64,000 bases of DNA. Source: Blepharisma japonicum. Its lineage: Eukaryota > Ciliophora > Heterotrichea > Heterotrichida > Blepharismidae. The notes under the pieces are model-generated. The model worked only from the letters and a program-made list of their open reading frames with translations. It did no database searches and was not told where the DNA came from. The translations under genes were made by a program, and so were the position numbers. Below are positions 1 to 64,000 of this stretch, one piece after another (the stretch's first letter is position 1; each line of letters begins with the position of its first letter). The DNA lies in assembly GCA_949751835.1 (NCBI GenBank), contig CATKHK010000041.1, forward strand, positions 310,001 through 374,000, read 5' to 3'.

Positions 1-729
1 TCTTCACAAATGAAAAAAAGAATGCTTAAAGTTACTAAAGCCATGGGAAGAAGACATATAATGAATGAAATTTTTTCGGCTTGGAAAGAAAAATGAACTG
101 AATATCACCATTTGAAAACACAAAGGGCGTTAGAAGACAGAATTAATGCAGAAAAACAAGAATTAGCAAATTTGTATAATAAAGAAATTGAGCTTTTGAC
201 AGCAAGATTGAATCAAGCTGAAGCAAAAATAAATGAAGAAGAAGAGGCAAAGAAGAATATCCAAGACAACTTAAAAAAAGCATTTATGAGGGGAGTTTGT
301 GCGTTGAATTTTGAAGCAATGAATATTTTGAATCCAGCAACAAATTTTATAGATAATGTTGCTTTGGGCTTTGAAGAACCAACACAAAAAAAAGAAACGC
401 AGATTGTGGAGCCTGCAACGGTAAAGACGCCTGAAAAAGACTTGTTAGATGAAATTCAGAATATTATTCCTCCTGATTCTAAACAAACTAATTGGAAGCC
501 TGCTCCTGTGTTTGGAAGACCTCAAACAGCACCTGCAGCAAAATTAAATAATCCTTTACCTGAAGTATTGCCTCCATCAATTACTCAGCTAGCAAGTTTA
601 CCTAGTAATTTAGATGCTCCATCTCAAGGAGTTGGAAAAACTATTGTTGTGAATAATACAAATAATCCTGAAATAAGAGTAAAAGGAAAAGTACCAAATA
701 AGCCGATTGTAGGGAAAAAACTTAAATAA
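1..729 (+). CDS. POC5-like centriolar protein, C-terminal part (5' end outside window)
   Basis: The frame is open from base 1, so the gene starts outside the window. It reads through one TGA (94-96) as Trp and ends at TAA 727-729. The visible 242 residues begin with a Trp-containing helix (FSAWKEKWTEY) like the centrin-binding Sfi1-type repeats. A long charged coiled coil follows, then the short block AFMRGVCALNFEAMNI and a Pro/Ala-rich disordered tail. Helix plus RGVCALNxEAM is what I associate with POC5, a centrin-binding protein of the centriole/basal-body lumen; that assignment is from memory of the family. A basal-body role fits a heavily ciliated cell. Another Sfi1/POC5-related coiled-coil protein is possible. 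Confidence 0.62.
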
Positions 730-1198
730 TTTATTTCAAAAATGAGCAATACTTATAAATTTTCTAATACACTTTTATAAAAAATTCACTTTATTTTAAT
801 ATTATGGGATTTATCTATAAATATGTAACAGTTTTTGTATAAAAACCAAAAATAAAATGCCTTATTTATGTCAAAAGTTTGTGAATTTATAATTGAAATC
901 CAGCAGCAAGTTTAATAACTTTGTTGTAAATTTTAGAAATAAATTTTGGAGCATATCCTAAATATATTAAAAGATGATCAATTTAAAAAAAAAATAAAAG
1001 AGAGAAAACATAAAATAAAACTATTAAATACTTAAAAATTCTCAAATATATAAAGCTGTTAATTTAATATAGCCATTTTCTAAACGTATACAAGCTATGG
1101 TTTATAAATGCTCTCTTGTAAGATTTTTATTAAGAATAAAGAACAGTTTCATCAAAATTATATATTCATATTTTATTACTTTTATTGGGCATTAAGTT
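730..1198. other. gene-free spacer, 469 bp
   Basis: AT-rich sequence between two genes read in the same direction. I see no open frame, RNA gene or clear repeat. It should hold the 3' end signal of the POC5-like gene and the promoter of the next gene, but no recognisable motif. Confidence 0.5.
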
Positions 1199-1996
1199 AT
1201 GAGAAAAAATTTGTCGCAAACAGAAATTCGAAGAAGGTTTAAAGGTGAAAGGACATGCGAAAGACTATTAAGTGTTTTAGATTCAATATGCAACAATTTT
1301 GTGAATCCTTATTTTACTCTTTCATTAGAAATTTCTCCGGTTTTAGGAAAGTCAATGCTCACAAATTTGGAATTATCAAATATCGGAAATAAAAGCAGTA
1401 AAAACCTTTCTTCATATGGAAGTTTTGAAAATTTGCCAAAAGATAAGCCAATTAAGACAAACCAACAATTGCTAATGCAATCCCGATTAAAACCACTTCA
1501 AGGCCATCATCCATCTCTCAAAAAGCTAGGAAACAATAATACGGATTCATATAGAGATAACTCTGAACTTTCATTATGCTCTGAATTTTTTGTGCAAGGT
1601 TTGAGACCAAAAACTTCACCAAAAATAAAGCGTATTAAACAAGGAAAATTTTATAGAGATTTTGGAAAAAGCGTTAATAAGGCTTGTTCAATTCCTCAAG
1701 GAAAGTAATTTAGATTTAGGTTAGAAATTGAAGGCAAACAGGAAAAATCTTTGACTAAGATTAGTTCTGGAAATATTAGAATTAAAAGAATTATTGAAAC
1801 TCCTAATAAAATCATTCGTAAAAGGCTTTCAGATTCAAAGATAAATAAAAGTATCACATGTGATATGGACAGCACAAATGAAGTTAAAATTGAAACACCT
1901 ATAATTAAGCTTAAAGCGAAAAATAACTTGATTACCAAGGAAAAAATAAAGAATTCACAAAAAAGGTTCAGTCCTAATGATATAGAGCCTTGATAA
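1199..1996 (+). CDS. hypothetical basic Ser/Lys-rich protein, one 15-nt intron
   Basis: ATG at 1199. The first exon would stop at TAA 1706-1708, but this lies inside a 15-nt intron (1705-1719). Splicing restores one frame that continues through TGA 1991-1993 (Trp) to TAA 1994-1996, giving 260 residues. The product is rich in Lys, Ser and Asn, with no membrane segment or signal peptide, and looks mostly disordered. It has several Ser-Pro or Thr-Pro sites (for example KTSPKIKR and IETPNK). I do not recognise a family. The joined frame and canonical intron argue that it is real. Confidence 0.65.
1705..1719 (+). other. 15-nt spliceosomal intron
   Basis: The sequence is gtaatttagatttag. Removing it joins two overlapping open frames and bypasses the in-frame TAA at 1706-1708. 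Length and ends match the other four introns in the window. Confidence 0.8.
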
Positions 1997-2353
1997 AAAA
2001 TATGATGGTTTTCATCAAGCAGGACTGAGACTTCTATAATACCAAATAATTTTTAATATCATTCTTTTAGACTTTAATAATAGCAGCTTTTTTTTGCATA
2101 ATTATTTTACCTTGTTTTTATAATAAAGTAATTATCTTTGGCTATATTGTCTTAAGTAGCTTTTATCAGTCTAAATCATTTAACTTGTACATTTTTTTGT
2201 ATTAAAGTGAAAATTTAACTCTTAATTGAAATGTAGCTTTGAGTATTTTGATTTTTATAGATTGGCAATCACAAATGCTTGCATTTTGCTTATAGATTTG
2301 GTTATTTTTGTTTTTTGAAAATTCAATTAATTCAAGCTGTAGCATACTTATAA
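1997..2353. other. gene-free spacer, 357 bp
   Basis: AT-rich with several T runs. I see no coding frame, RNA or repeat. It separates two genes read in the same direction and presumably carries the 3' signal of one and the promoter of the other. Confidence 0.5.
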
Positions 2354-2752
2354 ATGGATAAAACAGTTCGGCTTAACCCTTTTAAAACATTTTCAGATGA
2401 CACAGATCAAGGATCAGATACTTGCAGGGCTATCTACTCATATAGTTCTAAGGCTGATTCAACTCCAAAATTTAGACTTTCTTTGCCTTCTATGGAAAGA
2501 ACAAAAGCCTATATTTCTCCAAGATTAAAAAGAAAGCAGTCTTTGATTCCTGGACAAACAGATCAAATCTCGTTCACACATTCCGAGTTTGCTTTGCCAC
2601 ACGTAGTAAAAGCTTCACATGATATTTCTACGCCTTGTCTAAAAATTAAATTTAAAAAACCATGTTCCACAACTAATCCCGAAACAATTTTACTTAAAAA
2701 TAGGAGAGTCTCAAAGAATTTAATTTTGGACTGCTTTCCAGCTTGTAATTAA
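2354..2752 (+). CDS. small hypothetical basic protein
   Basis: ATG 2354 to TAA 2750-2752, 132 residues, no TGA codon and no intron needed. The protein is Ser/Thr/Lys-rich with no signal peptide or membrane helix, so probably disordered and soluble. I recognise no family. It follows another small basic unknown protein on the same strand and converges with the NUFIP-like gene. Support is the clean frame, an ATG soon after an AT-rich leader, and the TAA stop used by every gene here. Confidence 0.5.
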   Translation: MDKTVRLNPFKTFSDDTDQGSDTCRAIYSYSSKADSTPKFRLSLPSMERTKAYISPRLKRKQSLIPGQTDQISFTHSEFALPHVVKASHDISTPCLKIKFKKPCSTTNPETILLKNRRVSKNLILDCFPACN

Positions 2753-3040
2753 ATAAATTTTTGGTAATAAGCTGATGGAAATTCTAGAATTGGAATTCAA
2801 ATAAGAAATGGCTTTAAATAGCATTATTAATCGCTTATTTTAATAGATTAAGAAAAATATAAATTTATATTGAATTTAAAACAAAATAAATAAAATAATT
2901 ATAAATTTTGAATGAATAAATGATGATTAAAAATACAGCAATTCATATCACATTCCTGCCTATATTTATAATTTCATATATTGATAGGATCAATTGATAA
3001 TTGTATAAAGAAAATTTATGGATTATGTGATCACTATGAA

Positions 3041-3460
3041 TTATTCTTCTAAAAAATTATGTTTTACGCAATATCTGATGCATTGCAGCAGCAATCTCTG
3101 TTCAGTCAAAATCTGGTTGTTCAGCAATTTTTTCCTCAACGACATATATTTAAGAAAAGGATTTTGACCCTGCCTCTCTTCTTCTCTTTTATTTATTTTT
3201 CTTATTAGTGCTAATCTTTTCCTCATCCTGAGCTCAAATTTGCTTATATCCCCCCTTTCCTCCTTTTCTTTTTCTTTCATCTCTTTCTTTATCACATTCT
3301 TTTTTGATGGGAAATTTCGCTTCCTTGATGCAATTCATTTAGCAATTTCTTCAGGTGTATCAAGGACAGGATCAATATGAACCTCTCTAGGAGGTGATGG
3401 AGGATCTGGTGGGGGTGGAGGAGGAACAGGTGGTAGCACTATGTATGGGAGATAATACAT
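3041..3460 (-). CDS. NUFIP/Rsa1-type snoRNP assembly factor, miniature
   Basis: ATG 3460-3458 to TAA 3043-3041, 139 residues, with one TGA read as Trp inside the key motif. The protein opens with a hydrophobic stretch and a poly-Pro run (residues about 10-24). Then comes TPEEIAKWIASRKRNFPSKK at about residues 38-57. This matches the hallmark of the NUFIP1 conserved domain, in which (D/T)xPEEIxxWxxxRxxxxPxxxN is followed by a Lys/Glu-rich helix. NUFIP1/Rsa1 proteins are platforms for box C/D snoRNP assembly and bind the L7Ae-type core protein Snu13. The charged helix and a Leu-rich C-terminus follow. Most family members are longer; no zinc finger is visible. It starts only 45 bp after the end of the upstream PH gene on the same strand. 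Confidence 0.72.
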
Positions 3461-3505
3461 TTATTTAATTTTATTATAATAATCATTCACAAGAATATAA
3501 ATACA

Positions 3506-4096
3506 TTAGGTTTCTAGTTTTCTAAATACAAGTTGTTTTAACCGTACATTGTAATTTTCTAAAATCCTTAAAAGCGCAGCTTCTCTGACTCTTTGAGTAC
3601 TGTTAAGCTCCGCATTTTTCTTGTGTGCAACTCCTGATACAAATAATTGAAATCCTTTGGAGAGTAATTTCATGTACCTTGCCACTAAAATGTCTTTCAT
3701 GAATGAATATTGCTTTGTGGCAAGATTGAATACGAAATCTTCTAATCGAACTGAATTATGCTTCAAAGGAGGAGGATGCAATTCTGAGTACTTTTTTGAG
3801 GGTTTAAGAGCAGAAATTCAGGCGACTTTTTCAAGCCTATCTTCAGCTCTTAACCTGATTTTTCGTTGCTCTAGATAGACTTCAAATTCTGTGGGGTCCT
3901 TTGGACTGGCCCGCACCATAATAATCATGTCTCTTGGAATTTTTTGTTTTGGCTTTTCTAAGTTGTCAGGGTGATAGTAAGAAAGGAAATTGTCATCTAA
4001 TACGAATACTCGTGAATGCCAGCGCTTTAAGTAGGGCCAGTGAGATGATCGCTTACGAAGAATGCTTGATAAGATTGTATCTGGAGCTTCTGACAT
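3506..4096 (-). CDS. PH-domain protein
   Basis: ATG 4096-4094 to TAA 3508-3506, 196 residues. One TGA at 3820-3818 falls at the Trp that ends a PH domain (EKVAWISAL). Residues about 8-98 follow the PH plan: a basic first strand (ILRKRSSHWPYLKRWHSRVF), a second strand (VLDDNFLSYYHP), later strands (DPTEFEVYLEQRKIRLRAED) and the closing helix with its conserved Trp. Basic residues between the first two strands suit phosphoinositide or acidic membrane binding. The remaining ~100 residues are helical and charged, with no known domain. Other PH-fold families are possible; the specific partner is unknown. Confidence 0.75.
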
Positions 4097-4322
4097 TTAT
4101 ATATTCTTTAACTTAAATGTAGGCGATTTATTAGCTTAGTTCATTGATTTGCATTATTATATATATGCTTTACTTCAATTGAATCATAATATTATTTAGT
4201 CAAATTGTGAAAAATAAGGGAAAAAAATAAATATGATTTATCTTTAAACTAATTTATATTATAGAAATCACAATAATAATTATTTAATTAAAAAATTAAA
4301 TAAATTAGCAATTGTTTTATAT

Positions 4323-7187
4323 TTATTTCTTTGACAAAACTCTTCTTCCTGACTGAGAAAGATCTCTTTTTGTTTGAAATGAACTCGCTCTTACTGTTTC
4401 TGGCTTCGGCCCAACTGAGAATGATTTATTAACGTTTTTTGACGACACTTTAGCAGACTTCAGTGGAGACTGTTTCATTGAACTTGAATCCAGCCTTCTA
4501 AGAGCTTCTGATCTTTTCTTAATAGAAGGAAGCGATATATTACTAGGGCTTCCCTTTTTCTTTGTATCTGTCATAGTTTGAAATTCCTCAGAGCTTTCAT
4601 CTGAATCAGAAAATTCCTTACCAGTGGGATTCATTAGACTAATGACTTCTTCATAAGTCTGATTTTGGGACTCTTCCAAAAGAGAAATTGCTTCTTTTCT
4701 TGCAGTTTCTATTTTAGGAGTTGTATCAATTTTCACATCCCAACATGGGTCGCCTCCAACAATAAGAGTTCCTAAGCGAGTTCCAGTGTAATTTCATATA
4801 TGAACTTTACAGTCAAATGAGCAAGTAATGATAATAGAGATATCTTCTACCAAACTTAGGCTTAGGATGGACTCATCATGAGCTTTTCATTCAGTCTTCA
4901 AAGAAATGTCACTGCTGCTTATTTTTGACATTTTGTCGACACCTAGAGCTATCGCAGTCATGTAAAATGTTGTGGAGTCAGGGCCTTCATTTGAGCCGCT
5001 TTTTGCTTTTTCATGCTTGGAGCCTAAACTAGCCAGCTTGTTTAATAGGGAATCTAATTTTCATTGCCGTAAGTTGCCTGAGTCGTCACCAGTGTATAAG
5101 GTTTGAAGATTTTGAGACCATGCTAAGGCTTGGATAGGAGATGAATCTGTGCCTCCCATTTCATTTTCCACAGTATTTTGAGTTTTCACAAGCAAAGTAT
5201 TTTTAACGTTACTTGGAGCAGTAGCCCAATAATAAAGGTTGCCTGATAAATCACAGGCAACTAAACAATTGTGAGGATTCAAAAACTTCAAATTTTTTAT
5301 TTCTGCATCATGCCCTGTGAGTTCTGACTCTTGCCTTAAAGTCCTTAAATTGGTCAATAAAATAGACCCATCATCGCTACAAGACCCAATTAGTCTGCTT
5401 TTTTGTTTTAAATCTACAGCATTGACTATATCGTTATGTTTAATTTTGTCAAATCTCAAAATTCCAAAGTCATCACTTTTGGAGTCATCATGAACTCTTA
5501 CTCGGCAGTCCCATGAAGTGGATATTAAATATTTATATTCAGGCCAAAACAATAGATTAGTAACTTCTCCAGTATGCTGTTTAAATTCTTTAATTCTTGC
5601 CCCATTTTTAATTTTAAAGGTGTACACGTGCCCTTGAGAGTCTCCTATATACATTTTTCTATACTTATCATCCATAATAAGGGCTGTAATGTCTCCTGGA
5701 GTCAAATCTCTGAAAACTCTGGAAAGGCGTCCAGTTGTTGCGTTTCATACTTTAACACAGCCTGAATGAGCTGTAATAAAGGTATGATATTGAGAGTTAT
5801 AATAGCAGCAAATTGCAGTTGTTTCGTCAACTTTGTTTTGGTCCTTTGGCTCTTCATATGCATATTGAAGCACTTTTTTTGATCCAGCAATGATTTTCTT
5901 TTCTGGGAAAGAAACTGTGAAGCAGTTCAATTCAGCAACAGGAGCGTTGAAACTTTGCATGCAGTTAAAAGTTCGAATATCTCACACTTTAAACATACCA
6001 GAAATATCAGCTGTTATCAGTTGGTGAGAATTTGGTATACACTTGACACCCACCAAGCTGTGAATATGCCCTGATAACTTGTAAATTCATTTATTTACGT
6101 ATGGATTTCATACATATGCAGATCTCTCGAGACCTGCAGAAAATAAGCATCCAACGTCAGCACTTCAGTCGAGTGAGTAAATTCCTTTAGATAACTCTTT
6201 CATTTTTCTGTTAGGCTGATGACTTGGGATGTCTCACAAAAGTAGCTTTCCATCAAGATCTCCTGTTGCTAGAATATTTAGCCCTGGAATTGGCAGCATT
6301 GTTGTTACAGCATTTGTGTGGTGAAATTCTTTTGGTTTGGGATACTGCATATAGTTTTCTCTGTTCTCTCTTTCAAACACATCAGACAAGTTTCAATAAT
6401 AAATCATTCCTTCAGGCCCACCTGCATAAAGATTCCTGTCATAATTTGTCAATGTGATTGGAATAATCGGGCTATCAATTTTATGATTTAATGAATAATT
6501 CGTTTCATCCCACAGCATTATAGATAAATCATTACTAGACGTTGCAACTGTTGAATATTCAGACAAGTAGTGTGCTCCAATTACAGCTCCTTGATGTCCT
6601 CTTACTTCTCTTTCGAATTTCCCTGTTTTCATATTGTAAACTTTGAATTTCTTATTATCCCTTTCCATTACCAATAGCTGCTTCAATGGTGGTATATAAT
6701 GAATATACTCAATATCATTGTCATGCTTAACTGTATCTCTTCATTCAGCTTGCTTATAATTTTTTATGATATCAACAAACCCATGGTCTTTTTTAACAAG
6801 CCCAATCTCTATAATATAATTCGAAAACTCGTCTCATTCCAGATGTTTGTCATCATTTACATCAATTTCAGCAAAAAGATCATTCAATGAATTGACGAGG
6901 CTGACTTTGTCCTTGATTTCTGGAATATGGTGCAGCATGATTGAAATAAATTCTGATTTCAAAAGGCCTTCTTCTCGCAGCATGAAGTCACGCTTGATAT
7001 TGGATAGTTTGCGGTAGTCCAGTAAGTTCATGGAAATCATCTTGTCGCCAAGCGCGGATTTTGCGTCAGTTGAAATTTCAGTGGGGCTTTCTTTTTCAGC
7101 GTCTTCTTCAAAAAATAGATCATCGTCTGTTAAGCTTCCTGTGCTGTCTTCTTTGTGGATCCTTGAGATTGATAAATCTTCGTCCAT
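4323..7187 (-). CDS. EF-hand/WD40-repeat protein, WDR49/WDR64-like
   Basis: A single frame of 954 residues (ATG 7187-7185, TAA 4325-4323) once TGA is read as Trp; there are no TAA/TAG interruptions. The acidic N-terminus is followed by an EF-hand loop at residues 109-120 ([12 protein letters not shown], with acidic positions 1, 3 and 5 and Glu at 12). From about residue 150 to 825 there are many WD40 blades, several closing with W-D (LLLWDI, FKVWDI, HIWNYT). The C-terminal ~120 residues are Ser/Lys-rich and disordered. EF-hand followed by two WD40 propellers is the plan of WDR49, WDR64 and EFCAB8, several of which are axonemal or sperm-tail proteins. A ciliary role is inferred. The 3' end is 226 bp upstream of the PH gene; the 5' end is 68 bp from the HECT ligase stop. 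Confidence 0.82.
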
Positions 7188-7255
7188 TGTAGGAGTATAT
7201 AATTTAAATAATTTAAATTAATTCATTGTAAGTTTTTATTATTTTTTTAAGGCTA

Positions 7256-10200
7256 TTAATCTTCTTCTTCCCAGCCACCACTTGCGGTGCCGTCTAAATC
7301 AATATCTGTGCAATGAGTGACTGCATATAGCAATTTTGATTTCATTGCTTCTTTAGTAGTGTATGGAGGCAAGTCAATTGTAAAGAAACAAGTGTGGGAA
7401 ATAGGGAGATAGTTATTGACTTGACCTGGAGGATTATATCTCGTTATTTTCATATGCTTCCAGTCTCTTCCTGATGGCAATTTTGATCTTCCCCACACAA
7501 ACTTTAAAAATAGAGTTCGCTCTTTAGGTATCATCTCTGTGAGAGACTCCCAAAACAGCAAAATATGAGGATCAGTCGCTGTGCATCCTTCGTAGTCAGT
7601 ATTTGCTTTAAGGATTTCTATATCAATATTTGCAGCTCCACAAACCAAAATTTCAATTTGTTTCCAGCTGAATAAATTTAAGTAATCAATAGGAACAACT
7701 GCGCTTATTCCATTTCGAATGGCTTCATAAGCCTTAGGATTTTCGTTAAGTCTATATTTTTCAATTAAATCAGCATATTCTCCAGCATTATGAAAAGTAA
7801 CTTGCTTCTCTTTTCCATCTGGAATTAGCTCAACTTCTCTACCACTTGAATCCTTTGTGGTAAACTTCTCATCATAAGCGTAAGCAAAATTGTCAGGCGT
7901 TAATTGATTATCTGATGGGTTTCTTAAAATTTCAAGAATTTGTACAATGCAAACATCCGAACCTCTTAAGTCTTTTATTGAAAGCGGATCCATAAATAGC
8001 CGCTTCCAGAAAAGAGGTGGAAGAGAAAGGTTGAGGTTGTTTTGGGTCCTGATTGCACAGCCCATAAGTTTCCCAAGGAACGTGAAGAGCTCTAAATCTT
8101 GTGGAGTATCAGCAGCTGGATTAATAATTCATGATTCTCGGTTTTCTCCTATATTGTGGACATTATTTGGGCATGGAACTAGCAACCTTAAATATGAAGA
8201 CTGAAGCTCGTTGCACATATTGCTCATGGTTTCATTATAAGGACCACCAGCATCAATTGAAGCCTCTCCTCTATACTTCACTGTATAAACTCTTTCAGCA
8301 TTTCTATATTCTCTATTAGATCGACTTATAAGTGCTCTATAAATTTGCCCAAATACAGAAAATTGTCCCGCTACGTCAATATCTCCTCTATCTCTGTGTC
8401 TAGCTGCTTTTGGTCTATCAATTGTTATGTCTCCTCTTGTATCTGAATTAGTCTTTGTTAAACAATCTTTTAATAGCCCATTCTTGATCTTGAAAAAGAC
8501 ATAGCATCTTGAACCTGCGAAAACTCTTTGCAGTTCAGTCATTGATTGATAAGACTCTATATGCAAATTAAACAGATACAATGAGTCTTGTACTCTTTTA
8601 TTGAAATTAAGCAGAATCTGGTAAAGACCCCTCATGTCATCTTTGCTTACCTTTTCCAGCTCTGGATAATAGATTAATTCCCCTTCAGTAGGGTCGATTT
8701 CTTCATTTGTCAGAGCCATTACATCTTTTCCTTTAGCTTGCGTCATTTCATCTAAATAAATAATCAGCTGTTCAGCTGCTCCTGTCTTGAATAGCCGCTT
8801 GTATTTAGGACAATACACGTCATTCCATTCAGTTTTCACATTTTCAGCTGCAAATCCTAAAAATGAATCAATCAATTTTTTGCTTCTTCCTCTGAACTCA
8901 GGACTTACTTTAAATTTGTAGCCCCAGCAAGATGATTCTGCGTTTACATTGATATTAAAAATATCAACGTCATTAGGAGGCTTAGGGGTTTCTGAAATCA
9001 TTACTCTTTGTTGAGGAGCTGTGAGTACAGTTACAAATTTGAGGTTTTCTAACTGCTCAGTGATTGGGAATGGAGCTCTTTTGGTGACAAGGAATTTGCC
9101 ATTTTTGTAGAATTTGAACTTTGCATCATCGAAATCTGCAAATGCTCCTACAACATCTCCAATTCTAAACCCTTCTACATTTGAATATATGATGACTGAA
9201 CTTTCATGAGTGATTATCCGATTATCAACAGTAGATTTAAATGCGAATCCAAGCCCAATTCTTCCATCAGAGCATATAGTAGTTTCAATATAATGCTTCC
9301 CTGCATTAAATTCTGGAATTGTATCATAAATTCCAGGCTCATCTCCTATTTGAGTGATGACTCTTTTATCATCTGATCTAGTGGTTGTTTCTTTATAGTC
9401 TTTTCAAGTATGGTCTTTTGAGTATCCTACATTTACTGGAAACCAAGAATAAACATGGTCTCCTTGCACCCTAAGTTTTTTCTTATCAATTGAAGTTGCT
9501 TGTCCTCCAGCTCCAACTCTTTCTACAGACACAATTGAAACAAGTTGATTAGATCCTCCAAAGCAAATAGCTGGAATTACAGGATTAGCAATCCCAGTAA
9601 ATTTGTAGACTTCTTCGCCATTCTTATAAAAAGTTAGTTCTTGAGCATCAATGTCAATAAGCATAGAGACCATATCGTTAGTTCCATATCCGACGCCTGA
9701 GTTATTTGAGCCTTTTTTATGGAATTCTCCAGATTTTTTCCAGGACCATATTTCTCTAGTGCAATCGCTTCCAATATACTCAGATAAATTGTAATTAGTA
9801 TCCGCAGCACTTATAACGCCAAAGTACAAATAAGCAGATTCCCCATCTTGGTCTATATGAAGATTAACTCTAATTTTTCCAGAGGAGTAAGTTTCATTGA
9901 AAATGGCAACTCCCCAACCATTTGAGCTTGTTCTGGTCACAGTTTTGTTGTTATTAGAGAGAACAATGTCAGGACCTTTAGGAGTTTCTGTCCATCCTGC
10001 AGACGTGCAAGATTCAGAGCTCACAGAAAGTAGTTTTTCAGCAGGTTCTTTTGCCCTTTGATCAAGGCTGAAGAAAATTGAATCTCGGCTTTCTACTTTG
10101 CTTTGTGGGTCAAACTCAATATTCAAAAAGGCAGCACCCGGGATTTGAATGAACTCTGACCGAGTTTGCCTTCTATATGGATGTGATGATTCTTTTACAT

Positions 10201-13200
10201 GCTCAATTGCAGGAATCTTGGCTTTAAAAGTGTCAAATAAGAACATTTCTAAATTCTCATCTTTGTCAGTAAGACCTTTCATATCAGAAACTAGCTCATT
10301 TAGCTCAATGAACCAAGTTTCTTGAGATCCTGTATAAAATACTTCAATGGCTTTGAATAGTAAAGACACAGAAGACTGAAGTAAAGGGTGGCTGGATTTT
10401 GCAATCTTATTTGCCACATAAAGTTCGTTAGCTTCTGAGAATAGGAGTTTTATAATGGTTTCCAAGGTTGGGTTAGGATATTTTATAAAGGATTTAAGAA
10501 TGCTCAAAGCTCTTGATTTTTCTTCAATTGCAGGCGATGATAGGATAAATAGAAATAGAGGCTGCAGAAACCGAGAGGTATACAGCATCTTCAATTCTTC
10601 ATTTGTATTGACATTTTCTACGAATTTTTCAAGCATCCAAAGTGCAGCATCTGGCTTTAGGTCATCTTTTTGAGCTGGCGAACCACTTCCTATTGGAATA
10701 ACTTCAAATTTGTAGCCCCAATAATGGACAGACCCATCACTATGGAAATAAGTGTATACTGTATCGCCAGGGATTTCAAATGACTGCCAGTTTGACTCTC
10801 CTTGTCCTGAAAAACATTTAATTTCACCTTGTCTCCCAGGTTGTTGATAGAACTTCAGAGGATCACATCCAGCTTCTGTATAGCATTGAGGGTCAAATTC
10901 AAATTTAAGTCCTTTTGCCCCAGGAATTGTAATAACATCGTCTACATCCATTCCATCATTATAAGGGTGCATGCTTTCTACAGTAATTGATTTCAAAGGT
11001 GGCCCCGCCGATTTACCTATTAAGCACGAAATCAAAATAGTGAGGCATTCTCTAGCAGCTTTTAGCCTAAAGTCTTCTCTATCTAAACTTTTCAGCAGAG
11101 TTCTTACAGGAGTTTCAAGATTTTGCAGCTCAGAATCGACATATGAAAGGAGTTTAGCCAAGCTTGCACTGCCGGGCATATTCATAAGCATGCTAGGGTA
11201 TTTTTTCAGAGTTGTTACAAGCAGTTTCTTTGATAAAGCTAGGCGCCTCATTTCTTCAATGTCAAATAACAAGTTATAAAGCTCCATGACTGTGAACTCT
11301 TCGTATGATTTTTCTTCTTCTTTTTTGAGGGCTCCTGAATCTTGGTTGGGAAGCTGATCTACGAGTCCAAAAGATGTGGCATTGTTTGAAATATTCTTAA
11401 GGGGGTAAATGGGGCAGCTCATAAGGGTATCAGTGCTTTTTACTCCTAATAAAATATAATATTTCTTTTCGTTTTTGGAAGCGATGTTTATGGCGTTTCC
11501 TTCTTTATCTGAAACAAGTGCATAACCAAAAGGCAAAACTGCAGAATAAGTTGAGGTAACTTTAATAAGTGCTATATCTTTTAGAGGAGTGTTTTTCTTC
11601 TCTGCAGTCCCTGTTTTGATGAAAATCTGATTTCGTCTTTCGTCTTCAATACTCAAATCTCCAATTTCAGTAAAGTCTCCAGGATTTTCTCCTATGGACA
11701 ACCCAATGCAGCATTTACCTGTCAAAAACTTTTCTTTTTTCATTGCTAGCACTTTTCTATCTGGAAGGCTAAAATTGATAACTTGAGCGTTTTCATAAAC
11801 TTGGACAATTTTATAATCAGCTGGGACTGAACTTTCGTTATCAAAAATTTTGATATCAGTAATGATTTCTTGATCTAAACTTAAGGGTGGGTTTCTCATG
11901 GTATCAAGTCCAAAGGTATTTAATGAATATTCTAATGCTGAACTTAAGTCTTGAGAATTTGCAAGTGCCTCTTCAGCTTCTTCTTCAGATAATCCTAGCA
12001 ACTTGAGTCTCAGTTTATCGAGATTTTGATCTTTTGTTTTAATTTTAATAAATCTTTCTCCTCCTTCTAATTCTTTTGCCTTTTCAATCTTGCTTTGAAT
12101 GCTTCCTGCATATTTCCCATCATAAATTTCCAAGCATAGTAAGCTTGCAGAGCTTCCAAAATCTAAATACATCCCATATTCTCCGACACGATATCCGTTA
12201 AATACATTTCCATAAACTTTTTCTGATTTTATCCCACTTTTATCGTTAATAATTGTGACTTCTCCATTTGCTTTTGCAAAGATCCTTATAATCAGTGGCT
12301 CTGAAACGTTAGCTTCTCCATTAGGCTCTCCATTGATTGCGAAGTGAGGTCTGCCAATTGCAGTAGTGATTCCTACTTCTAAATCTCCGATTTTCAGCCC
12401 ACATATGAGCTTATTATTTAGCAATTTCCCTTCAATTGCAGCCAATATTGTTATAGTAGTGCAAAGAGTTGGAATTGAGTGGAAAATGGTATTTGGAAGA
12501 GTGTTTCTGATTTCTCTTCTCTCAGATGTTCCTTTTGGATTATTTATTACAAAATGATATAGGCCATTTTGATATAGCTCAGAATTCCCAGAACTGTCTT
12601 TCGTTTTGAATGAATTGTCATCTAGAGCTCCCAGCTTGTAAAGTAAAGCAGTATTTTCTGATACTTGTTCTTGGTAGTTTATAATGGCTTCTTTATCATT
12701 GATTCCGGCTTCAAAACATTTGAGAATTTTGACTGCTGAAACATTCATCCACATAAGTTCTTGAACTAAAGCTTGTTCAGCTTCACTGTACTCAGTAAAT
12801 CTTGTCATAGCTTCTTCTTCAGTTATTTCTTTCTTTTCTTCAGGCTTGGGTGCTGCTTTAAGCTTTTTGGCAAGCTCATTCATTACTTTTGTGTATATTT
12901 TTTTGCTAGTCCCAGACAAAGGATTGCTGCGGTTAATGAATTTATTGATGATTCCTTCCATTTCAGGATGTTTTGTCTCTTTAGATTCCAAAACATCAAG
13001 CATACAAGCCATTGATGCGATATTAAGTTTTATGTACAAAGATCTCAAGTTTGCAATAGCATCACTGCTTGCTTTAATAAGAACATTTCCTGAGCCTCTT
13101 AAATTTTCCCAAAATGCGATCGTTGCTGTACTCAGCCGCTCTTTTTCTTCAGGGTTTAATTTATCGTAGAGCTTAATATTGACTTGTGGCTCAATTCCAT

Positions 13201-16200
13201 CGATTTTGTCAAGCGGCTCAGTTGCATTTGCGTCTTCAACGACAGAATAAAACTTCCCATTTTCAGGGGTCGGAAATTCTCTGATAACGCCTCGAGGGAG
13301 TCTGCAGTTGTTTAGCCTCGCAAGAGAAAGGACAATTGGTACAAATCCATATCCATCTGAGTGTTTAGATGAAGATGCCATAAAGAAGAGTGTCCCTGAG
13401 TGGACAGGAGTCAATGGAACTCCTCGAATGACCATTTGAGCTGCTGCTTCAAGTGACCTAGTAAGCACATTGATTACTTCAGCTCTCCACCTATCAACCC
13501 CTACAAATGCAAGAATAAAGCTTTCTGCTTCGTATGCCCATCTTAGAGAGATTTCTTTTGAGTCTTCATTTTCGTACCAAGTCATTCCATTTCCAATCTT
13601 GGTTAATAAGAAAGAAATAATGTCAAGCTTGCTATTTAATAGCTTGGAAACTGCATCCCAATAAGGCTGAAGAGTTTGGGGAGAATGCTGGGTTGGGATA
13701 ATATATCTCAATATTCTGGATCCACATGTTATTACCTTTGCTGAGGGCACACAAAATGTCAGTTGAAGAAGAGATATGAAATAATCTTCTCTGGCTAAAA
13801 GACGAGGGAGACATTGTGACCCTAGAGACCCATAGATACACCAAAGCAAAGAAGAAATGTAGTCAATCTGGCCAGTGATTATGCTTGTTATCTTCTTGCA
13901 TGATGCAGGAATTTCGTTGTACATAGAGATACCGTCTTCGATTTCATGATAATAATTTGCAAACTTTTCTTTATTTGCAATAATTTCGTTTAATGCTACG
14001 TAGAAATCCAAAGATCCTGATCCGTCTTTAAATTCTTCTGGACACTCAAATTGGACATTTTCAATAACTCCTGGCTGTTTGGCATTCGCGAAGAGCTCAA
14101 GGAATTTCATGAAGGAGTCTCCTTGTGCTGGTTTAAGTCTGGTTATGAAGTTCTGTATCACTTTCCCCACATTTTCTAAGTCATACTCTTCAGCGGCTTG
14201 ATAAAAGTCATTTGGGAGGTACTGCCATAATTTTGACTGTCTGAAATACTCACGAATTTCTCCTGAAAACTGATCAGCTAATCCTTTTAGAACATTTAGA
14301 TACCTGAAGAAGTCATATTCTCCTTTCGCATTTTTATTTTCTTCATATTTTTCTAGCGTTTCAACGGTTTCTCTTTTAAGATGTCGAAGGTCATCTTGAG
14401 TGATAACTCCTTTCATTGCTGGGTCTGCTTTTTGTACGAATTCATTAATGATATCTCTCACAATGAAATTTTCAAAGCTATTAGTCTCGTTATGGAATTG
14501 TCTTAGCCATTCTTGTACAGGGTTTTTTATAATTTCTTTAGGAATCACTGATTTCCCAATCCATTTTTCGCCTTTGGCAAGCTGAGCCAGAATGATAGGC
14601 TCAGGGTCAAGAGTCATCAAGGTTTCATCAAATTTAAGCTCGCTGAAAATCACTTTCATGAAGAGCTCTTGGATCAGGCTTTTTAACGACTCATTTGGTT
14701 CGACCCAAGACCCAACAATTGAATATACAAGTTCTTTGAATAATGACCAAGAGCTTTTGCTGAGCCTCATTCTTAATTCTAACCTTTTTTTGTTTTCTTC
14801 TTCAGGCTCAGGCTCAATTAAGTTTTCATAATCTGTGAACACAAACTCCAGGTTTTCTGAAATTTCAGTCAAATACTTCAAATTAACCTTTTCGTCATCT
14901 CTTTTGATGTAAATTGCTTTTCTCTCACCTCTAAATGGAAAGATTCCAGTGGCATCTTCATATCCTTCAATAGCTTGGCTTGAAAGTTTTGCATCAATTA
15001 TTGGCTTAGCGGACCCTGCCTTGTCTATGACTAAATAGATTGACTGCTCGTTTGGCCTTTCTTCAATCAAAATTTTAATTGCATTTTCAGGCAAATCAGT
15101 TTGTGGTAAGATTCCTAATCGAGTGATGCAAAGCTCTTTTTTGAATGGCCGATGGATTTCGTCTTCACCAATATAGCCTTTGGCCCATTTTAATAAATGA
15201 GAAATTGTGCTTGGGAATTGCTGCTCTAATATGATATGACCATCTATTCCTTTAAGTGGGCAACTCATAGCATCTATAACAGTCAAATAATGATTATAGT
15301 CTCCTGGCTTTAATCGGTCCAGCTGCTGTTGAGAAAGTTCTTTTTGAAGAGCAGTATAAACTTGGAAAAATGAGTTCTGAACACAATGCAGCAAGATAGG
15401 ATCAGTTCCTTCAAGACCTAGCCAATAATGCTGTTTTTCCCCTTTTACTTTAAGAGAGTCACTAAAAGCTTTCACAAGAGAGGTTTCTTTCTTATTAGTT
15501 TGCCCAATTAAATTCGCAAATGATAAGAATCCTAATGTTTTTGCAATCCCTTTTATTCTCCTTTTTGAAATTACAGCTGCAATATCTTCTACAGGGATCG
15601 AAGACTCCAAAAATTTGGTGACAAGCTCAGCAACTCTAAGAAACTCTTTGACATCTTCATTTTCTGGCTCTTTAGTCTTTGATTGAATATGAAGGAGGCC
15701 TTTAAGTTTTGATGACGATTCCACTGCCTTTTTAACAGTTTTCCATTTGCTTCCTGCTTTTACTATAGTGGATTGACTTTGGATTTTAGCAACACTCGAG
15801 AATAAATTTTTCATGACTTTGTTGACTCCAAGCTCATTCAAGCTGATTTTGTATTCAGCACTGAGCAAGAAAACGCATTTTATAACAACATCTTTGCAAA
15901 TATCAGTATAGGTGGTATCTGGCTTGCCATAATCCATTAGCTTTTGCTTGTGTTTTTGTGCCCAGCCTCTGATTAGATTGCTTTGTTTGATGATATATTT
16001 CATCGTGGCACCAAGATCTCCTGGAGAGTCAAAAATTTTTGCCACTGTGTCAGTTGCTTCGTAAAATGCGATATAAACAGCAAAAATTGCTCTTTCAGCT
16101 TGGTCCATTTCAGCTCCACCTATATTTGTAGCGGGGCCAATTACACCTGATTTTTTCTTTAAGCTTGCCCATACTGTGCTGACTCTTTCACTTCCTTCTA

Positions 16201-19200
16201 TTAACTCTTGCAAAAATGGAATATTAGAAAACTTAGGCCGCTCGATTATTTTTGAATATTTTGCTGCATAGTCTCCGATAGATATGGCTACAGAGCTGCT
16301 TCTTACAATTCTTTTTTTTATTGCTTCAGGATAACCAGAAGCTGTCAAAGCTCGCTTAGCTCTTCTAGTCATACTTGCATTTGTTAATATTGTGAATAAG
16401 CTCTCGCTGATAGGAGTAGGCTCCTTTATAATAGCAAGAGCTGAATCTGAAATACCATACTTTAATAAAGGATTGTCCAGAAGCTCAGTTATTTTTTCAT
16501 CATCAGGGGTTGAGTCGAAAGAGCCAGATATCAAACTTGTACTGATAAATCCAAGCAGCATAACAGCTGAATCCTTAACTGTATCAGGCCATTGTTTTGC
16601 TTCAAAATTAGCCTCTACATAAGCTTTTATTTCTATTTTCCATCCCCAATAGTTTACAGATCCATCTGAATGAAAAGTAAAAAATAGGAGAGGACTGATA
16701 ACTTCTACAGGCTGCTTTGGAAAATTTTCTCCTTCCCATCTTGCAAATTTATTCCCTCTGTTTTGATCTAGCCACAATTCTAAATAATCGCAGCCATTTT
16801 CAGTTTTGCACTGAGGGTCAAATGAAAGCATATACTTCTTTGCTCTGGGGACTCTGACAAGATATTCAGTGTTTAAATTGTCACCATAATTATGACTACT
16901 CTCATAAACTTGTGGCTGAATTGCAGTTCCTTGGACAAATACCTTCGGTTTTGGCTGGAAGGCTGATAGTGTTGTAATAATATTTTGTAAGCTTGTAAGA
17001 ACACCGGCAAGAAGGTCAAGATTCATATTCATAAGCATAAGGTAGTAAAGCAGGCTTTCAAATAAATTGGCAACGACTGTATTTTTGAGTTTAGATGATA
17101 AATCGTCTGGGATTTTTCCGTCTGGGTGGAGAGATAAAATTTGCTTAAGTATCCTATCAATTTCATTGAACATTTTGACTGCGTAAGAAGAAAATATGTC
17201 AAGCCATTTTCCTTGATAGTTATGTTGGGCAGTGCGGGCCATCAGCACACTTTGGCTTGTTTCTAGTAATTTAATGATTCCTGAGGCTGAAGCATTGCCA
17301 GATATGGCGTTTTGTGATATTCTTGAGGCTAGTTCAAGAAGTAATTCGAAGAAATTCTCGATTTCTCTGCTGTGATCGTCATCTTTGATATCAAGTGCAG
17401 GGAAGAGTTTTTCTGATTTTGCCATTTCTAAAAAGATTCTGTCTTCTAAGGCCCTGAAGACACCTTCTTGTTCTTTGCCTTTTTTCATATCTTCTAGTCT
17501 TCCCATTAGATAGCTTAATTTTTCTTTGGGGTCATTATAGAATACATCAAAACATAAGCTAAGAGTCAAGGTGGCTTCTTCAGCAGCTTTTGTGTTTGGT
17601 AGGACTGAAAAAAGCTGGATTGTGTGCTCCATTATTCGGTTTCTAAGAGATAAATCAAGACCATGGTCAGCATGAATTAAAGAAGCCAACAAATGAGCCC
17701 GGATGAGTTGCTGTGCTGAGGCTAGAGTCATTTGACAACCCTCTTGACTTATTTTTGAATAATCATGATTTTTTGCTAATTTAAGGAAATTAACATAGGC
17801 TGTATCAAGAAGATCAACTGTTAATGACTGAAGATCCAATGAAATTCCTCATTTTTTGGGCATTTCCAAATTTTTTGATTTGCTTTGTAGCATTCTCAGC
17901 ACTGGATAATTTGCATATGCTAGTTTATTGATTATGAAAGCAGATATTTCAGAAGGCTCAATTGCCAAATATTCATTTGTAGGTCTTTCGCTCTCCAGCA
18001 TTTTGTACAATTTATTTTCTTTGAACTCTACATTTGGCTTTTCAACCAAGTCCCTAATTTCCTCAGGATAGCTTTCAGGGAAAACTGATTTAACCTTAGA
18101 ATTCGCCCCCAGGCTAGTATAAAACCTAACAGAGTCCGGCAGTTTTCCATGCTTTTCTTGTGGCTCTTTAATTCCGTTCTTATAAAAAGTAACAGTTTTA
18201 TCATCCATATTCAAAAAGATCCCAATCTTGTCCCCTTCTTTCCAGCTTTCCCATTTATATATTTCGTTATTTTTATCAAAAATGCTTGAATTTGACTGAT
18301 AAGAAAAGGATGAAAAATTGATATCAGACCAAGCTGAAAAATTGCTATATTTCGAGTCCACCACCCCAAGCATATATGAATCATTGTATGGCCCAATAGT
18401 AAATTCAAAGTAATATAAGCCTGAAAAATATTCTTCTTCTCCTAAAGTAGTTGTCCAGCCTGCTGAAGCTGATACTTCTAAATTATACTCAGAAAAAGTT
18501 GTATTTGGGCCTGATTTTGTAGGACTCCATCTTGGAGCGATTGATCCTAAATTTTTTAAAACAACTAGAGGCTGATAAATTGATTCAAGAGCAGCTCGAA
18601 GCCTGTCTGTACGCTCTATTTGTAAAAATCGAAGAGCAAGCATTAAAGTGGAGCTTAGATTCCCTGATGCAATGCAAAGACCAAAATAAGGCGCCAAGCA
18701 TGACAGCTTGTCTATTTTTTTCATTTTTTCAGAGTCATTGCTAATAATAGAATCAAAAAACTGGGAAATTTCTCCCAAACTTTCAGAAATTGTAGGCTCA
18801 GCTGTTTGCAATGACAAAGGAGGAATCACACTCAAAATATCTGAGGCCTGTTTTATAATTCTTTGATAAAGTTCAGGTTTTAAGTCTCCTACACACTCAA
18901 TAAGGAAAAGCAAAGTGCTCAATCCCATTTTAATCGCAGCGGTTGCAGTAGTTGACAAAGTTCCTTGTGCTGCACTCGATTTATTTTCTTCATTTTTGGT
19001 TTTCAGCTTTCTAAACTGCTCAGTTCTCAATAGCCCTTCAAACGATCTCATTATGCATTGAAGCTTGACAAGAATTTCTTTAGAGCTTGCATCTTCGCCA
19101 CGCTTTCTCAAAATGTCCTCAATAATATTTTTGATGGCATCTCCATGCTTTTCTCTTAGCCTATCATGGTTGTTTAAGCTTAAAATCATGGCCTCCTCTT

Positions 19201-19411
19201 GGTCTGTGTTGACGTCTTCTTCTTTTAACTTTGTATGATCGAAGCCAGGAACTTCGTAATTCTCAAGATCAGCACGGACCAGAAGCTTGCCAGTATTAAA
19301 AATTATAGAAGGGTCATCTAAAAGTTCAAGATCTTGGTGAATTGTTTTCGTCACAGCGGTGAGATCAAGGCCTTCTACACGTGATACAATTTCACTTGAC
19401 GAGTTTCCCAT
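7256..19411 (-). CDS. giant HECT-type E3 ubiquitin ligase with SPRY, CUB-like and UBA-like modules
   Basis: A single frame of 4051 residues from ATG 19411-19409 to TAA 7258-7256, crossing TGA codons read as Trp (for example 17851-17849 and 9406-9404). The N-terminus MGNSSSE is a typical N-myristoylation signal. Modules in order: SPRY (about 300-460); CUB-like (836-930); long helical region; UBA-like (about 2464-2503); CUB-like (about 2815-2910); a third CUB-like module (about 3075-3505) apparently interrupted by two SPRY domains (3144-3295 and 3338-3450); HECT domain (about 3640-4050). The catalytic Cys is residue 4008 (codon 7390-7388) in ISHTCFFTIDLPPY, followed by the C-lobe end. HECT ligases take ubiquitin from an E2 onto this Cys and pass it to substrates. 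Size and SPRY content recall the large HERC or HECTD4-type ligases; no RCC1 repeats were recognised. Confidence 0.9.
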
Positions 19412-19591
19412 TTATTATAACTGATATTCGCTTGGCAAAAATGACAAGCATAATTGAAAGAGATATTAATTAATAATTAGTCACATAACCGCCTAAATAA
19501 GCGAAATTATCCTAATGCAAAAACTAGTAATACACAAAACAGTTACAGATATTTTAAATAGAAACATATAATTAAGCCATAAAAGTGATTA
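19412..19591. promoter_or_regulatory. divergent intergenic promoter region
   Basis: This 180-bp AT-rich gap lies between the start codons of the HECT ligase (minus) and the calmodulin-like gene (plus), so it must hold both promoters and 5' leaders. A short inverted match (cgctt near 19430 and aagcg near 19500) is present but may be chance. No TATA or initiator motif can be named. Confidence 0.45.
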
Positions 19592-20053
19592 ATGAGTGTC
19601 CCAGAATTTGATGAAGTCAACCAAGGTCTCAGAGAGCTTAAAGAAGTTTTTGATTATTTCGATAAAGATAGAAGTGGGGAAATAGATTCAAGCGAATTGG
19701 TCCAGCTTCTCAGCTGTCTTGGTGAAAATCCAGTCGAAGAAGAAATTCAGGATATGATTGATGCTATGGATGAAGATAAAAACGGAAAAATAAGCTGGGC
19801 TGAGTTTTCAAAAGAGTTTATAAGGAGAAGAGGGAAAAGAGACATTGACAAAGAAATTCAAACGCTGTTCGGGATGTTCGATCGAGATGAAACGCAAATA
19901 ATAACAAAGGAAGGCGTCCATTATATGATGAACAATGTATTGAAAGAGAAAATTACTATGCAAGATGCAGATGATATGATAAGAGTGGTATCAGGAAGTC
20001 GAGGGTATATAACTTTTGAAGAGTTCAAAAAATTGATGAAAGATGGGATTTAA
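19592..20053 (+). CDS. calmodulin/centrin-family EF-hand protein
   Basis: ATG 19592 to TAA 20051-20053, 153 residues, about the length of calmodulin. Two canonical loops lie in the N-lobe: residues 24-35 (DKDRSGEIDSSE) and 60-71 (DEDKNGKISWAE), both with Glu at position 12. The two C-lobe loops are degenerate: 97-108 (DRDETQIITKEG) lacks the final Glu, and 133-144 (VSGSRGYITFEE) lacks the first Asp. Only the N-lobe is therefore expected to bind calcium well. There is no long basic N-terminus of the centrin type, so I call it calmodulin-like. It is divergent from the HECT ligase. Partner unknown. Confidence 0.85.
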   Translation: MSVPEFDEVNQGLRELKEVFDYFDKDRSGEIDSSELVQLLSCLGENPVEEEIQDMIDAMDEDKNGKISWAEFSKEFIRRRGKRDIDKEIQTLFGMFDRDETQIITKEGVHYMMNNVLKEKITMQDADDMIRVVSGSRGYITFEEFKKLMKDGI

Positions 20054-20244
20054 TTGTCAGCAAATTTGCTGATACTTACATTATTTACTTAATTGCTCTG
20101 GTAATTGAGCGGCCACCAGGAATGTTATTGATGCATATAAAAAATAGCTTAGGAATGAATTTTCTCAGTGGAATACATCAAAAAATTAAATATAGTTACG
20201 CTATAGCTGGCAGCTTCGTTTTTCTTATAGGTATAAATCAATTT

Positions 20245-23001
20245 TTAAAATCCTGCGTCCCAGTTCCTAGGTATTGACGATTTAAATTCTTCTAATTCAG
20301 TATCAATAACCTCAGGCACAGACGTATCGCTATCTTCGCTTTCCTGATTTAGCACTTGGTCCCATGGATCATGCAGTTCTGCATCATCTTCTTCTATATC
20401 TTCAAAATTATCGCCAACATCTGGTGTATAAGGAGGCACAACCGTTTGATGTAGTAGCCCTTCTCAATCAAATCCCGCAAACCATTCATGTTTTTTTAGA
20501 TTTTCAATTGAGCCTCCACTTCTATGTTCTCCTAATTTACTTAAAAGTTGTCCTATCAGTGATTTAGCTGAATCACTTGGTCCTTCTATATCAGAAGGAT
20601 AATCCAAATTCATGTCAAGTATGGCTTCATAGATTTTATAAGGATCTTCTTCATCTTCTCCAAAAGGTACTCTACCACATAGAAACTCATATAGGCATAT
20701 TCCTAGGCTCCACAAATCTGCATTTTTATTATACCCCTTCCCCACAATTGCTTCTGGGGACATATAATGATATGTTCCAACTAAGGTATAAGTTCTACCT
20801 TGAACCTGTTTAGCTGTCCCAAAATCGATCAGCTTAATAAAACCATTGGAGTCAACCATAACATTATCAGGCTTTACATCTCTATAAATGATATCTCTTT
20901 CGTGAAGATATTGCAGAACAAGAACTAAAGATGCAATATAGAACTGAGAATCGCTGTTACTGAGGAGACCAATGTGCCTTAGAATCATGCTGAGCTCTAA
21001 ACCATGAACATACTCTAGCAGAAAATAAATTCGTTTTTCATCTTTATATGTTCGCACCATTTTTACTATGAATGGGTGATCTATTAATAGCAAAATATGC
21101 TTTTCAAGAAGCAAATGCTCCTGGATTGCATAGACATCGATTTTCCTTCTGGAAATAGCTTTAAGTGCATATAGCTGAAAAGCACTAGCAGGTCTTACTA
21201 AGTAGACTTTTCCAAACATACCTTTTCCTAGCAGTTTTATAACAATAAGGTCTTTAAGCTCTACCCTTTCGTCTTCAATTTTTATTCTTTTAAGCAGCTG
21301 CTTCCTCATATTTTCATTTACAAGCTGAATAAAGTCATTATTTTGTATAACCCACACCGTTACACTACCATTCGCAACGGCTGTAACTGTCGAAATGTTA
21401 TCAATTAAAAACCCTCTTTCTCCAAAATAATCATGCTTCATCACAGTTCTAACAAGTTCTCCATTTTTTCTCAAATCTACTTTGCCTCGCTTCACAATGT
21501 AAACTGAATCAATAGGAGTCTTTTCTTTTATAATAGTTTCGCCTTCTGCATATTTTACACTTCGAATTATTCCAAACAATTCTTTCATTTTTGTGCTGTC
21601 TAGAGTATTGAAAAGGTAAACTTTTCTCAGTACATTGGTAGCAGCATTTTCCTTGACGACATCTTCATATCTGCCACCTATACTGACTTCAAAGCGATAT
21701 TTAGTAAGTTCTCCAACTTTCATATCAGATGAAGCAATCATGTCGTCTTCGTATTTTTGGTCTTCAGCAAGTGCTTGAGTTACATGAACATCACCTACTG
21801 CAGTTCCTTTATCTGCAAAAAGTTGAGTCGTCTTTGCAAATTGGAGCCTGCCTGTGATAATTATGTACAGTTTTGAGTTGCATAAGGTTCCTGCTTGGAT
21901 TACAATATCACCACCTTTGTAGCTTTTTATATGGAGTTCTCGAATAATAGAGTCTTTTTGGTCTTTATTTAAATAGCTTAGAGTTTCAGATTTATTTATA
22001 GCTTCCATTATTGTGTTTTTCTCAATAATATCTTGAAGCTGATTTCCTAATGTTTTTTGCAGAGTTTCTCTGCTTAAAGAGACACATTTTACAGGCCCTT
22101 CAATAGCTACACAAGTAGCTGATCGCGGAGCATTTGTAAGTAGTGCCATTTCTCCAAAATAGCCTCCAGCATGTAGCCTTGCTATTTCTTGCGACCCTTT
22201 TTGTACCGAAACTGTTCCTTCTTTTATTATAAACAGTTGCTGTCCGCTTTCTCCTTCAGAAATGATTTTCTGGCCCGAAGTGTATTTGCAGGCCACAAGC
22301 GAAGCAGCTAACGAGTCCTTTTGCCTTGAGCTCAACGGTTGCAATAAAGCTACTTTTTCCAGAAATTCTCTATTTTGTTCATAAATTTGCGTATTCATTT
22401 CTTCAATAACTTTTCTAAAGGTCTGTCTTTCAATCCCTCACAACAATGTTTTATCCAGACATCTTACGGTTGCAGACCTCGGATTATCATGAAGTAAGGC
22501 AAGTTCTCCAAATCCTTCTCCTGGATGGATTCGATTGACTCTTTTACCATTGACAAGAACTTCAAGGACCCCACTTTTTACAACATAATACGATCTTGAA
22601 GGCTTTTCTTGCTCAAAGACTGTGCTTCCAATTTGAAAGATGTAGAGCTGCATTGATTCGGCGACCATATCTTTGTCTTCATCAGTTAGGCTTGTAAAAA
22701 TAAAATGATTGTTCAAGGCTGTTATTATAAGTTTCTTGTCGTCTTGAGATTTTTGGGCTTGGGGATCAATTTCAGCATCTTGAGCTTCTATGTAAGCCAT
22801 CCCTAGTGGCATTGGAGATTTTGATTTTTTCTTTTTTTCTGCTTGCTCTCTTATTGCAGATTCTTCATCATGGACTGCACTTTTTTTGCGGTCCGGCTTT
22901 GGGACTCTGTTTAAAAAGGTTCTTTCTTCACCTGTGCCGTCGTTGTTTTTATCTGCTTCTAAGTAGCGGTTTGGTTTTAATTTCATGCATAGTTGGCCCA
23001 T
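20245..23001 (-). CDS. cGMP-dependent protein kinase with four cyclic-nucleotide-binding domains
   Basis: Frame of 918 residues ending at TAA 20247-20245 and crossing two TGA-Trp codons. An in-frame ATG lies ten codons upstream (23031), but I chose 23001 because MGQLCMK fits an acylated N-terminus and the upstream codons are AT-rich leader. Order: basic linker; cNBD-A (93-200, phosphate cassette FGELALLHDNPRSAT); cNBD-B (about 214-324, FGEMALLTNAPRSAT); degenerate cNBD-C (about 333-440); cNBD-D (about 450-570, FGERGFLIDN, without the usual Arg); kinase (about 585-846). Kinase motifs: glycine loop GKGMFGKV at 592, Lys614, YRDVKPDN with Asp708, DFG at 726. The acidic tail ends NWDAGF, like AGC-kinase C-tails. 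Ser in PRSAT favours cGMP over cAMP. The layout matches the four-site PKG known from apicomplexans. Confidence 0.92.
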
Positions 23002-23418
23002 TCTTATTATAATGATATTGATATTTTTCAATTAATTGTTGCGAATTGGAATTTTAAAGAGAAGAGATTTAAACTCGTATGATTTAATGGTTGATTAAAA
23101 TTTAACTCTACATAAGAATAGAAATGGTATTTAAATAAATCAAAGATGACTCAGAATGATGCTTTATTCTTAAAACACTATTTGGAGATGGAAAGAATAG
23201 TTAAAATTTATCTCTACTTAGATTTTGTAGTATAAAATCTTAGCAATTTCTGCAAAAATTATACGCTTTTCATTTTTCTCTTCAAGCCATCAGAGCAAAT
23301 ATTTTGATTTTATCTGTTGGAATTCTTTTATTAGTTAATTACAGTGCATCCTTTTAATAGTAGAATTAGGAAGCTTAATTATAAGTCAGTAATAAAAATA
23401 TATATCTTTTATATGAAA
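23002..23418. other. gene-free spacer, 417 bp
   Basis: AT-rich, between two minus-strand genes: the PKG start and the end of the small membrane protein. I see no coding frame, RNA gene or repeat. Confidence 0.5.
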
Positions 23419-24174
23419 TTACACTCCAATCACAATATTTGCTGATTTTATTTTTTTGAGGCCTTTATCAAATGCTATCTTTTTGAAGCTTAGCTTAGCT
23501 GTGCGATTTTGTGCATTAACATTTTCATACACTTTTTTATCATCAGCAACATTTTTTGAGTTATCCACTGCTATTGAGTCATTTATTGTAAGAGTTTCTT
23601 GATTATTAACTGCGAAAAACTTTTTCATAGTTTTTTGCTCAGCTATTGAGTTTACGGAGTCCTCTTGTGTTTCAGTAACCTTTTCACAAGCCACTGATGA
23701 GAGCTTTTGTCTTTGCCTGAAAAAATTAGATATAGCAATTGTCTGAATACAAAATACGTTTATTGTTAAGGAGAGGAATAGACCTGTAATATAAAGAATG
23801 GAGGCGTATAGATCTTTAGTATCTGTATTTTTGCATGTTGAAGATATAGATTGCATACAATACTCATCACGCCAACTGCATAGCTTGAAAGATGATTTAG
23901 CTAAGTCAAAGATAATATAAAAAACACTTAAAATCCCAGTAACAATAAAAGACAGAATAGATGGGATTTTCAAGTATTTTATCTTCAAAACTGCTGTGGA
24001 TATTGTATATAATGCTCCACTCAACAGTCCAAAAATAAATATAAGAATTCTTACTCAGTCAACTCATTTAGTATCGCCCTTGTACCCAAGGGCTGCATAG
24101 GGGAGAGTCAGAGTGCATATAATAACTGTGGCTGCAGGAAGCAGAAGTTTGGAGGAGAATCTGAAATTTCTCAT
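23419..24174 (-). CDS. small multi-pass membrane protein, unknown family
   Basis: ATG 24174-24172 to TAA 23421-23419, 251 residues. Two TGA codons near 24066-24057 read as Trp (TKWVDWVRIL); a standard-code reading loses this N-terminal part. About four hydrophobic helices are visible: near residues 9-28, 44-62 (ILIFIFGLLSGALYTI), 70-92 and 120-142. A Cys-containing loop (CSWRDEYC, CKN) lies between the last two. After residue ~145 comes a polar, Lys/Asn-rich tail of about 100 residues, likely cytosolic. Four helices with a Cys-bearing loop superficially recall tetraspan families, but no signature could be confirmed. Function unknown. Confidence 0.65.
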
Positions 24175-25863
24175 ATTTTCTTAGAATTAATTTTCTTGTG
24201 CACTTATACTTATCACATTAATAATATCTATCAAAAGCTAATTATAATTTATCTTGTTAAAGCTTTGCATATAAAAATTAGGCTTCTTCAAATATACAGT
24301 AGAAATATTAATTTAAATCAAAACAGTCGATGAAATCGTTATAAATAATGCTAGTTTTATTATACTTAGTTAAAGAAATTTTTGATTATTTATATATGAA
24401 CTTAAATTATTTCTTTCTTGAAATAGCTTAATGCATAATATTCTATATTTAAATGTAATTAGAACACTTTAAGGAGTAAAAGATAAAGTCTATAAGTTTG
24501 CAACCATACTGCGTCATGAGTGTTTTTAGGTTGTAATGAATTTCTTATTCTTAGGATACGGCTTATAATTTAAAATGAAGGTAAGGAAAATTTTAATAGA
24601 ACTACAATATAAAGCCTATGAAGTCACTGAGACTATTTTGCAGTTCTTATTTTGATTGTAGCAGTTTTTCTTAATATTTAGTAAACAATCGAAATCTGCT
24701 TTAAAAAACTCTGGCTTTTAATCCCTTCGTATATAAGCAATAAAATTGGTAAGCAGAAGCTTGCAATAAATCTTGATTCGGTTTAAAACAACTTTAGATA
24801 ATTGAAATTAATCACTGCTTTAAATTAAAAGTGCTCTGAAAGCAAATTCCTTAATATTTTACCAGGCTAATAACGATCATTTCATAGAAAAATAAGTTAT
24901 TATTGGGATTAAAATGTTGCTAATGATAAAGTAATACAATTATAAATTTGATTCTAAATTAAAGGTCTGCAAATATTGCTCATCTTCTTTCTAAAAAATT
25001 AAATAATTCGACTATGGGGTGCGAATTCGACAAAATAAAAGAAATATTATTTCATTCCTTTATAAAAAAATTCATTTTTTTGGGTGATATTAGATATATT
25101 TCAGTTTAGTATACAAAGAAATATCTAAATATAGTGAGCAATTATACTATTTATTAATAATAATTGATTCATTGTTTTCATATAAAGACAAGAGAATGTT
25201 GGCTAATCCTTATAATAGCTTAAATAGTTCAATCTTATTAAGAGTGAAATGAAGTAAAAATTATTGAATAAATCGATGAAATTAAATATTACGATGAGTT
25301 TATTCTTAAATTAGTAGTAAGTAGCTTCTTATTTCCTATATATTCATCTAATTAGCAGAATTCCTTTTCCTTATTTATCTTTCAACAGGGAGAAGGAATT
25401 TATATGAATTAAGCAAATTTTACTTATATTTGCCTTAGTGAGAGCAAAAAGCTTCATATTAATTACTAGAGACTCAAACCTTTTACTTATGAATTTTTAA
25501 CTAATCCAGCATTTTAATTATAAAATGAAGCCTTTTGGTAATGCATTTTTCTTTTTAGACAACAAAGTTAATCCTTATAGTCAAAGTCAAACTATTATTT
25601 TTAGTATAGGATAATTAAATTTTGTAAAGATTTTACAATTATATATTTTATGAAGATTTTAGATTTTTCATTTCTGCTTTATTTTAGGCATATATTCTAA
25701 CATTTTAAGTCATCAGAACTCTAGATATAAATTCAAATATTTCAATGAAATTTTATTACATTAAAATACATCAATATTCATCACTAAAATTTAGATGATA
25801 AATTTTTCTTGACGATTATATATATTTAACCTAATAAAATTATGACGATATTTATAAACTTTA
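24175..25863. other. long gene-free divergent intergenic region, 1.7 kb
   Basis: Very AT-rich region between the starts of the small membrane protein (minus) and the first giant surface gene (plus). All six frames are full of TAA and TAG stops, and I found no coding relic, RNA gene or strong repeat. The only local item noticed is a short direct repeat (aattcgac) near 25015 and 25024. The length is unusual for this compact genome. Confidence 0.5.
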
Positions 25864-28800
25864 ATGGGAGAATATAAAATCTTCTTATCAAGGCACTGGC
25901 TCAAGACAATATTTTTCTTGTCATTCTATCTCTCATTTGTCAAAAGTGACACATCATGCGATCCAGACCTTTGTGCTAGCTGCGCGGGAAGCGTCTCTTT
26001 TATTTGCACAACATGTAATACTTCTCCGAGTACAACAGTTATACTTAACAGCGTTTGCTTACCTAACTGTCCTTATGGTTTTTCTACGAGTCCTTGTGCA
26101 TCTACTACAAATGCTGTAGTTGATGTGAGTTTTAACCAAAATACTTTTAGCGGTCAATACGGTCCTTTTATAACAGGTACAAGCTCATCAACTTATCAAT
26201 TTTTTTGGAGTCCAGAAAGTGTTGACCCAATACCAGCTTACCAGCAAGGATTATATTTTGATGGAACTGGCCAATATTTATCAACTGATGGCACCTTTTA
26301 TCCAAATTATGCTGTCGCTTTTTGTATGTGAATAAAGGTAATTGGCCCTGATCCAAGCAAAGATCTTTTATATTTGAATCCTGGAAGTGGAACTACAATG
26401 CTGAGGGTCAACACTCAAGGTGGGCTTAGGCTTGTGCTAGAAACAAAATCAGGCACTCAAGGATCAATAGTTAATAACTCAAAGAATTTAGTGATAATAA
26501 GCACTAGCTGATACTTTGCTTCATATACAATCACATTTTCTTCCTCAGCTGGGTCAACAACGATGACTCAATATTTGAATGGCGCCTTGGATAACACAGT
26601 AACAACTAGTGGTCAGCTTTTCAGATGGTATACCGCAGGGACTCAAACACTTATTATAGGAAAAGGGCCATATGGTAATTATAATGGATGAATCTATAGC
26701 TTTAAATTCTGGAATACAGACTACTCAGACTGGACAACAGAATATAAAGTTGTTTGTGGATCTGCAACAAACTCTTGCTTTATTAGCTGTGATTATAAGA
26801 AATATTGGAATGGCTCTACCTGCTCAAGTTGCCCAAGTCAATGCACAAAAGGATGCATTGATAATACAAAATGTGTTTGCTATGATTCTCTTTGTGGAGT
26901 ATGCACAGGATGGGGCTCAGGGTTATGCTCTACGTGTTCTTCGAATACCTCGGGAGGTGGAGCAACTCCTTGCGCTTGCACCTCAGGGTTATATAGCGCA
27001 GATGGCTTTACTTGTACAAGCTGTCCAGCAGGATGTGCTGGATGTACTGGAGGAAGTTATTATCAATGCACTTCTTGCCTTTCAAACTATTATTTCTTGA
27101 CTACAATGTGTCTCAGTTCATGCCCTACAGGCTATACTCAAGATTCAACTAATCATATTTGCACACTGTCCACAACCACTACTCTCTCTTTAGTTTTTCA
27201 GAATCAAATTGCTCTTGACACTCTCAGTGGGGTTACAGTAGGGTCGTCCAATACAAACAAATACCCAAATTGGGAAGCAACTGATCCAATTCCTTCCATT
27301 GATAGAGGCTATTACTTTACAGATTCTTATTATATGACATTGTCCTCACTACAAATATCCCCTTATTTTACAATCACAATATGGATAAATCCTTCAGGTT
27401 CTGGTCATGTTGTAACAAAGTACAGTACTGACAATTATTTTTATTTGTCTATTACTTCTTCTTATTACCCTTCTCTTAAGCTTATTCTCAACGATAATTC
27501 TTCACTTACTCTTACATGGTCTACAAGTCTTTACAACGCATGGCATAATGTAGCGTTTACAGGCACAATTGATACAAGTGGGAAGACGGTTATGAAGATG
27601 TATATCGATGGGTCATATATAAATACTGCTACCTCCTCCAGTGCATCTCCATATATAGACCAAGGAACACTTTGAATTGGGCGGCAGTCATACTCGAATG
27701 GATTTCAAGGGTTCTTATGGAGCGTTAAAATTTATAACGATAATACTCTTTATAATTCTGAATGGAAAACATCTAGCTGTGCTACTGGATGCTCAAAATG
27801 TCCGTCAGAATTACTTTGCCCCAGCACTTGTGACTTTGGAAAATTTTTATCTTCAGGATCTTGTGTGTCATGTAATGCATGCACTTATGGATGTAGAAGC
27901 ACTGATACTTGTAGACTTTGTAAATATAAAGAATGCACAGCATGCACTTTATTTGATGGGGATTGCACAGCTTGTATTACAAATGCTAGCTTATCAGGAG
28001 GAGTCTGCTCTTGTAATTCTAATACTATTTGGTCTTCTACAACCTCAGCATGCGATATATGTGATAATTTATGCACAACTTGTTCTGGAACTTATTACTT
28101 CCTTTGTAGTAGCTGCAGTGGCTCAGCAGTTCGTGTCGGGAATGTTTGTTTAAATGCTTGCCCATATGGCTTTTCGACAACTCCATCATGCACAAGTATT
28201 TCGACTACAGTTATAGATCAAACATTTGACACCGACTTTTTAGGAGCTTATGGGATTTTCACAACTGGAACTTCGGCTTCTACTTATCAATTTTGGAATA
28301 GTCCTGAAACACTGGATCCTACTCCTGCTTATAAAAGAGGCCTCTATTTTACTGGCGGACAGTATTTAGTATCAAATACAAATATTTATTTAAGCAACAG
28401 CGTATCAATGGGGTTATGGGTTTATGTGGTGACAGCTGGCGATATTCTTCAAAAGCAAACCAGACTTTCACTAAGTTCAGCAGGAGTTGTGACAGCGACT
28501 TTAGAAAATCCATCTCAATCTACAATATCAGCATCGACTGCAACTCTGTCATTTTCTGGCTGGATTTATCTCTCTTTTACAATTACTTATACAAGTGGAG
28601 CAACAACAATTACAGCATATAAAAATGGATCTGCTGGGACAACAGTTTCAAATACGGGTTATCTTTTCAGGGATTTAGCTTCTGATTTATTGTATCTTGG
28701 CAAAAGTTCAACATCTTCTACCTTCGTTGGTTTTATTTATTACTTTAGCTTATGAAATGCTGCAATCACTGATTTTTCATCAAAAATTTCTATACCTTGT

Positions 28801-31800
28801 GGAACTACTACTTCTCCTTCTTCTTGTCTCTGGGCCTGTACAATTACTCAATATTATGGCACGTCGTCATATACGTCATGCAATGGTAGTCCTAGTTGTG
28901 GAAATTTAGGGTGCAGAAGATCAGGATCATGCAATATTTGTAGCGATCCTTTATGCGCTAAATGCACTGGCTTTGGATCTAATTTATGCTACTTGTGTGT
29001 TACCCATGCTTCCGGAGGATCAACAACTCCTTGCTCATGTGATTCGAGCTATTATACTTCAGCTGATGGGTTTTCATGTCTTTTTTTATGTAAAACTGGA
29101 TGTGCTAGTTGTTCAGGATCAGGGTATTACCAATGCACGTCTTGCACAACAAGCTACTACTATTTAAACGGACTTTGCCTTACTTCATGCCCTACTGGAT
29201 ACACCCAAGATTCTACAAACCACCAATGCACTTTAACTTCCAGCAATCCTGTATCTCTTGCTTTACAAAATTTAATTATGCTTGATAGCGTCAGTGGCTT
29301 TACAGTTGGTTCCTCAAGCACTAATACTTATCCATCATGAACAGACTCAGCAGACCCTGTACCTTCAATATATCGAGGGTATTATTTTGCTACTTCATCA
29401 ACAATGTCTATGACCTCTTCCATGATCATCAGTCCTTTCTTTACTGTTACAATTTGGGTGAAGGCAACAGGCTCTGGAGTCTTATTTCTTAAGCTAGATG
29501 GGTCGAATAATATGTTCAAAATTATTTTTGAAACTTCAGGAGCACCAACAATAACGCTTAGACTTTCAGATTCTTCTATAGTTACATTAACTGGAGGGAC
29601 AGATTTGCGCAATGCTTGACACAATATTGCTTTCACCGGAGATATTGTAAGTGGGAATACAAACATTTACTTTTATACAGATGGAGTGTTAAAATCAAGC
29701 AAAGTTTCAGGGAACGCATCTCCATTTGTTGACTCAGGAACTTTATACTTGGGAATGTCAAATGGATCCTTTGGGTTCATTGGATTTTTATGAAGTCTAA
29801 AAATATTTAATGGAAATACTCATTATAATGATGAATGAATTACCAGTGGTTGTCCAAGTGGATGCTCTACTTGCCCCTCTGAAAAGCTATGTCCAGATAC
29901 TTGCGCTTGAGGAAGTTTTACAAATACTGATGGGACTTGTACAGGATGCTCTTCTACTTGCTCTCCACATGGATGCAGAAGCACTGATACTTGTATCCTT
30001 TGCAAGTACAAGGAATGCACTGCATGCACTAAATTTGATGGGGATTGTACAGCTTGTATTACCAATGCTAGCTTATCAGGTGGTGTTTGCTCTTGCAATT
30101 CTGGTAAATTTTTAGTTTCTTCAACTATAACATGTGAATCATGTGATAATTTGTGCTCAACTTGTGCTGGAACTTATTATTTTCTTTGCAGTGCTTGTAG
30201 TGGCTCTGCAGTCCTTGCAGGAAATGTTTGTTTAAATGCTTGCCCATATGGATTTTCTACAAGTCCATCTTGTACAGTTACCTCTAATTCGGTTATAGAT
30301 CAAACATTTGACGCCGACTTTTTAGGAGCTTATGGTATTTTTAAGACATCAAACTCAGACACTACTTATCAATTTTGGAATAGTCCAGACACCACAGATC
30401 CTATTCCTGCTTATAAAAGAGGTCTCTATTTTTCAAGTGGACAGTTTTTAGTTTCAAATACAAACATTTATTTAAGCAACAGTGTGTCTATGGGATTATG
30501 GATTTATGTAACAAGTGCAGGAGATATCCTTCAAAAACAAACCAGACTCTCATTTAGCTCATCTGGAGTGGTGAAGGCTACTTTGGAAAATCCATCTCAA
30601 TCTACTATATCAGCAACTTCTACAGCTTTATCAGCATTTTCAGGGTGAACTTATCTCTCCTTTACAATTGCTTATACAAGTGGAGCAACTACTATTACAG
30701 CTTATAAAAATGGTTCGGCTGGAACAACGCTCTCGAATACAGCTTATATTTTCAGAGATGCAGGCTCTGATTTATTATATCTCGGCAAGAGTTCTACTTC
30801 TTCTTTTTCTGGCTTTATTTACTACTTTAGTTTATGAAATTCTGCAATCACAAATTTTTCGTCTAAGTTTACTATCCCATGTAGCACAAGCTTAGACACT
30901 TCTTGCCTTTGGTCTTGTACTATAGCACAATACTATGCTACATCAACTTGTGCATCATGCAGCTGTGGAGGTTTAGGATGCAGAAGAGCAGGATCATGCA
31001 ATGTTTGTTATGATCCTTTATGCTCTAAATGTTCAGGTTTTGGAGCCAATTTATGCACTTTGTGTGTCAATTATGCTTCTGGGGGACTAACAACACCTTG
31101 CTCATGCGATCCTAATTATTCTCTCTCAGCTGATGGTTTTTCTTGTGTTTTTAGTTGTCCCACTGGATGTGCTGGATGTTCGGGACCATTATATTATCAA
31201 TGTACTTCTTGTCTCACAAACTATTATCTTTTAAGTGGACTTTGCCTTAGCTCATGCCCAACCGGATACACTCAAGACTCTACAAATCAACAGTGTACTT
31301 TATCTTCAACTACTGTTGTATCCCTTGCCTTAGAAGATTTAATTAAGCTTGATACCGTTAGTAGCTTTACTGTGGGATCTTCCAGTTCAAATACATATCC
31401 ATCATGAACAGATTTAGCTGATCCTGTCCCTTCTATAGGTCGCGGCTATTATTTTACCAGTGCATCATCAATGTCTTTGAGCTCTTTAAAAATCAGTCTA
31501 TTTTATACAGTCACAATGTGGGTAAAACCAACAGCTCAAGGAAACCTTTTTCTTAAGCTGAATGGATCTACTGAGATGTTTAAAATTGTGTTCACATCTT
31601 CAAAGTGGCCAACAATTACCTTAACTCTTCAAGATTCATCCTCAGTTACCTTGTCAGGGTCTACTAATTTATTCAATAGTTGGCACAATATTGCATTTAC
31701 TGGTGACATTGCAAGTGGAAAGACAAAAATATTTTTCTACACAGATGGATCATTAATATCGAGTCAGCAATCTACAAATGTGTCTCCTTTCATTGATGCT

Positions 31801-34800
31801 GGATCATTATATCTTGGATATTCTAATGGAGCAAGCAGCTTTACCGGATTTTTATGAAGCGTAAAAATATTCAATGAAAACACTCACTCCCTAGATGAAT
31901 GAAAAACTTCTGGCTGCACAGGATCTTGTTCTACTTGTCCTTCTGAGCTAAAATGTCCTGATAATTGTGATTTTGGGTCATTTTATTCGTCTGGATGTGT
32001 AGCCTGCTTTGGATCTTGCTCACCTTATGGATGTAGGAGTTCTCTGACTTGCAGATTATGTTTACAAAAAGAATGTAAAGAATGCACACTATTTGATGGG
32101 GCATGCACTAGTTGTATAGACCGAGCAACATTAACTAGTGGATCTTGTGCCTGCGATTCTAATGCAATTTGGGTTCAATCCACTCAGACCTGCGAGTATT
32201 GTGATGCTTTGTGCAGTCAATGTTCAGGATCATACTATTTTCTCTGTAGTACTTGTACAACTGGAAAAATCTTAGTAGGAAATGTTTGTTTACTTGAGTG
32301 TCCTTATGGTTTTGTAGGCATCTGTTCAAGTGTTACTTCTCAAGTTATAACTCAATCTTTTGACCAGAATTTTGCAGGATCTTATGGAATATTCACAACA
32401 GCTACGAGCTCATCGCTTTATCAGCCTTTTAACACGCCTGAAACCAACGATCCCATTCCTGCAATGAACCGAGGGCTCTATTTTTCAAGTGGAAAATATT
32501 TAGAGTCAAGCGTTTCCGTTTATTTGTCTTATAGTTTTTCTCTTGGCTTTTGGGCTTACGTAGAAAGTGCTGGAGATTTATTTGAAAAACAAAACAGACT
32601 AATTATCAATTCTAGTGGTGCTGCAACAATTTTACTAGAAAGCCCAAGCTTATCTACAACAACTGTAACTACTGGAATAATAAGTTCTTCAGGCTGATCA
32701 TATTATTCAATTACTTTATCATATTCTTCAGGCTCTACTACAGCTACAGTATATATAAACAATATTGCAGGATCTCCAAGCAGCACAAATGACTATATCT
32801 TTAGAGATGTTTCCTCTAAAACAATTCTGATTGGAGCAAGCACTTCTTCAAGCTTCTCTGGGTTTATTTACAATTTCAACTTGTGGAATAGTCCTATTAC
32901 TGGTTTTAGCACTCAGGTAAATGATGATATTTGTGGAGTAGGGAAGGGAAGTAGCTGCTTATGGGCTTGTGGTTTTGGATCCTATAAAGAAACTGGAGGA
33001 TCATGCTCTCTTTGTAATAGCTGCTCTAAAGGCTGCACAAGGGCAAAATCATGTAATGTATGCGACGAAAAACTTTGTAGCATATGCACAGGATTTGGAA
33101 CAAACCTTTGTACACATTGTGTTACTTATGCTTCAGGATCTCCGTGCTCGTGTGATGCTGGATATTCTTTGTCAACAGATGGATTTTCTTGTGTTATTTG
33201 CAGCACAGGCTGCTCTTCTTGCAATGGGTTTAACTATAATGAATGCACTGCTTGTAATAGCCCCAATTATTATATAAATGGTCTTTGTGAGCCTAGCTGC
33301 CCAACAGGATACACACAAAACTCTGCGACTCATAATTGTGACCTATCTTCATCACTTGCATTGTATTTGAATCTTATTGATCAGCTTCGTCTTGATACTG
33401 TAAGTGGATTTACTGTTGGGAGTGATAGCACAAATACTTATCCCAGTTGGGATAATTATGATCCTATTCCAACAATTCAAAGAGGATATTATTTTACTGG
33501 TTCAAGCTACATGACTTCTAGTTTAAAGTTTAGCCCTTATTTTTCTCTTTCTACTTGGGTAAAAGGCTTAAATGATGGCTATTTTTTAACAAAATATAAT
33601 ACGTCAGTGTATCTTTCGATATCTTTTACTGGTGGAATCCCAACACTTACGATAAAACTAAAGGATGGAACTACAATTTCAGTTTCAGGATCTTCAAGCA
33701 TTTTTAGTACTTGGAACTATTTATCATTTTCTGGAGAAATCTTAAGTGATGGCACTACAAAGATTATCTGCTATGCCAATGGTGTATCTGTTAACACTCA
33801 AATATCAGGATCACTAAACTGATTTAGGGATAGTGCTTCAGGAAGCTTAATTTTAGGCACAGATCAAACTTTGGCTAATGGCTTTAAAGGATATGTTTGG
33901 AACCTGTACATATATAATGATAATAGTTATGCGATAACTGATTGGGTTACCTCAGGGTGTAATGGTTGTTTGCATTGTCCAGCAGATTTAACCTGTTTAA
34001 GTGAATGCAGTTTAAACACATATCCAACCTCTTGTTCTCCATGCAAAGGAACAGGATGCACTTATGGCTGTGTAAGAGGTTCGACATGCAGACTTTGCAA
34101 AGCCAAAGAATGCTTATCTTGCAATTCTTTTACTGGAGCTTGTCTCAGCTGCATCACAAATGCAAGTCTTTCAGGAACAACTTGCCAATGTAATCCAAAT
34201 GCTGCATATTCTGATACATCAGAGAGCTGTGAGCCTTGCAATAGTGCTTGTGCTTTATGTTCTACCCCAACATGGGCTGGCTGTATTTCATGCTCAAGCA
34301 CTCGTTATCTTTTCGAAAGTTTATGTATCGGCTATTGTCCAACGGGATACTCAAAATCAGCAAATACGTGCATAATAGATTCATCAGGGGCATATGTGTA
34401 TAATTTGAGGCCAAATCAGATTAAAGATGAGGTTATTGATCTTCAATCTAGTATTGTTACAAGCACAGGAAGTGATAAAAGCTTCTATCCAAGTTATAAA
34501 GCATCAGATCCTTACGCAGCTCAATACCGTGGATACTATTTTAATGGAAAATCTTATATGAGTATAGCTTCAACTCCTAAGGCTCTAGTTCTTGCTCCTA
34601 AATTCACTATTTCGATCTGGCTTAATCCTGCTGTATCCTCTTGTGATCTATTTGGAAAGCAGTCAAATTCTATATCAGTTTCACAGATTTTTAAGCTCAG
34701 CTTATCATCCTGAAACCCTTCCTTGAAAATAAAGCTAAATAATGGCTCAACCGTCTCATACGCCAGTGCAAACAGTCTTAATCAAAATCAATGGAATTTA

Positions 34801-37248
34801 TTGATTGTTTCTTCAGATATTTCAGCAACTCCAGCTCAAATAATATCATTCAGCATAAACTCAGTTCTAGATATATCAAGTGACTTAGGCACGTCTTGAT
34901 TTGAAGATCTGCAAGACACTTATAAAATTACAATAGGTTCATCATTTTTATCAACCTCAACACTAGGCAACTACTTCTCTGGCTTTCTTTGGGATCTGAA
35001 AATCAGGAATAAAATTGTTGATTTTGCTTCTTTGTCCTCTAACTCCTGCTCTCAATGCTCTTTATGTCCTGTTGATAATTCAGGCGAATGTATACCTAAC
35101 TGTAAGATTTCTGAGTACTGGAATGGAGCACAATGCTCATCTTGTAACAATACATGCTCAGCTGTTGGCTGTGTAAAATATGACAAGTATTGTAATTTGT
35201 GTAGCAATGTTCTCTGTAGTGTTTGCAACGATTTTATCTCTAGATCATGCCTTCAGTGCAAGACAAACGCTTATTTGTCATCTGGGGAATGCATATGTAA
35301 CAACGGATATTTTTTAAATAAAACTCAAGAAGTATGCACACGATGTGATACAAATCAGTACTCAATCAATGGAGTTTGTAAAAACTGCCCAAATAAGTGC
35401 ACCTCATGTTTTGATTCATCTCTCTGCTATACATGCATTGATAAGGCTGAACTGATACATAATAGTTCGTGTATTTGCAAAGCTGGGTATAATGGAACTA
35501 ACTGCGATGTGGCTTATTTTGAAGCCAATCTGACAGTCAATGCTGATAATTCTTTAAATCTTACGTTCTCTCAAAATCTTATGAATAATATTACGCAAAA
35601 CGAGCTCTATATAAGTGTTGGAGGTGTTTCTGTATCAGACTATATCTGGACAGTGGAAAGAATAAATGATAAATTTTATAATATCTCACTGAATTTTTCT
35701 GTTGAAGTTGATAGCAAAGCTCCAATAATTGTAAAATTCATGAATTTGGCACATTTTGTATCAGAAACAAATGCACTGCCTAAGAACGATACTCTGGAAG
35801 GAAATCTCTATCATTATAATCCGTATTCAAGCAGTCAAGCAGCCGATGCAGTTACTAGCCAAACAACAGCTGCAGTTCAGTCAATTGTTGGAACTTCATT
35901 AGCAGTTTCATTTATTAATCCTAATCCAGCCTGCTTATGGAGTATGCTGAATACTCTAAATTATATTGGATACTTAGGCCTTTCCAAAATTCCAATGAGC
36001 GATTCATTATATGCTTTCGTTAAAAGTTTGAATGGCAATTATTATTTGCCAAACTTATTTGCATTAATGATTGATGAAGATCAAGGAAATGAGCCGTATG
36101 CTCAAGCAAAAAAATATGGATACGACACTGATCTGTTTTTACTCAATATTGGAAGTGCCATAACAACACTTGGAGCAATTATAGCTTCTTTTCCTATAAT
36201 TTATTTCTTATCGCGCTGTTCTCACAGATACTTAGCTAAAAAGCTACTTGGATTATTAAAAAATTATAAATGGTCAATTTTCGTGAGATTTTGGATACAA
36301 AGTTATTTAGACATTACTGCTGCTGCACTTATAGGCTTACTGAACGTAAGTTTTATTTAGTTTTCATTTGGAAATGCAGCTCAGGGTACCAATACATTAA
36401 TTTGTCTTGGAATTTTTGTAAAATTTATTTAGGCTTTCGCTTCGATTTCTCCTATATTATTCTTTATGTTTTCTTATAAAAACCTACCAAAAATCCAAGA
36501 AAAGGAAAAAGGCTTTGAAAAGCTCTGGAGTTCATTCTTTTACGAGTTCAAAAATGATCAAGGACTGATGAGCACTCAATACTATTCTTTATTTTTTGCA
36601 AGAAGACTTATCTATATCATAATTTTGACTCAGCTTAACGACTATCCAGCATCTCAAGTCATAATAAGTACAGCGCTTTCTGTTGTAAGTGTTATATATT
36701 TGATCAGATATCAGCCTTATGAAGAGTTTATTCTTCAAATTACAAATACAATCACTGAAATTTTAATCATGGCTTTTATCGGATTAATGTCTGCAAACCT
36801 TTTTGACTTGTCATCAGATATGCAAGATCAATTCGATCTAGCATTATTTTCAATTGCAATAGGAATTATGGTAGCTCAGTCCGCTTCATCAGTAGCAATT
36901 TTTGGAAAAACATGCTATGAGCTCATTAGAGAAGGAATTCGAATGAATTCACCACCGTCAGACAAAGATAATGATAAGTTAGGCAGAAAAAATTCTAGAA
37001 AAGTGGCACATCTTGATGTCAGTCCGGCCAATTCAGCTGAAATGAATAATATAACTGAGAATAATTGATTCCCTGAAGAAGAAATCCAGGAAACCTCGGA
37101 ACTGCCTAATGAAGATTATTCTAAATTAAGTAGAAGTAATTCAAGGAAAGTTGCTAATCTTGATGAAATTCCTACAAGTCCAACTGAAATGAATCGTATA
37201 ATTGAGAGTATTAAACTTCCCGAAATTACCGAAGAGGATCTCGAATAA
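25864..37248 (+). CDS. giant Cys-rich/LamG-like multi-pass surface protein 1
   Basis: One gene of 3784 residues. The frame from ATG 25864 is broken only by TGA (Trp) until two 15-nt phase-0 introns (36346-36360 and 36418-36432), then runs to TAA 37246-37248. Residues 1-28 are a signal peptide. The ectodomain alternates Cys-rich blocks (CxxC-dense, furin/TNFR-like) with nine LamG-like domains at about 84-293, 440-640, 779-976, 1123-1323, 1476-1670, 1813-2006, 2160-2346, 2494-2690 and 2843-3056. The LamG-like blocks carry recurring DPIPxxxRGYYF and NSWHNIAFTGDI motifs. A final Cys-rich block ends in an EGF signature (CKAGYNGTNC). A beta-rich stretch leads to six to seven membrane helices (about 3426-3683) and a basic cytosolic tail. 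LamG domains usually bind glycans or proteins. The membrane part vaguely resembles TRP-like proteins. Likely a surface receptor, adhesin or sensor; function unproven. Confidence 0.85.
27334..33510 (+). repeat. tandem coding repeat, three periods of about 2.07 kb in giant gene 1
   Basis: Equivalent Met codons of the A-type LamG domain lie at 27334, 29404, 31471 and 33511, giving periods of 2070, 2067 and 2040 bp. Each period holds LamG-A, Cys-rich, LamG-B, Cys-rich. All differences are multiples of three, so the frame is kept. Copies are clearly diverged compared with the middle copies of giant gene 2. Confidence 0.85.
36346..36360 (+). other. 15-nt intron in the membrane domain of giant gene 1
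   Basis: The sequence is gtaagttttatttag, phase 0, with in-frame TAG as its last codon. Removal joins LIGLLN to FSFGNA. An intron at the equivalent place occurs in giant gene 2 (57381-57395). Confidence 0.88.
36418..36432 (+). other. 15-nt intron in the membrane domain of giant gene 1
   Basis: The sequence is gtaaaatttatttag, phase 0, ending in an in-frame TAG. The exon between this and the previous intron is only 57 nt. Equivalent to the intron at 57453-57467 in giant gene 2. Confidence 0.88.
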
Positions 37249-37545
37249 AAATCTAAATATTTCTTTTTCAAAATTTTTAATGCTTCGCAATATATTTGAT
37301 GGTTTTTTTTAACAGGCTCTATAGCTGCCTCATTTTGTTTTTATAACCTCTATCGTTTTATTATTAATTTTTATTTCACAATAGCAGATCAAAAATCTTC
37401 TCTATATATTTTTATGTTTTGCAATTATGTGGCATAATACATCATAATCTCATTATTACTTATGACCATACCAACTATAGGATTTCTTTATATCATACCC
37501 ACTGTGCCTTTTAATCTTTCTAAAATTTTATTCACATTCATCAGG

Positions 37546-37674
37546 ATGAATAACACTAGAAAAGTTGCAAATATCGATAGCAGTTCAGCCATTCTAGGTT
37601 AGATAAATCATATTATGGAGAATAATGAGCTCACTGATATTAGCATATTAACAACGATTAATATTAAGCTATAG
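37546..37674 (+). pseudogene. relic of a giant-surface-protein cytosolic tail
   Basis: Reads MNNTRKVANIDSSSAILG, then TAG, then INHIMENNELTDIS. This matches the duplicated tail motif of giant gene 1 (SRKVAHLDVSPANSAEMNNITENN and SRKVANLDEIPTSPTEMNRIIE). The in-frame TAG and the lack of any membrane-domain sequence upstream show that it is not a working gene. It may be a third tail copy beyond the present stop or the end of a lost third paralog. Confidence 0.5.
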
Positions 37675-37715
37675 TTCTTTTTAAAAATATATTTAATATA
37701 ACTTTTTTCAGATTT

Positions 37716-37905
37716 TTATCGCTTTACCTTATTCTTCGCAACTTTCTTTTTATCATAGAACCCTTCAATATTTAATCTATGATATTGAAACTTATATATC
37801 TCTTCGTCCTCTCATTCACCAAACTATTTTGGCAGTTTCCAATCTCCTGTGCTGCTCCAAGGAAAACTCAAATATGACAACTTTGAGTCATTCAGCAAGA
37901 GAAGC
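37716..37905 (-). pseudogene. degraded coding relic, unknown family
   Basis: On the minus strand about 60 codons read like protein: LLNDSKLSYLSFPWSSTGDW, then KLPK, an in-frame TAG, FGEWEDEEIYKFQYHRLNIE and GFYDKKK, ending at TAA 37718-37716. Trp-rich, non-repetitive composition is unlike random AT-rich DNA. No start codon or intron explains the internal TAG. Family not recognised. Confidence 0.32.
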
Positions 37906-38633
37906 ATGCAGCTTAGCATTATTAGATTCTATAATTTATAAATCATGGCTTAGCCAATGCTAAAAAATATGTTAACTCCTTTCTCCTTGATTAAGTAACA
38001 CATTATGCTTGGGGAAACTAGAATAACAGCAAATTAGCTAAGCTCTTAAATTAACTATTGCTATAAGTAGTTTTTAGAGTTTTCTTCAATTTAATTCTGG
38101 GTTTTTAAAGAACTTTCACTTGTTTAATTCAATTTAGCTTGAGCTCTTCAGTTCTATTGTGATTAATTTGACTAGGAGGAGAAAGATTGAATTTGGATAA
38201 ACAGTTTAGTAATCTTAATGAATCTAATTGATTTTATCCATCTTATTTTTATAATCCTGAAATTTGATCATACCTTAAAATTATCTATAATTTTTCCTTA
38301 ATTCCTCATGAGAAAATATTAACAAATCCCATTTTAAAGCTAAAATTTTATAAATATAATATGAATACTCTTGAAGCTGCCTCCCTCTAGTGCTAATAAT
38401 TTGATTTTGGGTTTTAAAACTTCTACTGCTCATCATTCTTTAATTAGAAAATCAATGACTGAACTCTTTAAAAGCATTGATTCTTAAATTCAAAAGAAGA
38501 ATTCGGAATGAAACATAAAATTTAATTAGGATTTTATTCACCAAAAATCAAGCGAAAAATTACTATAAAAATAATTATTTCAAATAGAGAAATTTGCCAA
38601 TATCTAGCATGCATTTCCTTTCATAATTAATAA

Positions 38634-41600
38634 ATGGGAGAAAATTTTTTCTTTTCAAGAAGCTTCATAAAGCTTATTGCTATATTCCTTTTGTATTTTT
38701 CTTCAGTAGAAAGTGCACCATGTGATAACGATCTTTGCTCAAACTGCGATCCAAGTAATATCGCTTTTATATGTACCACTTGCAAAACTACTCCAAGTAC
38801 AGCATTATTGCTCAATACTGTATGCATACCTAACTGTCCTTATGGGTTCGCTACAAGTCCTTCTTGCACAGCTAATACAAATGCAGTTGTAGATGTGACT
38901 TTTGATCAAAGCTTGTTTAGTGGATCATTCGGCCCTTTTATTACTGGAACAAGCTCATCTACTTATCAATTTTTTTGAAGCCCAGAAACTGTAGATCCAA
39001 TTCCAGCTTATAAACAAGGGTTATATTTCAGCGGTAGCGGTCAGTACTTATCAACTTCAAATGCATTTTATCCAAATTATAACGTTGCATTATGCTTATG
39101 AATAAAACCAATTAATCCTAGCCAAAGCAGCGATCTCTTATATATAAGTCCTGGGAGCGGAACTGAATTGCTTAGAATTGATACCTCTGGAGGTCTTAGA
39201 CTAATTCTAGAAAAGAAAACTGGAGGACAAATTACAACTGCTGTAAATTCAGGCAATAGTTTGTCATTAGCAAGCAATATATGGTATTTTATTTCTTATA
39301 CAGTCTCCTTTTCTACCTCAGCTGGATCTACAACAATGACTCAATATTTGAATACAGTCGTTGGCCAAACGGTCACAACCTCAAACCAGCTGCTTAGATA
39401 CTACCTAGCAGGAACACAAACGCTTATTATCGGAAAAGGGCCATATGGTAATTATAATGGGTGAATCTACAGCTTTAAGTTTTGAAATACAGGTTATTCA
39501 AGCTGGGCAACAGAATATAGCACTGTTTGTGGGTCTGGAACAAATTCGTGCTTTGTCAATTGTGCTTATGGGCAATATTGAAGTGGTTCAAGCTGTATAG
39601 CTTGTGCAAGCCAGTGCTCAAATGGATGTTATGCAGCTAATAAATGTAATTGCTATGATTCTCTTTGTGCTGTATGCACAGGATGGGGTTCAGGGTTATG
39701 CACTTCATGCACTACACATGCTTCAGGAGGAGGAGCTACAGCTTGTTCTTGCAATCAAGGGTATTACAATTCAGATGGATTTACATGCTCACCTTGCTAT
39801 ACAGGATGTTCTGGATGCACTGGAAGCAGTTATTACCAATGTACTTCTTGTTTTTCAAGCTATTATTTCTTGACTGCAATGTGTCTAAGTTCATGTCCTG
39901 CAGGTTACACTCAAGACTCAACTAATAATGTCTGTACTCTTTCTACAAACAATCCACTTTCAGTTGCTTTTCAAGATTTAATATACCTTGATAATGTTAG
40001 TGGAGTTACAGTAGGGTCATCCAATTCAAATAAATACCCGACTTGGGAATCAAGTGATCCAATTCCTTCCATTTATAGAGGTTATTACTTTACTAGCACT
40101 TACTATATGACACTATCTTCTTTGGTGATATCCCCATATTTCACAGTCACAATATGAATTAATGCTTCGGGAGCCGGAAATATTGTAACTAAATACAATT
40201 CTGGCAATTATTTTCTTCTTACTATAAATTCATCAGGATATCCTTCTCTTCAGCTTCAACTCAATGATGCTTCAACAGTTACAATTGCAGGATCAACAAG
40301 CGAATTTAACGCCTGGCATAATATAGCATTTACAGGAACAGTTAATTCAAGTGGAAAAACAGTGATAAGTCTCTATATTGATGGATTATCTATAAGTAGT
40401 GCCACTTCAAGTAATGCCTCACCATTTATAGATACAGGAACATTTTATATTGGACAGCAGTCAAGCTCGAATGGGTTTACAGGATTTTTGTGGTGTGTTA
40501 AGGTGTATAATGATAATACCCTTTATAATATTGAATGAAAAACTAACTGTCCTAGTGGATGCTCGGCTTGCCCTTCGGAATTGCTTTGCCCAGACTCTTG
40601 CTCTTTTGGATCATTTTTATCTTCTGGATCTTGCACAACATGCGCTTCATCATGCTCTCCATATGGATGTAGAAGTACTGATACTTGTAGACTTTGCAAA
40701 TATAAAGAATGCACGACATGCACTTTATTTGATGGACCTTGCACAGCTTGTATTACAAATGCTAGTTTATCAGGAGGAGTCTGCTCTTGTAATTCTAATG
40801 CTTTTTGGGTTGCTTCATCTGCAACATGCGAATTTTGTGATAATCTGTGCTCTACTTGTACTGGAACTTATTACTTCCTTTGCAGTGGATGCAGTGGCTC
40901 AGCAGTTCTTGTTGGAAATACTTGCTTGAATGCTTGTCCTTATGGATTTACTTCAAGTCCATCATGCATAAGTATTTCAACCACGGTTATAGACCAAACA
41001 TTTGATACCAGTTTTATGGGAACTTATGGTATTTTCCAAACTTCGACTTCGGCTTCTACTTATCAGTTTTGGATGAGTCCAGACTCATTGGATCCTATTC
41101 CTGCTTATAAAAGAGGTCTCTATTTTTCAAGTGGACAGTATTTAGTATCAAATACAAACATATATTTAAGCAGCAGCGTATCTATGGGGCTATGGATCTA
41201 TGTGCTAACAGATGGTGATATCCTTCAAAAACAAACCAGGCTATCGCTAAGCTCAGCAGGAGTCGTGACAGTAACTCTAGAAAATCCATCTCAATCTACT
41301 ACATCAGTGTCAACTACAGCTTTATCAGCATTTTCAGGGTGAACTTATCTCTCTTTTAGTATTACTTATACAAGTGGAGCAACTACTATTACAGCCTTTA
41401 AGAATGGAGTTTCTGGGACAACACTTTCTAATGCTGCATATCTTTACAGAGATGCAGCGTTGGATGTTTTATATCTCGGAAACAGCTCAACATCTTCTAG
41501 CTTTATCGGATTTATTTATTACTTTAGCTTATGAAATACTGCAATCACTGATTTTTCATCTAAGCTTTCTATTCCTTGCTCCACAAGCTTAGATACTTCT

Positions 41601-44600
41601 TGCATTTGGTCTTGCACAATAGGCCAATACTATTCTGCATCGTCTTGCACTTCATGCAATAGTTGTGGGAATTTAGGATGTAGAAGAGCAATTTCATGCA
41701 ACATTTGTGATGATGCCTTATGTTCTCAATGCTCAGGATTTGGAACAAATTTATGCACTTTGTGTGTTACTCACGCTTCAGGAGGATTATCAGTTCCTTG
41801 CACATGCAATACAAATTATATGGCTTCTACTGATGGGTTTTCTTGTATTTGGGCATGCTTTACTGGATGTGGTGGATGCTCTAGCACAGGTTATTATGAA
41901 TGTACTTCCTGCTTCACAGATTATTACTATTTAAATGGGCTTTGCCTTAGTTCATGTCCTACTGGATATACTCAGGATTCAACAAATAATTTATGCACTT
42001 TATCTTCGAATCCAGCTATATCCCTTGCTTTACAAGACTGGATTAAGCTGGATGCTGTTTCAGGCTTTACTGTTGGGTCTTCAAGCTCCAATATGTATCC
42101 ATCCTGAACAGACTCTGCAGATCCTGTACCCTCTATTTATAGAGGCTATTATTTTACAAGTGTATCTTTAATGTCTTTAAATTCAGTAACAATTTCTCCA
42201 TTTTATACAGTCACAATTTGGGTTAAAGCTACAGCTTCAGGAAATCTCTTTCTTAAGCTGAATGGATCTACTGAAATGTTCAAGATTATTTTTACATCTT
42301 CAGGGTGGCCAGCTATTACACTTACACTGCAAGATTCATCTAGTATTTCTTTATCAGGATCAACTAGTCTATTGAATTCTTGGCATAATATCGCATTTGC
42401 AGGAGATATTGTTAATGGCTATTCAAAGATTTATTTTTATACAGATGGAGTTCTAACAGGTAGCCAAACTTCATCAAATATTTCGCCATTTATTGACTTA
42501 GGATCTTTATATATAGGCTTATCAAATGGATCTAGTGGCTTTACAGGATTTTTATGAAGTTTGAAAATATATAATGGAAATAACCATTATTTAGATGAAT
42601 GAATAACATCTGGATGTGCTAGTGGATGCTCGACTTGTCCTTCGGAATTGCTTTGCCCAGACTCTTGTTCTTTTGGATCATTCTTATCTTCTGGATCCTG
42701 CACAGCATGCGCTTCATCATGCTCTCCATATGGATGTAGAAGCACTGATACTTGTAGACTTTGCAAATATAAAGAATGTACGACATGCACTTTATTTGAT
42801 GGAGCATGTACAGCTTGCATTACAAATGCTAGTTTATCAGGAGGAGTCTGCTCTTGTAATTCTAATGCTTTTTGGGTTGCTTCATCTGCAACATGCGAAT
42901 TCTGTGATAATTTGTGCTCTACTTGTGCTGGAACTTATTATTTCCTTTGCAATGGATGCAGTGGCTCAGCAGTTCTTGTTGGAAATACTTGTTTAAATTC
43001 TTGTCCTTATGGGTTTACTTCAAGTCCATCATGCATAAGTATTTCAACCACGATTATAGATCAACCATTTGATACCAGTTTTATGGGAACTTATGGTATT
43101 TTCCAAACTTCGACTTCGGCTTCTACTTATCAGTTTTGGATGAGTCCAGACTCATTGGATCCTATTCCTGCTTATAAAAGAGGTCTCTATTTTTCAAGTG
43201 GACAGTATTTGGTATCAAATACAAATATATATTTAAGCAGCAGCGTATCTATGGGGCTATGAATCCTTGTGCTAACAGATGGTGATATCCTTCAAAAACA
43301 AACCAGACTATCGCTAAGCTCAGCAGGAGTCGTGACAGCAACTCTAGAAAATCCATCTCAATCTACTACATCAGTGTCAACTACAGCTTTATCAGCATTT
43401 TCAGGGTGAACTTATCTCTCTTTTACTATTACTTATACAAGTGGAGCAACAACTATTACAGCCTTTAAGAATGGAGTTTCTGGGACAACACTTTCTAATG
43501 CTGCATATCTTTACAGAGATGCAACGTCTGATGCATTATACCTTGGAAAAAGCTCCACATCTTCTAGCTTTATCGGATTTATTTATTACTTTAGCTTATG
43601 AAATACTGCAATCACTGATTACTCATCTAAGCTCTCCATTCCTTGCTCCACAAGCTTAGATACTTCTTGCATTTGGTCTTGCACAATAGGCCAATACTAT
43701 TCTGCATCGTCTTGCACTTCATGCAATAGTTGTGGGAATTTAGGATGTAGAAGAGCAGTTTCATGTAACATTTGTGATGATGCCTTATGTTCTCAGTGCT
43801 CAGGATTTGGAATAAATTTATGCACTTTGTGTGTTGCTCACGCTTCAGGAGGATTATCAGTTCCTTGCACATGCAATACAAATTATATGGCTTCTACTGA
43901 TGGGTTTTCTTGTATTTGGGCATGCTTTACTGGATGTGGTGGATGCTCTAGCACAGGTTATTATCAATGTACTTCCTGCTTCACAAATTATTACTATTTA
44001 AATGGGCTTTGCTTGAGCTCATGTCCAACTGGATACACTCAGGACACAACAAATAATTTATGCACTTTATCTACGACTTCTGCTGTATCACTTGCCTTAC
44101 AAGACTTAATTCAGCTGGATACTGCTTCCGGCTTTACTGTTGGATCTTCAAGCTCCAATCTTTATCCATCGTGAACCGACTCTAATGATCCTGTACCTTC
44201 TATTTATAGAGGCTATTATTTTACAAGTGCATCTTTAATGTCTTTAAATTCATTGACAATCACTCCTTTCTATACCGTTACAATTTGGGTTAAAGCTACA
44301 GCTTCAGGAAATCTCTTTCTTAAGTTGAATGGATCTACTGAAATGTTCAAAATTGCTTTTACATCTTCAGGGTGGCCAGAAATTACACTTACACTGCAAG
44401 ATTCATCTAGTGTTTCTTTATCAGGATCAATTAGTCTATTGAATTCTTGGCATAATATTGCATTTACAGGAGATATTGCTAGCGGATATTCAAAGATTAA
44501 TTTTTATACAGATGGAGTTTTAACAGGTAGTCAAACTTCATCAAGTATTTCGCCATTTATTGACTTAGGATCTTTGTATATAGGTTATTCTAATGGATCT

Positions 44601-47600
44601 AGTAGCTTTACTGGATTTTTATGAAGTTTGAAAATTTATAATGGAAATACCCATTATTTAGATGAATGAATAACATCTGGATGTTCAAGCGAGTGCTCTA
44701 CTTGCCCTTCTGAATTACTTTGCCCAGACTCTTGCTCTTTTGGGTCATTTTTATCTTCTGGATCTTGCACAACATGTGATGGATCTTGCTCGCCATATGG
44801 ATGCAGAAGCACTGATACTTGTAGACTTTGTAAATATAAAGAATGTACGACATGCACTTTATTTGATGGACCTTGCACAGCTTGTATTACAAATGCTAGT
44901 TTATCAGTAGGGATCTGCTCTTGTAATTCTAACGCTTTTTGGGTTGCTTCATCTGAAACATGTGAATTATGCGATAATTTGTGCTCAAATTGTGTTGGAA
45001 CTTATTACTTCCTTTGCAGCAGCTGTAGTGGCTCAGCAGTTCTCGTAGGAAATGTTTGTTTAAATGCTTGTCCATATGACTTTTCAATAACTCCATCGTG
45101 TACAATTACCGTTACTTCTATTATAGATCAAGCATTTGATACTAGTTTTATGGGAACTTATGGTATTTTCCAAACTTCGACTTCTTCTGCTACTTATCAA
45201 TTTTGGAATAGTCCAGACTCATTGGACCCTATTCCTGCTTATAAAAGAGGTCTCTATTTTACAAGTGGACAGTATTTGGTATCAAATACAAACATTTATT
45301 TAAGTAACAGCGCATCTATGGGGCTATGGATCTATGTGCTAACAGATGGTGATATCCTTCAAAAGCAAACCAGGCTATCGCTAAGCTCAGCAGGAGTCGT
45401 GACAGTAACTCTAGAAAATCCATCTCAATCTACTACATCAGTGTCAACTACAGCTTTATCAGCATTTTCAGGATGAACTTATCTCTCTTTTACTATTACT
45501 TATACAAGTGGAGCAACTACTATTACGGCCTATAACAATGGAGTTTCTGGGACGACACTTTCAAATGCTGCTTATATTTACAGAGATGCAGCGTCTGATG
45601 TATTATACCTTGGAAAGAGCTCAACGTCTTCTAGTTTTGTCGGATTTATTTATTACTTTAGCTTATGAAATACTGCAATTACTGATTTTTCATCTAAGTT
45701 CTCTATTCCTTGCAGCACAAGTTTAGATACTTCTTGCATTTGGTCTTGCACAATAGGCCAATACTATTCTGCATCGTCTTGCACTTCATGCAATAACTGT
45801 GGGAATTTAGGATGCAGAAGAGGAATTTCATGTAGCATTTGTGACGATCCTTTATGTTCTCAGTGCTCAGGATTTGGAACAAACTTATGCACTTTGTGTG
45901 TTACTCACGCTTCTGGAGGATTAACAGTTCCTTGTGCATGCGATACAAATTATATAGCTTCTGCTGATGGATTTTCTTGCATTTGGGCATGCACCTCTGG
46001 ATGTGCAGGATGCTCTAGCACAGGCTATTATCAATGCACCTCCTGCTTCACAAATTATTACTATTTAAATGGAATGTGTCTTACTTCATGTCCTACTGGA
46101 TACACTCAGGATTCCACAAATAATTTATGCAATCTATCTTCGACTACTGCTATATCTCTTACTTTGCAAGATTTGATCCAGCTTGATACTGTTAGCGGCT
46201 TTACTGTTGGATCTTCAAACTCCAATATTTATCCATCGTGAACCGACTCTGATGATCCTGTACCTTCTATTTATAGAGGTTATTATTTTACAAGTGCATC
46301 TTTAATGTCTTTAAATTCACTGACAATCACTCCTTTCTATACTGTTACAATTTGGGTTAAAGCTACATCTTCAGGAAATCTCTTTCTTAAGTTGAATGGA
46401 TCTATTGAAATGTTCAAAATTGCTTTTACATCTTCAGGGTGGCCAGAAATTATACTTAGACTGCAAGATTCATCTCATGTTTCTTTATCAGGATCAATTA
46501 GTCTATTGAATTCTTGGCACAATATTGCATTTACAGGAGATATTGCTAGCGGATATTCAAAGATTAATTTTTATACAGATGGAGTTTTAACAGGTAGCCA
46601 AACTTCATCAAGTATTTCACCATTTATTGACTTAGGATTTTTATACATTGGCTATTCTAATGGATCTAGTAGCTTTACTGGATTTTTATGAAGTTTGAAA
46701 ATATATAATGGAAATACCCATTATTTAGATGAATGAATAACATCTGGATGTCCAAGCGGGTGCTCTACTTGCCCTTCTGAATTGCTTTGCCCAGACTCTT
46801 GCTCTTTTGGGTCATTTTTATCTTCTGGATCTTGCACAACATGTGATGGATCTTGCTCGCCATATGGATGTAGAAGCACTGATACTTGTAGACTTTGTAA
46901 ATATAAAGAATGTACGACATGCACTTTATTCGATGGACCTTGCACAGCTTGTATTACAAATGCTAGTTTATCAGTAGGGATCTGCTCTTGCAATATTAAT
47001 GCTTTTTGGGTAGGTTCATCTGCAACATGCGAATTATGTGATAATTTGTGCTCAAGTTGTGCTGGAACTTATTACTTCCTTTGCAGTGGGTGCAGTGGCT
47101 CAGCAATTCTTGTAGGTAATGTTTGTTTAAATGATTGCCCATATGGCTATTCAACAAGTCCATCGTGCATAAGTATTTCAACTACAGTTATAGATCAATC
47201 ATTTGATACCAATTTTATGGGCGCTTATGGTATTTTCCAAACTTCAACTTCGGCTTCTACTTATCAGTTTTGGAATAGTCCAGATACTACGGATCCTATT
47301 CCTGCTTATAAAAGAGGTCTATATTTTTCAAGTGGACAGTATTTGGTATCAAATACAAACATTTATTTAAGTAACAGTGTATCAATAGGGCTATGGATCT
47401 ATGTGATAACAGATGGTGATATATTTCAAAAACAAACAAGACTTTCATTGAGTTCAGGGGGAATTGTGGCAGCTACTCTAGAAAATCCATCTCAATCTGC
47501 TACATCAGTGTCAACTACAGCTTTATCAGCATTTTCAGGGTGAACTTATCTCTCTTTTACAATTACTTATACAGGTGGAGCAACAACAATTACGGCCTAT

Positions 47601-50600
47601 AATAATGGAATTTCAGGGACGACACTTTCAAATGCTGGCTATCTTTACAGAGATGCAGCGTCTGATGTATTATACCTCGGAAAGAGCTCAACATCTCCTA
47701 GCTTTATTGGATTTATTTATTACTTTAGTTTATGAAATACTGCAATTACTGATTTTTCATCTAAGTTTTCTGTACCTTGTGGTTCGAGCTTAGACACTAA
47801 TTGTCTTTGGTCTTGCCCAATTGCTCAATACTATGACACATCGTCTTGTGCATCTTGCAATAGTTGCGGGAGTTTTGGATGCAGAAGAGCAGTATCATGT
47901 AGCATATGTGATGATCCATTATGCTCTCAGTGCTCAGGCTTTGGAGTGAATTTATGTATTTTATGTGTAACTCACGCTTCTGGAGGATCGACAGTTCCTT
48001 GTACATGCGATACAAATTATATAGCTTCTGCTGATGGATTTTCTTGCATTTGAGCATGCACCTCTGGATGTGCAGGATGCTCTAGCACAGGCTATTATCA
48101 ATGTACCTCCTGCTTCACAAATTATTACTATTTAAATGGAATGTGTCTTACTTCATGTCCTACTGGATACACTCAGGATTCCACAAATAATGTATGCAAT
48201 TTATCATCAACTACTGTTATATCTCTCACTTTGCAAGATTTAATCCAGCTTGATACTGTTAGCGGCTTTACTGTTGGATCTTCAAACTCCAATATTTATC
48301 CATCGTGAACTGACTCTGCTGATCCTGTACCTTCTATTTATAGAGGTTATTATTTTACAAGTGCATCTTTAATGTATTTAAATTCATTGACAATCACTCC
48401 TTTCTATACTGTTACAATTTGGGTTAAAGCTACATCATCAGGAAATCTCTTTCTTAAGTTGAATGGATCTACTGAAATGTTCAAAATTGCTTTTACATCT
48501 TCAGGGTGGCCAGAAATTACACTTACACTGCAAGATTCATCTAATGTTTCTTTATCAGGATCAATTAGTCTATTGAATTCTTGGCACAATATTGCATTTA
48601 CAGGAGATATTGCTAGCGGATATTCAAAGATTAATTTTTATACAGATGGTTTATTAATTTCAAATCAAATCTCAACTAATATATCTCCTTTCATCGATAT
48701 AGGATTTTTATACATTGGCTATTCTAATGGATCTAGTAGCTTTACTGGATTTTTATGAAGTTTGAAAATATATAATGGAAATACCCATTATTTAGATGAA
48801 TGAATAACATCTGGATGTTCAAGCGAGTGCTCTACTTGCCCTTCTGAATTGCTTTGCCCGGACTCTTGCTCTTTTGGGTCATTTTTATCTTCTGGATCTT
48901 GCACAACATGTGATGGATCTTGCTCGCCATATGGATGTAGAAGCACTGATACTTGTAGACTTTGCAAATATAAAGAATGTACGACATGCACTTTATTTGA
49001 TGGACCTTGCACAGCTTGTATTACAAATGCTAGTTTATCAGTAGGAATCTGCTCTTGTAATATTAACGCTTTTTGGGTAGGTTCATCTGCAACATGCGAA
49101 TTATGTGATAATTTGTGCTCTACTTGTGCTGGAACTTATTACTTCCTTTGCAATGGGTGCAGTGGCTCAGCAGTTCTTGTAGGTAATGTTTGTTTAAATG
49201 ATTGCCCATATGGTTATTCAACAAGTCCATCGTGCATAAGTATTTCAACTACAGTTATAGATCAATCATTCGATACTGATTTTATGGGAACCTATGGAAT
49301 TTTTACAACTTCTACTTCAGGCTCTACTTATCAATTTTGGAATACCCCAGATTTATTGGACCCCATTCCAGCATTTAAAAGAGGGCTTTATTTCTCTAGT
49401 GGGAAGTATTTAATATCAGATACGAATATTTATTTGAGCAATAGTGTATCTATGGGATTATGGGTTTATGTTGTAACTTCAGGGGATATTCTGCAAAAGG
49501 AAACAAGACTTTCACTAAGCTCATATGGAGCTATAACAGTAATATTAGAAAGTCCTTCACAATCAACAACAACCATAACAACAGCCTCAGCAACACCATT
49601 TTTAGGTTGAACATATTTATCTCTATCAATTGAATATACAAGTGGATCAACAATAATTAAAACTTACACAAATAATTCCCCTCTAGACTCACAGTCAACT
49701 TCAGATTATATTTATAGAGATCTATCTGCAGATTATTTATATCTTGGAAAGAGTTCAACGTCATCTACATTTGAAGGTTTTATTTATTACTTTAGCTTAT
49801 GGAATGCAGCAATTACTGACTTTTCATCTAAGTTTTCAATTCCTTGCAGCTTAAGCTTAGATACTTCTTGCCTTTGATCTTGCCCAATGACTCAGTATTA
49901 TGATACGTCATCCTGCTTATCGTGTAATAGCTGCGGAGATTTAGGATGCAGAAGAGCAATTTCGTGCAGCATCTGTGAAGATCCTTTATGCTCTCAGTGT
50001 TCAGGTTTTGGAACGAATTTATGCACTTTGTGTGTTACTCACGCTTCTGGAGGTTTAACAGTTCCTTGCACTTGTAATACAAATTACATAGCTTCTACTG
50101 ATGGATTTTCTTGTATATGGGCATGCACCTCTGGATGTGCCGGATGCTCCAGCACTGGCTATTATCAATGTACTTCCTGCTTCACAAATTATTACTATTT
50201 AAATGGAATGTGTCTTACTTCATGTCCTACTGGATACACTCAGGATTCCACAAATAATTTATGCAATTTATCTTCGACTACTGCTATATCTCTTACTTTG
50301 CAAGATTTAATCCAGCTTGATACTGTTAGCGGCTTTACTGTTGGGTCTTCAAACTCCAATATTTATCCATCGTGAACCGACTCTGCTGATCCTGTACCTT
50401 CTATTTATAGAGGTTATTATTTTACAAGTTCATCTTTAATGTCTTTAAATTCACTGACAATCACTCCTTTCTATACTGTTACAATTTGGGTTAAAGCAAC
50501 ATCTTCAGGAAATCTCTTTCTTAAGTTGAACGGATCTACTGAAATGTTCAAAATTGATTTTGCAACTGCAGGATGGCCAAGAATTACTTTAAAACTACAA

Positions 50601-53600
50601 GATTCATCTATTGTTTCTTTATCAGGGTCTACTAGTTTATTCAACAGCTGGCACAATATTGCATTTACTGGAGATATTGTAAGCGGAAACACGAAAATAA
50701 GTTTCTATGAAGACGGATTGTTAATATCAAGCCAAGCTTCAACAAATGCGTTTCCTTTCATTGATGCTGGGATATTATATCTTGGATATTCAAGTCGTGC
50801 AAGCAGCTTTGTAGGCTTTTTATGAAGTGTAAAAGTTTTCAATGGAAACACTCATTTCCTAGATGAATGACAAACTACTAGTTGTGCTGGATCTTGCTCA
50901 AATTGTCCTTCTGAGTTGATATGTCCTGATGACTGTGAATTTGGCTCCTTTTATTCTTCTGGATCCTGTACAGCATGCGCTGTATCTTGCTCATCTCATG
51001 GGTGCAGAAGTTCTCTTACCTGCAGGCTCTGCCAAAACAAGGAATGCACAACTTGCACTTTATTTGACGGTCCTTGCACAGCTTGTATTGCAAATACAAA
51101 TTTATCAGGAGGTGTTTGTTCTTGCACCTTGAATGCGTTTTGGGTCCAATCTTCAGAAACTTGTGAAATTTGTGATAATCTTTGTTCAACTTGCTTAAAA
51201 ACGGATTATTTTGAATGCAGTGCTTGCACTGGCACAAAAGTTTTGGTTGATACAGTCTGCTTAAATGAGTGCCCATACAGTTTTACTTCAAGTCCATCTT
51301 GTACAAGCTCAATGTCGACTATAATTGACCAGAGCTTTGATACTGCATTCCAAGGATCTTATGGGATTTTGACAACTTCCAGTTCTTCTTTGACCTACCA
51401 ATTCTTCAGCAATCCTGATTCTACAGATCCTGTGCCTTCATATGCTAGAGGTCTCTATTTTTCTGGGTCACAATACTTGCAAGCTAATGTGAACATTTAT
51501 ATTAGCTATCAATTTTCAGTTGGACTCTGAATTTATACTATTAGTCATGGAGATATTTTCCAAAAGCAGGCAAGGATTAAATTGGCATCTAATGGAATAG
51601 CAAATATCATATTAGAAAGCCCATCCCAAACAACAACTACAGTCACTACTTCTTCATTGATTTTTAATGGCTGGTCATATTTATCTTTAACAGTTTCATA
51701 TTTGTCTGGCTCGACTACTACTGTCATTTCTGTGAATAATGTTGCTGGGACTACAATTGTGTCTACAAATTTGCTATTTAGAGATGTTTCTTCTGATATC
51801 CTGTATATAGGAAAAAGTACATCTTCTGGCTTTAACGGTTTTATTTATTATTTCAGCTTATGGAATACTGCTATCTCTGATTTTTCAGCAAAGCTTTTAG
51901 TTCCTTGTGGATCAAGTTTATCTACTTCATGCCTTTGGTCTTGCGATATAAGCCAATATTATGATGGAATTTTTTGTCAATCTTGCAATTCATGTGCCTT
52001 AGGATGCAGCCGAGGAGTTTCATGTAATATATGCTATGATCCTCTTTGCTCGATATGTAGTGGGTTTGGGTCAGGATTATGCACTCAGTGTGTCAGCCAT
52101 GCTTCAGGAGGAGGGGCTACTGCTTGCTCATGTGATGTTAATTATATTCAAGCAACTGATGGATTTTCATGCATTTGGGGATGCACTATAGGCTGTGGAG
52201 GCTGCTCGGGAACAAGTTATTACCAATGCACTTCTTGCTTAACAATGTACTATTTTATATCCGGATTATGCATTACTGTTTGCCCTACAGGATATACTCA
52301 AGATTCTGTAAATAATCAATGCACTTTGGTTTCAAACCTCTCTTTTAGCCTCCAATTCCAAGACCTAATATACTTAGACACAGTAAGTGGAGTCCAAGTT
52401 GGCTCTTCAAGCACAAATACTTATCCTACATTTGAAAGCACTGATCCAGTCCCTTCAATATATCGAGGCTACTACTTCGTCTCTAATTCTTATATGCTTT
52501 CAACTTCTCTCATATTAAATACTTACTTTACAGTCACAATATGAGTAAAGCCTATTTCCTCAGGATATTTGATGCTAAAAATTAATGGAAGTGATGAAAT
52601 TTTCAAAATTTCATTGTCAAGTAGTGGAATTCCGACACTAAAGATAAGCCTTCAAGACCTATCAACTGTGTCAGTTAGTGGCCCATCAAATCTTTTTAAT
52701 AGTTGACATAATATTGCATTCACAAGCGATATTATTAATGGAAAGATGAAAATTTATTTCTATAATGATGGTACTCTTTCAGCAAGCCAATTATCAGCTA
52801 ATGCATCTCCATTTATTGATTTAGGCACTTTAAAGCTTGGAGCATCATCTGGAAGCAATGGATTCACAGGATTTTTGTGGAGCTTAAAGGTATTTAACTC
52901 AAACTCAAATTATCTTGATGAATGACAAACAACAGGATGCTCTGGTGGGTGCTCAAGCTGCCCTTCAGAGTTAATTTGTCCTGACAACTGCAATTTTGGG
53001 TCCTTTTATTCAAGCGGTTGTACAACTTGTGATTCGAGTTGCAGTCCATATGGATGTAGGAGTTCTCTTACTTGTCGGCTGTGCCTGCAAAAAGAATGCT
53101 TGGAATGCACACGATTTGATGGAGCATGCACTAGCTGTATAGACCGAGCTACCTTAACCAGCGGAGTTTGTGCATGCAATTCCAATGCCTTTTGGGTTCA
53201 ATCTTCTCAGACCTGTGAATATTGTGATGCTTTGTGCGCTCAATGTGCAGGAGCCTACTATTTTCTATGTAATACCTGCACAACTGGTGAAATTTTAGCT
53301 GGGAATGTTTGTTTGCATGAGTGTCCTTATGGATTTGGAAGTGGCTGCTCAGTCGTTTCTACTCAAGTTATAACTCAATCTTTCGATCAGGATTTTTCAG
53401 GGTCATATGGAATATTCACAACAGCTACAAGTTCCTCCACTTTCCAATTTTTTAATACTCCTGAAGCAAATGATCCTATTCCTGCTAAGAATCGAGGGCT
53501 CTATTTTTCGAGTGGCAAATATTTAGAGTCAAGCGTTAGCATTTATTTGTCTTATGAACTGAGTTTGGGATTTTGAGCTTATGTAGAAACCGCTGGAGAT

Positions 53601-56600
53601 TTATTCGAAAAGCAGAACAGAATAATTATCAATTCTAGTGGCTCAGCTAAAATCATACTAGAAAGTCCAAGCTTAGCAGCAACAACAGTTACTACTGGGA
53701 CGATAAGCTCTTCAGGCTGGTCATACTATTCAATAACTATATCATATTCTTCAGGCTCTACCACAGCTACAGTCTATATAAACAACATTGCAGGAACTCC
53801 TAGCAGTACTAGCAACTATATTTTTAGAGATATTGCTTCTCAGACGATTCTAATTGGAAAAAGCTCTTCTTCAAATTTTTCTGGGTTTATTTATAATTTC
53901 AACTTATGAAATAGCCCAATTACTGACTTCAGTGCTCAGGTAAATGATGATATTTGTGGGATCGGACTCGGCAGCAGCTGCTTATGATCTTGTGGCATTA
54001 ATTATTATTATTTAAATACTGGAGGATCATGCTCACTTTGCAATCATTGCTCTCTTGGATGTGCAAGGGGAGTATCGTGCAGTATTTGTGAAGATAAGCT
54101 TTGCGCTGTATGCTCTGGGTTTGGGCCAGGTATTTGCACAACTTGTGTTGCTCATGCCTCAGGATCTGTGTGCACCTGTGATTTTGGCTATAATTTATCA
54201 TCAGATGGATTTGCTTGTAATATATGCAGTAACGGCTGCTCTTCCTGCAGTGGAATCAATTATTATCAATGTTTAACTTGTGTGAGCCCTTATTATTATA
54301 TCAATGGTCTCTGTGAGCCTAACTGCCCTACAGGATATACTCAAAACTCTATAACTAACAACTGTGACTTATCATCATCTCTTGCATTATATTTGGATCT
54401 TACTGATCAGCTTCGCCTTGATAAGGTAAGTGGATTTACTGTTGGGAGTGATAGCACAAATACTTATCCCAGCTGGGATCCTTATGATCCTATTCCGGCG
54501 ATTCAAAGAGGATATTACTTTACAGGAGCAAGCTATATGACTACTAGCTTTAAATTCAGCCCTTTCTTTTCTATATCATCTTGGATAAATGGCCTAAACG
54601 ATGGCTATTTTTTAACAAAATATGATAGCTGAGTGTATCTTTCTATCTCTTTTGCAGGCGGAATCCCAACGCTTACTGTAAATCTGCTCGATGGAACCAC
54701 AGTTTCAGTATCAGCATCTTCAAGTCTTTTCAATGCTTGAACCTTTTTTTCATTTTCTGGGCAAATTGCAAGTGATGGCACTAGTAAGTTTATATCTTAT
54801 GTAAACAGCATTTTAATTGATACTCAAATATCAACCTCATTAAGCTTTTTAAGAGACACTAATTCAGGAAGCTTGATTTTAGGTGCAGATCAAACCTTAG
54901 CTAATGGCTTTGAAGGATACGTTTGGAACTTGCGAATATATAGCGATAATAATTACGCTATAACTGACTGGACTATATCAGGCTGTGGGAGTGGCTGCTC
55001 ATACTGTCCTTCTAATTTAGTATGCTTAAGTGGATGCAGCTTAAATACTTATCCGAGTTCTTGCAATTCATGCAAAGCAGAATGTAATCATGGTTGTGTA
55101 TATGGATCTACATGCAGACTTTGCAAAGCAAAGGAATGCTTATCTTGTAATACTTTTACTGGAGCCTGCCTTAGCTGTATATCTAATGCAAGTCTTTCTG
55201 GAACAACTTGCAAATGCATTGCAAATTATATATATGTTGATTCATCAGAGAGCTGTGAGCCTTGTAAACATAGTGCTTGTGCGACGTGTTTCGTACCTAC
55301 ATGAGCAGGCTGCAATTCATGTTCGAGCTCCCTTTATCTTTTTGAAAGCTTATGCATCAAAAAGTGCCCCTTAGGATACTGAGCATCAGCAAATAAGTGT
55401 TCAGCCAATGGAACTGGTGGATATATTTATAATTTAAGGCCAAGTCAAATTAAGGACAAAGTTTACGATCTTCAGTCTGGCATTATCGCAAGCACTGGGA
55501 ATGACACAAACTTTTATCCAAGCTATCAAGAATCAGATCCTTATGCAGCTCAATATCGTGGATACTATTTTAATGGGAAATCCTACATGAATATAACTCC
55601 ATCTTCTAGAACTCTAGTTCTAGCTCCTAAATTTACGATGTCAATGTGACTAAACCCGTCAAAATCATATTGCGATCTATTTACTAAGCAATCAATATCT
55701 ACATCTGTCATAACTTATTGGAAACTAAGCATATATTCATGATACCCTTCATTAAGAATTAGGCTAAATGATAACTCCACAGTATTTTATACAAGCACAA
55801 GTAGGCTTATCCCAAGCGAATGAAATTTATTGACAGTTTTTTCAGATATTTCAGTCACCCCTGCCCAAATAATTTCATTCAGCATAAACACTAGCCCAGA
55901 TATATCAAGTGACTTAGGCTTTTCTTGGTTTGAAGACATTGAAGACTCATTCAAAATTACTATAGGTTCATCATTTATATCAAATACGACATTTGGCAAC
56001 TATTTCACAGGATTTCTATGGGATTTGAAAATTAGGAACAAAATTGTTGATGCTTCTTCTTTATACTTAAACTCTTGCTTCCAGTCCTCTTATTGTCCAA
56101 TTGAGAATGAAGGAGTATGCATCCCTAATTGTGCTATTTCTGAGTATTGGGATGGGATGCGATGTACTCCCTGCAATGATGCATGCTCAGGTGTCGGGTG
56201 TGTGAGATATGATAAAACTTGCAATTTGTGCAATAATGTTATATGCAATATCTGTGACGATTTTATAGCTGGATCTTGTCTTCAGTGCAAGGAACATGCT
56301 TATTTGTCATCTGGTGAATGTATATGCGATAATGGATATTATTTGAACAAAACTCAAGAAGAGTGCTTGGAATGTGAGCCAAATCAATATTCAGTCAATG
56401 GGATTTGCAAAAACTGCCCCAAAAAGTGTGGCTCTTGCCTCGATCCATCTGTTTGCTATACATGCATTGAAACAGCTGAATTATCGCAAAATACAACATG
56501 TGTTTGCAAAATCGGGTACAATGGAACTGAATGCACTCCAGCTTATTTTAAAGCTTATTTGGCAGTGAATGATGATAACTCATTGAACCTCACGTTTTCT

Positions 56601-58145
56601 GAGAATCTTATATATATTATTTCGAAGTATGATATAGCCATCTATGTGTCAAATATTTCTACATCAGATTATTCCTGGACAATGGAAAGGGTGAATAATA
56701 CATTTTACATGATTTCTTTATCTTCTTCAGTTGAAATTAGCAGCAATACTCCAATAATCTTAAAACTGCTCAATTTAACTTATTTTGTTTCAGAAACAAA
56801 CGCAGTGCCTGAAAACGATACTTTAAATGGAAATCTTTACGACTATAATCCAAATGCTAGTACTCAGACTGTTAAAGCTATAACAAGTCAAACAACTGCG
56901 GCTATTCAATCTATTATAGGAACTTCACTAGCTGTCGCATTTATTAATCCTAACCCAGCCAGCTTGTGAAGTTTGTTGAACACCTTAGATTATATTTCGT
57001 GCTTAGCCCTTACTAAAATTCCAATGTCTGACTCATTCTATGCATTTGTGAAGAATATGAATGGATATCATAATCTGCCAAATTTTTTCGATTATTTTAT
57101 GGTAGAAAGCCAGGGAACTAAACCTTATGATCAAGCAGTGAAATATGGATATAATAGCGATTTATTTTTACTTAATGTTGGAGGGATGATCACAATGCTT
57201 TTAATTATTTTTTCTACACTTCCTATTGTATATTTTTTATCAAAATGAGGATTTTCTAGAAAATATTTAGCGAGAAAGCTAGAAGGATTATTAAAGATTT
57301 ATAAATACTCAATATTTGTGAGATTTTGGATACAAACTTATTTAGATATCAGTATTACAGCTCTTGTAAGCTTATTAAACGTAAACTCTATTTAGTTCTC
57401 TTTCGGCAATATAACTCAAATTACAAACTCATTGATATGCTTATGAGTTTTTGTACGATTTATTTAGGTATTTGTTTGTATAACCCCTCCCTTAGTTTTC
57501 ATGCTGTCTTATAAAAACCAATCAAAAATTCAAAACAAAAATCTCATCTTTTCAAGTCTCTGGGGTTCATTCTTTTATGAGTTTAAGAACAATAAAGGGC
57601 TTTTAAGTACCCAATTTTATACCCTATTCTTCGGAAGAAGATTTATTTACCTTTTGAACATTACTTTTCTTAATGAAATTCCAGAATTTCAAATCGCAGT
57701 TAATGTTATCCTTTCCGTTACAGCCGTTCTCTTTTTAATTAGATACAAACCTTATAACGAGCCAATTCTTCTGGTTGCTAATACTATGAGCGAAATAGCT
57801 ACGCTGCTTATTATGGGACTGCTTTCTGCAAATCTCTTTGATTTATCATCAAGCATGCAAGGCCAATTTGAAACTACTATGATTGCAGTTGCAATTGGGG
57901 TTATGGCAATTCAGTCAGCTTCATCCGTAGCAATTTTTGGCAAAACCTGCTACCGCCTTATTAAGATTGGAATAGAAATGAATTCTCCTCCGAAAGATAA
58001 GTTTAACACCAAAGTGAATGGTAAAGAAAACAGGCGAACTACTGAACTCGACAGTATTCCATCAGAATTAAGCCGAAGTGTACTCAATAATACCCCTGCT
58101 GATATGAGTATAGACGAGGATCAAATTACAAAAATTATACTTTAA
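38634..58145 (+). CDS. giant Cys-rich/LamG-like multi-pass surface protein 2
   Basis: One gene of 6493 residues from ATG 38634 to TAA 58143-58145. In the stretches examined the frame is interrupted only by TGA (Trp) and by two 15-nt introns (57381-57395 and 57453-57467). Signal peptide at residues 1-28. The ectodomain has 17 LamG-like domains alternating with Cys-rich blocks: eight A-type, eight B-type and one terminal type. The last Cys-rich block ends in an EGF signature (CKIGYNGTEC). Then come a beta-rich stretch, about six to seven membrane helices (about 6173-6432) and a tail with RRTTELDSIPSELSRS, resembling the tail motif of giant gene 1. It is a tandem paralog of giant gene 1, with matching first and last modules and an expanded middle. 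Signal peptide and membrane end place it at the cell surface; ligand and function unknown. Confidence 0.85.
40107..54536 (+). repeat. tandem coding repeat, seven periods of about 2067 bp in giant gene 2
   Basis: Equivalent Met codons of the A-type LamG domain lie at 40107, 42171, 44238, 46305, 48372, 50439, 52494 and 54537. The periods are 2064, 2067, 2067, 2067, 2067, 2055 and 2043 bp. Each unit has two LamG-like domains and two Cys-rich blocks. Units starting at 44238, 46305 and 48372 are nearly identical over long stretches, whereas the outer units are diverged. All length changes are multiples of three. Confidence 0.9.
57381..57395 (+). other. 15-nt intron in the membrane domain of giant gene 2
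   Basis: The sequence is gtaaactctatttag, phase 0, ending in an in-frame TAG. Removal joins LVSLLN to FSFGNI, exactly as in giant gene 1. Confidence 0.88.
57453..57467 (+). other. 15-nt intron in the membrane domain of giant gene 2
   Basis: The sequence is gtacgatttatttag, phase 0, ending in an in-frame TAG. The exon between the two introns is 57 nt, the same as in giant gene 1. Confidence 0.86.
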
Positions 58146-58243
58146 AATAATTCGGAAAATAAAATTTAATTACCAAAATAATTATTAGAGGATTTCGATA
58201 TTTGTTTTGACAGAAATTTTGTAGCATTCAACATTTTGCTCTC

Positions 58244-58520
58244 TTTTATTAAAATGTCCTCTTGTCTTGCTCGTAATTCATGCTTTCCTCCATGCTCATA
58301 TTCTCTTTTTCATTCACAAGCCTACCTTTTGTATTTTCAAAGTCATTAATCAGAATTTAAATATTGAATTTTCTGCAAAAACTGAGATTTTCAGCTCATC
58401 TGCTTCTCTTTGAAGCAAATTTCTAGCTTCTTCCATGTTTCCTTCATCCAATTAGTTCTCCAGCCTCTTTTAAGATTTCTGCAGCTTAACTCTATGGAAA
58501 TTAACCATTACATCTTTCAA
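58244..58520 (-). pseudogene. coding relic, possibly C-terminus of a VWA-domain protein
   Basis: On the minus strand, fragments in different frames read VNFHRVK, AAEILKEAGELIGW, EGNMEEARNLLQREADELK and INDFENTKGRLVNEKENMS. At least two frame changes separate them. Their order and style (HRVxAAE..., then GNxEEARxLL, then an acidic amphipathic helix) recall the region after the VWA domain in protist VWA proteins; this is from memory. The fragments are too broken to be a working gene. Confidence 0.38.
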
Positions 58521-58719
58521 TTTTAATGAAATCAATTGCATCATTTTCATTAAAAATCGGAATATTTTAGGCAGGATTTTTTTTCAATTTGTTCTCCAGT
58601 CCTTATCAGTCTGTATATGTGCTTATCACAAAAGTGCATGTCTATATGCGATAAAATGAGATAACAACAGAAAATAATAGTTTTGAAACCAGGGTGTTAG
58701 AGAATTCTGAAACTCTAAA

Positions 58720-58992
58720 CAATGGCACACATGCATTGCTCAGCTGCCTAACAGTAATATTTTTTGTTTTGATAATTGCCCGAGTTCTGGGATTTCATTG
58801 ACAATTGATGAAAATTATAAAGTTCAACAGCTACCATCCTGCAAATAATCATCAGCTATCTATTTCAATAATAGTGCTTATTACATTAGAGGAGTTGATA
58901 AAAATTGAAAATCTTTAGATTTGATTTGCATGAAATATAATGGATCAAATTATTCCCACTCCCAAAAGCTGATCGCAGTTGCAATAGTGTAA
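58720..58992 (+). pseudogene. Kelch-repeat protein relic
   Basis: The frame reads WHTCIAQLPNSNIFCFDNCP, SSGISLTIDENYKVQQLPSC, then a TAA, then SSAIYFNNSAYYIRGVDKNW and KSLDLICMKYNG, ending at TAA 58990-58992. The pattern of (S)SAIYFNNxxYYxxG, K-x-LDL and a closing Tyr matches Kelch beta-propeller blades. One internal TAA, a stop just upstream at 58717 and the lack of further blades indicate a truncated, dead copy of a host gene. Confidence 0.55.
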
Positions 58993-59092
58993 TGTTTAAT
59001 GGAATGTTTTGATTTCTGGCATGTAAATAAAAATCTTTCAAGGTATTTAATTGGTAGAAGTACTTTCATAGCAGTTTTACTCCCTAACGTTA

Positions 59093-60000
59093 TAAAATAT
59101 TATATTCTTCCTTTTAAAATATTCTTGCTTTGTTTAACAATATCTACTGTTTAATAAGATCTAGCTTATTTTTCGTAATTTTAATAAAAGGCTGCTGATA
59201 TTCTTTCAAGTGCCAAAAATTAATTCCACGTGGAATTTAGGAATTTTTGCACGTACACAAGATAGCCTATAAAAAATACAAGCAAAAAATATATTATATA
59301 ATTCATATACTTCAATATTGAAGGGTTTTACTTATATCAATAGTTAATTTTATCTTTTTTGAAATAGACTTAGGATTATAAATTTATACGAATAGTGAAT
59401 AGGGACAATTAAATGGTTTATTTTAAGTGTAATAAAATTCGATGTTTTCGGTAATAACTGGCAAATCCTCTTTACTTTCTGCAGCTTTGTCAGCAAAACT
59501 GGTTTCACACAGCATTTCTTGCCTTGCTTTGTTGATTTCCTTGGCGCTAACTTTCCTCCCCAAAGAAAATCTAAATAATACACTGATGTCGAATTGTTTC
59601 CCGGTTGAAATTAAGGTCGGATAATATTTGCAGTTCATGTATACTCCAAAGATGACCATTGGTATCCACCCAAGGAATTGAAGCATATATCACACAGCAA
59701 CTAGTTTATTAGGATAAATCCAATATGAAGACGAAAGAATAGTACTCCATATCAATGCACAGTATGAAATATTTGTCCATAAATTATACCTATGATAATT
59801 ATAAGGCTTTTTCTTCCGTAAAAGCAGTAAAAATGAGACGAAGGCTAGAATGTAGATAAGCCCAAATAAAGATTGATCGTAAGGTCTTAGAATTTTATTT
59901 AAAATGATAATGAAAACTTGAAGCATTGCTTTTGAAATCAAGTAAAAAGGAGCAACTCTTATATTAATATGATCATTTGAGTGGTTTCAGTAAGGCTTCA
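59093..60000. repeat. segmental duplication, copy 1 (receptor 3' end and flank)
   Basis: Matches 63042-64000 through the receptor C-terminus and about 330 bp of downstream non-coding DNA. The offset is about 4005 bp near the stop codons, changing to about 3949 bp at the outer edge because of a roughly 60-bp indel. The second copy continues beyond the window. Confidence 0.8.
59222..59237. other. 16-bp palindrome downstream of receptor gene 1
   Basis: The sequence aattccacgtggaatt is a perfect palindrome with a CACGTG core, about 185 bp past the receptor stop. The second copy at 63232-63247 reads aattccacatggaatt, with the centre changed. It could be a protein site or an end-processing signal; no function is established. 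Confidence 0.4.
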
Positions 60001-62893
60001 AGATAATTGCAAGCGGTAAATAAACAATTAAAATAGAAATCGAGAGTATTCCCATATATAAATGAGTATCTTTTCAGCAAAAAACTGAGCAATCTCATCT
60101 GACAAAGCTATCTGAAAGTTTATTTCCAATGGCTTGATCACATTGAACCACGCTTATTAAAAATGATACAATTGGTAGAAAGCAAATATTCCCGAGCAGC
60201 AAAATAAGCATTCCAGAAAATTCTCCCAAAAAATAAAAAATAAAGAATGAATGTTTTGAATCAACCCCTAAAAGAATATTTAAGCCTATATAAATTCATG
60301 CCCCTCCAGCACCTAAAGTAAAATATGAGAAATACCAAAATTTATTTCTTTCTATCATTCATTTTAAGTTTAAAGCAACATATCCAGCAAGCATGCTAGA
60401 GTATTCATCATATTCCTTTATATCAGGACTCATAGCTAAAAATTGTAAAAAATTGATAAAAATGATCAAGAGTTCAAGATAGTCTTCAAATTTAGCTGGA
60501 ACTTTTGCAGTTAATTTTCTAATACAAATATGTTTTCAATTTTTCAATGAGAAATAAGTTGCCAAACCTGCGACAATCAACACACAAAAACAAAAGCTAT
60601 AAAAAATAGCTGCACCTTTAATCGAGTACACAATTAATTTTTTATCAAAGGGACATTCACCCTTCTCAATCACATCAGAGGGATAAGTAGAAGTCGTATT
60701 ATCATTTCATATTATTGTTTCATAAAAGGAAAAGAGTTGAGTAGTACCTCAATCGTATTGTCCGACTAGATGGTCGTCCAATGCGCTTTGATCTTCTTCT
60801 CACCTAAAATTAAATACTCCCATCAATCCTGTGCTTCTATCGTTAGATCCTGGAGCAATTGAAACAGTTCCCGAGCAGCCTGTAAATTTTTGCTTTCTAA
60901 GATTGGCGTTTAGTATCAAGGGATGTTCTATATTTTTGCCTTGAACAATAGTAAATTTGATACCATTTGCCAAAAGCATTGCAGAATCAAAAGAAAAGCA
61001 CCTGTAAACCAGCTCATCTCCTCGGGAGCCATGACTCTTTTGCAAACTATTTTTAACTTCTTTCCCATATTCTCCTACCCAATCAATTTGATCAATAATT
61101 ATGCAATTATAAAATAATTCATTCAGTTTATATATTTGGATCGGGTCCGTTTCTGTTAATGTGTAAAAAGTAACTTTAGCCCAGTGTAAAAGCACAAAAT
61201 TGTTTCTTCTAAAGCCAATATCATATAAATCTTCAATAAAATAAAAAATCCAAGGTGGTGCGATGAAAAGAATATAAATTCTAATGTTCGAATCGAGGGC
61301 TTTAAGTAATCATGGCTTATACTTATCAAAATCGCTGCGTCTATAATTTGCATTAATCATCCTTTCATCTCTAGGGTTTTCAATTTTTATATTTGACTTA
61401 TTTACTAAAGCTTCGAAATAGTTGTAGATTGCAACATTTGCAATTGAATTAATATAGTACACATTGACATGTTTTCAATTAAATACTGATAAAAGACTGA
61501 ATAGCACTCCTACATTGAATCGTTGATCCTTATAAACTCTCATGAATTCAGGAAATGCTGCTTCATCAGTTAGTTGTGCAACTGGGGCAAATTCTGATAT
61601 TTGAGGAACCGAAATATTGAATTTCCTGAGTGTAGTGATGTATCCTATGCAAGTAGTTGAAGCGTAGCTTGTTAAAAACCCGACTCCAATGCTATCTTTT
61701 AGCTGACTAAAACAGTTAAAGGCATATGTTGCATTGAAAACATCTGCTCCACAATCAGTATGAGTAGTCTGAAACTCAAATCCTTCTAAAAAGTGAGAGC
61801 TTGATATAAGTTCTAATGCATAATTTGCTCCTCACTTTATTCTATGTCCATAAGCGCTAATTGGGAAGCCTGGATTGGTGTCACCATCAGCAATAGAAAT
61901 AGGGATGCTTGTGATAGGGGAGTTGGGAAATAGTGTGGAATTTCCCGGAAAAATTATTTGGCTGCTTATTGTAATTTCGTTTTGGAAAATTTCTCCAACT
62001 TTAACTCTTTCATTATTTTGAATATTCACTAAAGAAAATCTTGGAAGTGGGTGATGCTGAAACGTTTTTTGTTCTAAAAGATCTCTCAATGCAATTCTAT
62101 CCTGGACTTCACTGAAATTTAAAATCAATTGAATGAAACTTATACAGCTCAAGGTTTCATAGCTTATAGAATCAAAAGAATCTTCTAAACCTTTTTCAAC
62201 AAATGCCAAAATACCATTTTCATCTGCGCCTCATAAACTTTTACTTCCCAAAATAATTCCACTACCTAAATTAAAAATATTTTTGTCTTTTAAGCTGTTT
62301 ATCAACAGTTTTGTAATTTCTCCGCTAGTCAACATAATAATATTCCTATTTCCAATTTTTTTAATTTCTTTTCCCACAAATAAGTCAGACAAATTTGGGT
62401 CTTTGATATCAGCACAAATGTAAATGCTGACTGTTTTATTAGAAAATTCCAGGGATATGTCTTTTTGCAAGTTATCAGAAATGACAATAAATTTATTTCA
62501 ATTTAAGAAATCAACTAGCACTGAAAGAGCATTTTGATGCGCTTTTGATGAATAATGGGTAAAAAACCTCCAATCATTGTATGAATTTTCAATATTTTCA
62601 AGACTGATAACTACTGACTGGGTTTGACCTGCGAAGTTATTGATGCACTCAGCCAAAGAAAAGCTTGAAGTCAAGTCAATAATGGCTTGTATGTCCTCGT
62701 ATTGATATAAAACATCAGAGCAAGAAGAAATCAAAACATTCTTCAAGTTTATTTGATCGGAAAAAGTTTGTAACAGCGAGGCTGATAAGTTAGCTGCAAG
62801 GTCTAAATCTGTCAAATCACTATAAAATAATCCTATAAGCAATTGGCACCAAGTAATAGGAAAGAAAAAGTTAAAAATTCAATAAAATTTCAT
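59423..62893 (-). CDS. Venus-flytrap-like multi-pass membrane receptor 1
   Basis: A single frame of 1156 residues from ATG 62893-62891 to TAA 59425-59423, with TGA as Trp and no in-frame TAA/TAG. The N-terminus MKFYWIFNFFFPITWC is a signal peptide. Residues about 17-330 and 365-710 look like two periplasmic-binding-protein type I folds. The second has a clear receptor-ligand-binding pattern (PISIADGDTNPGF..., KWGANYALELI, LLSVFNWKHVNVYY, then a second lobe with RIYILFIAPPW). From about residue 744 to 1085 there are roughly eight to nine hydrophobic helices, then a short cytosolic tail. Ligand-binding region plus many helices recalls class C receptors, but the helix part is not a GPCR type I recognise. 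Likely senses a small extracellular ligand; ligand unknown. Confidence 0.75.
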
Positions 62894-63427
62894 TTTTTAT
62901 CACGCTGGCTCAATGCAAAGATTTTCAACCATTAAGCTGATAAAAATAAATTTGGCAATTATTAGTTTGTCTTTGATATTAAGAACTTAAAACTTTTGCA
63001 TTATTTGATTTAATAAAAAAATTAATTATGAATTTTCACTAAAATATTATGTTCTGCCTTTTAAAGATTGCAATGCATAAAATCGACTATTTTAAAGTTA
63101 TTCTCTCTAAATCTAGTATTTTTTATATTCAAGATATCTATTTAACAATATCTATTGCTCAAATAAGAGCTAGCTTATTTTTCGTAATTTTAATAAAAGG
63201 CTACTGATATTCTTTCAAAGTACCAAAAATTAATTCCACATGGAATTTCATAATTTTCCACGTAAAAGCAATTTTGATTCATCATAACATATAAAAATAT
63301 ATTATATATCATATACTCCAATATTGAGTATTTTACTAATATCAATAGTTAATTTTATCTTTTTGAAATAAGCTTAGGACTATAAATTTATACAAATAGT
63401 GAATATAGAAAATATAAATGGTTTATT
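62894..63427. other. spacer between tandem receptor genes, 534 bp
   Basis: Holds the promoter side of receptor 1 (near 62894) and the 3' flank of receptor 2, which is a diverged copy of the flank of receptor 1. No gene is visible. Confidence 0.55.
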
Positions 63428-64000
63428 TTAAGTGTAATAAAATTCGATGTTTTCGGTGATAACTGGCAAATCCTCTTTACTTTCTGCATCTTTGTTAACA
63501 AAGCTGGCTTCACATAACATTTCTTGTCTTGATTGGTTGATTTCCTTGGCGCTAACTTTCCTCCCTAAAGAAAATCTAAATAATAAACTGATGTCGAATT
63601 GTTTTCCGGCAAAAATTAAGCTTGGATAATGTTTACAGTTCATGTATATTCCAAAAATGGCCATTGATATCCACCCAAGGAATTGGAGTGTATATCACAC
63701 AGCAACTAGTTTATTAGGGTGAATCCAATATAGAGACGAAAGAATAGTACTTCATATCAATGCATAGTACGAAATATTTGTCCATAAATTATACCTATGA
63801 TAATTATAAGGTTTTTTCTTTCGTAAAAGCAGTAAAAATGAGACGAAGGCTAGAATATAAATAAGCCCAAATAAAGATTGATTATAAGGTTTTAGGATTT
63901 TATTTAAAATGATAATAAAAACCTGAAGCATTGCTTTTGAAATCAAGTAAAAAGGAGCAACTCTTATATTTATATGATCATTTGAGTGGTTCCAATAAGG
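63042..64000. repeat. segmental duplication, copy 2 (receptor 3' end and flank)
   Basis: Diverged copy of 59093-60000 covering the receptor C-terminus and its downstream DNA, including the region of the palindrome. Conservation outside the coding part shows duplication of a genomic segment rather than of an mRNA. Confidence 0.8.
63428..64000 (-). CDS. Venus-flytrap-like receptor 2, C-terminal part (5' end outside window)
   Basis: Only the last 190 residues are visible, ending at TAA 63430-63428. The frame is open to the window edge with TGA as Trp. The visible part, PYWNHSNDHINIRVAPFYLI onward, aligns with receptor 1 throughout: the last four helices, the LRKKKPYNYHRYN loop, the SLGRKVSAKEIN segment and the identical ending VITENIEFYYT. 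It is a tandem paralog on the same strand, about 4.0 kb from receptor 1. The ligand-binding region should lie beyond 64000. The frame is intact and differences are mostly conservative, so it is probably functional. Confidence 0.8.

What the first reader, a model, noticed from the sequence alone, without database searches (positions are those of the whole stretch)
25864..58145. Two tandem giant LamG/Cys-rich membrane genes with a 689-codon repeat of fixed length
The window shows 3784- and 6493-residue proteins built from a repeat of two LamG-like domains and two Cys-rich blocks. In giant gene 2 the period is exactly 2067 bp over four consecutive intervals, and giant gene 1 also has a 2067-bp interval. 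Strict length conservation over about 14 kb of coding repeat suggests frequent homogenisation or strong structural constraint. A 19.5-kb gene with only two 15-nt introns is striking. I do not know of a described protein with this exact layout.
Basis: partly seen in the sequence, partly recalled or inferred. Interest (0 to 1): 0.75.

Follow-up and report, generated by a model that had tools for sequence, protein, structure and literature searches.

The report
Paired giant lectin-repeat ciliate receptor genes
A ciliate carries, side by side, two enormous genes for cell-surface proteins built from 9 and 17 copies of a lectin-like module; they look like an outsized version of known ciliate contact-sensing membrane proteins, lengthened by repeated internal copying.

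Summary
Gene 1 (25864-37248, 3784 aa) and gene 2 (38634-58145, 6493 aa) are open under TGA=Trp, each with two predicted 15-nt introns. They hold 9 and 17 units of about 345 aa, each a LamG domain plus a Cys-rich block. Units alternate A/B; the A-B dimer is 689 codons. In gene 2 the A-to-A spacing is exactly 2067 bp over five intervals. Both proteins end in five strongly hydrophobic segments and a tail. End units of the two genes pair as orthologues; central units were most likely multiplied after gene duplication, with tract-wise homogenisation. The fixed length fits graded, partly recent dimer copying; special constraint is only mildly supported. The plan resembles ciliate 'Cys block + five helices' proteins: Tetrahymena CRMP1/2 (exocytosis) and MTA/MTB (mating). 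The LamG chain is extra; the capped paper listings I saw describe none. Best mechanism, inferred only: a CRMP-like surface contact sensor. Homology of the membrane domain to CRMP or MTA/MTB could not be tested. Novelty: new variant of a known kind.

The parts
25864..37248 (+). giant gene 1, 3784 aa (408 kDa), 9 LamG-Cys units
   Evidence: open frame under TGA=Trp and predicted splicing
38634..58145 (+). giant gene 2, 6493 aa (699 kDa), 17 LamG-Cys units
36346..36360 (+). predicted 15-nt intron 1 of gene 1
   Evidence: GT...TAG, removal restores frame; same place in gene 2
36418..36432 (+). predicted 15-nt intron 2 of gene 1
57381..57395 (+). predicted 15-nt intron 1 of gene 2
57453..57467 (+). 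predicted 15-nt intron 2 of gene 2
26098..35415 (+). gene 1 units 1A-9Z (LamG + Cys block each)
   Evidence: Laminin_G_3 E 4e-66
38868..56444 (+). gene 2 units 1A-17Z
   Evidence: Laminin_G_3
40965..51299 (+). gene 2 array of five dimers (units 3-12), each exactly 2067 bp, no indels
40548..40964 (+). Cys block of unit 2B, left end of the amplified stretch (94-96% identical to 4B from dimer codon 570; 83% in the bin before)
35416..36345 (+). gene 1 juxtamembrane region (weak EGF-like match) and first hydrophobic segment(s)
   Evidence: EGF_Teneurin E 0.0027, below cut-off; hydropathy
56445..57380 (+). gene 2 juxtamembrane region (weak EGF-like match) and first hydrophobic segment(s)
   Evidence: EGF_Teneurin E 0.011, below cut-off; hydropathy
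36433..37248 (+). gene 1 last exon: hydrophobic segments and tail
57468..58145 (+). gene 2 last exon: hydrophobic segments and tail

Best explanation
Two head-to-tail paralogous genes of a Blepharisma-type ciliate encode giant surface receptors: a secretion signal, a long outer chain of LamG lectin-like domains alternating with growth-factor-receptor-type Cys blocks, a short juxtamembrane region, a multi-helix membrane domain and a cytoplasmic tail. An ancestor that already had the end units of both genes duplicated; the A-B dimer in the middle was then multiplied, most in gene 2 (8 more units, i.e. four dimers), by unequal exchange with patchy conversion. Function (inferred): a contact or ligand sensor that works like ciliate CRMP proteins. 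The LamG chain binds glycans or proteins of another cell, and the membrane domain passes the signal inward, for example to trigger discharge of cortical granules. Shown: open frames, LamG, unit relationships, tracts. Weakly shown: Cys-block type, five strong hydrophobic segments as helices. Inferred: splicing, signal peptide, topology, binding, signalling, process.
For: Open frames with Ka/Ks 0.16-0.29 among gene 2 units 3-12 (A with A, B with B) and variable sites by codon position 172/126/352. LamG by Pfam and by fold: Foldseek's first four hits of the dimer model are neurexin and laminin structures, E 2.6e-10 to 9.2e-10. Cys block: 20 Cys columns invariant in 26 of 26 units in one alignment, 18 in another; profile hits R-spondin E 0.0024 and LET-23 Cys-rich region E 0.0068. 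Five C-terminal segments with mean hydropathy of at least 1.6 in each gene. Tree: 1A-1A, 2B-2B, 7A-15A, 8B-16B and 9Z-17Z pair across genes, all starred; central A units group by gene (gene 1 pair 94/91, gene 2 group 82/92, drawn open). Tetrahymena CRMP1/2 have an EGF-receptor-type domain plus five predicted C-terminal helices and are needed for mucocyst release (PMC9670195); its authors say apicomplexan CRMPs add lectin and Kringle domains to the outer part.
Against: The membrane region matched no Pfam family above cut-off and no PDB sequence; the only Pfam rows were S_4TM (E 0.0053, below cut-off) and BaxI_1 for gene 1, MASE2 and DUF1774 for gene 2. Its AF2 model is unusable (mean pLDDT 35). 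No GAIN or GPS row from Pfam, although HHpred sees GAIN in Tetrahymena CRMPs. Cys-block matches are weak and no Pfam furin-like/GFR row appeared. Foldseek alignments of the dimer have low global TM-scores (0.15-0.23 of the query in the rows shown), as expected for two loosely placed domains but not a full-length match. One paper calls CRMPs apicomplexan-specific (PMC9815656), against PMC9670195, so even the ciliate membership of CRMP is worded differently in print. No expression or location data.
Confidence: 0.5

Rival explanations
1. Mating receptors: the pair works like Tetrahymena MTA/MTB, recognising partner cells or gamone glycoprotein during conjugation.
For: MTA/MTB have a Cys-rich growth-factor-receptor/furin-like domain and five helices in the terminal exon, a large outer part, and form a gene pair (PMC3608545, PMC10901506, passages). 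Our genes also have five strong hydrophobic segments, Cys blocks before them, and occur as a pair.
Against: Here the pair is head to tail and its end units are 68-77% identical, not head to head; MTA and MTB match each other only in a short Cys-rich segment. Nothing shows mating expression.
Confidence: 0.2
2. Structural or adhesive surface coat (glue, food capture or cyst/cortex matrix) with no signalling role.
For: Extreme repeat length, Ser+Thr about 26% and 32 and 55 N-glycosylation motifs; LamG and Cys modules are common in adhesion proteins (recalled).
Against: A conserved multi-helix C-terminal region with tail (59% identical between genes) is more than an anchor needs.
Confidence: 0.2
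3. Variable surface antigens like Paramecium SAgs, with central repeats that diversify under selection.
For: Orthologous ends and repeated centre; Cys-rich; ciliate surface proteins with internal tandem repeats are known, and a group of Cys-repeat proteins with transmembrane domains is mentioned in Paramecium (PMC9788069, passages).
Against: Classical SAgs are GPI-anchored, with Cys periodicity throughout and high central dN/dS; here there is a multi-helix end, Cys is confined to alternate blocks (1-2 against 22-26 per unit) and Ka/Ks is 0.16-0.29.
Confidence: 0.05
4. The repeat number is an assembly artefact.
For: No reads could be examined here.
Against: The five dimers of the array differ from one another (longest identical run 145 bp; single 90-bp bins reach 100%), frames stay open and more differences lie at third positions than at either other position, so the copies are real and separable by accurate long reads.
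Confidence: 0.03

Closest known systems
Tetrahymena CRMP1/CRMP2 and apicomplexan cysteine repeat modular proteins (PMC9670195, PMC9815656)
   Same: Outer part with Cys-rich growth-factor-receptor-type domain, multiple C-terminal helices (five predicted in Tetrahymena, nine in Toxoplasma/Plasmodium); apicomplexan members add lectin and Kringle modules
   Different: No LamG chain in the passages seen; no GAIN found here by Pfam; homology of the membrane domain untested
Tetrahymena mating-type proteins MTA/MTB and MRC1 (PMC3608545, PMC10901506)
   Same: GFR/furin-like Cys domain with five helices, large outer part, gene pair (MTA/MTB)
   Different: 161-194 kDa (MTA, MTB) against 408-699 kDa; MTA/MTB head to head and mating-type-specific; no LamG in the passages seen
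Neurexins/laminins (LamG domains in extracellular rods)
   Same: LamG/LNS domains, in neurexin alternating with EGF modules (fold hits; layout partly recalled)
   Different: About 7-11% identity in those hits; no multi-helix membrane domain and fewer LamG domains (recalled)
Paramecium surface antigens (PMC9788069)
   Same: Big Cys-rich ciliate surface proteins, some with central tandem repeats
   Different: Classically GPI-anchored, Cys throughout, high central dN/dS

Membership tests
LamG / Laminin_G_3 domain family | Match to the Pfam model above its cut-off | tested here: met
   222, 234 and 171 bits against 27.6 for three long pieces; of two unit-length stretches, one 46.8 bits and one 23.9, below cut-off
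LamG / Laminin_G_3 domain family | Concanavalin-like beta-sandwich fold | tested here: met
   AF2 dimer model, LamG cores mostly pLDDT 70-91, whole mean 65.7; Foldseek neurexin/laminin hits first, low global TM-scores
Growth-factor-receptor / furin-like Cys domain | Similarity to GFR/FU domains | tested here: inconclusive
   R-spondin E 0.0024, LET-23 E 0.0068; no Pfam furin-like row for two single blocks, no PDB hit for one single block
CRMP | Multiple C-terminal membrane helices (five in Tetrahymena) | tested here: met
   five C-terminal segments of at least 1.6 in each gene; hydropathy only, weaker further ones possible
CRMP | Sequence homology of the membrane core to known CRMPs | not testable with these tools
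   no CRMP sequences at hand; no Pfam/PDB match
CRMP | GAIN domain (Tetrahymena CRMPs by HHpred) | tested here: inconclusive
   no GAIN/GPS row from Pfam; HHpred not available
CRMP | Co-expression with Nd exocytosis genes | not testable with these tools
   no expression data
MTA/MTB mating-type proteins | Head-to-head gene pair | tested here: not met
   both genes on the + strand in tandem
MTA/MTB mating-type proteins | Cys domain plus five helices in the terminal part | tested here: inconclusive
   five segments; Cys domain type weak
Paramecium surface antigens | GPI anchor and Cys periodicity throughout | tested here: not met
   multi-helix end; Cys in alternate blocks only; GPI signal itself not computed
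Blepharisma nuclear genome | UGA=Trp and 15/16-nt introns | tested here: met
   paper passage. Species not shown

The most novel reading that the evidence does not exclude
A heterotrich class of giant contact sensors in which a CRMP/MTA-type signalling membrane domain carries a lectin chain whose length is tuned by copying one 689-codon LamG dimer, so that chain length (9 vs 17 lectins) sets reach or avidity for prey, predator or partner recognition.
Probability: 0.25. Interest if true: 0.7.

Novelty: new variant of a known kind. Interest (0 to 1): 0.45.

Why it matters
If the membrane domain proves to be of the CRMP/MTA kind, it gives a heterotrich counterpart of the sensors proposed to trigger rhoptry discharge and of mating recognition, with an explicit lectin chain that makes the ligand question testable. 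The pair also offers a natural series of a repeat growing inside one long coding exon, with copies of graded age.

Tried and rejected
Relatives elsewhere: viral contigs with one dimer-length protein (2 pattern matches, 0 confirmed) and with the two-row C-terminal alignment (73 matches, 0 confirmed); genome contigs with 12 dimers (234 matches, 0 confirmed). The second genome-contig scan, phages, plasmids and the genome search (beyond) were not used. No eukaryote genome collection was available, so other heterotrichs could not be searched; absence there says nothing. Within the window a six-frame search with unit and C-terminal profiles hit only these two genes.

PF24163 'Head completion protein' lies inside the LamG region below its cut-off and was rejected as a chance match. 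S_4TM rejected likewise. A distant kinship of the membrane domain to fungal TRP-like/Flc proteins came to mind from memory only; Pfam listed no such match, so it is not claimed. Foldseek and profile searches also list bacterial neurotoxin binding regions, phage LamG proteins and others: these share only the common LamG/ConA sandwich and mean nothing for function. The membrane-domain model was not searched because its confidence is too low.

Paper searches for a described protein of this layout: (open-licence PMC library only). Listings were capped (for example 15 of 88, 12 of 48, 12 of 134, 8 of 28), with starts of abstracts; none of the listed ones describes it. Papers were seen as: passages for PMC9942806, PMC11285972, PMC3608545, PMC10901506, PMC9815656, PMC9960496, PMC9774955, PMC6356496, PMC9788069; abstract, passages, section 6 part 1 and section 13 part 1 for PMC9670195.

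The indel test uses Ks values and an approximate tree typed in and is rough. The permutation test can be inflated by uneven constraint; on third positions 8 of 10 dimer pairs have P below 0.05 and 4 of 10 pass a tenfold correction; two pairs (D3-D4 0.44, D3-D5 0.11) show nothing.
Full report
What is there. The long frames of the window are open only with TGA as an amino acid. That amino acid is most likely tryptophan: in 19 unit-alignment columns holding 62 TGA codons, other rows hold TGG 62 times and TGT or TGC never, the rest being Tyr 27, Phe 23, Ser 17 and fewer of others. Together with 15-nt introns this matches the Blepharisma nuclear genome, for which predominantly 15- and 16-bp introns and UGA=Trp are reported (PMC9942806, passage). 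The species is not shown.

Two tandem genes on the + strand, 1385 bp apart, encode 3784 and 6493 aa. Each has two predicted 15-nt introns at equivalent places near its 3' end; no RNA was available. Both proteins start with a hydrophobic, signal-like segment (by eye; only gene 2's reaches the 1.6 hydropathy threshold) and both end in five strongly hydrophobic segments and a tail. At the same threshold gene 1 also shows one stretch inside a Cys block (residues 2136-2154), which I take as not a membrane helix.

Units. A motif common to the LamG domains occurs 9 times in gene 1 and 17 times in gene 2. Units alternate A and B, with a distinct last unit Z. In one alignment 20 Cys columns are invariant in 26 of 26 units, in another of the Cys blocks alone 18; the LamG half holds 1-2 Cys, the block 22-26. 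Pfam finds Laminin_G_3 with high scores in the long pieces, in 9 stretches of gene 1 and 7 and 6 of the two gene 2 pieces; of two unit-length stretches scanned, one is below the cut-off. A 12-row AF2 model of one dimer (mean pLDDT 65.7, pTM 0.42) has two strand-rich domains and Cys-rich connectors. Foldseek's first four hits are neurexin and laminin structures (E 2.6e-10 to 9.2e-10), with low global TM-scores, I think because the two domains are not placed alike. The Cys block is weakly similar to R-spondin (E 0.0024) and to the Cys-rich region of the EGF receptor LET-23 (E 0.0068); Pfam gives no furin-like row for two single blocks.

The fixed period. In gene 2, units 3-12 are five dimers of exactly 2067 bp without any indel. 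Ks between them runs from 0.09 (3A-5A) and 0.13-0.15 (8B-10B, 6B-8B) to 0.72-1.01 for comparisons with 11A or 12B; the five cross-gene end pairs have Ks 0.75-1.18 with 0-3 gaps each. So the dimers are of graded age. A crude comparison of gap rates expects about 4.3 gaps in the array and sees none (P 0.014 by Poisson, 0.032 conditional): mild support for length constraint or homogenisation, no more.

Homogenisation is nevertheless visible as tracts. D5 and D6 are 94-98% identical over dimer codons 300-419 but 62-84% over codons 0-239 and 64-82% from codon 450 on. Unit 2B is 94-96% identical to 4B from dimer codon 570 on but 53-67% in the bins 360-539. Longest concordant runs exceed shuffled site order in 10 of 10 pairs for all sites (P below 0.05) and in 8 of 10 for third positions, 4 of 10 after correction.

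History. In a maximum-likelihood tree of the 26 units, the first, second and last three units of gene 1 pair with those of gene 2 (all starred), gene 1's 6B pairs with gene 2's 14B (98/98), and central A units group by gene: the gene 1 pair 3A-5A at 94/91, the gene 2 group of five only at 82/92 and drawn open. Gene 1's 4B and gene 2's 12B are unresolved. The simplest reading is gene duplication, then separate re-copying of the middle; gene 2 has eight more units, that is four dimers. Some long branches meet in this tree, so the deepest forks are not relied on.

Constraint. Ka/Ks among gene 2 units 3-12 is 0.16-0.29 and for the five end pairs 0.16-0.24; variable sites by codon position in the five dimers are 172, 126 and 352. 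Both are under purifying selection, and the centre is about as constrained as the ends. This speaks against diversifying antigens of the Paramecium kind (PMC9788069, passages).

What it works like. In ciliates, proteins with a Cys-rich growth-factor-receptor domain and five C-terminal helices include Tetrahymena CRMP1/2, needed for mucocyst release (PMC9670195), and MTA, MTB and MRC1 of the mating-recognition complex (PMC10901506; PMC3608545). Apicomplexan CRMPs carry larger outer parts with lectin and Kringle domains, and the authors propose them as contact sensors for rhoptry discharge. Another paper words CRMPs as apicomplexan-specific (PMC9815656). Our proteins fit that plan, with a LamG chain as the outer part. 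Heterotrich extrusomes discharge in reaction to external stimuli such as predator-prey encounters (PMC9774955, passage), which makes granule discharge a natural process to test. This functional step is inference from layout.

Limits. The membrane region matched no Pfam family above cut-off and nothing in the PDB and did not fold with two sequences (mean pLDDT 35). No eukaryotic genome collection was at hand, and no relatives were confirmed in viral contigs or prokaryotic genomes. Membership in CRMP or MTA/MTB families is therefore open.

Verdict. A real and well-preserved pair of giant receptor-like genes; unusual in outer layout, familiar in plan. Interest 0.45.

Noticed in passing
36965-37063, 37112-37210, 37556-37626: The tail of gene 1 holds a 99-bp tandem duplication (74%), and a third decayed copy (73%, blastn E 1e-5) with an in-frame stop lies in the intergenic DNA beyond the stop codon.
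   Followed up: partly
59133-59995 and right edge to 64000: 868 aligned bp at the 3' side of the ANF_receptor gene (59426-62896, minus) are 89% identical to the right edge of the window, so a tandem paralogue probably runs off the window.
   Followed up: partly
59426-62896 (-): Receptor with ANF_receptor ligand-binding region (E 1e-23) and a hydrophobic C-terminal part (by eye) next to the giant pair. A ciliate survey reported no family C GPCRs (PMC9960496, passage); what this one is was not tested.
   Followed up: no
7259-19411 (-): Another very large gene, open frame of 4051 aa: HECT ubiquitin ligase domain with two SPRY stretches and a CUB match.
   Followed up: no
20248-23031 (-): Kinase with four cyclic-nucleotide-binding stretches, PKG-like by layout.
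   Followed up: no
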